Assembly (NCBI GenBank): GCA_963575745.1
Contig: CAUYUJ010000352.1
Coordinates: 1-64,000 of the forward strand
Direction of reading: 5' to 3'
DNA from: Prorocentrum cordatum
Taxonomy: Eukaryota > Sar > Dinophyceae > Prorocentrales > Prorocentraceae
Length of the DNA stretch: 64,000 nt
Shown one piece after another: positions 1 through 64,000 of the stretch. The position numbers and the translations under genes are program-made. Under the pieces are notes generated by a model. The model was not told the origin of the DNA and made no database searches. It saw only the letters and a program-made list of their open reading frames with translations. Each line of letters opens with the position of its first letter. Within the stretch, counting starts at the first letter, position 1.

Positions 1-308
1 TCTCTCTCTCTCTCTCTCCTGACCCTCTCGGCGCGCGCCGCCGAGCAGAGGCCCTCTCGGCTGTGTGCCAGCCGCGCAGCTCGGCGGTGTTGCTCTATAG
101 GTTGTGATCCGCCAGTGAGGGCGGCAGGAAATCGAGCGAGAGCCTCGGCGGCGCAGTCTGAACGATCCAGGCAGCTCAATGGGCGGTGGGGGTAGGCTTC
201 GGAGCTCTTCGAGCGCGTGGCGAAGTTCGAGCCCTACCCCCGCCGCCCATCGATTCAGAAGAATCGGTGGTTGGTGTGGGGTAGTATTCGGATGTCGCCA
301 CCTATCAA

Positions 309-309
<1 letters not shown>
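1..309. other. Gene-free leader with short TC run
   Basis: The first 18 bases are a TC dinucleotide run. The rest is GC-rich sequence in which I see no gene or recognisable signal. Confidence 0.6.
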
Positions 310-372
<63 letters not shown>

Positions 373-444
373 GGTGGTGGTGGTGGTGGTGGTGGTGGTG
401 GTGGTGGTGGTGGTGGTGGTGGTGGTGGTGGTGGTGGTGGTGGT
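310..444. repeat. AGT then GGT trinucleotide arrays
   Basis: A near-perfect AGT array (310-363) changes directly into a perfect GGT array (364-444). The two differ by one base per unit, which suggests the second grew from a mutated unit of the first. All long frames across it are homopolymeric (poly-Ser, Val, Gly) and are not taken as genes. Confidence 0.97.
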
Positions 445-449
445 ATGTA

Positions 450-570
450 CCGGGCGTTCTCCGGGCCAATATGGCCCAACACGGGCCCCGAGGCGGCCCG
501 TGAGGGGCCCGATTTTGTCCCACAGGCGCCCCGAGACGGCCCAAGAGGCCTCCCAGACGGCCCAAGAGTG
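450..570. repeat. Degenerate GGCCC-AAGAG short-period repeat
   Basis: Loose 10-12 base periodicity with cores such as GACGGCCCAAGAGGCC and GGGGCCC. The same style of sequence recurs at about 4255-4400, 21621-22040, 48305-48415 and 52790-52860, so it looks like a dispersed low-complexity family of this genome. Confidence 0.6.
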
Positions 571-855
571 AGGAGCTCGAATCGTCGCCGCCGTTGCCGC
601 CGCTTGTCGGCGCCCCTTTCGGGCGCACGGGGTCGGGGAGATCTCAGGCGTGTGCTATTTGTTTGGGTTGTTGTCACTCTCCTGCTTCTCCCTCTTCTCT
701 TTTTCGTTTTCCCCGGAGGCTTTCCTTCTCCTCTGGGCGGTCTGGTGGTGGCCCTCGTTCTTATTGCCCCTCTCCTTTCCTGTTTCTCTTTCTGATCCCC
801 ATTGCCCTTTCTTGCGCACGGTCAGTGGGCGATGAAGAGATGCGAGTGGGAGCCT
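571..855. other. GC- then CT-rich gene-free stretch
   Basis: The sequence shifts from GC-rich to pyrimidine-rich (about 640-790). No domain or conserved frame is recognised. Confidence 0.5.
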
Positions 856-1033
856 GAGGAAGAGGAGGAGGAGGAGAAGGAGGAGGAGGAGGAGCAGGAG
901 AAGGAGAAAGAGGAGGGGGAGTTAGAGGAGGAGAGGGAGCATGAGGAGGAGGAGGGGGAGTCAGGAGGAGGACGCGGATGAGGAGGAGAGGGAGGAGGAG
1001 GAGGAGGGGGAGGAGGAGGAGAAGGAAGAGGAT
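856..1033. repeat. GAG/GGA purine tract
   Basis: About 180 bases of almost pure purine on the plus strand with GAG/GGA periodicity. A polypurine-polypyrimidine tract of this length can form triplex DNA. The Glu/Arg-rich frames are by-products. Confidence 0.9.
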
Positions 1034-1120
1034 TGCGATTCTGGGCGGCTGGCGTCGCGTGGCGTTTTCGGGTTCGAGCTCTCCAAGGCTGTGCGTTGCA
1101 GGCTGCGCGCGCGGGTCGGG

Positions 1121-1288
1121 ATGTCGTGGACGGGGTGGTGGTGGGATGATGCTCTGCATGGGTGGCAGCTGGTGTCGCCGCATCAGACGTGGACGTGGGT
1201 GGCGGGGCGCGGCGGTGGCGGCGGCTGGCGGCGCGTGCACGTCATGGGGGCGGAGTTCGTGGAGTGGCTAGGAGCGCGTGGGCTGCAG
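1121..1288 (+). CDS. Candidate exon: N-terminal half of a SAM-like domain
   Basis: The frame from ATG 1121 is rich in Trp (a GWWWDD stretch) and ends in EFVEWLGARGLQ. This matches the opening helix pattern of SAM domains (V..WL...GL). The second half of such a domain is found at 3151, preceded by AG. Joining after CAG (1286-1288) gives GLQ then DCAPALASLG, which runs like one SAM domain. The donor would then start with GA, a non-canonical choice reported for dinoflagellates. A GT donor at 1296 is possible but in another phase. The start codon and any upstream exons are unknown. SAM domains mediate protein or RNA binding; nothing more specific can be said. Confidence 0.35.
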
Positions 1289-1336
1289 GACTTTCGTTTG
1301 GTGGGGGAGGGGCATCCTCGGTGTCAGTGCCAGCGG

Positions 1337-1338
<2 letters not shown>

Positions 1339-1405
<67 letters not shown>

Positions 1406-1499
1406 CGTGTGTGTGTGTGTGTGTGTGTGCGGGTGTGGTTCGGGTCTGCGCTGATGCGCTCCTGGAGGAGAAGTGTGTGCGTGTGCGGTGCGCGCGTGC

Positions 1500-1541
<42 letters not shown>
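1339..1541. repeat. GT dinucleotide arrays
   Basis: Three GT/TG runs (about 1339-1403, 1406-1430 and 1500-1541) separated by short diverged spacers. Confidence 0.95.
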
Positions 1542-1542
<1 letters not shown>

Positions 1543-1849
1543 GGTGTTGTGTTTGTGTGGGTGTTTTTGTGTGTTCGCCAGTTTGCATTGTAGTTGCTGT
1601 TTTCCGTTGTTGGTGGGGGCGTGTCCGCGTCTTCGAGGAGGGCGCGTGAGTTCGTTTTTCGATCAGAGATTGGTTCTGTGGGTGTCCTAGCGCATTTGCA
1701 TGCTTAGGTGAGGTGTGCCGCTGATGTGGTGGTCGGTTCTGGTTGCCCGGGTGCTGGTGTGCACGGGGGGGGGTGCTCAGGTTCTCGTGGGTGTTCGGGG
1801 GGTGCCCGGGGTGTCCAAGCGTCCGATGGCTTCGTATTCGCATGGAGGC

Positions 1850-2460
1850 ATAGTCTTATAGCTATGATACCAGAGAAAAAAGCCATAATATTGCTAGAGG
1901 GCTATATGGCCATTGGGATATATGGCTAAAGGGCTTTAGGGATAAGGGGGTATAGGGCTACGGACCTAAGGATTATAAGGCTATTCGGGCTATAGGGTAT
2001 AGGGCTAGGTATAGGGCTATAGGGCTTTAGGGCTTTCGGGCCATGGTGCTATAGGGCTACAGGGCTTCAGGGCCACAGGTCTATAGGGCTATGGGGCTAT
2101 GGGGCTATTGGGCTATTGGGCTATAGGGCTATAGGGCTATAGAGCTATAGGGCTATAGGGCTGTAGGGCTAGACGGTTACATATAGGGCTATAGGGCTAA
2201 GGGCTGTAAAGGCTTTTAGGGTCTGAGGGCTACACGACTAAAGGGCTACATAGGGCTTTAAGACCACAGGGCTATAGGACTATAGGGATATAGGGCCATA
2301 GGGCTATAGGGCTATGGGGCTGTAGGGCTACGGGGCTATGGGGCCATTGGAGTATTGGGCCATCGGGCGATAGGGCGATAGAGCTACAGGGCCATAGGGC
2401 CATAGCGCTAGAAGGATATAGGGGTACTTGGGCTAATGGGCTACTGGGCTACAGGGTCAT
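1850..2460. repeat. GGGCTATAG satellite
   Basis: About 600 bases of imperfect tandem units with cores GGGCTATA and GGGCTTTAG. Unit length varies around 8-10 bases. No coding potential. Confidence 0.9.
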
Positions 2461-3150
2461 TGGGCTGTTGGCCACCCCCGGGCACTTCTGGGCATCCACG
2501 GGCACCCTGGCACCCCCGCGCACTCGGCCACGCATGCACCCCGGCCCCCCTGGGCACCTTCGGGCATCCGTGCACCTGGGCCCGGCCACCGCAATCGGCG
2601 GCCGATTTCACCTCAGTCTTTAATCCGCTAGTTTCTACAGAGGCAAACTCTGATTGGGGAATATGGCTACATAGCTTTAGTTTGATAGCTCTATTGCCTT
2701 ATAGTGCCAAAGGCCAATCACTGTGTTTCCTTGAAGCCATTCATCTGTATAGCATAATGGGCTCATGGCTCAATAGGTCCACAGTGCTTCTAGCTCTATA
2801 CTCTTATAGCTTTAGACGTCCACAGCCGTGTAGCTGTCTGGGCCTATATCTTCCTAGGCATGTATAGGCTTATTGCTGTACTTGTTCTGTATGTCTTCAG
2901 CCGAACAGGCCTGTAGCTTTGTGTCTTCGCAGCCTTGTAGCCTTGCGGGCTTATAGCTTTAATGCCCTAGAGAATCATGGCTGTAGAGGTCTAGAGGCTG
3001 ATAACTCTGGAGGTATGTACCTGTATAATCATATAGCTTCATCCGCAGACAGTGCTGTATCTATGTTGCGCTATAGCTTCAGAGCTCCCCAGTGTTCTGA
3101 TTGGGTTATTTCCAGTGTAGCATGGGTATCGTTTTTTCTGGGATCTGGAG

Positions 3151-3528
3151 GACTGCGCGCCGGCGCTGGCTTCCCTTGGGGCGGTGCAGATGGGTGACCT
3201 CATGTACTTAAAGGAGGCGGATTTGACGGACGTGGGTCTTTCCGTCGTGGAGGCGCGGCGCGTGCTTGAGGGGGGAACATCGGCGGCGGCTGCGCATGGC
3301 GACGGTGCGGGGGTGGCTGGTGGGGGTGGCATTGGCGGCGGTGGCGGATTGATGCGGTTGGCGGCCGGGGATGGGGGTGGTGCGGCGGAGCATGCCGGCG
3401 AAGCCGGGGCGGCGGCGTCGTCTGGCGGTGGTGGTCGCGGGGGGGCAGCGGCGGTGACTGTTCGCGGGAGCGGTGGGGGCGCGGCGGTGCGTCGCCGCAT
3501 CGTAGGGAAGAGGCCGGCGCTGCCGTGA
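3151..3528 (+). CDS. Candidate exon: C-terminal half of SAM-like domain with Gly/Ala tail
   Basis: The frame reads DCAPALASLGAVQMGDLMYL and continues EADLTDVGLSVVEARRVLEGG. This is the typical second half of a SAM domain (DL..L.EADL..VGL....RR.L). A preceding AG at 3149-3150 gives an AG|G acceptor. After the domain come about 80 residues of Gly/Ala-rich low complexity and a TGA at 3526-3528. The frame is open back to a TAG at 3118, so an exon start anywhere in 3121-3151 is possible. Function beyond the domain is unknown. Confidence 0.45.
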   Translation, partial: DCAPALASLGAVQMGDLMYLKEADLTDVGLSVVEARRVLEGGTSAAAAHGDGAGVAGGGGIGGGGGLMRLAAGDGGGAAEHAGEAGAAASSGGGGRGGAAAVTVRGSGGGAAVRRRIVGKRPALP

Positions 3529-3619
3529 TTGGCGTTCGGCGGGGCGCTGTGCTCGCCGACCGGTGGAGGGAGGGAGGATGGAAAAGGGAGGACGGAAGGA
3601 GGATGGGGAAGAGAGATGA

Positions 3620-3710
3620 GGATGAGGAGGAGGAGGAGGAGGAGGAGGAGGAGGAGGAGGAGGAGGAGAAAGAAGAGGAGGAGGAGGAGGAGGAGGAGGA
3701 GGACGAGGAC
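3620..3710. repeat. GAG/GGA array after the SAM-like frame
   Basis: Near-perfect GAG trinucleotides with a few GAA and GAC units. They follow the TGA and so may lie in a 3' UTR. Confidence 0.9.
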
Positions 3711-4254
3711 ACCAGTACGTGCCCTCGTCTGCGTTGTTCCTCTCCTCGATCTGCTCCTTCTCCTCTTTCCATCTCGCATTCTCCTTCTCTTTTCGCGTAG
3801 TTAGTTCTTCTGCTGCGTCCTTCTTATCGTTCCCCACTTTCGTTTTATATTTCATGCTGCGCCTCCTAGTTCCTCCTTCCTTTCTGCAGTTGTCGTCGTC
3901 GTTGTAGTTCCTGGTGTCTTTGCTGTCGTCATCGTCGATGTCTTTGTCGTCCTGTTCCTCGTGTTTTTTCCTTCCTCTTTCTCGTTGTTCTCTTATCTGT
4001 CCTTGCTCTTCTTCTTCGCTTTTGCTCACGCGCGCGTTTCCGGCGCCCGGCAGGGTGCGGCGGCGGCGAGGGGTGGGAAAGCGTTGCCGGGAGCAGGGCG
4101 TCTCTCTCCTTCGCTCCTGCCTGTCATCCTGAGTCTCGTCCTCGCTATCTTTTCCTTCGCTTCTTCCTTCTCCTCCCTCGGACATCCGGCGCTTTATTTA
4201 ATCGCTTCGCTCGCTCCGCCGGCTCATATTGTAGCCTCGCTGGCACTTGCTTGC
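3711..4254. other. Pyrimidine-rich gene-free stretch
   Basis: Strong C/T strand bias to about 4200. The long minus-strand frame across it (start near 4185) is composed of charged low-complexity residues created by this bias, and I do not accept it as a gene. Confidence 0.55.
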
Positions 4255-4400
4255 GTGCTCGGGGGGGGGGCATTTGGGGGGCCTCCTGGGGCCGCTTGTG
4301 GGCCTCGTGGGGGCCTTCAGGGGGCTTCCTGAGGGCCTCCAGGGGGCCTCTTGGGGCTTCTTAGGGGCCTCTTGTGGCCTCCTGGGGGCTTCTTAGGGCC
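4255..4400. repeat. GGGGCCTC short-unit repeat
   Basis: Imperfect units of about 12-16 bases around the core GGGGCCTCnTG. It resembles the GGCCC-type degenerate repeat at 450-570. Confidence 0.75.
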
Positions 4401-4480
4401 GAAGGCCGAGGGATCGCTGGGGAGGTAGGGCGCACTTTTAGGGATTAGCGCTAGGGATAGTCATAGGGCTTACTCTTAGG

Positions 4481-5638
4481 GCTTGCGCTCAGGGCTACCT
4501 CTGGGGCGTACACATAGGGCTGCCCTGGGTTTACTCCCAGTGCCGACCCCTAGGGCGTACCTATAGGGTTACCGGAGGCTTGCCCCTCGGGTTTGCCTCT
4601 GGGGCTCATCTTTAGAGCTTCGACTCGGGGCTGCCTCTGGGGCTACTTTTTAGGGTTACTCCTAGGGCCGACCACTGGGGCTTACTTTTAGGCCTGCCCC
4701 AGGCTTACCTCTAGGGCTTATTCTGGGGCTACCCTCGAGTGTGAAGCAGGGATTATCTTTGGGATGCCCAGGCGCTCCCGGAGGGCTTACCTGTGGGACG
4801 CCGAGGGTATTGAGGAGGGTTTGCCCCAGGGAGGCTTACGGTCGGTAGAATGGCTTAGGTTAGCTGGGCTTGCGCCCAGGGCTACCTCTGGGGCGTACGC
4901 ATAGGGCTGCCTTGGGTTTACCTTTAGGGCCGACCCCGAGGGCGTACCTCTAGGGTTATCGGAGGCTTGGCCCTCGGGTTTGCCTCTGGGGCTTATCTTT
5001 AGGGCTTCGCCTCGGGGCTGCCTCTGGGGCTACTACTTAGGGTTACTCCTAGGGCCGACCACTGGGGCTTACTTTTAGGCTTGCCCCAGGCTTACCTCTA
5101 GGGCTTATTCTGGGGCTACCCTCGAGTGTGAAGCAGGGATTATCTTTGGGAGGCCCAGGCGCTCCCGGAGGGCTTACCTGTGGGACGCCGAGGGTATTGA
5201 GGAGGGTTTGCCCTAGGGAGGCTTACGGTCGGTAGAAGGGCTTAGGTTAGCTGGGCTTGCGCCCAGGGCTACCTCTGGGGCGTGCACATAGGGCTGCCTT
5301 GTGTTTACCCGTAGGGCCGACCCCGAGGGCGTACCTCTAGGGTTATCGGAGGCTTGGCCCTCGGGTTTGTCTCTGGGGCTCATCTTTAGGGATTCGCCTC
5401 GGGGCTGACTCTGGGGCTACTACTTAGGGTTACTCTCAGGGCCGACCCCTGGGGCTTACTTTTAGGCCTGCCCTAGGCTTACCTCTAGGGCTTATTCTGG
5501 GGCCACACTCGGGTGTGAAGCTGGGTTTATCTTTGGGAGGCCAAGGCGCTCCCGGAGGGCTTACCTGTGGGACGCCGAGGGCATTGAGGAGGGTCTGCCC
5601 TAGGGAGGCTTACGGTCGGTAGAAGGGCTTAGGTCAGC
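4481..5638. repeat. Three tandem copies of a 387-bp repeat
   Basis: The landmark GCTTGCGCYCAGGGCTACC starts at 4481, 4868 and 5255, which is exactly 387 bases apart both times. The whole intervening sequence aligns, including GGTATTGAGGAGGGT and CTTACGGTCGGTAGAA. Copies 2 and 3 are closer to each other than to copy 1. Each unit is itself made of about 20-base GGGGCTTACCTCTAGGG-like sub-units. The array stops about 130 bases before the first ATG of the large transposon gene. Confidence 0.95.
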
Positions 5639-5770
5639 CAATAGCGGGGGGGGCTGCCGACGTTCTGTGGAGGGGCGGCGTTCGTGGGGATGCTGCGGCA
5701 GGTGCGCGCAGCTCCGGAGTAATTTGGATCGAACGTGGATCGAGTGTGCGCGCCGTTGCTTCCTGGGAGC
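5639..5770 (+). promoter_or_regulatory. Short leader between 387-bp array and the large gene
   Basis: 132 bases of non-repetitive sequence. No TATA-like or spliced-leader acceptor motif is convincing. By position it must hold the 5' leader of the gene at 5771, or the 387-bp array itself does. Confidence 0.3.
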
Positions 5771-8700
5771 ATGGTGCAGCAGAAGAGCAAACGAGGGGCT
5801 CACCTTCGTGTGGCTGGCAACGCTGTTGCGCTGGCGGGCGTTGCAGCTCGGGCGCGGCGTTCGGGCCAGGGGGCCGCCGGAGCGGCAGGCGAGGAGGCGA
5901 CGGGTGGCGGCGCTGGCGCTGCTGGGCCCGCGGGCGGCGGCGACGTGGCGAGCACGTCGTCGGGCGTCGTCGCGGCGGAGCGCGGCGGCACTGGCGGCGG
6001 CGGGGTTCTGGAGCACGTGGGCGGGGTGGGTGGCATGGCTCCCGGTGGCCCTGGAGGACGGCGGGCTCCTTGCAGCGGCGCGGGGCGATCTCTGGTGCCT
6101 GCGGGGCGGGCAGAGGAGTCGGCGGCGATGGGTGACGTTGCGCTGGGCGGCGGCGGAGCTTGGCGCAGACGCTCGTCTCTGGACAGCAGCAGCGATGATG
6201 GTGTGCCGGGCCGTGAGCGGGCGGCGGAGGGGGGCGGCGATGGTCGTCGTCAGGGACGCTCTTCGGTGGACTGCAGCAGCGTCGGGGGCGCCGTTGGTGG
6301 ACGTGGTCGCGGGGCCACGACGCTTGCGGGTGCTGGCGGCCGTGGGGGGGCGACGACTGCGCCTGGGGTCGGCGGCGGAGGGGCAGGGAGGGGTCGCGGC
6401 GGCGCGGGGCGGGGCAGAACGGTGACGGGCGCGCTGGCGCCTGGCGGCGTCGCCGGTGGTCGGCGGAGAAGGTGTTCCTTGGACAGCAGCAGCGATGGGG
6501 CCGGGTCGGGCGGCGAGCGCGAGGTGATGTTGGGCGGCGGGGGTCGTCTTGGAGGACGAGCGGCGCCGGGCGGCGGCAGCGGCGCCGACGCTGCGGGGGC
6601 GAGGCCCGGGACGCGGAGAAGGACCAGCCTGGACTCCAGCAGTGACGGGGGCGGCGTCGAGGTGGCTGCGGCCCTCGCCGGACGAGGTCGGCGGGGTCGT
6701 GGGCGGGGCTGCGGCAGAGGGCGGCGCGGCGGTGGCCGGCGCGGCGAGCTCGAGCTGGGCATGGGGGACGTGGAGGAGTGCAGGGTGTTCCAGCCGGCGT
6801 ACGTGGACCCGGCCAGGTGTCAGGCGCTGCTCTGGGGCGGTGGGCTGGGCCGCCTGCAGTGTGGCAGTGAGCCGGAGCCGGGGTCGGACCTGTCCAGGGC
6901 GCATCGGTTGTGCCCGCGCGGGCGCGTCACGGGGCCCATCCCGGAGAAGAAGCTGGACCAGTTCCGCAGGGTGGCGTTGGGCGTCCCCAAGCCGTCGAGG
7001 CAGTGGTACTCTCGTCACTTGATGTGGAGGTACGCCGCCGAGATGCGCCCGGAGCTCCAGTTCCTCAGCGAGCGCGACGAGGCGGGGCGCTGGAAGCTCA
7101 CGGACGCCGAGTACGAGCGGTGCCTGGGCAAGATTCAGGAGAACGTGAGGATGAATCGACGTCTCCGGGGGGGCAGGCCTGGGCTGGCGGTGTTGGAGGT
7201 GGGGGCTGGCGTGCGGTCCAGGGATGACAGGGGTGCTGAGGCGGATGGCGGTCGCTACGGGGCGGACCGCGAGCGCTACAACGGCCGGGGCGGCGGCCGC
7301 GTGTTCAAGTGGTACAGCCGCGCGGGCTTCAACAACGTATTGGCGCGGTGGGGGGCGTCTGAGTCCACGTGCACGGAGCGGCAGTGCATGGTGGCGCTCG
7401 CCGCCGTGTCTGAGGAGGTGGCGAAGTATCCGTTGCTGCATGATCGCCTGAAGGCTTTTGCGGGCCCGCAGTGCTACGCGCACCTGGACCCCGACGGCGG
7501 GGATTACCGCGTGCCCGTGAACGAGGAGAAGGGGGCGGTCGAGGAGGCTGGCGACGGGGAGCCCGTGGGGGTCTCGGTGGCTCGGGAGCTCGTGGAGCCG
7601 AGCAATTGGTTCCAGTGTGATTGCTGCCGGTGCTGGCGGTTCGTGGGGCCTCTGTGCGCGGCGGCGCTGCGGGAGTCCGGCTTCTTCGCCGTGCGCGACA
7701 GCGACCTGGACTGGGAGGCGTGGCTGGAGCGGGCGGACGATCGGTATAAGTTCGCGAAGGCGTGCCACGACGAACAGCGCGGAGGGGGTGAGGAGGGCGA
7801 CGGTGATGGCGGCCTCGGCGATGTCGCATCTGCGGAGGTGGCGGCGGCACCGGTGATGGGGCGGGGCGCTGTTGCCGCGCCGCGCAGGTTGCGCCGCAAG
7901 ACGTCCGCGGAGGCGGCGCCGCGGGAGGCTGGTCCGGGGGGGCGGCGCAGGCTGCGGCGGAAGGTGTCGCAGGACGAGGCCGTGGCGGGTGATTCTTCGG
8001 CGGCGGCGGGACATCGGCGGGCGGGGCTGCCGGAGACGGGGGTCGGCTCGAAGCGCCCGAGGGGCGGCGATGGCGGGTCGGCTGCGGGATCTGCTGGAGG
8101 CGGTGATGGTGCTGACGCGGGCGCCGTGGCTTGCGACGACGCGGGCGCGGTCGGCGCGCCAGATCCGCTGCTGGACGAGCGGTCCGCGTCCGACTTCGAG
8201 GTCGCGTCGTGCGACGGCGAGCCGACGGGGGCTCCTGTGGGCGCGGGAGGTGGCGGCGGCGGCGACGGCGGCGTGCTCGCGCCCGGCGTCCGGCGGCTGC
8301 TGGACGCGGAGCTGGGGCGCCTGAGGGGCGCGGGGCCGCTGACGCAGGAGGACGAGAAGAGGCGGAGAGTGGCGGAGGTGGCGGAGGGCGCGCGGGGATC
8401 GAGCGCTGGCGGCGGCGGCGGTGGCCGGGCGCGTGGCGGGGGCAGGGGCGACGTCGGCGGCGCGTTCGAGGTGGGGCGCCTCAAGGATCGGCGCTCTCTG
8501 CTTGTTTTTGAAGCTGTTCGGCAGTGGCTGTCTTCGCTGCCGGGAGCCGGAGGGAGGGCACCGGCGCTCTCCGTGGCGCAGCAGGAGAAGTTGTGGGCGG
8601 CCGTGGCGGGCGAGAGGCGGGACGGCGCGTCGGAGTCGCTGGGGGAGGTGCTGTGGGCGGTGGCGACGGAGACTGGCGCGGAGGCGGCGGTGGCGGAGGA

Positions 8701-11344
8701 AGACGATGACGGTGTCGAGCTACTGATTCGACAGCGCCGCATGGAGGCTGACTTTCGCCGGTCATCTTTGCCGGGACTGCGGTTGAAGTTCGAGTGCAGC
8801 ATGCTGCAGGCGGCGGTGGAGCGCTCCGACGGCTCGGTGACCTGGCGCGGGGTTCGATGCCACCATGGCGCGGAGGGGGGCGGCGACCCGGACGACTTCG
8901 CGATGTTGTGGAATCCGGCTTGGCGCGTGTCGCTGGACGCTGTGGCGGGCGACGGTGTGCTGGCGCTCCCGCTGCGGCGGCCTGACTCCTGGCGCGACCC
9001 TGCGGACATGGCGGATTCCTGGGCGCGGCGCGGCGAGGATCAGCACAGGGTCATGACCGGCCACTGGGCGAAGTTGGTTTTGCCGCGGGAGGGGCCCTCG
9101 CAGGAAGGGGGCGGCGATGGGGCGATGGACGGAGTTCGCGTGATGGGCCGGTCGCACGGCATGGTGTTGCGGTCCGCGGGGAAGGTTCGGAGTGGACAGC
9201 TGCAGGTAGAGGCTGCGAGTTCTGGCGGCGGGCTGCGGGGGCGGCGGGCTGGGACTGTGAAGAGGCTGAAGTTTCATCTGCAGGAGGGCCGGGTGCTCGG
9301 CTGGTTCTTGCCAGACCAGAAGATCCAGGCGCCGCAGGGAGTGCGGTGGGACCCGCGGCGGGAGGTGCCGCTCGCGGGGCCCGTGGACGTCAACCACATG
9401 GAGGTCGTACCTACTGCGGATTCCCACCGCAGCAACGCGCGGGTCGATTTGAGGGCGCCACTGGGGCTGCGCGTTCCGGGCGCCAAGGGTGCTTGGCGCG
9501 CCGCGAGCAAGGAGGAGGCGGAGCGGCGGAGGTGGTTGCAGGACGGCTACGTGCCCGTGCCCGCGAAGAAGGTGCCGGTGCGCGCGGTGAAGTACGACGC
9601 GCAGTTGAGGGAGGCTTCGCTGCGGGCGGTGCAGGCCATGCACACGATCATGAGTCGCATGGTGCTATTCGAGTGCAGGGACTGCAAGGAGCGCTTCCCG
9701 GCGTTTCACCCTGCCTATGAGCCGCCGCCGGAGATCGCGGAGAAGATGGAGGTGCTGAGGGCGGGGAAGAACGGCGTGGCGACGTGCTGCATGGCCGTGG
9801 CGTCCTGGGCGGAGTTCCCGCCGTCGCCCGAGTCGATGGCGGGCGGAGAGGCGTGGAAGGAGGACGACTGTGACTTCGCGGGGCGGTTCTCCGGGACGTG
9901 CGTGCGGTGTCAGGCGGACATGGATTCCCAGCTCGCCGCGATGGAGCGCGCGTCGCGCCGGGCCGCCGAGCAGGCCGCCGAGGATGGCGGCGAGGAGGGC
10001 GACGGCGCGGGTGGTGGAGGGGCGGGGGCGGAGCTGGCTCCGGCCTCGGTGATCGTCGCCCTGCGCTCGGAGGAGAATCACATGGATCCGTGCTTCCGGT
10101 TTCCGTGGGATGACCTCCAGGAGCTCTTCGACGCGGCGACCGTGACGGAGGCGATGTTGTTGGCGCTGGAGCACATGCAGGTCAACTACGTCACGGTGGC
10201 GCTGTCGGGCCTGCGGAAGTTCCGGAGGAACGTGCTGTCCTTCCCGCAGGACATCGCGGGCTTCGCCATGCGGCACGGGCTGCTGAAGCAGTACCGGCCG
10301 AGGGACCGTGTGGACTCCGTTCGCGGGCCTTGGGGCGGGGCGGAGAACCCGGACAGGCCGGCCAGGCGCTGGGGGGAGGTGACGGAGCAGGAGCGCGCGG
10401 AGCACGTGATGGACGAGGCGGGGTGCGTGATTTACCCGGGGGTCATCAGGGAGGTGCGGCCGGACGGCGTCTTGGTGGTGGAGTACGACGCGGGGGGCGA
10501 GGGGTTGGAGCGCCAGGAGAATGTGCGCCCGCGCGTGCAGATGCCATGGCAGCCGAAGCACGTGCCCTTGCATCTGATGCTGCGCCGGAACGTGGGTGGG
10601 AGGCGCGGTGTGCTGGAGGGCCTCAGGGTGCGCTGGCGCTTCGTGGCTAATGTGCTGCAGGCGCTGTGCGCGTACGCGGCCCCGGGGGCCGGGCCGTGGC
10701 GCCTCGACGGGGCCAGCGAGCGGGAGCCCATGCACAAGTACTTCGATCGGCGGCGGTTCCACGTGATGACGGTGGAGGAGCTGCGCGCGGAGTACGCGCC
10801 CAAGATGGCGGGAGGGGCGGTGCTGTCGCCGGCGGAAGAGGCGCGACTGACGGAGCGGGAGGCGCAGGACCAGGCTGTGGATCTGGAGACGCCCGAGCAG
10901 TTCATGGCAGCCGGCTTCTCATTGCGCTTTGTGGGGCCCGATGACGATGCTGGTGCGCGGGGCGTTGGGGTTGCGGGCTGCGAGACGCGTGGCGGGGATG
11001 GTGAACAAGGTGATGATGGTGATGCCGGCCCGGCCGCCGGCGAGAACGCGGGCGAGGGTGATGCAGGCGGCGGCGGTGGGGGCGAGGAGGCCAAGACCGA
11101 CTTGGGCGGCCTGGGCCAGGAGCGGGATGCGGAGCCGGAGTCTTTCGTGGACGCCGAGACGTTCACGCTGTGGCTGGGGAGCTCAGATTTTCCCGTTGGT
11201 GCGCGGGTTCGGTCCTGGTGGGCGGAGTTGCCTTTGGGCGCGGAGGGTGACCTGGAGGCGCTGAAGGCGGGGGATGACGAGACGGTCGTGGATCTCTTCG
11301 CCAGGGTGGTGTCGGAGCTCCGGGAGGGCGTTGTGACCGCGGGG
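5771..11344 (+). CDS. Helitron-like polyprotein, N-terminal region
   Basis: The open frame runs from ATG 5771 to a TAG at 11348, about 1,859 codons. It is also open upstream to a GTG at 5735. Residues 1-330 are Gly/Ala/Arg-rich with four copies of an RxxSSLDSSSD-like motif (near 6165, 6260, 6475 and 6625). A segment at about 7600-7770 begins NWFQCDCCRCWRF, which resembles a CW-type zinc finger, though one expected Cys is not obvious. A pair RRLRRKTS/RRLRRKVS lies near 7890-7970. From about 9660 there are CxxC motifs (ECRDC, TCVRC). Near 10200-10290 comes LRKFRRNVLSFPQDIAGF, like the FPQD segment of Helitron N-terminal regions. A Tudor-like stretch (YPGVIREVRPDG then VEYD) lies near 10425-10540. 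The frame probably splices in phase into the Rep exon at 11490. Exact function is unknown. Minus-strand frames here are shadows. Confidence 0.8.
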
Positions 11345-11489
11345 GTGTAGGGGGAAGAATCAAATAATGGTCAAGTTTTCCTGGTCCTCTTTCCTCCCTC
11401 TCCTCGTCCACGGATTATTTCGCGGGACGCGGGGGGGGGGGGGGAAGGGGCTAAGAGAGGTAGAGGTGTATTGTTTTTCTTTGCCCCAG
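11345..11489 (+). other. Candidate 145-bp intron joining N-terminal region to Rep
   Basis: It begins GTGTAG and ends TTTGCCCCAG|G, with a pyrimidine tract directly before the acceptor and a second C/T-rich stretch inside. Removing it joins GGG (11342-11344) to GCT (11490-11492) in phase 0 and eliminates the TAG at 11348. AG|G fits dinoflagellate acceptor preference. Alternatively the ATG at 11367 starts an independent Rep protein, but its first 41 residues then have no Helitron character. Confidence 0.7.
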
Positions 11490-14400
11490 GCTGGCAGCGG
11501 CATTGTCGGCGGCGCTGGGGGTGCTCGTGGCGCGGGAGGTACGGCGGGCGACGTGGTGCACGTGATGGATCTGGTGGATTGGTTGCGGTGCCGAGCGGGA
11601 GAGATCGTGCTGCACGGGGGCGCGGGCGTGGATCCGGAGGCTGTGTTGGACGATGTGCGCTTCGAGGTAGGGATCGCGGCCGGCTGGAGGGCCTGCGCCC
11701 AGGACACGGACACCGGCGGGGTGGAGCAGCACGTCAGTGGCGAGGACGAGGAGGACGAGTGCCTGCGTACGGCGGAGCGGCTGGTGTACGGGTGGCCGAG
11801 CAAGGCGTCTGAGCCGACGGGCCCTTTCAGCGAGGGCCGTTTCGTGAAGGCTTTCCCCCTGGAGTTCCCGATGGGCATCGGGGACATCTACCAGGAGCGC
11901 CCTCGGAAGGTCACGGCGGCGGAGTGGGTTCAGCACTTGATACGGTATCGCACGGGTCAGTTTGTGGGCGGGCCGCGGGGGCAGCGCGTGCTCTGGGCGA
12001 TGGTGAACATGCTGCTGCTGTCCGAGGCGCGATCGAAGGGGTGGGGCATTTACCGGAACACGGTGCGGCGCGGGGCGTTCGGCATGCTGGAGGCGGGCCG
12101 CATCTTGACCAAGGGGCGTCTGCGTGCGATTCTGGCAGACGAGGGGAGGGCGAGGATCCTGGTGGGCCAGCTGTCTACAGTGGGCAGGGACGTGCGCTCC
12201 ACGACCATGCAGTGGGCGTGGGAGGGGATGAAGTTGCAGGCCGCGGTGAAGCACTTGTCGTGGATGCCGCCCTGGGTGGAGGCCGAGGACCTCGACGGGC
12301 GACCTCCGGTGGGGCAGTGCTTCATGGAGAAGTTCCAGGTGGAGCGAGCGGGGGGTCGGCGGGAGTGGACGCGGGGGTTGGTACCTGATCCTGTGGGGCT
12401 GGGGCGCTTCCCGTCTTTGTGGTGGACGCAGAATCCCCACTACCACGCCGCGTTCGACGTGCAGCGCTTTGACGCCAAGGGCATCTCCTTGAGCGAGTTC
12501 GACGAGGGCTCCAGGCGCGGGCGCGCGGAGTTCGTTCGGGAGAGCGGGGACCTCGTGGCGCAGCTCGTCGCTGTGCGAGTGGAGCTGCACATGCGCGTCG
12601 TCATGCCGGCCGTGGTGCCGCACTCGGACCGTTTCCCGTATATGGCTATGGCTCGCTGGGAGACGGGCGGCGGGGGCAACCTGCATGCCCACGGTTTCAG
12701 CGTCGGCCTGCCGTCGCCGCAGGTGGGTCGTGTCATGGCGGACGTGGACGGGGAGGGCGACATGGCGCCGAGTACGTCTGAAGAAGACCTTCGCGCAGTG
12801 CTGCGCTGGTTGTGGCGCGAGGGAGGGGCCGCGGAGTGGGAAGCCATGGGGGAGATGTCGTCGGAGGAGGTTCGCGAGGAGCTGGCGGCGGTGCTCGGTC
12901 GCGTGTCTGCCTCGGAGGTGGGCCTGGCGGGGGCGGGTGCGCCGGTGGCGAGCGGGGCGGAGTCGGCGAGTGCGGAGAGTGAGGGCTCGGACCAGGAGGG
13001 CAGCGGCGAGGGCGCGCGGCTGTCGGCGGCGAGGGTGCAGGACCTCCTGGATGCGCTCGTGCAGGACGGATCCCTGGTGGCGATGGGCGGTGAGGCGGTG
13101 CAGGAGGTCGACGCGCGGTACCGGGTGGTCTCTGCGCCGCCGCTCGATGAGGCTGCGTGGGGGGCGCGGGAACGGGGCAGGCGCGGTGTGCTAGATCGGC
13201 GTCTCGGACCGGAGGCGCCTCGTGATCTCGGGGTGTTGAAGCCTGAGATGGAGCACGTGGACGTGCAGAGCCGGTTGGAGCAGCAGTTTGCGGACTTCTT
13301 TGGGGGGGTCGTGTCGGAGTGGAACCCGTGCTATGATAATTGCGGGCGCTGTCGGTTCAGGTGGGACGAGGAGATCGGGGCGCACGACGTGGAGGTGCTC
13401 GGCGAGGACGGCGTGGGGTCTGCGGGGGGGGCGTCTGCCAGGCTTTCGTCCGAGGACATGGCGCGTGTGAGGGTGCGGGGCGCCGCGCCGGAGCGGATGA
13501 ATCTGCGGGGGCTGCTGGACTCGGTGTTCGCGGTGCGGGGGGCCGAGAAGGTGGACGTTCAGCCTGTGCGGAGGCTCGTCGCGGCCCTGGTGGATCGTGT
13601 GGCGCGCCACACCAAGCACGGCATGGACGCGCCGAAGTTGGGCTTGCACGCGTGCGCGCGCGGGAAGGAGCCCTGCCCGTATTGCCGGTATGGGTTTCCG
13701 CGTGACCGGCTGCCTCGCGGCGGCGCCCGGGGGATGGTGATGGAGAAGGGGGGCCGGGAGGGCCAGTGGCATCCTCGGTTTCCGCGGAATGATCGCCTGT
13801 GCTGTAGCTATGAGGAGCACGTGCTGTTGGCGAACATGGGCAACGTGGACTGGCGGCCGGTGCTGAACCTGTGGGCGGTGACGGAGTACGTGACAAAGTA
13901 CGCTGCCAAGGCGCCGAAGGGCTCCCGGAGGCTGCGGGAGGTGTTGACGGATGCCGTGGACGAGGTGTGCAAGTACGTGCCGGAGGGGGAGGGGGTGGAC
14001 CTGCTGAGGCGGTGCATCCAGAAGTTCTTCGCCCGGAGCCTGGGGGAGCGGGACTACCATCTCTTTGAGGCGGTGCCGCTCGGGTTGGGCCTCCCGCAGG
14101 TGGTCCCGCTGATGCCGTGGGTGAGCTTGAACACTGCGGGGTCGAGGCCGCTGAAGCCGGCGTCGGCGTTGAAGGAGCTGGGGGACGACGCGGTGGTCCA
14201 CTACGACAGCAAGGTGGACAAGTTCAACAAGCGGTTGTCCATGGTGCGGAGACAGAGGCGGGCGGGCGATCTGACGGTGGACGAGATGGAGGTGCGGGAC
14301 GTGTCTCTCTTCGAGTTCTGGTGGAAGTTTTATGTGGACAGGGGCAGGGTGAGGAGGTCCACCCGGGCGGTGTGCATCATGGTGACCCCGAGCTACAGCG

Positions 14401-15047
14401 CCGACGTCGCCAACGTGGAGCACGCGCACCACGAGGGCTACGCGCGGGCCGCGGTGGTCGCGCACTGGAGGCACATGACCACGGAGCGCCGTCGCCGGCT
14501 CATCCGGGAGCAGACGGGTGTGCGCGTGGTGCCCGACGTGTGCATCGGCGGCACGGTGTTCGAGGAGCCCTTCGTGCAGGCGGGGCCGGCGGCGTTCGAG
14601 TCGGACCGCTATCTGGGGGTGGAGGATCTGTGGAGGCGGATGGCGGGCCTGCGCGATGATGCGGCGGGGGAGTTCTGGGGGTTCATGCTCATGGAGATGC
14701 TGACGGATCCGATGCTCCGGCAGTGGGTGCCGCAGTGGGTAGTTGAGCAGTACGAGCGCGCGAATCCCTTTTACAGGGAGGTCCTTGCGGCGCTCACGGT
14801 GGAGCCCCCGGATGGTCTGACCAATCGACGTCTGTTGAGGAGGGTGCGGACGGGCATGGTTCATCGGCATCAGGTGCATTTGCGCAGGAAGGCGGCGGAG
14901 GGCCGCGGGTGCGCGGGTGATGGAACGGGGGTGGACGGCGACGGCGGGGAGGAGGCTCGCAGCGAGGGCCAGCGTGCAGATTCGGAGGACGAGTGCGAGC
15001 GGTTGGGGGAGGGCGTCGACGACGATCCGAACGCGGAGAAGATATAG
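11490..15047 (+). CDS. Helitron Rep nuclease (HUH, two-tyrosine)
   Basis: This is the replication initiator that nicks and rejoins DNA in rolling-circle transposition. The Helitron Rep signatures occur in order. WWTQNPHYHAAF at about 12419-12454 matches the strand before the metal site. NLHAHGFSVG has the HxH pair at 12684-12692. CxxC clusters lie near 13330-13360 and 13673-13687 and precede a GFPRDR segment. TEYVTKYAAK carries the two candidate catalytic Tyr codons at 13887 and 13899 (Y-x3-Y). The rest matches the usual Helitron region between Rep and helicase. The tail (14870-15044) is acidic and ends in a TAG at 15045-15047, after which the same frame stays open into the helicase. A separate start at ATG 11367 is possible. 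It sits directly after the N-terminal region, as in known Helitron proteins. Confidence 0.88.
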   Translation, partial: AGSGIVGGAGGARGAGGTAGDVVHVMDLVDWLRCRAGEIVLHGGAGVDPEAVLDDVRFEVGIAAGWRACAQDTDTGGVEQHVSGEDEEDECLRTAERLVYGWPSKASEPTGPFSEGRFVKAFPLEFPMGIGDIYQERPRKVTAAEWVQHLIRYRTGQFVGGPRGQRVLWAMVNMLLLSEARSKGWGIYRNTVRRGAFGMLEAGRILTKGRLRAILADEGRARILVGQLSTVGRDVRSTTMQWAWEGMKLQAAVKHLSWMPPWVEAEDLDGRPPVGQCFMEKFQVERAGGRREWTRGLVPDPVGLGRFPSLWWTQNPHYHAAFDVQRFDAKGISLSEFDEGSRRGRAEFVRESGDLVAQLVAVRVELHMRVVMPAVVPHSDRFPYMAMARWETGGGGNLHAHGFSVGLPSPQVGRVMADVDGEGDMAPSTSEEDLRAVLRWLWREGGAAEWEAMGEMSSEEVREELAAVLGRVSASEVGLAGAGAPVASGAESASAESEGSDQEGSGEGARLSAARVQDLLDALVQDGSLVAMGGEAVQEVDARYRVVSAPPLDEAAWGARERGRRGVLDRRLGPEAPRDLGVLKPEMEHVDVQSRLEQQFADFFGGVVSEWNPCYDNCGRCRFRWDEEIGAHDVEVLGEDGVGSAGGASARLSSEDMARVRVRGAAPERMNLRGLLDSVFAVRGAEKVDVQPVRRLVAALVDRVARHTKHGMDAPKLGLHACARGKEPCPYCRYGFPRDRLPRGGARGMVMEKGGREGQWHPRFPRNDRLCCSYEEHVLLANMGNVDWRPVLNLWAVTEYVTKYAAKAPKGSRRLREVLTDAVDEVCKYVPEGEGVDLLRRCIQKFFARSLGERDYHLFEAVPLGLGLPQVVPLMPWVSLNTAGSRPLKPASALKELGDDAVVHYDSKVDKFNKRLSMVRRQRRAGDLTVDEMEVRDVSLFEFWWKFYVDRGRVRRSTRAVCIMVTPSYSADVANVEHAHHEGYARAAVVAHWRHMTTERRRRLIREQTGVRVVPDVCIGGTVFEEPFVQAGPAAFESDRYLGVEDLWRRMAGLRDDAAGEFWGFMLMEMLTDPMLRQWVPQWVVEQYERANPFYREVLAALTVEPPDGLTNRRLLRRVRTGMVHRHQVHLRRKAAEGRGCAGDGTGVDGDGGEEARSEGQRADSEDECERLGEGVDDDPNAEKI
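15045..15047 (+). other. In-frame TAG between Rep and helicase
   Basis: Frame 0 is open from 11367 up to this TAG and again from 15048 to 17779. The helicase side has no ATG near its start. In Helitrons Rep and helicase are one protein, so this stop is a nonsense mutation, a base error, a recoding site, or lies inside a short intron in the acidic linker (an AG|G lies at 15054-15056). Confidence 0.85.
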
Positions 15048-17779
15048 ATCATCAGGGATCCGCGGCCTGGCGAGGGGGATGGTGGCGCGGGTGGGGCGGA
15101 GGGTGAGTGGGCGAGAAGGACTCTGGAGGAGAGCCTCAGCGCGGCGGGGCCGGCCCGTGCGGCGCATGACGTGGACCTGGGCGTGGGCGACGGGGGCGGC
15201 GTCGGTGCTGGTGCGGGTCGCTCGCATTGGAACCCGAAGGGGTACGAGTGGACGAAGGATCCGTGCAACGTGTCCTGGCGGGAGAAGTCGCGCTTGGAGG
15301 GCCTCAAGGACCAGTGGTACGGCAAGGGCGACGTGGGTGACGGAGCCGAGGAGGTGGACGCGGGAGAGCTGGACGATTGGCAGCGCTTCGCGTACGACGT
15401 CGTCACGGGGGAGAGGCCTGAGGGTGCGGGACCGTTGCGTCTCATGCTGCTCGGTACCGCGGGGACGGGGAAGTCGCGCACGGTCAGGAGCTTCGTGTCG
15501 AAGAGGCGCTCCCAGGCGCGAGCGCGCGCCCTCGCTCGGAGGGCGGGTGGGCGGCCGGCCGACGCGGAGGTGGAGGTGCGGGCGAAGAACGCGTGCCTGC
15601 TGGCGGCGCCGACGGGCTGTGCCTCGTTCCAGCTGAAGTTCGGGGCGACGACGCTGCATCGTGCGTTCGGGGTGCCCGTGGGGTACTGCGGGCCCTGGAG
15701 TGACCGTGCCAGGGGGGGGAAGCGGTACGCGCACCTGAAGCAGCGTCTGCAGCAGGCCGACCTGCTGCTGCTGGACGAGCTCAGCATGATCGGGCGGGGC
15801 ATGCTCGGCAAGATCGAGTTCAAGGCGCGGGACACGCTGAAGGGGGAGGAGGGGCGCGCGGTGGGCCGGGAGGGCGCGGCTGCGTTCTTGCTGGGGCGCG
15901 ACGCGGTGCTGGCGGGGGATATGAAGCAGGCGCCGCCGATCGGGGACGATCCGCTGTATCGCTTCGGCGCGTACCAGGGGTCGGGCCAGAACAAGCCCAG
16001 GGGAGCGGCGATGACGCCCTCGGATGCGTGGTCGTCGTTTCGGCTGCACGCGGTAGGGGGGGACGTCCGGGACACGTTCGAGGACGTGGCGTTCCTGCGG
16101 CGGGTGTGGCGGTACGCGGACGAGCGGGACGACGTGCCGGCGGAGAGGCGGGAGCTTTATCGGCGGGAGGCGGCGCGGTTCCTGGAGGTGACGCGGGGCA
16201 TGGCGGAGTGCACGTGGACGGCCGCCGACCACGCGTGGCTGGCGCAGCGGAACCGCAGTCGGCTCCAGCAGACTGCGCAGGGCCGCGCGGAGCTGGCGCG
16301 CTTCGAGGACGCCCCGATCCTCATGGACGGCAGGGTGGACAGGGCTACGGGCGAGGTGGGGGCCAACAAGATCAACTTGTTGAAGTTGGAGAGGGTGTCG
16401 GCGAGGACGGGGAGGCCCATTGCGCGCCTGCATGCCTTCCACGACACGCCGGAGGGCCTGGAGCACCCGGAGGGGGTGGACGCCGACGACTTCAGAGGGA
16501 TCCAGAACGAGATCTTCGTGTGCGAGGGGGCGCGGGTGCTGCTCACGGAGAACTTGTGGGTGGAGGCCGGGCTGATGAACGGTGCCATGGGGACGGTGGT
16601 GGGGTACATGTGGCCGGAGAACGCGGACCCTCACGACGGCGATCCGGCCCACAAGGCCCGCACGGCCCCGATCTGCGTCTTCGTGCGGTTCGACAGCGTG
16701 CAGCTTCGCGATGCCCACGGGCGCCCGCGATCCTTTTTTCCGGGCGACGACGTGCGCGGGGACTGGGTGCCCATATTCCGCAAGACGGTGGCGTCGACGT
16801 CGGAGGAGGGCCTGGCACGGTCGAACTTCCCGCTGCAGTTGGCGTGGGCTCTGACGCACTGGAAGGCTCAGGGCATGACGCTGGAGCGGGTGAGGGTGCA
16901 CTTGTCTGCGAGGACGGCGGGCGCTCCGGGCATCGGGTTCGTGGCCTGCACGCGTGTGCGCCACCCGTGGGATATCGTCTTCGAGGAGGACCTGCCGGAG
17001 TACGAGGCGTTCATGCGAGTCCGTCGCACGCGCGCGTTTCGCGAGCGCCGGCGCTTCGAGCTGCGCTGCGAGGCCCGCGCGTCCAGGACGTTGCGGCGGT
17101 ACGGGTGCTGCCGGGCGGGCGCGTGGGAGCCGGTTGAGCGGGAGGCTGCGGTCGTGCTGATGGAGGGCCTTCGGGTGGTGGGGCAGGAGCGGCGCGCTGG
17201 GCTGCGGGGGTTCAGTGCGCGGGGCATGTGCAGGGCGGTGGACGGCGACACGTGGCTTTGGGGGGACGAGTTGCCGGACTATGACGGCCTTCTCGCGAAC
17301 GTGGTCGAGCGGGAGGCGCGCGGAGATCAGGGTAGGCGACGTCTGCTGCTGTCCGTGGCGGAGAGGCTGGTTGACAGCGCGCGCGTGAGGGAGCTCAGCG
17401 GGTCGGAGCGCGTTGACGCGGAGGCTCTCCTTGTGCGCTTGGGTGTTGCGGCGGCGGCCGGCGGCCGCGATGGGGGCTTCGGCCGGATTGGCGGCGTGCT
17501 GTGCCAGAATGCCCTTCGCGATGCCGCGCACGCGGTTGCCGCGGGGTGCGATGAGCGGGAGGTTGAGCTGGGCGAGCTGGCGACGAAGATGCTCCGGCGG
17601 CAGGACGTGCTGGGCTACTGGGACGGCAGGGTGGAGGACGCCCTGTCGCCGGAGATGCGGCCGTTGCACATGTCCGCGGTGAAGGAGGCTCTGGGGGCAT
17701 TGATTCCGGCTGCACTTCACGGGAGTCTCGATCGGTTTGTCGCGTCCCAGAAGGACGTTGCGGTGTTGGGGGGGGGGGG
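15048..17779 (+). CDS. PIF1-family helicase of the Helitron
   Basis: This superfamily 1B DNA helicase unwinds the donor strand during transposition. Motifs in order: Walker A GTAGTGKS at 15453-15476; APTGCASF then GATTLHRAFG at about 15606-15675; Walker B LLLLDELSM at about 15762-15790; AGDMKQAPPIGD at about 15912-15945; NLWVEAGLMNGAMGTVVGY at about 16551-16606; AWALTHWKAQGMTL at about 16842-16885; and GFVACTRVRHPWD at about 16936-16975. All are typical of PIF1/Helitron helicases, with LTHWKAQG in place of the usual T.HK.QG. About 250 further residues (17000-17760) match nothing I recognise. No credible start codon exists, so it should be read as a continuation of Rep. The frame is lost at the G run 17768-17779. 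Confidence 0.88.
17768..17779 (+). other. 12-G homopolymer with frame change
   Basis: Frame 0 codes for the helicase upstream of this run. Downstream, domain-like sequence (ASFLTMDRYRVN...) continues only in frame 1. A one-base length difference in the run would connect the two. A homopolymer this long is a common site of real indels, polymerase slippage and sequencing error. Confidence 0.8.
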
Positions 17780-20136
17780 CGAGCTTCTTGACCATGGACC
17801 GGTACAGGGTAAACGTGCGGTCGGAGGATGCTTTGCGCCGCGGCCGGTTCACGGAGGACGTCCTGGAGTTTTTCCTGAAGGTGTTGCAGCGGATCTGCGG
17901 TGTCCTGGCGCTGCCTGTCGCGGTGGCGAGCAAAACGGTTGGTCTGCATGCCGGGCGGGCGGAGTCCGCGGAGCAGTTCAGGAAGATCATGGGCGGCTGG
18001 AAGAAGGTTTGGAATCGGGCGGATGTGGCGGGGAAGAAGGAGCTGCTGTTGCCCGTCGCGGTGGACGAGAAGGGGCGCGACTGGTTCTGCGTGTCGGTGA
18101 GGTCTGCGTCAGAGGGCGAGGTTTTGGGGCGCGCGGAGCGCCTCGTCGTCCGGGTGTACGATGAGATGCGACGGCAGGGTGCGGCGCGTCGAGTGGCCTT
18201 GAACTTGGACGCGTTGGTGCGCGGACCCGCCTCGGCGGTGGCGGGCCAGGCGGGGCCGGAGACGATCATCGAGGAGGGGGTCCCCGAGTGCCAGGTGTCT
18301 CACCAGCGCTGCCTCTGCGCGTTCGGGGTCTTGCTCTCTCTGGTGTCCAGGGCTGCCGGGGAGAGAGGATTAGACATGGCGTCGAAGATGTTCGTGCCAG
18401 ACGCGGGCCAGGTGGTGGCGGCAGTCTTCGCGGGCTTTCGGACGCGTCTCCGCCAGGAAGGTGCGTCGGACGTTTCTGTCTTGTTGGTCGAGGCGGACGC
18501 GTGCAGGGCGGTGCTGCGGTCGCTGGGCCACGTGCCGTCGCTGGTGCGCAGGGGCGACGAGGCCGAGGGGGAGGGCGCGGAAGCAGCGTCAGGCAGCGCC
18601 CCCGGGGGGCGGAATTTTGCTCTGGAGCGGGGCCGCGGCGACGGGGCGACCGCGGGGGTGCGGCTGCGCGTGGGCACGTGGAACGTTGCCGGCGGGTCTT
18701 GGTCGGCGCAGGCTCCTCCCAGGTATGGGTGGAGAGATCAGAGGGCAGCCTTGGTTGCGGAGATCCTGGGGTGGCGGAGGGCCTTCGGCTGCGACGTCGT
18801 GGCGCTGCAGGAGTGCGAGGGGGCGGGCGCGATGGGCGAGCTGCTCGACCAGTACCAGTTCTTGGGCGCCACGCCGGCAGCGGCGACGCGGGGGTACGTC
18901 CACTTGTACGTTCGCATTGGCATGGAGGCGGAGCGGCTGTTGTGTGAGGCTTCCTCGGCTGCTGGCGTGGCTGCGCGCGTCAGGGTGGCGCCGGGCCGAG
19001 GCGGTGCCGCGGCGGACGAGGTCTGCGTCTTGGCAGTGCATTTGCCTGCCGGGGACAGGGCGGCGCAGCGCGCTGCCGCGCTGGGAGAGGCGCTGCGGTC
19101 GCTGGACGAGAGCGGGGCGGAGCGTGCCAGGGTCTTGGTCGTGGGCGACTGGAACGTGCGGGACGAGGAGGTCGCAGCGCTGTGCGAGGCTGAGGGCATG
19201 TGCGATGCCACGTGCGCTGGGAAGACCTGGGGCGTGAGGTGGAACAGGTTTTTCGCAGATCAGCAGTGCAGCGGCCCCGGGTTTCGTTTTGACCGCGCGA
19301 TGTTCGGGGAGAAGTTGTTTGCCCGGGCGCATGTGATGGCGCGGGGGCCTGTCGTGTTCGAAGGCGTGCAGTTTTGCGCGTCCGACCACTTCGGGTTGAT
19401 GGTGTACGTGGACGTGGCAGACGTCTTTGCGCTGCGAGGCAGGGGGCGCGCGGAGGCAGCCCGGGTGCGGCGCGGGGAGGTGTGTAGGGTCTGTGAGGTC
19501 GGCGGGGAGCGAGAGGCGCAGGAGGTCCGGGATCGCCGGCAGGCTGCCAGGGATCAGCAGGGGCTTGACAAGGAGAGGGCCGCGGAGAGGGACCGCGAGG
19601 CGTTTGCGAGGGGCCAGCAGAGGGCGGCTCGCGAGAGGGCACGCCGGAGGCAGGCGTTGCACGATGCGGCTTTCGGCAGGGAGTCGCTGTTCGATCAGGA
19701 CTTCGTCGTCGAGGCGGAGGGGCTGGGCGAGGGTGTTCAGATCTCCGCGCCGTCTGCCATTGTCGTGCCGGGCGCTGAGGAGTGGCAAGACGGTGGATGG
19801 GGAGAGGTCGCCGGCGTACCCGTGGTGGGCATGGGGAATTTGGGGAACACGTGCTACGTCAACGGCGTGCTGCAGCTGCTCCTGCGGGTGTCGTCCGTGC
19901 ACGAGGTCCTTTCGAGACATGGGCGAGACCAGTGCCCCAGGGCGTTGCTTGGAGAGGATTGTGTCGTGTGCTTGTTGCGGGAGACGCTGGGGCAGGTCAT
20001 GGCGGCGTCGCGCCGCGCAGGGGTGCGGAAGCCGAGGCTCGCGCAGGAGAGGGCGGCGGTGGACGAGCGGTACGGCGATGACCAGCAGTGGGACGCCAGC
20101 GAGTTCTTTGGGCATTGGTTCCACAGAGCTCGTCAG
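17780..20136 (+). CDS. Ulp1-like region, EEP nuclease and first half of USP
   Basis: Three domains follow in frame 1. (1) About 17780-18350: a C48/Ulp1-like layout. LLLPVAV is followed by DWFCVSV where HW is expected (18079-18099), then VYDEM (18154-18168) and HQRCLCAFGV (18301-18330). The usual catalytic His is Asp, so activity is doubtful. (2) About 18660-19430: an EEP-fold nuclease with GTWNV (18673), LQE (18805), GDWNV (19144) and SDHFGL (19381), the set expected for metal-dependent phosphodiester cleavage. Helentrons carry such an endonuclease. (3) A charged coiled coil (19480-19660), then the USP Cys box GNLGNTCYVNGVLQLLL with Cys at 19852-19854, and QQWDASEFF near 20080-20110. The frame leaves coding sense after CAG at 20134-20136, where a GT donor lies. 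No independent start is evident. Confidence 0.85.
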
Positions 20137-20359
20137 GTTCGGAAGTCGGGCGAGGGCTCGGAGACGCGTGGCTGCGAAAACATAATGAGGGAAGTTGTAT
20201 TTTGCCGGAGGGAAATTTGTTTCACTGATTGTGTACTGCGTTATGTTTATTTTTTTGTGTGTGTGTTTGTTTAGTTGTGTTTTTGCTTTTGTGTCGCTTC
20301 TCTCTCGGAGATTGTTTTAGCGGCCACGGGATCGGCGGCCTTTGTTGGGGCTTCGGCAG
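20137..20359 (+). other. Candidate intron inside the USP domain
   Basis: Starts CAG|GTTCGG and ends GGCAG|GTGGAG, joining phase 0 to phase 0 (HRARQ then VELDAGR). The interior is T-rich, unlike the flanking exons. An alternative acceptor TTTTAG at 20318-20320 with a better pyrimidine tract also keeps phase 0. AG|G favours 20359. Without splicing the USP would lack its His box. Confidence 0.75.
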
Positions 20360-21094
20360 GTGGAGCTGGATGCCGGTCGGTGCGTGCCGTGGGGCGATGG
20401 ATGGCTACATGGGCAGGACGGCTTCCAGGTTACGCACTGGGATCGCCTGTTCAGGAGTGTGACAGAAACGCGCTCGCGGTGCCGCTCGTGTGGTCTTTGC
20501 CGTGCCAGGTACGGGTCGGCCGAGATGGTGTGCGTGGTCCCGCCCGAGGACAGGAGGGTGTCGTTGACGACCTCCGAGCTGTATCTGCGCGCGTGCGGGC
20601 CCGAGGTGCAGGAGGAGGCGGATCGCCTCGAGTGCCCGAGGTGTGAGTCCCGGCAGGTGCACGTGCTGCAATGGCGGGTGCGCGAGCCGCCGACGGTGCT
20701 CTTCGTGCGGGTGATCCGCCCCGTGGCGGCGGGGGGCCAGGGCGTATTGCTGCGCCGGCGCGTGGACGTGGAGGAGGAGATCCAGCTGCCGGGGTTTCCG
20801 CGCATGGTGCTGGCGGGGGTGCTTTTTCACAACGGGGCCACGGTGCGTTCTGGGCACTACACGTCCATGTGCCGCGGGCCGGGCGGTATGTTTTGGATGT
20901 ACGATGACGCGAAGGTTCAGGCGGTGCAGGGCGGGGTGGGGGAGCAGAAGCCGGCGCAGGTGCACCTCATGGTGTATGTAAACCCGCGCGGCGGGGCGGT
21001 GTGGGAGGGGCTCGCGCGGGGCGGTGTGGCTCGCGCAGGGGCGGCTCTGGATGGCGGGCGTGCAGGCATGCATGCAGTCGCATGCGGCTTATGA
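20360..21094 (+). CDS. USP domain, C-terminal half with His box
   Basis: This completes the ubiquitin-specific protease begun at 19824. Two zinc-binding CxxC pairs (CRSCG at about 20480-20495 and CPRC at about 20633-20645) are as in USP finger regions. VLFHNGATVRSGHYTSMCR carries the catalytic His (20855-20857). WMYDDAKVQAV gives the usual Asp, and VHLMVYV is the closing strand. Cys, His and Asp are therefore all present, so the deubiquitinase may be active if expressed. The stop is at 21092-21094. A USP within a Helitron protein is unusual: cysteine proteases of other families (OTU type) are known in some Helitrons. Confidence 0.85.
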   Translation: MELDAGRCVPWGDGWLHGQDGFQVTHWDRLFRSVTETRSRCRSCGLCRARYGSAEMVCVVPPEDRRVSLTTSELYLRACGPEVQEEADRLECPRCESRQVHVLQWRVREPPTVLFVRVIRPVAAGGQGVLLRRRVDVEEEIQLPGFPRMVLAGVLFHNGATVRSGHYTSMCRGPGGMFWMYDDAKVQAVQGGVGEQKPAQVHLMVYVNPRGGAVWEGLARGGVARAGAALDGGRAGMHAVACGL

Positions 21095-21620
21095 GTGCTG
21101 TGTGCGGGCTTGAACGGGTGGGCCGAGTAGGCGCTGCTGGAGGCGCGCGTTGGCATTGCCCCGGGGCGCGCTCGCACGCTGGAGGCGCACGTGGCCTGGT
21201 GGGCGGCCATCCTGGCGGCGCAGGGCTTGTGTTCCGGGAGCTCTAAGGCCCGCGCTCGCCGCGCTATGAGAAACAAAGGTGTTGCCTGGTTCTGGGGTTC
21301 TTGGAGTTTCTCAGGGGTGAGGGGGGGCGTCTGTGTGTGGCATGTGGAGTTGTCGTGCGAGTGGCAGGTCGCTTTGATGTTCCTCGTCGGTGCTTTCTCG
21401 TCGCCGTTTTCCCTACTCGCCCCGTCGTCGCCCGCGCTGCTGATTGCTCGGCGTGTCGCCACCTTGCCTTGGGTTCCCATGTGGTTGAGGCCCCGCAAGG
21501 ATCGATGGGTAAGTTGCGGGTCTCCGGTTTCCCAACAGGGTGCGATGCCTGAGGGCGCGCGGCGGCCGCGTCGGTCCCGCGTCGGTCGCTGGCATTGGTT
21601 GACGGCGCCCCGAAGCAGGC
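21095..21620. other. Non-coding stretch after the polyprotein stop
   Basis: GC-rich at first, then of mixed composition. Frames are open by chance and match nothing I know. It probably holds the 3' UTR of the polyprotein gene. Confidence 0.5.
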
Positions 21621-22040
21621 CACGACAGGCTAATGGAGGTCCCGAGAGGGCCCTAGACGGTCCCAAGAGGCCCCGAAAACGCCCAAGCTGCCCTCAAGAC
21701 GGCCGACGAGGACTCCAACACGCTCCAGGACGGGTTCAAGAGGCTCCCCAAGAGAGCCCTGGGAGGCAAGATTCACTAATGTTCCGATGGTTTCTGAAGG
21801 ATTTATGCGTTCTTGCTCCCCCCGCTTCTCAGCGCTCCCTCTCGGCCTCGTTCGGAGGCCCTTCAGATCGCTCCAAGACGGGCCACGAGGCCCCGAAGAG
21901 GGCCCCAAGACGGCCCGGGAGGCTCCCCAGACAACCCAACTGTGCCCCAAGAGCTTCCCAAGAGAGGGCCCAGAGGGGGACCGCCAACCGATATTTCGAG
22001 GTCTCTGGCCCTAGAGGCCGCCTGGAGGCCCCCAGAGGCC
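21621..22040. repeat. Degenerate CCCAAGAGG-type repeat
   Basis: About 420 bases of imperfect 10-13 base units with cores CCCGAGAGGGCC, CCCAAGAGGCC and CAAGACGG. Same family as 450-570. Confidence 0.65.
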
Positions 22041-22356
22041 ACCGAGAGGGCCACGGTAGCCAGTTCGCGGGGGCGTTGTTCGTGGCTCTCTGTGTCGCTT
22101 CTTCTTCCTCTTACTGTCCGTTTGCGTCATCATGGCACGTTCGCGCGCCCCGCAGCATTTGGGTTCGACGCGCCCGGTCTGTTGCCGAGCGCGCGCGGGG
22201 ACGAGGCGAGGCAGATCTGGTCTTGGGGATCGAATGCAATCCAGCCCAGGGCGTGCGGGAGAGGTCGGGGTCGTCGTCGCTGTCGTCGTACGTGGCCGCT
22301 GCGCGGTTGTTGCGTCGTGTCCGTTAGAGTTTCGCGGTTCGGTCCTTTGCAGGGTC
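22041..22356 (+). promoter_or_regulatory. Upstream region of the RPA-like gene
   Basis: Non-repetitive 316-base stretch between the degenerate repeat and the ATG at 22357. No clear promoter motif is visible. The bases TTTGCAGGGTC just before the ATG could serve as a trans-splice acceptor, which dinoflagellates use to add a leader. Confidence 0.3.
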
Positions 22357-22470
22357 ATGGCGCCCAAGAGGAAGCCCGAGCAGGTGCGGCCGGTTGGGCT
22401 CGAGAGGCTGGACGCCAGCATGCGGAACGCGTGCGTCGACGTGCAGGTGTTGGGCGTGGCGTGCTCAGCG
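22357..22470 (+). CDS. RPA-like protein, exon 1
   Basis: Begins ATG at 22357 with MAPKRKPEQVRPVGLERLDA, then VDVQVLGVACSA, a strand pattern fit for the start of an OB fold. It ends in phase 0 at a GTTCGG donor, the same hexamer as the USP intron donor. It belongs to the RPA-like gene because the following exons continue in phase. It may be the element's single-strand DNA-binding protein. Confidence 0.55.
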
Positions 22471-22608
22471 GTTCGGGATCGCCTCTGGGCGGCGGGATGG
22501 GATGGGGTCGGGAAGGGGAGGGGGGGGTGGTAGGGTGGGGCGGTAGCTCCATGTGGCGGCGCGCGATTGTTTCCTCCGATCCTGGGCGGGGGCAGGTTAG
22601 GTATCCAG
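22471..22608 (+). other. Candidate RPA intron 1
   Basis: GTTCGG...TCCAG|CGG, 138 bases, phase 0 on both sides. An AG|G at 22594-22596 exists but would lead to a stop at 22683 from a phase-0 donor, so 22608 is preferred. Confidence 0.5.
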
Positions 22609-22855
22609 CGGAGCGGCCGTCGGCTGGTCGTCAGTGGACCTCTGGCCTTTGCTGCGTGCGGGCGCTTGCACGGTCCGGTCACTGAGGCGGTGGAGACCTT
22701 TACGTTCATCGACAAGGAAGATGGGGAGACGGAGCGCGTGTACGGGGTCGCTGCCGGATTTGCCCTTGGCAGGGTGGTGTCGATGACGTTCTTCGGCGAG
22801 GCGGTGGACGAGATGCTTTCGGCGTGCGTGGACGTGCCCGTGGCGCTGCGGCTGC
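22609..22855 (+). CDS. RPA-like protein, exon 2
   Basis: Codes for RSGRRLVVSGPLAFAACG, then FTFIDKEDGETERVYGVAAG and MTFFGEAVDEML. This is like an RPA OB fold (a tFfFGe.vd.mL pattern). The 3' boundary is uncertain: a GT at 22856 (phase 1) or 22867 (phase 0). Confidence 0.5.
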
Positions 22856-23075
22856 GTGGGGGCATGGTGGGGATACGTCGGTGCCCTGGCGGCTTGTTCT
22901 TTGCTTCGTTCGCTTCGGCCTGTCTCTATCGCCGCGTTGTGGTGGTCGTGATGTGGTGGTCGCGATCTGTGTGTGTGGCTCTGCTTGGATCGGTGTTGCG
23001 GTCGGATCATCTTGCTCGTTTCGGGGGGGATCGTTTGGGGAGGGGCGCGGGCGATGTTTCTTTCGTTCACGCGAG
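22856..23075 (+). other. Candidate RPA intron 2
   Basis: Between two coding-like stretches the frames lose protein character and the sequence is T/G-rich. Donor GTGGGG at 22856 and acceptor CGCGAG at 23070-23075 would keep phase. Both ends are tentative. Confidence 0.35.
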
Positions 23076-23215
23076 TTCCCATTATGAGGGGCACCCGCGT
23101 GCGCGCGGGGGACGTTGCCCGCGCGATCGGGGCGGGGTTCGCTGGAGGTCACGAGACGTCCCTGTCGACGATCATGTACGACATGACGTTCGACAGGAAG
23201 TTCGGTGTGCAGAAC
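23076..23215 (+). CDS. RPA-like protein, exon 3
   Basis: Frame 2 reads MRGTRVRAGDVARAIGAG, then GGHETSLSTIMYDMTFDRKF, with GVQN before a GTATTT donor at 23216. This has strand-helix character fitting the end of one OB fold. The left boundary is approximate. Confidence 0.45.
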
Positions 23216-23528
23216 GTATTTCTTCTTTTGTTTGGCGTTTTTTTTATTGTATTTTTTTTTTGTTTTTTTTTCTTTTTTTTTTTTCTTTTTTTTTTTGGCT
23301 TTTTTTTTTTTTTTTCTGGTTTTTTTTTTTGTGTTTTTTTTTTTTAATTTTTTCCTTTATTTGTTTCTTTTTTTCCTTTTTTGTTTTTCTGTTGTTTTTT
23401 TTTTCTTGGTTTTTTTGGTTTTTTTTTTTTTTTGTCTGGGCGATGGCGCCATCGGGCTTGGGGACGTGCCCGCGTGCGTGGCGACCTCGGGCGGGCGCCC
23501 GGGGCACGTGGCGGGCGCGGTGAGCAAG
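23216..23528 (+). other. Candidate RPA intron 3 with a 210-bp T-run field
   Basis: GTATTT donor, then about 210 bases that are mostly runs of T (23226-23437), then GC-rich sequence to a CAAG|G acceptor at 23525-23528. The T field lies unusually far (about 90 bases) from that acceptor. A nearer exon start without a canonical AG cannot be excluded, since frame 0 is open from 23205. Confidence 0.45.
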
Positions 23529-24677
23529 GTCGGTGAGATCAAGCACGTCCACCGCAGCATTGTGACGAAGGACCGGGGCGGTGGGGACCGGAGCGTCGAG
23601 GTGATGGAGGTGGAGGTTGCGGTCGAGTCTCCGACGGCATGCGTCCTTGCTGTGAACGTGTGGGGCAAGGGCGCGCGCGTGCTGCGCGGCGGTGTCTTGG
23701 GGCGGGCGCCGCCGTATCCGGTGATGGTGCACGGCTTGTCTTTGCGGCCGGCGGGGGAGGGGAAGCTGAAGGCGACGCTGAGGGGCGGCGGGGCCATTCG
23801 GGCCATGGAGGCTCCGGAGATGGTGCGCTGGTACGAGGGGGTGAAGGAGTCCCTGGAGTTGGCGACTCGGGTTTATCGGGCGCCGTCCTTGGCCGATGCC
23901 GTGGCCGTGACTGGCGTTGGGTTTCGCAGCTTGCACGAGGCCATCGAGGGCGGCAATGCGGAGGAGGTGCACCACGTGAAGGTGGCGGCGTCGTTGGTGG
24001 ACGTTTACCGCAAGAGAGCGCCTTTCTACGAAGCGTGTTTGGAGAAGACGGTGGAGGGGCGGACGTGCCACAGCAAGACGGCGGCGGGCTTCTGCTGGCG
24101 GTGCGACAAGGAGGTGGCGAATACGGAGCCGTTCATGTTCGCGCGTGTGCGGTTGCTCTTTGAAGATGGGGCGATGGCATGGGTGACCGTCTTGGGGGCT
24201 TCGGGGGAGCAGCTCCTCGGCGTTTCGGCGCAGCACGTGGCGGTGTTGGAGAGCGTGTCCGTCAGCGGTGGTGATGCGGCGCGGAAGAACCTGGACGGCG
24301 TCGTGAGGGGGGCGAGGGAGGTCAAGTGGACGGTTGGGGTGAAGTTGGAGGGGTACGAGACGGATGAGGGGGTGGTGGCGAGTGCGACCGTCTTCGAGGT
24401 GAAGACGGTGCTCAAGCGTTCGGCGGCGGATGCGCTGGGAGGTGCCGGCGTGAGCACGGGGGCGGCGCCGGGGGCCGATGGCCAGGCGGTGTCTCCGAGC
24501 GCGGCGTCGGCCTCGGGGGGTCGCGGCGGTCTATTCGGGTTCGGCGGCGCCGAGGACGGCGGCGGGTTCGGGTTCGGAGGCGGCCCCCCTGGCGCGGCGG
24601 CGGGGTCTGGCGCGGCGGCAGCCTCGGCGGCTGGTGGCGATGGGGCGCCGCAGCAGGAGGATGACGCGGAGGAGTGA
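23529..24677 (+). CDS. RPA-like protein, final exon with zinc OB fold
   Basis: This resembles the large subunit of replication protein A. A first OB-like part (VGEIKHVHRSIVTKD, then VNVWGKGARVL) is followed by RPA70 domain C features. FYEACLEK at about 24024 is followed by further Cys in TCHSK, FCW and RCD (C-x9-C-x8-C-x2-C), then ARVRLLFEDGAMAWVTVLGA and QLLGVSAQHV. The tail is Gly/Phe-rich (GLFGFGG, GFGFGGG) and ends acidic (DDAEE), with TGA at 24675-24677. RPA proteins are carried by several plant and protist Helitrons, and the location just after the RepHel gene supports an element-encoded role in protecting single-stranded transposition intermediates. A host gene captured or neighbouring by chance is the alternative. 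Confidence 0.8.
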   Translation, partial: VGEIKHVHRSIVTKDRGGGDRSVEVMEVEVAVESPTACVLAVNVWGKGARVLRGGVLGRAPPYPVMVHGLSLRPAGEGKLKATLRGGGAIRAMEAPEMVRWYEGVKESLELATRVYRAPSLADAVAVTGVGFRSLHEAIEGGNAEEVHHVKVAASLVDVYRKRAPFYEACLEKTVEGRTCHSKTAAGFCWRCDKEVANTEPFMFARVRLLFEDGAMAWVTVLGASGEQLLGVSAQHVAVLESVSVSGGDAARKNLDGVVRGAREVKWTVGVKLEGYETDEGVVASATVFEVKTVLKRSAADALGGAGVSTGAAPGADGQAVSPSAASASGGRGGLFGFGGAEDGGGFGFGGGPPGAAAGSGAAAASAAGGDGAPQQEDDAEE

Positions 24678-24830
24678 GCGGATGGAGCCGCGGGGCCGCA
24701 GTTTTGATCCATTCGACCGCCCTGGCGAGACGGCGGGGCCGGGGAGGGCGGCAACCTCGGCGGCTGGTGACGATGAGGTGGCGCAGGAGAAGGATTGGGC
24801 CGCGGGGCCGCCGTCGGGCCGCAGTTTTCA
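24617..24830. repeat. Imperfect 133-bp tandem duplication at the RPA 3' end
   Basis: GGCARCCTCGGCGGCTGGTG occurs at 24617 and about 24749. Both copies run on to GCCGCGGGGCCGC...CGCAGTTTT. The first copy contains the RPA stop codon, so the duplication extends the tail-coding sequence into the 3' flank. Confidence 0.75.
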
Positions 24831-24850
24831 GTTTCTTGAGGAGGATGAGG

Positions 24851-25197
24851 TCGGGGGGGCGGTCTGGGTAGAGTGGTTTTTCGGGGCTAACTTAGGTTTG
24901 TTCGGGTTCAGATTGTCTTGGGGCCTTCTGGGGATGTTCGGTGGGCTGTGTTGGGTGCTTCTTCGGTTGTCTCTGAGCAGTTTTGGAGGCATCTTGGAAT
25001 GTCTTGGAGCGCTGGTTAGCCGACAGCGCGAGAACCATGAATAGCTACAACAGCCAATGGAACAGTTATCGGAGGTGAGGGGGGGAGATCGAAGTGGAAC
25101 GGAGAGCCCCCCTACCGGGAATTGGATATCGGTTTCGTGTTCGTGCGTGGCGTGCGGGCGAGGCGAAGCTGCGTGGGCGGGCGATAGAAAGTCTCCT
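24851..25197. other. 3' flank of the RPA-like gene
   Basis: Mixed-composition sequence, T/G-rich around 24890-25000. No gene seen. I could not find a convincing Helitron 3' end (hairpin plus CTRR), so the element's right limit is unknown. Confidence 0.45.
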
Positions 25198-25375
25198 GTG
25201 GCTGAGGCGCGGCCGGAGCAAAAGAACCTTGACTGGGCGGCCGGTGCCCCGCGCGGTTTCCCGCCGGTGCCCCGCTGGCGCCCCGTGTGGCTGAGGCGCG
25301 GCCGGAGGGAAAAAACCTTGACAGGGCAGCCGGTGCCGCGCGGTGTCCCGCCGGTGTCCCGCCGGTGTTCCGTCG
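25198..25375. repeat. 89-bp direct duplication plus CCGGTGTCCCG units
   Basis: GTGGCTGAGGCGCGGCCGGA recurs at 25198 and 25287 with similar following sequence. The second copy runs into short CCGGTGTCCCG-like units that lead to the next array. Confidence 0.8.
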
Positions 25376-25393
25376 GTGTTCCGTCCGTGTCCC

Positions 25394-25875
25394 GATGATG
25401 ATGTGGATTCCCGTCGGTGTCCCGATGATGATGATGATGATGATGATGGTGATGGTGGTGATGATGATGGTGATGTTGATGTTGGTGATGATGATGATGT
25501 TGATGATGATGATGATGATCATGATGCTGATAGGATGATGAGGATGGTGTCCCGATGATGATGATGCTGTTGATGGTGATGTCGATGATGATGATGATGG
25601 TGTCCCGATGACGAGGACGATGATGATCATGATGGTTCTGTTGATGATGATGATAATGATGATGATGTCGCGCCGATGATGATGATGACGATGGTGATGA
25701 TGCTGATTATGTTGATGGTGTCCCGATGATGATGATGATGATGACGATGATGATGATGATGGTGTTCCGATGATGATGGTGATGATGAGGATGTTGATGA
25801 TATTTATGATGTTGAGGATGATGGTGCCCCGATGATGATAATGAGAATGATGATGTTGATGATGATGGTGATGCT
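25394..25875. repeat. GAT trinucleotide field
   Basis: About 480 bases of GAT/GATGGT units interrupted by GGTGTCCCGATGAT at roughly regular spacing, so a higher-order unit is present. Met/Asp frames are artefacts. Confidence 0.93.
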
Positions 25876-26280
25876 GCCCCAGCTTGCCGCCCCGCCGCGC
25901 GGGCGAGCTGGGCGACGAACCATGCGGGGTCACCTTCGCGCGTAAGTTGCACGAGTAGGAGGAAAAGGGTGAGGAGGATGAAGGGGAGGCGAGGACGACG
26001 TCATTTCGGGCCTGGGCTCTGAAAGACGGGTCGGGGGTAAGCAGCGAGGCTCGAGGACCTGAGAACACGTTGATTCTGTGCCCAGAAGCAGGGGGGCGCA
26101 CTTGATATGCGTATGGAATTGTTTTGCTCCGTTTCAGATTTCTTTCTCCCCCCCTCTCTGTTTCGTTCTCTCTTGCCTCCAGGGGTTGGTCATTAGCCCA
26201 CTCCGCGCCGAGAAGCTCGTTCTTTAGGGCGAGAAGCACGGGGGCCCAGTTGGTATGCATATGGAATTGTTTATATTTAT
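25876..26280. other. Gene-free stretch with a short direct repeat
   Basis: A roughly 45-base segment (AGAAGCANGGGGGC...TATGGAATTGTTT) occurs at about 26080-26125 and again at 26229-26272. No gene is recognised. Confidence 0.6.
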
Positions 26281-26600
26281 CTTTTTATTTTCTCTCTCTC
26301 TCACTCTGTCGCTCCTTCTCTTGTTTTTTACTTCGGTTTTTTATTTTTCCATTTTTCCCTATCTCTCTTTCCTCTTTCTTTCTTTCTCTCCCTCTCCCTC
26401 CCTCTCTCTCTCTCTCTCTCGCTCTTCTTTCTGTTGTCCTATGTCCTTATTTTTTCTTATATATATATATATATTAAAAAATGTCTCTCTCCTCCTGTGC
26501 CTTGTCATAGTGTTATCTCTAGATGGCAATGAAGAACGGTTCTGCACATGCATGCGAGTCATATATATATATATATGTATATATATATACATGTAAATAT
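26281..26600. repeat. CT-rich and TA microsatellites
   Basis: TCTC/CTTT-rich tract 26281-26450, then TA runs at about 26456-26475 and 26560-26590. Confidence 0.9.
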
Positions 26601-26629
26601 GTATCTGGTAAGGAAGCTCTACGAGTCTC

Positions 26630-26663
26630 CCGGCGGTAACCAAGGTTGACGGTTTACCGCCGG
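26630..26663. repeat. Hairpin unit 1 (A:T stem)
   Basis: Stem CCGGCGGTAA / TTACCGCCGG, preceded by AGCTCTACGAGTCTC and followed by CGCCCAGTAATTCC. Confidence 0.9.
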
Positions 26664-27701
26664 CGCCCAGTAATTCCGGGGAGCTGGAGAGCTAGTTGGC
26701 AACGAAAATCTCGACGGACCTTTTGGTGACTTTTGGTCGGTTGAAAATTTTGTTCTCGAAATTTGACCATTCGTTAGAGCTCTAGTATTTTTTCCCATGA
26801 TATTCGATCTTATTCCCGCTCGCCATCTTGATCTCAGCTCGATCGGGTAACTTTAAAGGCCAAAAAGCAGGGGGGCGGGAACGGCCGTTTCGAGTCATCT
26901 TGATACGCGCTGTCGGTTTTCTCAAGATAACTCGAGCTTCAGGACAACTACAGAGCTGGTCAGCACAGCTAATGCATTCAGAATGATCAGGCGCGTTCGG
27001 CTGTTGAATCCAGAGGTCTGAACTCGGTCTGCTAGCCGAGCTAGGGTCGCAAACCTATTCGTATTATTCGAGTCATTGTAGCAGACGCTCTCGGTTTTTC
27101 GTACTTAACTCGATCTGTAGGGCAGCCACAGAGCTGATAATCACAGAAATCGATTGAGAATTATCAGGCGCGTTCGTCTGTCGAATCAAGAGCTCTGAAC
27201 TCGGCCTGCTCCCCGAGCTAGGTTCGCGAACCTATTGTATTGTTCGAGTCATCTTGAGAAGTGCTCTCGGTTTTCTGTACTTGAATCGTGCTGGAGGGGG
27301 CTACAGTGCTTCTGGTCACAGGAATCGATTTCGAGACATCAGGCGCGTCCGTTCGTCGAACCGAGAGCTCGGAACTCGGTCTGCTGCTCGAACGAGATCC
27401 GCGAAACTGTTGTATTATTCGAGTCATCCTGAGAGGTACTCTCGGTTTTCTGCACTTAACTCAGGCTGTATGGGGGGCTGCAGAGCTGGTAATCACAGGA
27501 ATCGATCCGCAGACATCAGACGCGTCCGCCTGTCGCATTCAGAGGTCTGAACTCGGTTTCATACTCGAGCTCGATTGGAAAACTGTTCGTTTGTTTTGTT
27601 AGAGTCATCTTCAGAGGTCTATAATCGCTTGGGCTGAAAAACTAGTCGTTCTCTGAAATTCTTTTCCACATTATATATTGTCAGGAAGCTCTACGAGTCC
27701 C

Positions 27702-27735
27702 CCGGCGGTAAGAAAGGTTGACGGTTTACCGCCGG
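27702..27735. repeat. Hairpin unit 2 (A:T stem)
   Basis: Perfect 10-bp stem. The loop begins GAAAGG. Joined downstream to TTGGCCCACCCAG. Confidence 0.9.
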
Positions 27736-28042
27736 CGCCCAGTTGGCCCACCCAGCCAGAACGGACAATGTGACAACTTTTGGGTGGTTTTGCGATTTTT
27801 TGAAAGATATTTGACCATTCATTTTGAGAAAGCAGATTTTTCGCACCTGTAAACGATTATGAGGGCCTGAGCGTCTTAATGTGAGCGCTCTAGATGCACG
27901 TTCACTATCAAAACACTTGGCGGAACCATCTTCATGTCGACATGAAAAAAAATCGTGTTTTCTCTTCTTCGAGGAATGCTTCCAGAAGCCCTCTCCTTTC
28001 ATACTGAGCACTATTGCGCGTGTTAGGAGCTCTACGAGGTTC

Positions 28043-28075
28043 CCGGCGGTGACTAGGTTGACGGTTCACCGCCGG
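28043..28075. repeat. Hairpin unit 3 (G:C stem) with outer stem
   Basis: Stem CCGGCGGTGA / TCACCGCCGG. Here GAGCTCTACGAGGT before the unit pairs perfectly with ACCTCGTAGAGCTC after it (28028-28098), making a nested foldback. Confidence 0.92.
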
Positions 28076-28430
28076 CGCCAGTACCTCGTAGAGCTCGTCG
28101 GCATCGATGAGCTAGAGGAATTCGGGCGTGGGATGGAGCTAGTTGGCCACCCGGCTCGCACGGACAATGTGCGAACTTTGGGTCCGTTGGACGAACTTAA
28201 TGAGAGATTTGAACATTCGTTTTGAGATCTCGTATTTTCCGCACCTATAGTGGGTTTTGCCACGTCTGGCAATGAATTCTTAGGTCCGTAGCTGCAGTAT
28301 TACTATCAAAACACTTGGCGAAACCGTCGTTGGGTGACAACTAAAACAAACTACTTTTTCGAGTTTCAGAAAAGCTTCTGCCACATCTCCTAAGCAGCCC
28401 CGTACAAGGGAAGAGCTCTACGAGGCTCGC

Positions 28431-28461
28431 GGCGGTAACCTGATTGACGGTTTACCGCCGG
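28431..28461. repeat. Hairpin unit 4 (A:T stem)
   Basis: Slightly shorter stem (GGCGGTAA / TTACCGCC), with altered flanks and loop CCTGATTGACGGT. Confidence 0.85.
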
Positions 28462-29590
28462 CTCCAGTTCCGGCGCGCTGGAGAGCTAGTTCGCAAGAAA
28501 AATCTCGACCGAACTTTTGACTTTTGCTCGGTTGAAAATTTCGTTCTCGAAATTTGACAATTCGTTTGAGCTCTAGTATTTTTTCCCGTCATATTTGATC
28601 TTATTCCCGCTCTCCATCTTGATCTCAGCTCGATCGGGTAATTTTGAAGGCCAAAAAGCACGGTGGCGGGATCGGCCGTTTCGAGTCATCTTGATACGCG
28701 TTGTCGGTTTTCTGAACATAACTCGAGCTCTAGGGCAGCTACAGAGCTGGTAAGCACAGCTAATGCATGCAGAATGATCAGGCGCGTTCGTCTGTTTAAC
28801 CCAGAGGTCTGAACTCGGTCTGTCAGCCGAGCTAGGTCCGCAAAGCTGTTTGTATTATTCGGTCAACTTGATACGCGTTCTTGGTATTTTCTACTTAACT
28901 CGAGCTGTAGGGCAGCTACTGCTGGTAAGCACTCGTATCGCACTCAGAATGATTAGACGCGTTCGCCTGTTGAATCCATAGGTCTAAACTCGGTCTGGTA
29001 GCCGAGCTAGGTCCGCAAACCTATTCGTATTATTCGAGTCCACTTGATACGCGTTGTCGGTATTTTCTACTTAACTCGAACTGTAGGGCAGCTGCAGTGC
29101 TGGTAAGCACACCTATCGCACTCAGAATCATCAGACGCGTTCGCTGTTGAATCCAGAGCTCTGAACTCGGTCTGCTAGCCGAGCTAGGTCCGCAAATCTA
29201 TTCGTATTATTCGAGTCGGTATTTCCTACTTAACTCGAGCTGTAGGGCAGCTACAGTGCTGGTAAGCACAGCTACCGCACTCATCATGAGACGCGTTCGC
29301 CCGTCGAATCCAGAGCTCTGAACTCGGTTTGTTGGGCGATCCAGAATCACGAAACTGTTCGTATTCTTCCAGTCATCTCGAGAGCTACTCTTGGTGTTCT
29401 GCACTTAATTCGGGCTGTAGGGAGGCTGCAGGGCGGGTAATCACAGGAATCGATTCGAAGACATCAGGCGCGTCCGTCTGTCGCATTCAGAGGTCTGAAC
29501 TCGGTCTGATACTCGAGTTGGGCTGAAAAACTATTCGTTCTCTGCAATTTTTCCCGACAGTATATGTTGTCAGGAAGCTCTACGAGTCCC

Positions 29591-29624
29591 TCGGCGGTAA
29601 CAAAGGTTGACGGTTCACCGCCGG
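29591..29624. repeat. Hairpin unit 5 (A-C mismatch)
   Basis: CGGCGGTAA / TCACCGCCG: one arm has the A:T-type base and the other the G:C-type base, a single-change intermediate. Confidence 0.88.
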
Positions 29625-30121
29625 CGCCCAGTAATACCTCGCAGAGCTCTTCGGCATCGATGAGCTAGAGGAATTCCCGCGCGGGGTGGAGCTAGTTGGT
29701 CGACCCGACCAGAACGGACAATGTGGCAACTTTTCGGTGGTTTTGCGAATATTTGAAAGATATACCTCGTAGAGCTCTTCGTTATTGACGAGCTAGAGGA
29801 ATTCCGGCGCGGGGTGGAGCTAGTTGGCCGACCCGGCCAGGACGGACAAAGTGGTAACTTTTGGGTGGTTTTGCGATTTTTTAAAAGATATTTGACCATT
29901 TATTTTAAGAAAGCAGATTTTTCGCACCTGTAAACGACTATGAGGGCTTCTCTGTCTTAGTATGAGCTCCGTAGGCGCTTTTTTACTATCAAAACACTTG
30001 GATCAACCATCTTCATGTCGACACGAAGAAATCAATTTTTCCGCTTTTCCAAAAATGCTTCCAGAAGCTGTCTCTTCCGACTCTGAGCACTCTCGCGCGT
30101 GAAAGGAGCTCTACGAGGTTT

Positions 30122-30154
30122 CCGGCGGTGACCAGGTTGACGGTTCACCGCCGG
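30122..30154. repeat. Hairpin unit 6 (G:C stem)
   Basis: CCGGCGGTGA / TCACCGCCGG, after GAGCTCTACGAGGTTT. Joined to TTTGACCATATTTTG. Confidence 0.9.
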
Positions 30155-30391
30155 CGCCAGTTTGACCATATTTTGAGAAAGCAGTTTTTTCGCACCTGTA
30201 GTGGGTTATGGCGCGTCCGCTAGTAAAATTTTTAGGTACATAGATGCAGTATTACTATCAAAACACTTGGCGGAACCGAGGTTGTATAAAAACAGAAAAA
30301 CACAATTTTTCGATTTTTTCGTTTCTCGCCTCAGAAGCTTTCTCTATGTGTTCCGACGATCGCTGTGCAAAGAAAGAGCTCTACGAGGTTC

Positions 30392-30424
30392 CCGGCGGTG
30401 ACCAGGTTGACGGTTTACCGCCGG
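30392..30424. repeat. Hairpin unit 7 (G-T wobble)
   Basis: CCGGCGGTGA / TTACCGCCGG: an intermediate that still pairs as a wobble in RNA. Confidence 0.88.
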
Positions 30425-31403
30425 TTCCAGTTCCGGCGCGCTGGAGAGCTAGTTGGAACGAAAAATCTCGACGGAACTTTTGCTGACTTTTGGTCGGTTG
30501 AAAATTTTGTTCTCGAAATTTGACCATTCGTTGGAGCTCTAGTATTTTTTCCCAGGATATTCGATCTTATTCCCGCTCGCCATCTTGATCTCAGCTCGAT
30601 CGGGTATCTTTGAAGGCCAAAAAGCAGGCAGGCGGGAACGGTCGTTTCGAGTCATTTTGATACGTGCTGTTGGTATTTTGTACTTAACTCGAGCTTTAGG
30701 GCAGCTATAGAGCTGGTAAGCACAGCTATCGCACTCAGAATTATCACGCGCGTTCGCCTGTTGAATCCAGAGGTCTGAACTCGGTCTGTGAGCCGAGCTA
30801 GGTCCGCTAACCTATTCGAATTATTCGAGTCATCTTGATACGCGTTTTCGGTATTTTCTACTTAATTCGAGCTGTGGGGCAGCTACCATGCTGGTAAGCG
30901 CAGCTATCGCACGCAGAATCATTAGGCGCGTTCGGCTGTTCGAACCAGAGGTCTGAACTCGGTCTGCTAGCCGAGCCAGGTCCGCAAACCTATTCGTATT
31001 ATTCGAATCATTTTGATAGGCGCGCTCGCTTTCCTGCACATAACTCGAGCTGTAGGACAGCTACAGGGCTGATAGTTACAGAAATCGATTCAGAATCATC
31101 AGTTGCGTTTGTCTGTCGAATCCAGAGCTCTGAACTCGGTCTGCTGCGCGATCCAGAATCACGAAACTGTTCGTATTCTTCCAGTCATCTTGAGAGCTAC
31201 TGCCGGCGTTCTGCACTTAACTCGGGCTGTAGGGAGGCTACAGGGCGGGCAATCACATGAATCGATTCGGAAACATCAGACGCGTCCGTCTGTCGCATTC
31301 AGAGGTCTGAACTCGGTCTAAGACTCGAGTTGGACTGAAAAACTATTCGTTCTCGGCATTTTTTTTTCGACATTATATGTTGTCAGGAAGCTCTACGAGT
31401 CTC

Positions 31404-31437
31404 CCGGCGGTAACAAAGGTTGACGGTTTACCGCCGG
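31404..31437. repeat. Hairpin unit 8 (A:T stem)
   Basis: Perfect stem. Downstream sequence enters the long module in mid-unit at TTGGCACGAAAAATC. Confidence 0.9.
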
Positions 31438-32393
31438 CGCCCAGTTGGCACGAAAAATCTCGACGGAACTTTTGCTGACTTTTGGTCGGTTGAAAATTTT
31501 GTTCTCGAAATTTGACTATTCGTTGGAGCTCTAGTATTTTTTCCCATGATATTCGATCTTATTCCCGCTCGCCATCTTGATCTCAGCTCGATCGGGTAAC
31601 TTTGAAGGCCAAAAAGCAGGCAGGCGGGAACGGCCGCTTCGAGTCATTTTTGATACGTGCTGTTGGTATTTCGTCTTAACGTCGAGGCTTAGTGCAGCTA
31701 TTAGAAGCTTGTAAGCACAGCTATCGCACTCAAATTTCACGCGCGCGTTCGCCTTTTGAATTCCAGTATCAGTACGGATACGTAGCCATACAGGCCCAGT
31801 AAAGTATGATAGACCGCATCACCAACACAACTTGATACGCGTTTTTCGGTACTTGGTTTCAATTCGAGCTGTGCGGCAGCTACCGTGCCTTGTATAGCAC
31901 AGCTATCGCACGCGAATCATTAGGCGCGTTCGGCTGTTCGAAAACCAGAGTCCTGAACTCGGTCTGCTAGCGAGCCAGGTCGGCAACCCTATTCTTATTA
32001 TTCGAATCATTTTGATAGCGCGCTCGCTTCCCTGCCATACTCGAGCGGTAAGACAGCTACAGAGCGATAAGTTACGAATCGATCGACTCATCAGTTGTGT
32101 TTGTCTGTTGAATCGAGAGCTCTGAACTCGGTCTGCTGCGCGATCCAGACTCACGAAACTGTTCGTATTCTTCCAGTCATCTTGAGAGCTACTGTCGGCG
32201 TTCTGCACTTAATTCGGGCTGTAGGGAGGCTACAGGGCGGGTAATCAATGGGATCGATTCGGAGACATCAGACGCGCCCGTCTGTCGCATTCAGAGGTCT
32301 GAACTGAGTCTGATACTCGAATTCGGCTCAAAAACTATTCGTTCTCTGCAATTTTTTCGACAGTATATGTTGTCAGGAAGCTCTACGAGTCCC

Positions 32394-32427
32394 CCGGCGG
32401 TAACAAAGGTTGACGGTTTACCGCCGG
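32394..32427. repeat. Hairpin unit 9 (A:T stem)
   Basis: Perfect stem after GAGTCCC. Followed by CCAGTTCCGGGGAGC. Confidence 0.9.
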
Positions 32428-32756
32428 CGCCCAGTTCCGGGGAGCGGGGTGGAGCTCTTGGCCGGCCCGGCGAGGAAGGACAAAGTGGTAACTTTTGGGT
32501 GGTTTTGCATTTTTTTGAAAGATATTTCACAATTCATTTGAGAAAGCAGATTTTTTCGCATCTGTAAACGACCATGAGGACCTCTCTGTCCTAGTATGAG
32601 CTCCGTAGGCGCTCTTTTACTATCAAAACACTTGGAGCAAGCATCTTCATGTCGACACGAAAAAAACATGTTTCCCCCCTTTCGAGAAATGCTTCCAGAA
32701 GCTCTCTCTTTCACTCTAAACCATCCATCACGGCGTGAAGGATCTCTACGATGTTC

Positions 32757-32789
32757 CCGCGGTGAGGCAGGTTGACGGTTCACCGCCGG
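32757..32789. repeat. Hairpin unit 10 (degenerate G:C type)
   Basis: CCCGCGGTGA against TCACCGCCGG. One G is lost from the left arm and the loop is altered. Confidence 0.75.
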
Positions 32790-33057
32790 TTGCCAGTTAT
32801 GGTCGACCCGCACAGAATGGACAAAGTGTTACTTTTGGGTGGTCCTTGCAATTTTTTAAAATATTGACAACCATTTTTGGGAGAGAGCAGATTTTTTCGC
32901 ACCTGTAAACGGCCACGAGGGCCCCACCCCCAATCCCACTCCACGCCCCCCCTTCCCACGATCCCTCCACACCCCCCCGCACTCTCTCTTTAGTATGAGC
33001 TTCTGTAGGCGCACTTTTACTAGCAAAACACTTGGCGGAACATCTTCATATCGACAC

Positions 33058-33093
<36 letters not shown>

Positions 33094-33165
33094 GAGGAAT
33101 GCTTCCAGAAGCTCTCTCTTTCGACTTCGAGCACTCTTACGCGTAAGATGAGCTCTACGAGGTTC

Positions 33166-33198
33166 CCGGCGGTGACCAGGTTGACGGTTCACCGCCGG
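33166..33198. repeat. Hairpin unit 11 (G:C stem)
   Basis: Perfect stem. Followed directly by a short foldback (AGTTATAGCTGGAAGCTAAGAG). Confidence 0.9.
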
Positions 33199-34199
33199 CG
33201 CCAGTTATAGCTGGAAGCTAAGAGTAATTCCGGCGCGCTGGAGAGCTAGTTGGCAAGAAAAATCTCGACGGAACTTTTGCTGACTTTTGGTCGGTTGAAA
33301 ATTTGGTTCTCGAAATTTGACCATTCGTTAGAGCTCTAGTATTTTTTCCCGTGATATTCGATCTATTCCCGCTCGCCATCTTGATCTCAGCTCGATCGGG
33401 TAACTTTGAAGGCCAAAAAGCACTCTGGCGGGATCGGCCGTTTCGAGCCATCTTAATATGCGCTGACGGTTTTCTGAAGATAACTCGAGCTCTAGGGCAG
33501 CTACAGAGCTGGTAAGCACACCTATTGCACTCAGAATCATCAGGCGCGTTCGCCTGTTGAACCCAGAGGTCTGAACTCGGTCTGTGAGCCGAGCTAGGTC
33601 CGGAAACCTATTCGTATTATTCGAGTCAATTTGATACGCGTTGTCGGTATTTCCTACTTAACTCGAGGTGTAGGGCAGCTACAGTGCTGGTTAGCACTCC
33701 TATCGCACTCAGAATGATCAGACGCGTTCGCCCGTTGAATTCATAGGTCGAAACTCGGTCTGCTAGTCGAGCTAGGTCCGCAAATCTGTTCGTATTATTC
33801 GAGTCAACTTTATACGCGTTGTCGGTATTTCTACTTAACTCGAGATTTACGGCAGCTATAGTGCTGGTAAGCACTCCTATCGCACTCAGAATGGTCAGAT
33901 GCGTTCGTCTGTTGAATCCATAGGTCTGAACTCGGTCTGTTGCGCGATCCATAGAATCACGAAACTGTCGTATTCTTCCAGTCATCTTGAGAGCTACTGT
34001 CGACGTTTCTGCACTTATTTCGGCTGTAAAGGGAGCTGCAAGGGCGGGTAATCACAGGACCGATTCTGAAACATCCACGCGTCCGGTGTCCGCATTCAGA
34101 TGTCTGAACTCGGTCTGAATAACTCGAGTGGGCAAAAACTGTTCGGTCTCTGCAATTTTTTTTCCGACAGTATATTGTCAGGAGAGGCCCAGAATAAAA

Positions 34200-34331
34200 A
34201 CAAACGAAAAAAAAAAAAAAAAAAAAAAAAAAAAGATAAAAAAAAAAGATAAAAAAAAAAAAAAAAAAACAAAAAAAAAAACGAAAAAAAAAATTGTAAA
34301 AAGGGAACAGAAACAAAAAAAACAAACAAGG
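34200..34331. repeat. A-rich tract
   Basis: About 130 bases of A runs with scattered G, C and T, inserted between the TGTCAGGA sequence and the AGCTCTACGAGTC that precedes hairpin 12. In other copies these two are adjacent, so the tract is an insertion and may be a retroposed poly(A) or a slippage product. Confidence 0.85.
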
Positions 34332-34353
34332 AAATAAAAGCTCTACGAGTCCC

Positions 34354-34387
34354 CCGGCGGTAACAAAGGTTGACGGTTTACCGCCGG
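34354..34387. repeat. Hairpin unit 12 (A:T stem)
   Basis: Perfect stem. Followed by TAATACCTCGTAGAGCTC, giving a partial outer stem with the left flank AGCTCTACGAG. Confidence 0.9.
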
Positions 34388-35878
34388 CGCCCAGTAATAC
34401 CTCGTAGAGCTCTTCGGCATCGATGAGCTAGAGGAACTCGGGCGCGGGGTGGAGTTAGTAATTTGTAGAGCTTTCCTTAGTTAGTTATAGCTGGAAGCTA
34501 AGAGTAATTCCGGCGCGCTGGAGAGCTAGTTGGCAAGAAAAATCTCGACGGAACTTTTGGTGACTTTTGCTCGGTTGAAAATTTTGTTTTCGAAATTTGA
34601 CAATTCGTTAGAGCTCTAGTATTTTTTCCCGTGATATTCGATCTTATTCCCGCTCGCCATCTTGATCTCAGCTCGATCGGGTAACTTTGAAGGCCAAAAA
34701 GCAGGCAGGCGGAAACGGCCGTTTCGAGTCATCTTGATACGCGCTGTCGGTTTTCTCAAGATAACTCGAGCTTCAGGACAACTACAGAGCTGGTCAGCAC
34801 AGCTAATGCATTCAGAATGATCAGGCGCGTTCGCCTGTTGAATCCAGAGGTCTGAACTCGGTCTGCCAGCCGAGCTAGGCCCGCAAACCTATTCGTATTC
34901 TTTGAGTCAACTTGATACGCGTTGTCGGTATTTTCTACTGAACTCGGCTGTAGGGCAGCTACAGTGCTGGTAAGCACACCTATCGCACTCAGAATTATCA
35001 GGCGAGTTCGCCTGTTGCATCAGAGTCTGAATCTCGGTCTGCTAGCCGAGCTTAGGTCGCAAACCTATTCGTATTAATTCAGTCAACGTTGATAGTAAAG
35101 AAAAAAACGCCGTTGTCCGTATTTTCTGCTTAACCGCGAGGTCTGGGCAGCTACAGTGCTGGTAAGCACACCTGTCGCACTCGACATCGTCAGCGCGTTC
35201 GCCTGTTAAATCCATAGGTCTAACTCGGTCTGCTAGCTGGGCTAGGTCCGCAAACCCATTCGTATTATTCGAGTCATCTTGACAAACGCTCTCGGTTTTC
35301 TGTACTTAACTCGAGCTTTAGGGCAGTTACAGAGCCTATAGTCACATACATCGATTGGGAATCATCGGGCGCGTTTGTCCTGTTGTATCGAGAGTCTCTG
35401 CAACTCGGCCTGCTGCCCGAGCTTAGCCTCGTCGAACTATTCCTCCGCTCCGAATCATTCGTGCAGCTGTACGTGCTCTCAATTTTCCCTGCACTCACTC
35501 GATGCTGGTTATGGCTACAGTGCTGCGGGGCAAAGAAAATCGATTTGCCCATCAGACGCGTTCCGTTGACATTCGAGCTCAGATACTTTGAATTTGCTGC
35601 TCGAAGCTCCGCGGAACTATTGTTTATTCAAGTCATCCTGAGATTGCTGTCTTTTTTCTGCACTTAACTCGAGCTGTCGGGGGGCTGCAGGGCTGGTAAT
35701 CACATGAGTCGATTCGCAGACATCAGACGCGTCCGCCTGTCGCATTGCGAGGTCTGAACTCGGTCTGATACTCGAACTGGATTGCGAAACTGTTTGTTTT
35801 TTTGTTAGAGTCATGGTAACTAGTCGTTCTCTGGATTATTTCCCACTCTATATACTGTCAGGAAGCTCTACGAGTCCC

Positions 35879-35912
35879 CCGGCGGTAAGAAAGGTTGACG
35901 GTTTACCGCCGG
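35879..35912. repeat. Hairpin unit 13 (A:T stem)
   Basis: Perfect stem with loop GAAAGG. Joined to TTGGCCGACCCGGCC, as in unit 17. Confidence 0.9.
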
Positions 35913-36886
35913 CGCCCAGTTGGCCGACCCGGCCAGAACGGACAAATGCCAAAAAGCACTGGGCGGGAACGCCGTTTCGAGTCATCTTGATACTCGCCCT
36001 GTCGGGTTTTTCGAATATAAAATCGAGCTCTAGGGCAGCTACAGAGCTGGTAAGCACAGCTAATGCATGCAGAATGATCAGGCGCGTTCGCCTGTTGAAT
36101 CCAGAGGTCTGAACTCGGTTTGGGAGCCGAGCTAGGTCCGGAAACCTGTTCGTATTATTCGAGTCATCTTGACAGAAACTCTCGGTTTCCTGGTCTTCAA
36201 CTCGAGCTGTAAGCAAGCTACAGAGCTGGCAAGCACACCTATCGCAGTCAGAATCATTAGGCGCGTTCGCCTGTTAAATCTAGAGGTCTGAACTCGGTCT
36301 GCTAGCCGAGCTAGGTCCGCAAACCTAGTCGTATTATTTGGGTCATCTTGATAGGTGCCCTCGGTTTTCTGTACTCAACTCGAGCCGTAGGGCAGCTACA
36401 GAGCTCGTACTCACAGAAATCAATTGGAAATCACCAGGCGCCTTTGTTCGTTGACTCGAGAGCACTGAACTTGTCCTGCTGCCCGAGCTAGGTTCGCAAA
36501 ACTATTCGTATTGTTCGAGTCATCCTGAGAAGTGCTGTCGGTATTTCGTGCTGGGGGGAGGCTACAGTGCTGCTGGGGACAGCAAACGATTTAGAGACAT
36601 CAGGCGCATCCGCCTGCGGAGACCAGAGCTCGGAACTCGTCTGCTGCCTGAATTAGGTCTGCGAAACTACTGTATTTTTAGAGTCATCCTGAGAGGTGCT
36701 GTCAGTTTCTGCACTTAACTCGGGCTGTAGGGGGGCTGCAGGGCCGGTAATGATAGAAGTCGACTCGCAGACGTCAGACGCGTCCGCCTGTCGCATTGAG
36801 AGGACACAAAATATTTACTATGAGTCGGAATGTTGGTAGGTCCTCGGTGTTCTCAACTTCGTCGAGCTGGAAGCTCTACGAGTCTC

Positions 36887-36920
36887 CCGGCGGTAACCAA
36901 GGTTGACGGTTTACCGCCGG
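36887..36920. repeat. Hairpin unit 14 (A:T stem)
   Basis: Perfect stem. Right flank CGTCCAGTTG, a variant shared only with unit 18. Confidence 0.9.
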
Positions 36921-37541
36921 CGTCCAGTTGCCGACCCGGCCAAGGTAAAACGGACATGTGGCAACTTTTTGGGTGGTTTTGCGAATATTTTCCAATATAT
37001 TTGATACATTTATTGAGAAAGAAGATTGTTTTACGCCGAGCATTGCATATTAACTCGTCCCTGATAGCAGCTTCAGCTCTCTCGATGTATTTTTGACTTC
37101 CGGGAACTGAGGCGAATGTTAACATCGAAAGAGCTTCCCTTAGCTAGTTATAGCTGGAAGCTAAGAGTAATACCTCGTAGAGCTCTTCGGCATCGATGAG
37201 CTAGAGGAATTCCGGCGCGGGGTGGAGCTAGTTGGTCGACCCGGCCAGAAAGGACAAAGTGTTAACTTTTGGGTGGTTTTGCAATTTTTTAAAAGATATT
37301 TGACAATTCATTTTGAGAAAGCAGATTTTTCGCACCTGTAAACGACCACGAGAGCCTCTCTCTCTTAGTATGAGCTCTGTAGGCGCACTTTTACTATCAA
37401 AACACTTGGCGGAACCATCTTCATATCGACACGAAAAAATCAGTTTTTTTTTTTTTTTTTTTTTGTTGCGAGGAATGCTTCCAGAAGCTCTCTCTTTCGA
37501 CTTCGAGCACTCTTACGCGTGAAATGAGCTCTACGAGGTTC

Positions 37542-37574
37542 CCGGCGGTGACCAGGTTGACGGTTCACCGCCGG
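37542..37574. repeat. Hairpin unit 15 (G:C stem)
   Basis: Perfect stem. Higher-order partner of unit 11. Confidence 0.9.
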
Positions 37575-38547
37575 CGCCAGTTCCGGCGCGCGGAGAGCTA
37601 GTTGGCAAGAAAAATCTCGACGGAACTTTTTTTGACTTTTTGCTCGGTTAAAATTTCGTTCTCAAATTTGACAATTCGTTAGAGCTCTAGTATTTTTTCC
37701 CGTGATATTCGATCTTATTCCCGCTCTCCATCTTGATCTCAGCTCGATTGGGTAACTTTGAAGGCCAAAAAGCACGGTGGCGGGATCGGCCGTTTTGAGT
37801 CATCTTGATATGCGCTGACGGTTTTCTGAAGATAACTCGAGCTCTAGGGCAGTTCCAGAGCTGGTCAGCACAGCTAATGCATGCAGAATGATCAGGCGCG
37901 TTCGCCTGTTGAACCCAGAGGTCTGAACTCGGTCTGTCAGCCGAGCTAGGTCCGCAAACCTGTTGGTATTATTCGAGTCAATTGATACGTGTTGTCGGTA
38001 TTTTCTACTTAACTCGAGCTGTAGGGCAGCTATAGTGCTGGTAAGCACTCCCATCGCACTCAGAATGATCAGACGCGTTCGCCTGTTGAATCCATAGGTC
38101 TAAACTCGGTCCGCTAGCCGAGCTAGGTCCGCAAACCTATTCGTATTATTCGAGTCAACTTGATACGCGTTGTCGGTATTTTCTGCTTAACTCGAGCTGT
38201 AGGGCAGCTACAGTGCTGGTAAGCACAAACCGCACTCAGAATCATCGGGCGCGTTCGTCTGTTGAATCCAGAGCTCTGAACTCGGTCTGTTGCGCGATCC
38301 AGAATCACGAAACTGTTCGTATTCTTCCAGTCATCTTGAGAGCTACTGTCGGCGTTCTGCACTTAATTCGGGCTGTAGGGAGGCTGCAGGGCGGGTAATC
38401 ACAGGACTCGATTCGAAGACATCAGACGCGTCCGTTTGTCGCATTCAGATGTCTGAACTCGGTCTGATACTCGAGTTGGGCTGAAAACTATTCGTTCTCT
38501 GCAATTTTTTCCGACAGTATATGTTGTCAGGAAGCTCTACGAGTCCC

Positions 38548-38584
38548 CCGGCGGTAACAAAGGTTGACCGCCGTTTACCGCCGG
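38548..38584. repeat. Hairpin unit 16 (A:T stem, longer loop)
   Basis: Stem intact. The loop reads GGTTGACCGCCG, a three-base expansion relative to its partner unit 12. Confidence 0.88.
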
Positions 38585-40058
38585 CGCCCAGTAATACCTC
38601 GTAGAGCTCTTCGGCATCGATGAGCTAGAGGAATTCGGGCGCGGGTGGAGCTAGTAACTCGTAGAGCTTCCCTTAGCAAGTTATTGCTGGAAGCTTAAGA
38701 GTAATTCCGGGGAGCTGGAGAGCTAGTTGGCAAGAAAAATCTCGACGGACCTTTTGCTGACTTTTGGTCGGTTGAAAATTTTGTTCTCGAAATTTGACCA
38801 TTCGTTAGAGCTCTAGTATTTTTTCCCGTGATATTCGATCTTATTCCCGCTCGCCATCTTGATCTCAGCTCGATCGGGTAACTTTGAAGGCCAAAAAGCA
38901 CGGTGGCGGGAACGGCCGTTTCGAGTCATCTTGCTACGGGCTGTCGGTATTTTCAACTTAACTCGAGCTGTAGGGCAGCTACAGTGCCTGTAAGCACAGC
39001 TATCGCACTCAGAATCATCAGGCGCGTTCGCCTGTTCAATCCAGAGGTCTGAACTCGGTCTGCTACCCGAGCTAGGTCCGCAAATCTATTCGTATTATTC
39101 GAGTCAACTTGATACGCGTTGTCGGTATTTTCTACTTAACTCGAGCTGTAGGGCAGCTACAGTGCTGGTAAGCACACCTATCGCACTCAGAATCATCAGG
39201 CGCGTTCGCCTGTTGAATCCAGAGGTCTGAACTCGGTCTGCTAGCCGAGCTAGGTCCGCAAACCTATTCGTATTATTCGAGTCAACTTGATACGCGTTGT
39301 CGGTATTTTCTGCTTAACTCGAGGTCTAGGGCAGCTACAGTGCTGGTAAGCACACCTATCGCACTCAGAATCGTCAGGCGCGTTCGCCTGTTAAATCCAT
39401 AGGTCTAAACTCGGTCTGCTAGCTGGGCTAGGTCCGCAAACCTATTCGTATTATTCGAGTCATCTTGACAAACGCTCTCGGTTTTCTGTACTTAACTCGA
39501 GCTTTAGGGCAGTTACAGAGCCTATAGTCACATAAATCGATTGGGAATCATCGGGCGCGTTTGTCTGTTGTATCGAGAGCTCTGAACTCGGCCTGCTGCC
39601 CGAGCTAGCTTCGCGAAACTATTCGTATTCTCCGAATCATCGTGCAACGTGCTCTCAATTTTCTGCACTCAACTCGTGCTGGGGGAGGGCTACAGTGCTG
39701 CGGGTCATAGAAATCGATTTGCACACATCAGACGCGTTCGTTGGACGATTCGAAAGCTCAGAACTTGATTTGCTGCTCGAAACAGATTCGCGAAACTATT
39801 GTATTATTCGAGTCATTCTGAGAGATGCTCTCGGTTTTCTGCACTTAACTCGGGCTGTCGGGGGCTGCAGGGCTGGTAATCACATGAGTCGATTCGCAGA
39901 CATCAGACGCGTCCGCCTGTCGCATTGCGAGGTCTGAACTCGGTCTGATACTCGAACTGGATTGCGAAACTGTTTGTTTTTTTGTTAGAGTCATGGAAAC
40001 TAGTCGTTCTCTGGATTATTTCCCACTCTATATACTGTCAGGAAGCTCTACGAGTCCC

Positions 40059-40092
40059 CCGGCGGTAAGAAAGGTTGACGGTTTACCGCCGG
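40059..40092. repeat. Hairpin unit 17 (A:T stem)
   Basis: Perfect stem. Higher-order partner of unit 13. Confidence 0.9.
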
Positions 40093-41064
40093 CGCCCAGT
40101 TGGCCGACCCGGCCAGAACGGACAAAGGCCAAAAAGCACTGTGGCGGGAACGGCCGTTTCGAGTCATCTTGATACGCGCTGTCGGTTTTCTGAATATAAA
40201 TCGAGCTCTAGGGCAGCTACAGAGCTGGTAAGCACAGCTTACGCATGCAGAATGATCAGGCGCGTTCGCCTGTTGAACCCAGAGGTCTGAACTCGGTCTG
40301 TGAGCCGAGCTAGGTCCGGAAACCTGTTCGTATTATTCGAGTCATCTTGACAGACACTCTCGGTTTTCTGGTCTTAACTCGAGCTGTAAGACAGCTACAG
40401 AGCTGGCAAGCACATCTATCGCAGTCAGAATCATTAGGCGCGTTCGCCTGTTAAATCTAGAGGTCTGAACTCGGTCTGCTAGCCGAGCTAGGTCCGCAAA
40501 CCTATTCGTATTATTTGGGTCATCTTGATAGGTGCCCTCGGTTTTCTGTACTCAACTCGAGCCGTAGGGCAGCTACAGAGCTCGTACTCACAGAAATCAA
40601 TTGGAAATCACCAGGCGCCTTTGTTCGTTGACTCGAGAGCACTGAACTTGGCCTGCTGCCCGAGCTAGGTTCGCAAAACTATTCGTATTGTTCGAGTCAT
40701 CCTGAGAAGTGCTGTCGGTATTTCGTGCTGGGGGGAGGCTACAGTGCTGCTGGGGACAGCAATCGATTTAGAGACATCAGGCGCATCCGCCTGCGGAGAC
40801 CAGAGCTCGGAACTCGTCTGCTGCCTGAATTAGGTCTGCGAAACTACTGTATTGTTGGAGTCATCCTGAGAGGTGCTGTCAGTTTTCTGCACTTAACTCG
40901 GGCTGTAGGGGGGCTGCAGGGCCGGTAATGATAGAAGTCGACTCGCAGACGTCAGACGCGTCCGCCTGTCGCATTGAGAGGACACAAAATATTTACTATG
41001 AGTCGGAATGTTGGTAGGTCCTCGGTGTTCTCAACTTCGTCGAGCTGGAAGCTCTACGAGTCTC

Positions 41065-41098
41065 CCGGCGGTAACCAAGGTTGACGGTTTACCGCCGG
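41065..41098. repeat. Hairpin unit 18 (A:T stem)
   Basis: Perfect stem. Higher-order partner of unit 14. Confidence 0.9.
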
Positions 41099-41392
41099 CG
41101 TCCAGTTGGCCGACCCGGCCAGAACGGACAATGTGGCAACTTTTGGGTGGTTTTGCGAATATTTCAAATATATTTGACCATTTATTTTGAGAAAGAAGAT
41201 TTTTACGCCGAGCATTGGCATATTAACTCGTCTCTGATAGCAGCTCAGCTCTCTCGATGTATTTTTGGACTTCCGGGAACTGAGCGAATATGAACATTGA
41301 AAAAATCGAATTTCAAGATTTTCGAAAAATTGTCATTTTTTGATTCTGTGTCGATTCTCACTCTTACTAGTGAGAGGAGCTCTACGAGGTTC

Positions 41393-41424
41393 CCGGCGGT
41401 GACAGGTTGACGGTTCACCGCCGG
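41393..41424. repeat. Hairpin unit 19 (G:C stem)
   Basis: Perfect stem, loop one base shorter. Followed by ATACTCGTAGAGCTC, so the outer stem is again nearly complete. Confidence 0.9.
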
Positions 41425-42103
41425 CGCCATACTCGTAGAGCTCTTCGGCATCGATGAGCTAGAGGAATTCCGGCGCGGGACGAAGCTAGTTCCCGGATAA
41501 CTCCTTGGAGAGCTGAGGGTTTCAGATTTCCGGGTAGCTTCTTGGAGAGCTGAGGGTTTCAGATAAGAAGGCGGCGGTGGGTGGTGAGGAGGACACGCCC
41601 ACCTCCGCCGGTCCACGATTCTCGCAGAAACTTGCCAGAGCTTGCAGCGGATCCGGGAGCGTGGCTTCCCAGCGTTCCCAATACGCGTGGCTCCAGGGTG
41701 CGCGAAGCGCTTCGGCAGAGCTTCGGAAGAGCTTCGGCAGTTCTTACCTCGTAGAGCTCTTCGTCATCGATGAGCTAGAGGAATTCCGGCGCGGGGTGGA
41801 GCTAGTTGGCCGACCCGGCCAGAACGGACAATGTGGTAACTTTTGGGTGGTTTTTCGATTTTTTGAAAAATATTTGACCATTTATTTCGAGAAAGCGTAT
41901 TTTTCGCACCTGTAGACGATTATGAGGGCCTCTGCGTCTTAATATGAGCTCTCTAGATGCACTTTTACTATCAAAACACTTGGCGAAACCAACTTTATGT
42001 CGACATAAAACAAATCATGTTTTCTCTTTCTTGAGAAATGCTTCCAGAAGGCTTCTCTTTTGATGCTGAGCACTGTCACGCGCGTAGGAGCTCTACGAGG
42101 TTC

Positions 42104-42136
42104 CCGGCGGTGACCAGGTTGACGGTTTACCGCCGG
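42104..42136. repeat. Hairpin unit 20 (G-T wobble)
   Basis: CCGGCGGTGA / TTACCGCCGG. Downstream it is fused to the GC-rich cassette starting CCAGGCTCCTAGGC. Confidence 0.88.
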
Positions 42137-43707
42137 CGCCAGTCCAGGCTCCTAGGCAGATCTTCCTTGCGCGCTTTGCAGGGCCCCACGCATCGTAAAC
42201 GGCGCCCCTGCAGAGCGTCTCCTGCAAGGTTTCCAGCGTCCCGCGCATCGTTTCAGGCGGCCTGGCAAAGGTCCCCGTGCGGCGTTCCGCGCTTGGCTTC
42301 GCTATCTGGGTTTTGGACGCTTACAAGTGAGAAGCCGGTTGGTGGTGAGGAGCACACGCCCACCTCCGCCGGTCCACGCTCCTCGCAGCAGGTTGCCGGA
42401 ACCGACAGCGGGTCCGGGAGCGTGGCTTTCTAGCGTTTCCCAATACGCGTGGCTCCAGGGTGCGCGAAGCGCTTCGGCAGAGCTTCGGCAGAGCTTCGGC
42501 AGTAACTCGTAGAGCTTCCCTTAGCAAGTTATTGCTGGAAGCTTCAGAGTAATTCCGGAGCGCTGGAGAGCTAGTTGGCAAGAAAAATCTCGACGGATCT
42601 TTTGATGACTTTTGGTAGGTTAAAATTTTTTTCTGAAAATTTGACCATTCGTTAGAGCTCTAGTATTTTTCCCCATGATATTCGATCTTATCCCCGCTCG
42701 CCATCTTGATCTCAGCTCGATCGGGTAACTTTGAAGGCCAAAAAGCGTCTCGGCGGGAACGGCCGTTTCGAGTAATCTTGATACGCGGCGTCGGTATTTT
42801 GTACTGAACTCGAGCTCTAGGGCAGCTACAGTGCTGGTAAGCAGAAATATCGCACTCAGAATCATTAGGCGCGTTCGCCTGTTGAATCCAGAGGTCTGAA
42901 CTCAGACTGCTAGCCGAGCTTGGTCCGTAAACCTATTCGTATTATTCGAGTCAACTTGATACGCGTTGTCGGTATTGCTGCAGGGCAGGTACAGAGCTGG
43001 TAAGCACATCCATCGCATTCAGAATCATCAGGCGCGTTCGTCTTTTGACTCCAGAGCTCCGACGCCGGTCTGCTAGCCGAGCTAGGTCCGCAAATCTATT
43101 CGTATTATTCGAGTCATCTTGAGACACGCTCTCGGTTTTCTGTGGTGAACTCGAGCTGTAGGGCAGCTACAGAGCCTATTGTCACAGAAATCGATAGGAA
43201 ATTATCGGGCACGTTTGTCTGTTGTATCGAGAGCTCTGCCTGCTGCCCGAGCTAGAATCGCGAAACTATTTATATTGTTCGGGTCATTGTGGAAAGTGCT
43301 CTGAACTCGTGCTCAACTCGTGCTGGGGATGGGCTACAGTGCTGCGGGTCATAGAAATCGATCTGCACACATCAGTCGCGTTCGTTGGTCGATTCGAGAG
43401 CTCAGAACTTGGTCTGCTGCTCGAAACAAGTCCGCGAAACTATTCTATTATTTGAGTCATCCTGAGAGATGCTGTCGGTTTTCTGCACTTAACTCGGGCT
43501 GTAGGGGGGCTGCAGGGCTCGTAATCACATGAGTCGATCTGTCGCATTCAGAGATCCGAACTCGGTCTGATACTCGAACTGGGTTGCGATACTGTTTGAT
43601 TTTTTGTTAGAGTCATCTTGAGAGGTCTCAAATCGCTTGGGCTGAAAACTAGTCGTTCTCTGGATTTTTTCCCACACTATATATTGTCAGGAAGCTCTAC
43701 GAGTCCC

Positions 43708-43741
43708 CCGGCGGTAAGAAAGGTTGACGGTTTACCGCCGG
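43708..43741. repeat. Hairpin unit 21 (A:T stem)
   Basis: Perfect stem. Also fused downstream to the CCAGGCTCCTAGGC cassette, by an independent junction (four T in between). Confidence 0.9.
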
Positions 43742-44498
43742 CGCCCAGTTTTTCCAGGCTCCTAGGCAGATCTTCCTTGCGCGCTTTGCAGGGCCCCACG
43801 CATGGTAAACGGCGCCCCTGCTGGCGTCTCCTGCGAGGTCTCCGGCGTCCCGCGCATCGTTTCAGGCGACGTGGCAGAGGTTCCCGTGCGGCGTTCCGCG
43901 CTTGGCTTCGCTATCCGGGTTTTGGGCGCTTACAAGTTAGAAGCCGGACGGTGGTGGTGCCCGCCAGCAGCCCATCTCCGCCGGTCCAGAATTCTCGCAG
44001 CAGCTCGTTCGACCCGGCAACGTGTCCGGGAGAGCTTCCGGCAAGCTTCCACGCGTGCCCGCACGCATGCAGGCACGCGTGGAAGCGTTTTTCCCGGAGA
44101 GCTCGCTGAGAGCTAGAGGGTTTAAGATTAGAAGCCGGACGTTGCTGGTGGCCGCCAGCAGCATTTCCGCCGGTCCAGAATTTTCGCAGCGCGCCTGAGC
44201 CGGCAACTGGTCCGGGAGAGTCTCCGGCAAGCTTCCACGCGTGCCCGCACGCGTGGAGGCACGCGTGGAAGTGTTTATGGCAACGCTTCGGAAGCGACGC
44301 TTCGGAAGCGCTGCCGGGGAGCCCCCCAGAGCCCCAGAAGAGCTTCACGCGCGCTTCCGTGGGCTTGCCAGGAAGGTTTTCCGGTTTGTGTTCTCTTACC
44401 TCGTAGAGCTCTTCGGCATCGATGAGCTAGAGGAATACCTCGTAGAGCTCTTCGGCATCGATGAGCTAGGGGAATTCGGGCGCGGGGTGCAGCTAGTG

Positions 44499-44589
44499 AC
44501 TCGTAGAGCTTCCCTAAGCTAGGTGCTGGAAGCTTACGAGTAACCCGTAGAGCTTCCCTCAGCAAGTTATTGCTGGAAGCTTAGAGTAA
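44499..44589. repeat. Tandem pair of about 45-bp foldback units
   Basis: Each unit runs from CTCGTAGAGCTTCC to GGAAGCTTACGAG or a close variant, so its ends are inverted repeats. Other copies lie at about 34460-34507, 37130-37170, 38655-38703, 42503-42551, 56328-56366, 56401-56448 and 59211-59259. GGAAGCTCTACGAGT is also the sequence that leads into the A:T-type hairpins, so the two foldback families share an end sequence. Confidence 0.85.
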
Positions 44590-45024
44590 TACTCGTGGAG
44601 CTCTTCGGCATCGATGAGCTAGAGGAATTCCGGCGCGGGACGAAGCTAGTTCCCGGATAACTCCTTGGAGAGCTGAGAGTTTCAGATGAGAAGCCGGCGG
44701 TGGGTGGTGAGGAGCACGCGCCCACCTCCGCCGGTCCACGCTCCCCGCAGCAGGTTGCCGGAACCGGCAGCGGGTCCGGGAGCGTGGCTTTCTAGCGTTT
44801 CCCAATGCGCGTGGCTCCAGGGTGCGCGAAGCGCTTCGGCAGAGCTTCGGCAGAGCTTCGGCAGTTTTTCCAGGCTCCTAGGCAGGTCTTCCTTGCGCGC
44901 TTTGCAGGGCCCCACGCATGGTAAACGGCGCCCCTGCTAGCGTCTCCTGCGAGGTCTCCAGCGTCCCGCGCATCGTTTCAGGCGACCTGGCAGAGGTTCC
45001 CGTGCGGCGTTCCGCGCTTGGCTT

Positions 45025-45031
45025 CGCTATC
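45025..45031. other. Left target-site duplication CGCTATC
   Basis: CGCTATC before the left inverted end is repeated at 56299-56305 after the right end. Uninterrupted paralogues near 42309 and 43912 have the segment only once. Confidence 0.88.
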
Positions 45032-45055
45032 GAGGATGGTCCGCCCTGGGGTTGC
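45032..45055 (+). repeat. Left terminal inverted repeat
   Basis: Begins GAGGATGGTCCGCCC. Pairs with the reverse complement of 56275-56298 at 21 of 24 positions; the mismatches are at bases 1, 4 and 10. Confidence 0.88.
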
Positions 45056-45437
45056 GGTCCGGTGGGTCCGGTGGGTCCGGTGGGTCCGGTGGGTCCGGTG
45101 GGTCCGGTGGGTCCGGTGGGTCCGGTGGGTCCGGTGGGTCCGGTGGGTCCGGTGGGTCCGGTGGGTCCGGTGGGTCCGGTGGGTCCGGTGGGTCCGGTGG
45201 GTCCGGTGGGTCCGGTGGGTCCGGTGGGTCCGGTGGGTCCGGTGGGTCCGGTGGGTCCGGTGGGTCCGGTGGGTCCGGTGGGTCCGGTGGGTCCGGTGGG
45301 TCCGGTGGGTCCGGTCCGGTGGGTCCGGTGGGTCCGGTGCTCTGTGGGTCCGGTGGGTCTCCTGTGGGTCCGGTGGGTTCGGTGGGTCCTGTGCGTGTGG
45401 TGGGCTTTGTAGGTTCGGTGCGTCCGGTGCGTCGAGA
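45056..45437. repeat. 9-bp minisatellite GGTGGGTCC, left array
   Basis: About 30 near-perfect copies of TCCGGTGGG, then diverged copies to about 45437. It starts directly inside the left inverted repeat. Gly-Pro-Val and Gly-Ser-Gly frames are artefacts of the 9-bp unit. Confidence 0.95.
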
Positions 45438-45690
45438 GCCCTCCTCATCTTCATCATCGTCGTCATCCTCACCATCCTCATCGCCATCATCAGCATCGTC
45501 AGTATCATCCAAATCACCATCCTCATATTCATCCTCCTAATCCTAATCCTCTTCATCCTCATCGTCCTCCGCATCGTCATCCTCGTCATCCTCATCCTGA
45601 TTGTACTCTTCATCCTCATTGTCCTCCACATCGTCCTCATCGAGTCCTCATCCTCATCCTCATTTCTATCACCAGCATCCTCCTCCCCTC
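45438..45690. repeat. CATC/CTCATC degenerate array
   Basis: Imperfect 6-base CTCATC and CATCGT units on the plus strand. Confidence 0.85.
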
Positions 45691-45950
45691 ACTGTCCTCC
45701 TCCTCATCCTTCCTGGAGGCCTCCCGCATGGGGCCGCCCGAGGATGAGGAAGAGCAGCATAAGGAAGAGCCCGAGGAGGAATAGGAGGAGGGCAAAGAAG
45801 ACAATATGCAGCAGCAGCAACAGCAGCATGGCACACAGAGAAGTGGTATACATATGGTGTGAACATGCGAGCGCCATGAGTGAACGCGAACGCGTGCACG
45901 AACAGAACTGCCCATGGCAACGCCTCGCTGAGCGGGCGGGCCCTAACGGG
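45691..45950. other. Short non-repetitive spacer
   Basis: Purine-rich spacer with a short CAG/CAA run at about 45810-45830. No gene recognised. Confidence 0.5.
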
Positions 45951-46574
45951 CGGGTCGGGTCGGGCGGGCGGGAAATTAAGATACAATGCGTCGTCGAGCT
46001 AACACGCGCGGCTCCAGGCGGGACGGGTCGGGTCGGGCGGACCCTGGCGGGCTGGGTCGGGACGGGTCGGGCGGGCCATAGCGGGCGGGTCGAGTCGGGC
46101 GGGCGGGCGGACCCAACGGGCGGGTCGGGACTGGCGGGCGGGACATTGACGTTTTATGCATCATCTAGTTGGCACGCGCGTACCCTCGCGGGCGTGTCGG
46201 GTCAAGTCGAGCGGACCCTAACAAGCGGGTCGGGTCGGGCGGGTGCACCCTAACGGGCGAGTCTGGTCGGGCGGGCAGGACATTAAAGTATGATGCATCG
46301 GGTTGGCACGCGCGTGCCCTACCCTACGCGGTGATGCATCGGGTTGGCACGCGCGTTAGGGTCGGGTCGGGTCGCCCGGACCCTAACGGGCGGGTCGGGT
46401 CGGGCGGGGCGGGGCGGGCCCTAATGGGCGGGTCGGGTCGGGCGGGCGGGACATTAAAGTATGATGCATCATCGAATTGGCACGCGCGTACCCTAACGGG
46501 CGGGTCGGGTCGGGTCGGGTCGGCTGGACCCTAACGGGCGGGTCGGGTCGGGTCGGCTGGACCCTAACGGGCGG
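45951..46574. repeat. GGGTCGGGCGGG repeat with a longer unit
   Basis: Runs of GGGCGGGTCGGGTC alternate with a fixed segment GACATTRAAGTATGATGCATC then TTGGCACGCGCGTACCC (about 45975, 46143, 46268 and 46450), so a higher-order unit of roughly 120-190 bases exists. Confidence 0.88.
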
Positions 46575-46820
46575 CGGCGACGACGCCAACAACAACGACG
46601 ACGCCGACGACGCCGACGATGACTACGACGCGGCTGACGCCGACGACGACGACGCCGATGCCGAGGGCGCGGACGGGGACGATGACGCCGACGCCGACGC
46701 CGACGCCGACGACGACGACTGCGGCGCCGACGACAACGACGACGCCGACGACGACGCCGACGACACCAACGACGACGGCTCCGACGACGACGACGACGAC
46801 GAAGGCGCCGACGCCGATGC
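46575..46820. repeat. GACGCC/GACGAC array
   Basis: Trinucleotide-based array of GAC and GCC units, with strong CG dinucleotide content. Confidence 0.92.
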
Positions 46821-46955
46821 GTCTGTCTGCCGTGGAAATTGCACCGCCCTCGGTTTCCCTGCGTTGCGCGCACCACGCCGAGCGCCTCCCGAACCCGAGC
46901 CCCTTCAAAACCCGAACTCAACCTTGTTTCCGCGCCATGACTGCACTACGGCGAC
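46821..46955. other. Short spacer between arrays
   Basis: About 135 bases of mixed sequence. Nothing recognised. Confidence 0.5.
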
Positions 46956-47033
46956 TGATACTACTCCTCCTCCTCCCCCTCCTCCCCCTCCTCCTCCTCC
47001 TCCTCCTCCTCCTACTACTACTACTACTACTAT

Positions 47034-47089
<56 letters not shown>

Positions 47090-47146
47090 TTACTACTAAT
47101 ACCACTACCACTACCACTACCACTACCACTACCACTACCACTACCA

Positions 47147-47203
<57 letters not shown>

Positions 47204-47775
47204 ACTAACTGTACTACTACTACTACTACCATACTACTACTCCTACTACTACCACTAACTACTCTACTTCTACTACTACCACTACCGCTACTACTACTAC
47301 TACTACTATTATACTACTACTAATACTACTACTACTACGACTACTATTCCTACTACTACTATTACTACTGCCTACTACTACTACTCACTACTACTACTAC
47401 TACTAACTACTACACACTAATACTACTACTATACTACTAACTTCTACTACTACTACTCTACTCTACTACTACGGCTACGACTACGACCACTACTGCTACT
47501 ACTACTACGACTACTACTACTACAACTACTACTACTAGTGACTACTACTACTACTACTACTACTTAACGACGCATCAACTAACGACTACACCTAACGACC
47601 TACTACTACTACTACTACTGACTACTACTGCTACTACTACTACTACGCCAACTACTACCACCACTACCACTACTACTACCCTACGACTACTACTACTACT
47701 ACTATTTACTATTACTACTATACTACTAATACTACTACTACTACTATTACTACTACTACTGCTACTACTACTACT

Positions 47776-47817
<42 letters not shown>

Positions 47818-47940
47818 TACTACTACTACTACGACTACGCTACGACTACGACTCTACGACTAAGAACTACCTACTACTACTCCTTAACTACTACTACTGC
47901 GACACTACTACTACTACTACTAACTACTACTACTACTACT
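46956..47940. repeat. CCT then ACT trinucleotide array
   Basis: CCT units pass into a roughly 950-base ACT array, with an ACC/ACT zone at about 47097-47155. After about 47200 it is increasingly broken by small indels. Confidence 0.95.
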
Positions 47941-48180
47941 TACTACTGGTACTAGTACTGGTACTAGACTAGTACTAGTAACTAGTACTAGTCCTATCTA
48001 CTAGTTACTAGTCTATACTAGTACTAGTACTAGTACTCTCGTACTCTACTACTACTACTAACTACTACTACTAGTAACCTAGTACTAGTACTAGTACTAG
48101 TACTATACTAGTACTAGTACTAGTACTAGTATTAGTACTAGTACTAGTACTAGTACTAGTACTAGTACTAGTACTACTAC
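47941..48180. repeat. Palindromic ACTAGT hexamer array
   Basis: Units of ACTAGT/AGTACT, each self-complementary, so any stretch can fold on itself. It lies at the inner end of the ACT array. Confidence 0.93.
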
Positions 48181-48490
48181 GACTACTACGTGAGGCGTGG
48201 AAGAATGCCTAATGCTGTCTGGCAGGGTTTTGGTAATCAGCGAAGGAACCAATACTCTTTTTTTCTTATGGCTTGCCTTACTCATCCTATGGTTTTTGGG
48301 CATGTAAACGGCCCCGAAAGGGCCCCTGAGGGCCTTTTTCAAGCAATAAAAGCCCCTGGGGGGCCCTGGCGGGCCCTAGACCCTAAGGGGCCCTGCCGGT
48401 CGTTCGCTGGGGCTTTAGGGGGGGGCGGCGGCGGAACTGAGCCCGAGAGGGCTTAGGTAATTATCTTCGACTGTGTGGGGCTGTGCCCCC
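48181..48490. other. Gene-free stretch with GGCCC-type repeat
   Basis: Contains GGCCCCGAAAGGGCCCCTGAGGG-like units (about 48305-48415) of the family at 450-570. No gene seen. Confidence 0.55.
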
Positions 48491-48679
48491 TTTTCTCTCT
48501 CTCTCTCTCTCTTTTTTGTTTCTCTCTCTATCTCTCTTTCTCTCTTTCTCTCTCTCTCTCTCCTTCTCTTTCTCTCTCTCTCTCTGTCTCTTTCTCTCCC
48601 ACTCTCTTTCTCTCTCTCTCTCTCTCTCTTTTTCTTTCTTTTCATCTTTCTCTTTTTTTCTCTCTTTCTATTTTTTTTT

Positions 48680-48711
<32 letters not shown>

Positions 48712-48712
48712 C
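48491..48712. repeat. TC/TTTC polypyrimidine tract
   Basis: About 220 bases of CT dinucleotides with T runs on the plus strand. Confidence 0.95.
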
Positions 48713-49346
48713 CCCTGGGTAGCCCCCCAATTTGACATCCGAGGAACTCGCGGGCCCGCTTCGGCGGGGCCTCAGCCTGGAGAGGTGGGCTGGGGTAGGC
48801 TCCCCCGCTGAATTGCGCGGTGGAACGCCACCCTGCTCCCTCTGGCGGGCCCCCCCTGGAGGGGTGGGTCGGGCAGAAGCCGCAACGATGGTGGTGATGA
48901 TGACGGCAGTGATGCCACTGATGATGACGATGATGATGATGACAATGTTTCGCCTCTTAAATGATGAAGTACCCAAGCCGCAAGAGGTTGGGGATTCCAT
49001 GTCTGGCAATCTGGGAAATTCTTCAATCTGGCGGCCGTCCAGCAGGGCCAGTCTGGCCACGATCCCAATCTGGTGCAACGTGGCGCCCGCTCCAATCTGG
49101 CCAATCTGGCAATCTGCGAGAAGATGCAGTCTGGCTCGCCCCGACGGAATAATATGAAAACGCACAGCCAGACGGCCGCAAACCGCACGCACGAAAGGAG
49201 ATGGCAGGCAAGAAAGCCAGATTGAGAAGGTCAGCATCAGACTGGGCCGCGACGGACTGGCGCCGGATTGGAATTCGCAGGATACCGATGCCGGAGTGGC
49301 CCCGGCGCCTCAATCCAACCTGACCGGCTGGCCTTCGACTGCCCAG
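48713..49346. other. Least repetitive part of the TIR element interior
   Basis: Mixed-composition sequence with a short GAT run (48890-48945) and several scattered AATCTGGC motifs (49010-49120). Frames exist on both strands but none shows a domain. Confidence 0.5.
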
Positions 49347-50960
<1,614 letters not shown>

Positions 50961-51131
50961 GAAAAAAGACAGAAAGACATAAAGAAATAACCAGAAATAA
51001 ACATAAAGCAAAATGACAGAGAGGCAGGAAATAAGACAGAAAGAAAGAGAGACATCAAGAATGCTAGCGGCCATCCCCCTTTTTCTGTGACGTGCAAAGG
51101 AGCGTTAGCGAGGAGAGGCCGTGGCGCGGCC
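50961..51131. other. Spacer with GACAGAAAGA-like units
   Basis: Purine-rich, with loose repeats of GACAGAAAGA. It lies just 3' of the minus-strand candidate gene and would hold its 3' UTR. Confidence 0.5.
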
Positions 51132-51662
51132 TCAGAGGCGGGACGGGCGGGAGCACCAGTCCGCGTGCGCGCGCCCTGCGAAGGGCAGCCCGCGCTGCTT
51201 GAAAAAGCAAAGCTTGCACTCCCCTTCTGGCACCAGGTACAGGGGCGGCCGGCCAGGCTTGCGCTTGGGCGGCGGCGCGGGCTGGGAGGCAAGCGCCGCC
51301 GGCGCAGCAGAAGCAGGCGCTGGCGCGACGGACGCTGACGCGACTACGGCGGCAAGCGGCGCGGAGGCAGAAGCAGGCGCCGGCTCGACAGGAGCAGGTA
51401 AAGGGGCGGCAGGAGCAGGCAGGGCTAGGAGGGGAGAGGGCGCCTGATACTCCGCACCGGAGTGGCCCTCAGAACCCGGCGCGGCGGCTGAGGAAGAGGA
51501 AGACGAAGAGGAAAAAGAAAACGAAGGAACGCCGTTCGATGTCAGCCTCTCCTGCGCGCGTTTCTTCTTGGCGCGCACGTTCTTGAGACGCGCCAGCAGA
51601 CGTGCCTCCTTGGTGATCAACTTGAGGACCCGTTGCTCTAGCTGTTTCCGAGCCCCACCCAT
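51132..51662 (-). CDS. Candidate AT-hook/zinc-knuckle protein
   Basis: A 176-residue minus-strand frame with an ATG at 51660-51662. Layout: a basic, helix-prone start (MGGARKQLEQRVLKLITKEA continuing with many Lys/Arg), a Ser run, a Pro/Ala-rich middle, an AT-hook-like KRKPGRPPLY, and a compact C-terminal CKLC...HADWC with CCHC spacing (C-x2-C-x13-H-x3-C). Such a composition suits a DNA-binding protein. It is the only frame inside the 11.27-kb TIR element that looks like a protein rather than repeat, so it could be element-encoded. No known family is recognised and it bears no transposase motif. Low-complexity content makes a chance frame possible. Confidence 0.45.
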   Translation of the reverse strand: MGGARKQLEQRVLKLITKEARLLARLKNVRAKKKRAQERLTSNGVPSFSFSSSSSSSSAAAPGSEGHSGAEYQAPSPLLALPAPAAPLPAPVEPAPASASAPLAAVVASASVAPAPASAAPAALASQPAPPPKRKPGRPPLYLVPEGECKLCFFKQRGLPFAGRAHADWCSRPSRL

Positions 51663-51859
51663 GGCCCACGCACTTCTTCAGTTCCAAAAAATCCAGCTCG
51701 AGACAAAAACCTACGGATGCGGACAGCTACACCAACGAGCAACCGAGAAAATCATGACTGCTCCTGCCGCTGTTGCTGCTGCTACTGCTGATCCTTCCCC
51801 TCCAAATCTCCTTCCTAATCTTCCTCGTGATCCTGATCTCCCTTCCAAATTGCCATCAT
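51663..51859. other. Upstream region of the minus-strand candidate gene
   Basis: Mixed sequence with CTGCTGCT units. No promoter motif identified. Confidence 0.4.
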
Positions 51860-52640
51860 GATCATGGTCGTCATCATCATCATGATCATCATGGTCATCA
51901 TCATCACCACCATCACAATCATCTTGATCATCAGCACTGTCATTGAAGTGGTCATATTCATGATCATCATCATGTTCACCATCATCCTCACCACGGTCAT
52001 CATCGTCATCATGATCAGCGATTTCATCCTCACCATGATGATCATCATCATGATCATCAACATCGTCATCATCATCAGTGTAGATACTCTAAGATACGAG
52101 TTAGGCCAATATCTCGTATCATCCAATGTGCCCAGGCCCCAGGATACGAATCGGGCCAAGTTCGTATCATCAGCGGCGTCTTGTTCGCAGTGCCTTCAAT
52201 GTCTGCCGGCATAGGCGCATAGGCGCATCATCATCATGATCATCATCACCATCATCATCGTTGCTGGCCTAATCATCACCATCATCCTGATGAGCATCAT
52301 CAGCATCAACAGTTGCAAACTATCACCATGACATCATCATTGTTATTGCCATCGTCATGGCCATCACCATCGTTCTCATTATCAACATTGACATCATCGT
52401 CATCACCACCGTCATCAGCCTCATGATCAGCATCATCATCAGCAGCACCATCAACAACACCATCATCATGAACACCATCATCGTCATCATGTTTATCATC
52501 ATGATCATGATCATCATGATCATGATCATCATGATCATGATCATCATCAGCATTATGATCATGATCATCATCATCACCATCATCAGCATCATGATCATGA
52601 TCATGATCATCAGCGCCATCATCATCTTCGTCATCAGCGT
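51860..52640. repeat. CATCAT/CATGATCAT array
   Basis: CAT-based array rich in the palindrome ATGATCAT, interrupted at about 52080-52225 by a non-repetitive segment that itself contains a duplicated GATACGARTYRGGCCAA. Confidence 0.93.
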
Positions 52641-52860
52641 CACGATTATCGATCGTTCTCATCCTATCTCCCTCTCCATTCTGCCCCCTCCATCCTCCAC
52701 TCCCCGCCCTATCTCCCTCTCCGCTCTCCTTCTCCTCTCTTCTCCACTCCCCGCATCCTCTCTTTCCACTCCTTCGCGCGCATGATGGCTCAGGAGGCCA
52801 CTAAGACGGCAACCAGACAGCTCAAGAGGCCGCCAATGCAGCCGAAGAGGGCACATAGGG
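52641..52860. other. C/T-rich spacer
   Basis: Repeated CTCCACTCCCCGC and CTATCTCCCTCTCC phrases, then CAAGAGGCC-type units. No gene. Confidence 0.55.
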
Positions 52861-53140
52861 CTTGTAGATCTTATAGGGCTCATAGGTCTCATAGGCCTCA
52901 TGGGGCTCAGGCCTTATAGCGCTCACAGGGATCACAGGACTCGTAGAGCTCAAAGGATCACAGAACTCGCAGTGCTCATGCGACTCCCAGGGCTCATTGG
53001 GCTCAGAAGACTCATGGGGCTCGTAGGGCTCATGGAGCTCATAGGGCTCATAAGGCTCACCGGTCTCATAGGGCTCGTAGGGCTCGTAAGGCCCTCAGGG
53101 CTTCATAGCGCTCGTGTGGCCCATGGGGTTCGCAGTGCTC
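52861..53140. repeat. GGGCTCATA satellite
   Basis: About 28 imperfect 9-10 base units around GGGCTCATAG. The style resembles GGGCTATAG at 1850-2460. Confidence 0.9.
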
Positions 53141-53146
53141 ATTGAA

Positions 53147-54440
53147 ATAATTATTTAATTATTTAAACGTTGGATCGCGTGCTCATTTAAATAACCATTT
53201 TGATTAGCATTCAACGTTTCATACACCTACCTCTCCACCGTCATCGTTCCGCGCCTCCTCCACACAGCGCCGATGCTTAAATGAGCAAGGGAACCACGCA
53301 AATAATTAAATAAATAATTAACTAGTTATTTAATTACTTACATGTTCGCTTGCGTGCTCATTAAAATAACAATTTCGCTCAGCATTCAACCTGCATCGTT
53401 CCGCGCCTCCCCCGCGCAGTGCCACTGCTTAAATGAGCAAGGGGACCACGCAAATAATTGAATAAATAATTAAATAATTGTTTAATTATTTACATGTTCG
53501 CTTGCGCGCTCATTGCAATAATCATTTAGATTCTCATCCAATCCGCATCGTTCCGCGCCTCCCCCACGCAGTGCCAATGCTTAAATGAGCAAGGGAACCA
53601 CGCAAATAATTAAATAATTTTTTTTTAATAATTATCTAATTATCTACATGTTCGCTTGCGTGCTCATTGGAAGTAGCCATTTTGAGTGGCATTCAATCCG
53701 TCATCGTTCCGCGCCTCCTCCACACAGTGCCAATAGTTAAATGAGCAAAGGAACCGCGCAAATAATTAAGTAAATAGTTAATTCATTATTCAATTCACTT
53801 ATTTACATGTTCGCTTACGTGGACGTCGAAATAATCATTTGGATTAGCATTCAATCAGTCATCGCCCCGCGCCCCCGCCACACGGTGCCATGGGTTGAAT
53901 GAGCAAGGGAACCACGCAAATAATGGAAAAAATAATTCAATGATTATTTAATGTTTTACATGTTCGCATGCGTGCTCATCGAAATAATAAAATTTGATTA
54001 GCGTTCAATCCACCATCGTTCCGCGCCCCCGCCACACAGTGCCATTGGTTGAATGAGCAAGGGAACCGCGCAAATAATTAAATAAATAAATAAATGATTA
54101 TTCAATTCTTTACATGTTCGCTTGCGCGCTCATCGAAATAATCATTTTGATCAGCATTCAATCCACCATCTTTCCGCGCCTCCCCCACGCAGTGTCAATG
54201 ATCAAATGAGCAACGGAACCGCGCAAATAATTCCATAAATAATTAAATAATTATTTCATTGTTTACATGTTGGCTTGCATGCTCATTGTAATAATCATTT
54301 AGATGATCATCCAATCCGCATCGTTCCGCGCCTCCTCCACGCAGTGCCAATGGTTAACTGAGCAAGGGAACCGCGCAAATAATTAAATAAATAATTAGAC
54401 AACTACTAAATGACTTACATGTTCGCTTGCGTTGAGCATT
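53147..54440. repeat. 153-bp tandem repeat with AT-rich palindromic core
   Basis: The landmark ACATGTTSGCTTGC recurs at about 53340, 53492, 53646, 53815, 53958, 54112, 54265 and 54417 (steps 143-169, mostly 152-154). Each unit has an AT core (AATAATTAAATAAATAATTAA) and a GC part (CATCGTTCCGCGCCTCC), and contains TGAGCAAGGGAACC. Confidence 0.95.
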
Positions 54441-54745
54441 TACAACGTAATATGAAGTGAATACGCTTAGCCATTCTCTGTAAAACCCCGAGCACCCGCC
54501 TGGAAATACAATGCAAGAGCATAGTTTCCTGCTTTCAGAACAATAGAGAATGAAAGTGCCAAACGATTGTCTATGAGAATACGGAGCCCGACCCGAAAAT
54601 TCAAAAAAAGGCCATAGTTTCCTGCTTACAGAACAGTAGATGAAGATTATGCCAATCGATTCTGTCAGAATTCGGACCCCGGCCTGAAAATTCAAAAAAA
54701 GGCCATAGCTTCCTGCTTACAAAACAGATCCCCGTCTGGAAATTC
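54441..54745. repeat. About 93-bp tandem repeat, three copies
   Basis: CATAGYTTCCTGCTTNCA recurs at about 54517, 54611 and 54705 with AAAATTCAAAAAAAGGC between copies. Confidence 0.85.
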
Positions 54746-55036
54746 AACAAAAAACCCGAGTTTCCTGCCAACCAACCGGCCAACCGGCCAACCAACCCGC
54801 CAACCGGCCAATCGGCCAACCAGCCAACGCACTGGCCAACCTGCCAACCAACCAACCAACCTGTTTGTAATGAAACCGGCCAATCAACCAGCCAACCGAC
54901 AAACAAACCAACCAGCCAGCTGGCCAACCAACCAACGAACCGACCAACGTGCCAACCAACCAACCAACCAAACGGCAAACCAACCAACCAACCGGCCAAC
55001 CAACCCACCAACCAACCAACCAAACGACCAAGCAAC
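54746..55036. repeat. CCAA/CCGG tetranucleotide array
   Basis: Mixture of CCAA and CCGG units on the plus strand. Confidence 0.93.
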
Positions 55037-55796
55037 GGCGTCCGGTGTCCGGTGTCCGGTGTCCAAAGTCCGGCGTCGGGTATCGGGTGTCCGGCATCCG
55101 GCGTCTGGCGTCCAACATCTGGCGTCCGGTGTCCGGTGCCCAGAAACCGGGTGTCCTGTGTCCGGTGTCCGGAAACCGGGTGTCCGATGTCCGATGTCCG
55201 GTTTCCGGCATCCGGCATCCGGCGTCCGGCGTCCAGCGTCCGGCGTCCGGTGTCTGATGTCCGGTGTCCGGTGTCCGTTGGTGTCTGGTGCGCGGTGTCC
55301 GGTGTCCGGTGTCCGGTGTACGGTGTCCGGTGTCCGGTCTCCGGTGTCCGGTGGCCGGTGGCCGGTGTCGGGTGTCCGGTGTCCGGTGTCCGGGGTCCGG
55401 TGCCCAGTGTCCGGTGTCCGGTGTCCGGTGTCTGGTGTCCAACAATGTCTGGTGTCCGGTGCCCGGTGTCCGGTGTCCAATGTCCGGTGTCTGGTGTTCG
55501 GTGTCCTGTGTCCGATGGCTCCGGTGTCCGGTGTCCGGTGCCCGGCGTTTGGTGTCCGGTGCCCGGTGTCCGGTGTCCGGTGTCCTGTGTCCGGTGTCCG
55601 GTGGCCGGTGGCCAGTGGCCGGTGTCCTGTGTCGGGTGTCGGGTGTCTGGTGTCCGGTGTCCGGTGTCTGGTGTCCGGTGGCCGGTGGCTTGTGGCCAGT
55701 GTCCGGTGTCCGGTGTCCGGTGTCCGGTGTCCGGTGCCCGGTGTCCGGTGTCCGGTGCCCTGTGTCCGGTGTCCACTGTCCGGTGTCCGGCGCGCG
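55037..55796. repeat. Heptamer array CCGGTGT
   Basis: About 105 copies of CCGGTGT with variants CCGGCGT, CCGGTGG and CCAGTGT. Long frames on both strands exist only because 7 is coprime to 3 and the unit lacks stops. Confidence 0.95.
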
Positions 55797-56057
55797 AGAA
55801 TCGTTCTATAGTGGGGACGATGGCGGTCATGATGATCATGACGGTCATGGTGAAGTCGGTACCCATCATGATTATCTAAATCACCAGTATTATCATCATC
55901 ATCTTCGTTATCATAGTCAACAACATCATTAACATTACCAGCAGTATCGACTTCACCATCTTGACCAACATGCTCGTCGTCGCCGACATCATCATCGCCA
56001 TCATCGACATCATCTTCATCATGTGCATCAACATCATCGTCGTCGGGATCGGATCTG
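55797..56057. other. Spacer with CAT/GAT units
   Basis: Degenerate CATCATCATC and GGTCATGATG units. No gene. Confidence 0.65.
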
Positions 56058-56274
56058 CAGGTCCGGTGGGTCCGGTGGGTCCAGTGGGTCCTGTGGGTCC
56101 GGTGGGTCCGGCGGGTCCTGTGGGTCCGGTGGGTCCGGCGGGTCCGGTGGGTCCGGTGGGTCCGGTGGGTCCGATGGGTCCGGTGGGTCCGTTGGGTCCG
56201 GTGGGTCCGATGGGTCCGGTGGGTCCGGTGGGTCCGGCGGGTCCGGTGGGTCCGGTGGGTCCGGTGGGTCCGGC
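56058..56274. repeat. 9-bp minisatellite GGTGGGTCC, right array
   Basis: About 24 copies of the same unit and orientation as 45056-45437, ending directly at the right inverted repeat. The two arrays are direct, not inverted, relative to each other. Confidence 0.95.
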
Positions 56275-56298
56275 GCAACCCCAGGGCGAACCATTCTG
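56275..56298 (-). repeat. Right terminal inverted repeat
   Basis: Reads GCAACCCCAGGGCGAACC followed by ATTCTG on the plus strand; inverse of 45032-45055. Confidence 0.88.
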
Positions 56299-56305
56299 CG
56301 CTATC
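56299..56305. other. Right target-site duplication CGCTATC
   Basis: Matches 45025-45031. Continues into CGGGTTTTGGACGCTTAC, the expected right half of the interrupted cassette. Confidence 0.88.
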
Positions 56306-57468
56306 CGGGTTTTGGACGCTTACAAGTGACTCGTAGAGCTTCCCTAAGCTAGTTGCGGGAAGCATTCCGGCGCGCTGGAGAGCTAGTTGGCAAGAACAAT
56401 AACTCGTAGAGCTTCCCTTAGCAAGTTCTTGCTGGAAGCTTAAGAGTAATTCCGGCGCGCTGGAGAGCTAGTTGGCAAGAAAAATCTCGACGGAACTTTT
56501 GCTGACTTTTGGTCGGTTGAAAATTTTGTTCTCAAAATTTGACCATTCGTTAGAGCTCTAGTATTTTTTTCCCATGATATTCGATCTTATTCCCGCTCGC
56601 CATCTTGATCTCAGCTCGATCGGGTAACTTTGAAGGCCAAAAAGCAGGCAGGCGGGAACGGCCGTTTCGAGTCATCTTGATACGCGCTGTCGGTTTTCTC
56701 AAGATAACTCGAGCTTCAGGACAACTACAGAGCTGGTCAGCACAGCTAATGCATTCAGAATGATCAGGCGCGTTCGCCTGTTGAATCCAGAGGTCTGAAC
56801 TCGGTCTGCTAGCCGTCGCAAACCTATTCGTATCATTCGAGTCATTGTAGCAGACGCTCTCGGTTTTTCGTACTTAACTCGATCTGTAGGGCAGCACAGA
56901 GCTGATAATCACAGAAATCGATCGAGAATTATCAGGCGCGTTCGTCTGTTCAATCAAGAGCTCTGAACTCGGCCTGCTCCCCGAGCTAGGTTCGCGAACA
57001 TATTGGTATTGTTCAAGTCATCTTGAGAAGTGCTCTCGGTCTTCTGTACTTAAATCGTGCTGGGGGAGGGCTACAGTGCTGCCTGTCACAGGAATCGATT
57101 TCGAGACATGAGGCGCGTCCGTTCGTCGAACCGAGAGCTCGGAACTCGGTCTGCTGCTCGAACGAGATCCGCGAAACTGTGTATTATCCGAGTCATCCTG
57201 AGAGGTACTCTCGGTTTTCTGCACTTAACTCACCCTGTATGGGGGGCTGCAGAGCTGGTAATCACAGGAATCGATCCGCAGACATCAGACGCGTCCGCCT
57301 GTCGCATTCAGAGCTCTGAACTCGGTTTCATACTCGAGCTCGATTGGAAAACTGTTCGTTTGTTTTGTTAGAGTCATCTTGAGAGGTCTATAATCGCTTG
57401 GGCTGAAAAACTAGTCGTTCCCTGAAATTCTTTTCCACATTATATTGTCAGGAAGCTCTACGAGTTCC

Positions 57469-57502
57469 CCGGCGGTAAGAAAGGTTGACGGTTTACCGCC
57501 GG
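57469..57502. repeat. Hairpin unit 22 (A:T stem)
   Basis: Perfect stem. The downstream junction enters the long module at CTCGACGG, deeper than any other copy. Confidence 0.9.
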
Positions 57503-58432
57503 CGCCCAGTCTCGACGGAACTTTTGCTGACTTTTGGTCGGTTGAAAAATTTGTTCTCGAAATTTGACCGTTCGTTAGAGCTCTAGTATTTTTTCCCGTG
57601 ATATTCGATCTTATTCCCGCTCGCCATCTCGATCTCAGCTCGATCGGGTAACTTTGAAGGCCAAAAAGCACTCTGGCGGGATCGGCCGTTTCGAGTCATC
57701 TTGATATGCGCTGACGGTTTTATGAACATAACTCGGGCTCTAGGACAGCTACAGAGCTGGTAAGCACAGCTAATGCATGCAGAATGATCAGGCGCGTTCG
57801 CCTGTTGAACCCAGAGATCTGAACTCTGTCTGTGAGCCGAGCTAGGTCCGCAAACCTGTTCGTATTATTCGAGTCATCTTGACAGAAACTCTCGGTTTTC
57901 TGTACTTAACTCGAGCTGTAAGACAGCTACAGAGCTGATATTTACAGAAGCTCATTCAGAATCGCCAGTTGCGTTTGTCTGTCGAATCCAAAGCTCTGAA
58001 CTCGGTCTTCTGCTCGATCTAGAATCACGAAATTTTTCGTATTGGTCGAGTCATCTTGAGAAGTGCTCTCGGTTTTCTTCACTTAACTTGCGCTGAGAGA
58101 GGGCTACAGTGCTGGTTGTGATATTATTCGATTTAAAGAGATCATGCGCGTCCGCCTGTCGAATCCAGAGCTCGGAACTCGGTCTGCTGCCTGAACTAGG
58201 TTCGCGGAACTATTGTATTGTTCGAGTCATCCTGAGAGATACTGTCGGTTTTCTGCACTGACCTCGGGCTGTAGGGGGGCTGCGGGGCTGGTAATGACAG
58301 GAGTCGATTCGCAGACATCAGACGCGTCCGCTTGTCGCATTCAGAGGTCAAAAAATATTCACTATGAGTCAGAATGTTGGTAGGTGCTGTAGGTTTTCTC
58401 AACTTAAGTCGAGCTTGTAAGCTCTACGAGTT

Positions 58433-58475
58433 TCCCACGACGTAATCCAAGGGTGAACCGGGCTTTACCGCCGGC
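58433..58475. repeat. Hairpin unit 23 (decayed)
   Basis: Left arm altered to CCCACGACGTAA. Right arm TTTACCGCCGGCG kept. Confidence 0.65.
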
Positions 58476-60224
58476 GCCCCGTAACTCGGAGAGCCCCTTT
58501 GCGAGTATTGACCTTTGGCTCGGTTGAAAATTTTGTTCTCGAAATTTGACCATTCGTTAGAGCTCTAGTATTTTTTCCCGTGATATTCGATCTTATTCCC
58601 GCTCGCCATCTTGATCTCCGCTCGATCGGGTGAATATTACTGTCAAAAAGCACTCTGGCGGGATCGGTCGTTTCGAGTCATCTTGATACGCGCTGACGGT
58701 TTTCTGAGCATAACTCGAGCTTAAGGGCAGCTACAGAGATGGTAAGCACACCTATCGCATTCGGAATGATCAGGCGCGTTCGTCTGTTGAATCCAGAGGT
58801 CTGAACTCGGTCTGCTAGCCGAGCTAGGTCTGCAAACCTATTCGTATTATTCAAGTCATCTTGACAGGAACTCTCGGTTTTTGTACTTGTTGCGTTTGTC
58901 TGTCGAATTCAGAGCTCTGAACTCGGTCTGTTGCCCGATCTAGAATCACGAAACTATTCGTATTGGTCGAACCATCTTGAGAAGTGCTCTCGGTTTCCTC
59001 CATTCTACCCGCGCTGAAGGGAGCTACAGTGCTGGTGGGGAATCGATTTGGAGACATCAGGCGCGTCCGCCTGTCGAATCCAGAAGTCGAAACTCGGTCT
59101 GCTGCCCGAATTAGGTCTGCGAAACTACTGTATTGTTGGAGTCATCCTGAGAGGTGCTGTCAGTTTTCTGAACTCAACTCGGGCTGTAGGGGGGCTGCAG
59201 GGCTGGTAATGACTCGTAGAGCTCCCTAAAGCTAGTTGCTGGTAAGCTTAAAGAGTAATTCCGGCGCGCTGGAGAGCTAGGTGGCTAAGACAAAATTTTT
59301 TCCCCCCCATCTCGACTGACCTTTGGGTGACTTTTGGTCGTTTAAGTTTGTTTCTCGAAATTTCAACAATTCGTTTCGGTTGAGCTCTAGTATGTTTTCC
59401 CATGATATTCGATCTTATTTACCGCTCGCCATCTCGATCTCAGCTCGATCGGAACTTTGTAAAGGGCAAAAATCACCGGCGGGACTCCGTTCGAGTCATC
59501 TTGTATGCGCTGTCGATTTTATAAACATAAACTCGAGCTCTAGGCAGCTACAGAGCTGGTAAGCACAGCTAATGCATGCAGAATGATCAGGCGCGTTCGC
59601 CTGTTGAATCCAGAGGTCTGAACTCGGTCTGTGAGCTGAGCTAGGCCCGCAAACCTGTTTGTATTATTTGAATCATATTGACAGAACCTCTCGGTTTTCT
59701 GTACTTAACTCGAGCTGTAAGACAGCTACGGAGCTGATATTTCAAGACAATGATTCAGAATCGTCAGTTGCGTTTGTCTGTCGAATCGAGAGCTCTGAAC
59801 TCGGTTTTCTGCTCGATCTAGAATCGCGAAATTATTCGTATGTGCTCTCGATTTTCTTCACTCAACTTGCGCTGAGAGGGGGCTGCAGTGCTGGTTGTCA
59901 TATGAATCGATTTAAAGAGATGATGCGCGTCTGGCTGTCGAATCCCGAGCTCGGAACTCGGTCTGCTGCCCGAACTAGGTTTGCGAAAACATTGTATTGT
60001 TCGAGTCATCCTGAGAGATGCTGTCGGTTTTCTGCACTGACCTCGGGCTGTAGGGGGGCTGCGGGGCTGGTAATGACAGGAAAAACGTTCGCAGACAGCA
60101 GAAACCGCCGTCCGCATGTCGCATTCAGCAGGCCAAAAAAATAATCCACTATGAGTCTGAATAGTTGTAGGTGCTGTCGGTTTTCTGAAACGTAAGAGTC
60201 GAGCTTGCCGCAGCTCGGAGTTCC

Positions 60225-60260
60225 CCGGCGGTAACCTAAGGTTGAACGGTTTACCGCCGG
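60225..60260. repeat. Hairpin unit 24 (A:T stem, longer loop)
   Basis: Stem intact, with two extra bases in the loop. Confidence 0.85.
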
Positions 60261-61094
60261 CCCCATTAACTTCCCCCCAAATGAGACATATGTATATATT
60301 GGGTTGGTTTTGCTTTGATTTGAAAGATATTTGACCATTCATTTTGAGTACCAGTATTTTTCTCACGTGTAGTGGCTTATGCCGCGCCTGCCAGTCAAAT
60401 TCTCAGGTCCGTAGCTGCAATATCACTATCAAAAGACTTGCTGGAACCAACTGCGTTCCGAGTCATCTCGACACGCGTTCACGGTTTTCTGTACTTAAGT
60501 CGAGATTTCGGAGAGCTACAGAGCTGATACTTACAGAAACCGATTCAGAATCATCAGGCGTCTGTTGCATCCAGAGGCCTGAACTCGGTCTGCTACTCGA
60601 ACTAGGTCCGTCAAACTATTTGTGCTATTCGAGTCATCTTGACCAGTGATGTCGGTTTTCTGTACTCAACTCAAGATTCAGAGGAGCTACAGAGCTGGTG
60701 CGCACATAAACCGATTCAGTATCACCAGGCGCGTGCGTCTGGTGCATCGAGAGGCCTGAACTCGTTCTGCTACTCGAGCTAGGTCCACAACACTATTCGT
60801 ATTTCTCAAGTTCTCTTTAGAGGCGCTGTCGGTATTCTGCACTTAACTCTAGCTGTAGCACAGCTACAGAGCTGGTACGCACAGAAATCGAGCTGGTACG
60901 CACAGAAACCGATACATAATCATCAAGGGCGTTTGGCTGAAGCATCTAGAGCTCTGAACAGAGTCTGCTTCTCGAGCTAAGTCCGCAAAACTATTTGTAT
61001 GCTACCGACTTTTTAGAGTTTTTTGGCTCTCGCTTAAGCTTGCTTCACGTGTTCCGAGGAGCTGGGCAAGAGAAGAGCTCTACGAGGTCCCCGC

Positions 61095-61125
61095 GGTAGC
61101 CAGGTTTGACGGTTTAACCGCCGGC
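61095..61125. repeat. Hairpin unit 25 (decayed)
   Basis: CCCGCGGTAGCC against TTTAACCGCCGG. The stem is interrupted by single-base changes. Confidence 0.7.
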
Positions 61126-62364
61126 GCCCTGTTTCGGCGCGCTGGAGAGGCTAGTTGGCAAGAAAAATCTCGACGGAACTTTGGTGACTTTTGCTCGGTT
61201 GAAAATTTTGTTCTCGAAATTTGACAATTCGTTAGAGCTCTAGTTTTTTTTCCCGTGATATTCGATCTTGTTCCCGCTCGCCATCTTGATCTCAGCTCGA
61301 TCGGGTAACTTTGAAGGCCAAAAAGCACTGTGGCGGGAACGGCCGTTTCGAGACATCTTGATACGCGCTGTCGGTTTTCTGAACATAACTCGAGCTCTAG
61401 GGCAGCTACAGAGCTGGTAAGCAACAGCTATTCGCTTCAGAATCTTAGGCGCGTTTCGCCTGTTGAATCCAGAGGTCTAAACCCGGTCTGCTAGCCGAGC
61501 TAGGTCTGCAAACCTATTGGAATTATTTGTCATCTTCATAACTCCCTCGGTGCTCTCTGTACTCAACTCGAGTACAGGACAGCTACAAGAGCTGCAAGCA
61601 CAAGTTAACTAGTACTCCATCGCATTTCAGAATCATCAACCGCGTTCGCCTGTTGGATCTAGAGGTCTGAACTCGGTCTGCTAGCCGAGCTAGGTCTGCA
61701 AACCTATTGGTATTATTTGGGTCATCTTGATAGACGCCCTCGGTTCTGTGTAGTTAACTCGAGCTAAATGACAGCTACAGAGCTGGTAAGCACGCCTATC
61801 GCATTCAGAATCATTAGGCGCGTTCGCATGTTGAATCTAGACGTCTGAACTCGTTCTGCTAGCCGAGCTAGGTCCGCAAACATATTCGTATCATTTTGGT
61901 CATCTTCATAGACGCCCTCGGTTTTCTATACTGAACTCGAGCTCTAGGGCAGCTACAGAGCTCATAGTCACAGAAATCGATTGGGAATCATCAGACGCGT
62001 TCGTGCGTCGAATCGAGAGCTCTGGACTCGGCCTGCTGCCCGAGCTAGGTTCGCAAAACTATTTGTATTGTTCGAGTTATTCTGAGAAGTGCTCTCGGTA
62101 TTCCGCACTTAACTCGTGCTGGGGAGGGCTACAGTACTGCTGGTCACGGAAATCGATTCTGAGACATCAGACGCGTCTGTCTGTCGAACCCAGAGCTCGG
62201 AACTCGGTCTGCTGCTCGAACTAGGTCCGCGAAACTATTGTATTATTGGAGTTGTTTGTTTTTTTGTTAGAGTCATCTTGAGAGGTCTGAAATTCGCTTG
62301 GGCTGAAAAACTAGTCGTTGGGATTTTCTTCACATCCCTACGAGTCAGGAAGCTCTACGAGTCC

Positions 62365-62398
62365 CCGGCGGTAAGAAAGGTACGGTTTACCCGCCGCG
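62365..62398. repeat. Hairpin unit 26 (decayed right arm)
   Basis: CCGGCGGTAA against TTTACCCGCCGCG, with the TTGA of the loop lost. Confidence 0.7.
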
Positions 62399-63363
62399 CC
62401 CAGTAATTCCGGGGCGCTGGAGAGCTAGTTGGCAGAAAAACTCGACGGAACTTTTGTGACTTTTGGTCGGTTGAAAATTTGTTCTCGAAATTTGACCATT
62501 CGTTAGAGCTCTAGTATTTTTTCCCGTGATATTCGATCGTATCCCGCTCGCCATCTTGATCTCAGCTCGATCGGGTAACTTTGAAGGCCAAAAAGCACTC
62601 TGGCGGGATCGGCCGTTTCGAGTCATCTTGATACGCGCTGACGGTTTTCTGAACATAACTCGAGCTTTAGGACAGCTACAGAGCTGGTAAGCACAGCTGA
62701 TCGATGCAGAATGATTAGGCGCGATCGCCTGTTGAATCCAGAGGTCTGAACTCGGTCTGTGAGCCGAGCTAGGTCCGCAAACCTATTCGTATTATCGAGT
62801 CATCTTGACAGAAACTTTCGGTTTTCTGTACTTAACTCGAGCTGTAAGACAGCTGCAGAGCTGATATTTACAGAAACTGATTCAGAATCGTCAGTTGCGT
62901 TTTTCTGTCGAATCCAGAGCTCTGAACTCGGTCTTCTGTCCGATCTAGAATCGCGAAATTATTCGTATTGGTCGAGTCATCTTGAGAAGTGCTCTCGGTT
63001 TTCTTCACTCAACTTGCGCTGAGAGGGGGCTACTGTGCTGGTTGTCATATTAATCGATTTAAAGAGATCATGCGCGTCCGCCTGTCGAATCCAGAGCTCG
63101 GAACTCGGTCTGCTGCCCGAACTAGGTTCGCGAAACTATTGTATTGTTCGAGTCATCCTGAGAGATGCTGTCGGTTTTCTGCACTGGCCTCGGGCTGTAG
63201 GGGGGCTGCGGGGCTGGTAATGACAGGAGTCGATTCGCAGACATCAGACGCGTCCGCTTGTCGCCCTTAGAGGTCAAAAAATATTCACTATGAGTCAGAA
63301 TGTTGGTAGGTGCTGTCGGTTTTCTCAACTTAAGTCGAGCTTGGAAGCTCTACGAGTTCCACG

Positions 63364-64000
63364 GGAAAGGCCCCAGGTCCCGACAACGTGACTGTCACGA
63401 TGTTGAAACAGCTCTCGTGGGCATCTGTGCGACGTGTTCTGGTGAGCTTCCAAGGTGTGTATTCCAGAAGGTTATGTTGTCCCGACAGTTGGCGTCAACT
63501 AGCTGCCACACTCATGCCAAAAGAAATGGACATACAACATTTGACAGATACACGTATGCTATGTCTACAGTCGTGTCTTATGAAATGGTACATGACATGT
63601 ATTGTGATGTTGATTGAGAAGAGGATTGAGGAGCACCGACACTATGTATGCCTGTACGGATTCAGATCGGGACGCAAAACATCGGAAATCACCAGCGTTG
63701 CCAAGAGGCTCAGCCAGCACTCCGCTGTCTGGGGCAAAGGAGACAGTTTGTGGCTTGCCAATCTTGATATCTTACAAGCTTTCGATAATGTTACTCCGTG
63801 CCTCGCCATGCGCTGTCTTCGTGCTCTTGACATACCTGCTGATCTCATTGTGGCGTTGATTGAACCCATGATGGATAATCAGTGCGTGGCCAGCTTCGAG
63901 GGCATCGAGGCATCGTCAGCGGTCTATTGGGACAAATCTATTCGAACGGGAGGAGTAGAGGGACCTATGATTTTTCTGGCAGTTTCTATTGTACTCTGGA
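63364..64000 (+). CDS. Reverse transcriptase of a non-LTR-type retroelement, partial
   Basis: The frame is open from after a TAA at 63331-63333 to the window end. RT character starts at GKAPGPDNVT (63364), the fingers motif of non-LTR RTs. It is followed by MPKEMDIQHLTDTRMLCLQS, then YGFRSGRKTSEITSV, motif A LANLDILQAFDNV (catalytic Asp in LDILQAFD) and motif B-like TGGVEGPMIFLAVS near the end. Motif C (YxDD) would lie beyond 64000. The satellite sequence AGCTCTACGAGTTCC runs right up to the RT, so the copy is truncated on its 5' side or inserted there. The frame is intact, so it may be a recent insertion. Enzyme role: copying element RNA into DNA at the insertion site. Confidence 0.82.

Follow-up and report, generated by a model that had tools for sequence, protein, structure and literature searches.

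Does a rolling-circle transposon of Prorocentrum cordatum, a dinoflagellate and bloom-forming marine alga, carry a deubiquitinase of its own, and what could such an enzyme do for it? The question was raised by an earlier note on 64,000 nucleotides of this genome (assembly GCA_963575745.1, contig CAUYUJ010000352.1; this whole stretch is hereafter the window), in which a Rep, a PIF1 helicase, an EEP nuclease and a ubiquitin-specific protease (USP) were read one behind the other, next to an RPA-like gene. The note was right on the domains, on the sequence in which they follow and on the fusion of the USP behind the EEP, both by Pfam searches of the window frames and by the relatives P0036, P0029 and L001, and the domains and order of a Helitron-like element with a USP-class deubiquitinase behind its EEP are hereby confirmed. 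Our preferred reading, which we consider rather probable, is that a large Helentron-like rolling-circle element, present in P. cordatum in several copies, has left one of these in the window in a decayed state, with a protein of about 5,000 residues and an RPA-like gene downstream, and that its USP would remove ubiquitin from the element's own protein, especially from covalent Rep-DNA intermediates.

Domain order along one coding path

Rep, PIF1, a conserved domain, EEP and USP follow one another in a single coding path at 5771-21094 (about 4,980 codons), which opens with an ATG at 5771. The RPA-like gene lies behind this path on the same strand, and its frame closes at 24677. By codon-position GC, the expected frames carry a coding signal between about 11.7 and 20.1 kb and again in the second USP exon. 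The features of the path are as follows.

5771..11329 (3' border approximate), + strand: N-terminal exon, an ORF with repeated RRxSLDSSS motifs
9674-9910, + strand: CxxC...CxxC zinc-finger-like stretch (motif) within the N-terminal exon
10076-10294, + strand: DUF6570-like stretch (E 0.0031 for a sub-piece and 0.03 for the entire ORF)
11330..11490 (borders approximate), + strand: probable intron between ORF1 and ORF2 (frame change, pyrimidine-rich stretch before CAG)
12678..13904, + strand: HUH Rep (NLHAHG 12678-12695, CRYGFP 13683-13700, YVTKYA 13887-13904)
15045..15047, + strand: in-frame TAG that interrupts the path, the coding signal going on in the same frame
15453..16967, + strand: PIF1 helicase (PF05970, 1.3e-10; PDB PIF1 6hph, 3.3e-12)
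15453-15476, 15774-15788 and 16944-16967, + strand: PIF1 motifs Walker A GTAGTGKS, DELSM and ACTRVRHP, respectively
17664..18648, + strand: conserved domain of unknown fold (alignment A4)
17768..17779, + strand: 12-G tract with a frame change, read through by P0003, P0004, P0036 and the L001 DNA
18673..19389, + strand: EEP nuclease (PF03372, Exo_endo_phos, 1.2e-9; TWN, LQE, GDxN and SDH motifs)
19825..20136, + strand: first half of the USP (PF00443, UCH, 3.1e-8, profile 1-109; Cys box NLGNTCY)
19846-19857, + strand: NTCY of the USP Cys box
20137..20359, + strand: 223-bp GT...AG intron inside the USP, read straight across by P0003, P0005, P0006, P0007 and P0036
20360..21094, + strand: second half of the USP to the stop (UCH 2.3e-8, profile 121-241; CxxC pairs)
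20852-20866 and 20900-20908, + strand: USP His box GHYTS and Asp box YDD, respectively (motifs)

The predicted order of the protein is thus zinc finger/DUF6570, HUH Rep, PIF1, domain of unknown fold, EEP and USP. Its N-terminal part has a counterpart in P0022, a single protein from DUF6570 (E 3.6e-4) through Helitron_like_N, HUH and Tyr of the Rep, which also spans the place of the intron at 11330-11490. At about 70% GC, 138 stop-to-stop frames of at least 80 residues overlap 4000-27000, and open frames meeting by chance, or adjoining host genes, might imitate such an order. We regard this as having next to no probability, given Pfam E-values down to 1e-10, the steady codon-position signal and the same order in single relative proteins and in the L001 DNA; for the Rep-to-USP path, as distinct from the RPA-like gene, it is ruled out by P0036, P0029 and L001.

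Rep, helicase and the domain behind them

Among the profiles named in the earlier note, PIF1, Exo_endo_phos, UCH and Rep_fac-A_C matched the window, while Helitron_like_N matched in relatives and not in the window copy's own Rep (Pfam, E up to 1). In the Rep alignment A1 (20 rows), both His of the HUH motif were found in 14 of the 15 rows with a letter there, the exception (P0030) being apparently misaligned at this place, and both Tyr of YxxxY in 19 of 19. With an E limit of 1, Helitron_like_N matched in 6 of these 20 rows, the best value of 2.5e-5 falling short of Pfam's own cut-off. A search of the PDB with the Rep profile returned no HUH structure, the best match (0.094) being a PIF1, and in the PDB profile search the Helitron Helraiser was matched through its helicase only (E 0.058). 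The lack of a Helitron family match in the window Rep and of an HUH structure for the profile count against the preferred reading; the Rep identity of the window copy is supported through its relatives. The fusion of an HUH Rep to PIF1 is seen in the conserved HUH and Tyr residues, the PIF1 match and P0015, a single protein with both a Rep match and PIF1.

Between helicase and EEP, alignment A4 comprises 9 proteins, which share 40-73% identity with its first member. Searches of Pfam and of the PDB gave no convincing match for this domain at 17664-18648. A pattern noticed by eye, which we took to be a Ulp1/C48-like motif, led us to consider a degenerate protease of that type; neither a Pfam family of this kind nor a convincing PDB match lent support to it. 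The earlier note contained neither this domain nor the two breaks of the window copy described below.

Relatives and decay of the window copy

P. cordatum accounts for five matches (P0001-P0004 and P0006) among 14 proteins. P0002 agrees with the window at 748 of 749 aligned residues and is probably the window's very gene; the other four, on other contigs, keep the EEP-USP order. Of the metagenome relatives, P0036 is one protein of 1,946 residues with PIF1 (4e-8), EEP (2.9e-12) and UCH (3.8e-19), and P0029 unites the Rep tyrosines, PIF1 and EEP in a single protein. A scan of genome contigs with 195 pattern matches gave one relative, L001. On 7.6 kb of its DNA, the Rep Tyr motif is followed by PIF1, then EEP, then half a USP: one frame holds the Tyr motif of the Rep together with Walker A, and an open frame of 1,542 codons takes in the remainder of PIF1, the EEP and the first half of the USP. 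Copies or relatives with the domain order, on whose existence the earlier note had staked its reading, were thus found among P. cordatum proteins, P0036 and L001. Most relatives are protein records, so that introns in their DNA are possible, and this also weighs against the preferred reading. A tblastn search with the element's frames gave no further copy in the window outside those frames. Three scans of viral contigs (1, 48 and 6 pattern-matching stretches), from which near relatives of the window genome were perhaps excluded, yielded no relative at E 1e-3, and a viral origin was rejected on this result.

The window copy does not form a single clean frame, being broken at the TAG and at the 12-G tract. 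At the TAG, no stop is present in the aligned P0036 or in the L001 DNA, the latter being open also at the 12-G and USP intron places; between them, the proteins of the relatives read across all four places, the TAG, the 12-G tract and both introns. Around the 12-G tract, splicing differs in the P. cordatum gene models P0001 and P0002; the former departs at the USP intron too, where it keeps a few extra residues. Further copies in P. cordatum also seem to be in decay: P0003 has no Cys box, and P0004 stops after it. The two breaks and the decayed look of the other copies are further points against the preferred reading.

The EEP nuclease and its subtype

The EEP sits C-terminal of the helicase in the fusion, both in the window frames and in P0036, and its motif residues are conserved among the aligned relatives. 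It may be a TDP2-like 5'-tyrosyl-DNA hydrolase, with which the element itself could reverse the bond between Rep and DNA, instead of an AP-endonuclease-like target nuclease; an exonuclease III-like enzyme is the other candidate. We hold this assignment to be possible but doubtful. With the helicase-to-USP profile, TDP2 (9e-8) was the only EEP enzyme among the best 60 of 93 matches; with the EEP-only profile, the second half aligned with TDP2 at 5.7e-4 and APEX1 reached 0.5 or worse. Exo_endo_phos_2, the family cited for the nuclease of a mite Helentron, matched in 0 of 11 members, so the window EEP differs from the Helentron nuclease in this respect. Against the TDP2 assignment, the top match of the EEP-only profile was a Neisseria exodeoxyribonuclease (3.2e-6), which covers the first half only.

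The USP as a conserved part of the element

The first half of the USP lies in the frame of the EEP with no stop between them, and the catalytic domain (peptidase C19) is complete with Cys, His and Asp. Its nearest solved structure is human USP36 (8bs3), matched by the USP profile at 2.2e-30 over about 315 positions. In the 32-row alignment, every row with a letter at the place has the catalytic Cys (20 of 20) and the His (16 of 16), and relatives such as P0012 and P0039 have Cys, His and Asp all in place. Two residues ahead of the Cys, the Asn is variable (N, D, H, F, W), which could change the activity and is likewise a point against the preferred reading. Pairwise USP identity is 34-83% among relatives that keep Cys and His, the EEP-USP linker has a mean identity of 40%, and the identities of EEP and USP correlate (Mantel r 0.85, p 1e-4; 14 proteins, 91 pairs). 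Because Cys and His are invariant wherever covered and the USP diverges in step with the EEP, the USP is considered to be an old, kept part of the element.

An alternative is that a host USP gene or fragment was captured and rides along with no role in transposition. Helitrons do capture host gene fragments (PMC6431247), the USP is the last domain, and P0003 has lost the Cys box. We nevertheless judge such a passenger quite improbable, since the in-frame fusion, the conserved linker, the Cys and His retained at these identities and the divergence parallel to that of the EEP point to long selection.

RPA-like gene, flanks and mobility

Two features lie beside the coding path.

22357..24677 (start and introns approximate), + strand: RPA-like gene, Cys motif 24036-24104
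4479..5638, no strand assigned: 387-bp tandem repeat in 3 copies (TRF period 387, 94% matches)

The RPA-like gene begins about 1.3 kb downstream of the Rep-to-USP path. It matches the RPA C-terminal DNA-binding domain Rep_fac-A_C (PF08646) at 7.2e-7 to 1.1e-6 and human RPA70 (1l1o_C) at 2.2e-4, and the two upstream pieces scanned matched no Pfam family. Its candidacy as a partner of the element is based on adjacency in one window, another point against the preferred reading. The tandem repeat upstream of the path is possibly the 5' part of the putative element. Inverted repeats and self-comparison of the flank regions in this one copy gave no element ends: the inverted-repeat scan of the two regions found mostly AT-repeat palindromes near 26.45-26.6 kb, and beside the 387-bp tandem repeat there were repeats that recur in the window's right half, from about 26.6 kb onwards.

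With neither ends nor a target site seen in this one copy, the path could also belong to an immobile host gene family domesticated from a Helentron-like element. Domesticated transposon-derived VTD genes have been described (PMC9741609), and many dinoflagellate genes stand in tandem arrays (PMC11453091). The presence of HUH, the two Tyr, PIF1, EEP and, close by, an RPA-like gene argues against domestication, as do P. cordatum matches on five contigs, probably including that of the window, the breaks differing from copy to copy as they do when a transposon family decays, and we find this reading distinctly unlikely.

A possible role for the deubiquitinase

From the biology of Helitrons, the Rep of the preferred, Helentron-like element would nick the element and remain joined to its 5' end by a covalent tyrosine link, PIF1 would unwind the DNA, RPA would coat the single strand, and the EEP would open the target or free the covalent end. 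The USP may then strip ubiquitin from the element's own protein, above all from covalent Rep-DNA intermediates, which might escape proteasomal or crosslink-repair proteolysis; alternatively, it could act on host chromatin or repair factors. The domain content suggests that a built-in deubiquitinase shields the transposon or its DNA intermediates from host protein disposal. A fully self-shielding transposon, one giant protein of which would cut the DNA and carry it covalently (HUH Rep), move along it (PIF1), reverse the tyrosyl-DNA bond (TDP2-like EEP) and deubiquitinate the crosslink (USP), thus bypassing the host repair of DNA-protein crosslinks, appears unlikely to us. On that reading, rolling-circle transposons would have taken up at least three deubiquitinase classes (OTU, VTD and USP) under one pressure.

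Comparison with known systems

The window element resembles Helentrons in its two-tyrosine HUH Rep, PIF1, fused EEP behind and nearby RPA-like gene; in Helentrons, an AP endonuclease stands at the C-terminal end of RepHel (Thomas et al. 2014, PMC4067079). It differs in having the extra conserved domain before the EEP, and a USP where an OTU has been described. In the six window frames no OTU family was detected at E up to 1 (Pfam), which does not exclude membership in the Helentrons because OTU is optional. Its path of about 4,980 codons compares with more than 1,500 residues for RepHel and more than 2,000 with extra domains (PMC6431247). Some relatives of this roughly 5,000-codon architecture have open frames suited to expression.

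VTD domains, besides OTU, occur in zebrafish Helentrons; these Helitron-borne VTD domains are active deubiquitinases and, as their authors propose, may protect the proteins needed for transposition (PMC9741609). The likeness is that a transposon with RepHel and endonuclease has a deubiquitinase in its reading frame; the difference is the class, USP against VTD and OTU, and the USP therefore looks separately acquired. The earlier note had taken a USP behind an EEP as new to described elements. This stands in so far as no USP in a Helitron is named in the parts covered of PMC9741609, PMC4067079, PMC4289320, PMC10666404, PMC11453091, PMC6431247, PMC4528327, PMC12910113, PMC7599744 and PMC7928374, and calls for caution in view of the VTD domains and of Helinoto.

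Human USP36 (8bs3) and cellular USPs share the Cys, His and Asp boxes and the CxxC pairs with the window USP, which here is fused behind a transposon nuclease. The PAN2 deadenylase subunit joins a UCH-like domain, not known to have a catalytic triad, to a DEDD exonuclease; in the window element, an EEP is joined to a complete triad. The icefish Helitron2 'Helinoto' reportedly carries three deubiquitinase-like domains (Capriglione et al. 2014), a likeness taken from the title alone, which does not give their class. The dinoflagellate DNA and the metagenome relatives suggest that the USP class be added to the OTU and VTD deubiquitinases of rolling-circle transposons. That different deubiquitinase classes were recruited points to a probable common need, which can be put to the test by asking whether ubiquitin limits transposition, and at which step.

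Domain organization and coding signal

Pfam searches of the window frames detected PIF1 (1.3e-10), Exo_endo_phos (1.2e-9), Rep_fac-A_C (1.1e-6) and UCH, the last as two complementary halves (3.1e-8 and 2.3e-8). The PIF1, Exo_endo_phos, UCH and Rep_fac-A_C assignments proposed in the earlier note were thus recovered by profile HMM, whereas Helitron_like_N was not detected for the window's own Rep. EEP and the first USP half share one stop-free frame (17704-20274). Between 11.7 and 20.1 kb, every 300-base piece has its GC minimum at codon position two of the expected frame, indicating that the EEP-USP linker is probably coding as well. The coding path is interrupted in the window copy as follows.

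15045-15047: in-frame TAG (break 1)
17768-17779: 12-G tract with a frame change (break 2)
20137-20359: 223-bp intron, GT...AG, splitting USP

Neither the TAG nor the 12-G break is present in P0036, a relative protein of 1,946 residues, or in the DNA of L001, the locus of a distant relative, and the two breaks represent either real decay or assembly errors. Since the L001 DNA has an open frame at the place of the USP intron, this intron may be a later insertion. Introner elements are reported to be enriched in P. cordatum introns (PMC10666404).

A conserved domain between helicase and EEP (17664-18648) was observed in all 9 proteins aligned, with no convincing Pfam or PDB match.

Conservation of the EEP-USP arrangement

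Among 14 proteins matching the EEP-USP frame, five bear the title 'unnamed protein product, partial [Prorocentrum cordatum]'. One of these five, P0002, is identical to the window at 748 of 749 aligned residues and probably represents the window's own gene. By these protein matches the window very probably derives from P. cordatum. The domain order described in the earlier note recurs in part: EEP followed by USP sequence is found in four further P. cordatum proteins, P0001, P0003, P0004 and P0006 (longest contigs 44, 291, 30 and 596 kb, respectively), none of which reaches Rep. P0003 is without the USP Cys box, and P0004 terminates after it. Compared over window positions 17773-21091, P0006 differs from the window at 53 places, of which T>C explains 33; among its 29 polarised private changes T>C outnumbers A>G by 20 to 3 (p 6e-4), and the 29 of P0003 show an excess of A>G (12 against 3, p 0.018). 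With base changes deduced from protein sequences alone, this pattern resembles hypermutation of transposon copies, strand-specific and of A-to-G type.

Beyond these P. cordatum proteins, further relatives, known as protein records without visible gene structure, also carry EEP and UCH within a single protein: P0036 together with PIF1, P0037 with a weak PIF1 piece (0.0013), P0039 and P0040 with a weak Pif1_2B match (0.003-0.005), and P0041 after a helicase motif. Rep tyrosines, PIF1 and EEP are combined in P0029, and DUF6570, HUH and Tyr in P0022. L001 (contig NHDG01000107.1) was the sole DNA-level locus found outside P. cordatum. In its first frame the Tyr motif of Rep lies at 971 and Walker A at 2549, the stretch compared starting downstream of any HUH part. 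The second frame (2943-7568), free of stops, carries in order DEMSM, the intervening conserved domain, EEP and the first half of USP. The USP half is weak alone (0.062) because the contig ends inside USP; P0040, 99.8% identical to L001 over 1,459 residues, has a complete USP (2.9e-20). The contig is filed under a Planctomycetia MAG though the transposon is of eukaryote type, and is probably mis-binned.

A USP profile of 15 proteins matched human USP36 (2.2e-30), the top among the best 60 of 106 PDB matches. EEP and USP were aligned in 32 rows, made up of 30 of the 31 proteins from the EEP/USP searches and two window frames, with the near-identical P0002 omitted. In rows with a letter, the USP Cys (20/20), His (16/16) and all six EEP motif residues are conserved; only P0036, which looks frame-shifted at its end, departs from Asp in the second of two Asp columns (15 of 16). 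The Asn two residues ahead of the Cys is variable (also D, H, F, W), so that normal USP activity should not be presumed in every member. For the 14 of 30 proteins picked for covering both domains, EEP and USP identities were correlated (Mantel r 0.85, p 1e-4, 91 pairs), with USP identity of 34-83% and a mean linker identity of 40%; this correlation and the conserved linker indicate that USP has long been co-inherited with the nuclease.

Rep, EEP subtype and neighboring sequences

The window Rep contains HUH and YxxxY motifs, with no Helitron family match in Pfam; the Rep profile gave no HUH structure among its PDB matches. Helitron_like_N was detected in 6 of 20 aligned Rep rows (best 2.5e-5, short of significance by the curated cut-off); in P0022, P0024 and P0020 the match extends as far as the HUH motif. 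The putative Helitron link of the window Rep comes via these relatives. DUF6570 precedes Rep, scoring 0.03 on ORF1 (the N-terminal frame), 0.0031 on a sub-piece and 3.6e-4 in P0022.

The EEP-only profile best matched Neisseria exodeoxyribonuclease (3.2e-6, first half of EEP) in PDB, followed by TDP2 (5.7e-4, second half), exonuclease III (0.0031), beta-hemolysin (0.0059) and APEX1 (0.5 or worse). A profile spanning helicase, EEP and USP matched TDP2 at 9e-8 (best 60 of 93 matches listed). Exo_endo_phos_2, the family given for the nuclease of the mite Helentron (PMC4067079), was listed by Pfam for 0 of 11 EEP members.

For the RPA-like gene, the C-terminal DNA-binding domain is supported (Pfam 7.2e-7; RPA70 match 2.2e-4), and the two pieces upstream of it gave no Pfam family; its association with the element is adjacency in one window.

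GC content across the left 26 kb, taken in 2-kb steps, is 57-74%. Beyond it the window is rich in satellites and microsatellites, and 21 frames of at least 170 residues were judged by eye as repeat-like or non-coding. Satellite arrays of about 177 bp recur throughout 26600-63300; the unit at 26602-26900 (175-305 bp in matches) is found at no fewer than 14 further places within the window. A 387-bp unit is present in three copies (94%; 4479-5638), which stop about 130 bases upstream of the ATG; they may serve as a promoter array or form the element's own 5' part.

Relation to known rolling-circle transposons

Covalent tyrosine chemistry and crosslink repair form the background of the proposed mechanism. 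We infer that USP would deubiquitinate the protein encoded by the element, or the covalent complex of that protein with DNA. Three deubiquitinase-like domains have reportedly been described in a Helitron2 from fish (Capriglione et al. 2014); as this is already in print, a deubiquitinase in a rolling-circle transposon is, as a general idea, not new. Helitron-borne VTD domains were shown to cleave ubiquitin chains, and protection of transposition proteins by VTD was proposed (PMC9741609). Within the open PMC literature, the available text of PMC9741609 names OTU and VTD as Helitron deubiquitinases, and not USP. In Helitrons in general, Rep and helicase drive rolling-circle transposition (PMC6431247, PMC4067079). 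Judged from its coding parts, the present element would work like a Helentron, from which it differs in the class of its deubiquitinase (USP), in the extra conserved domain and in its larger size.
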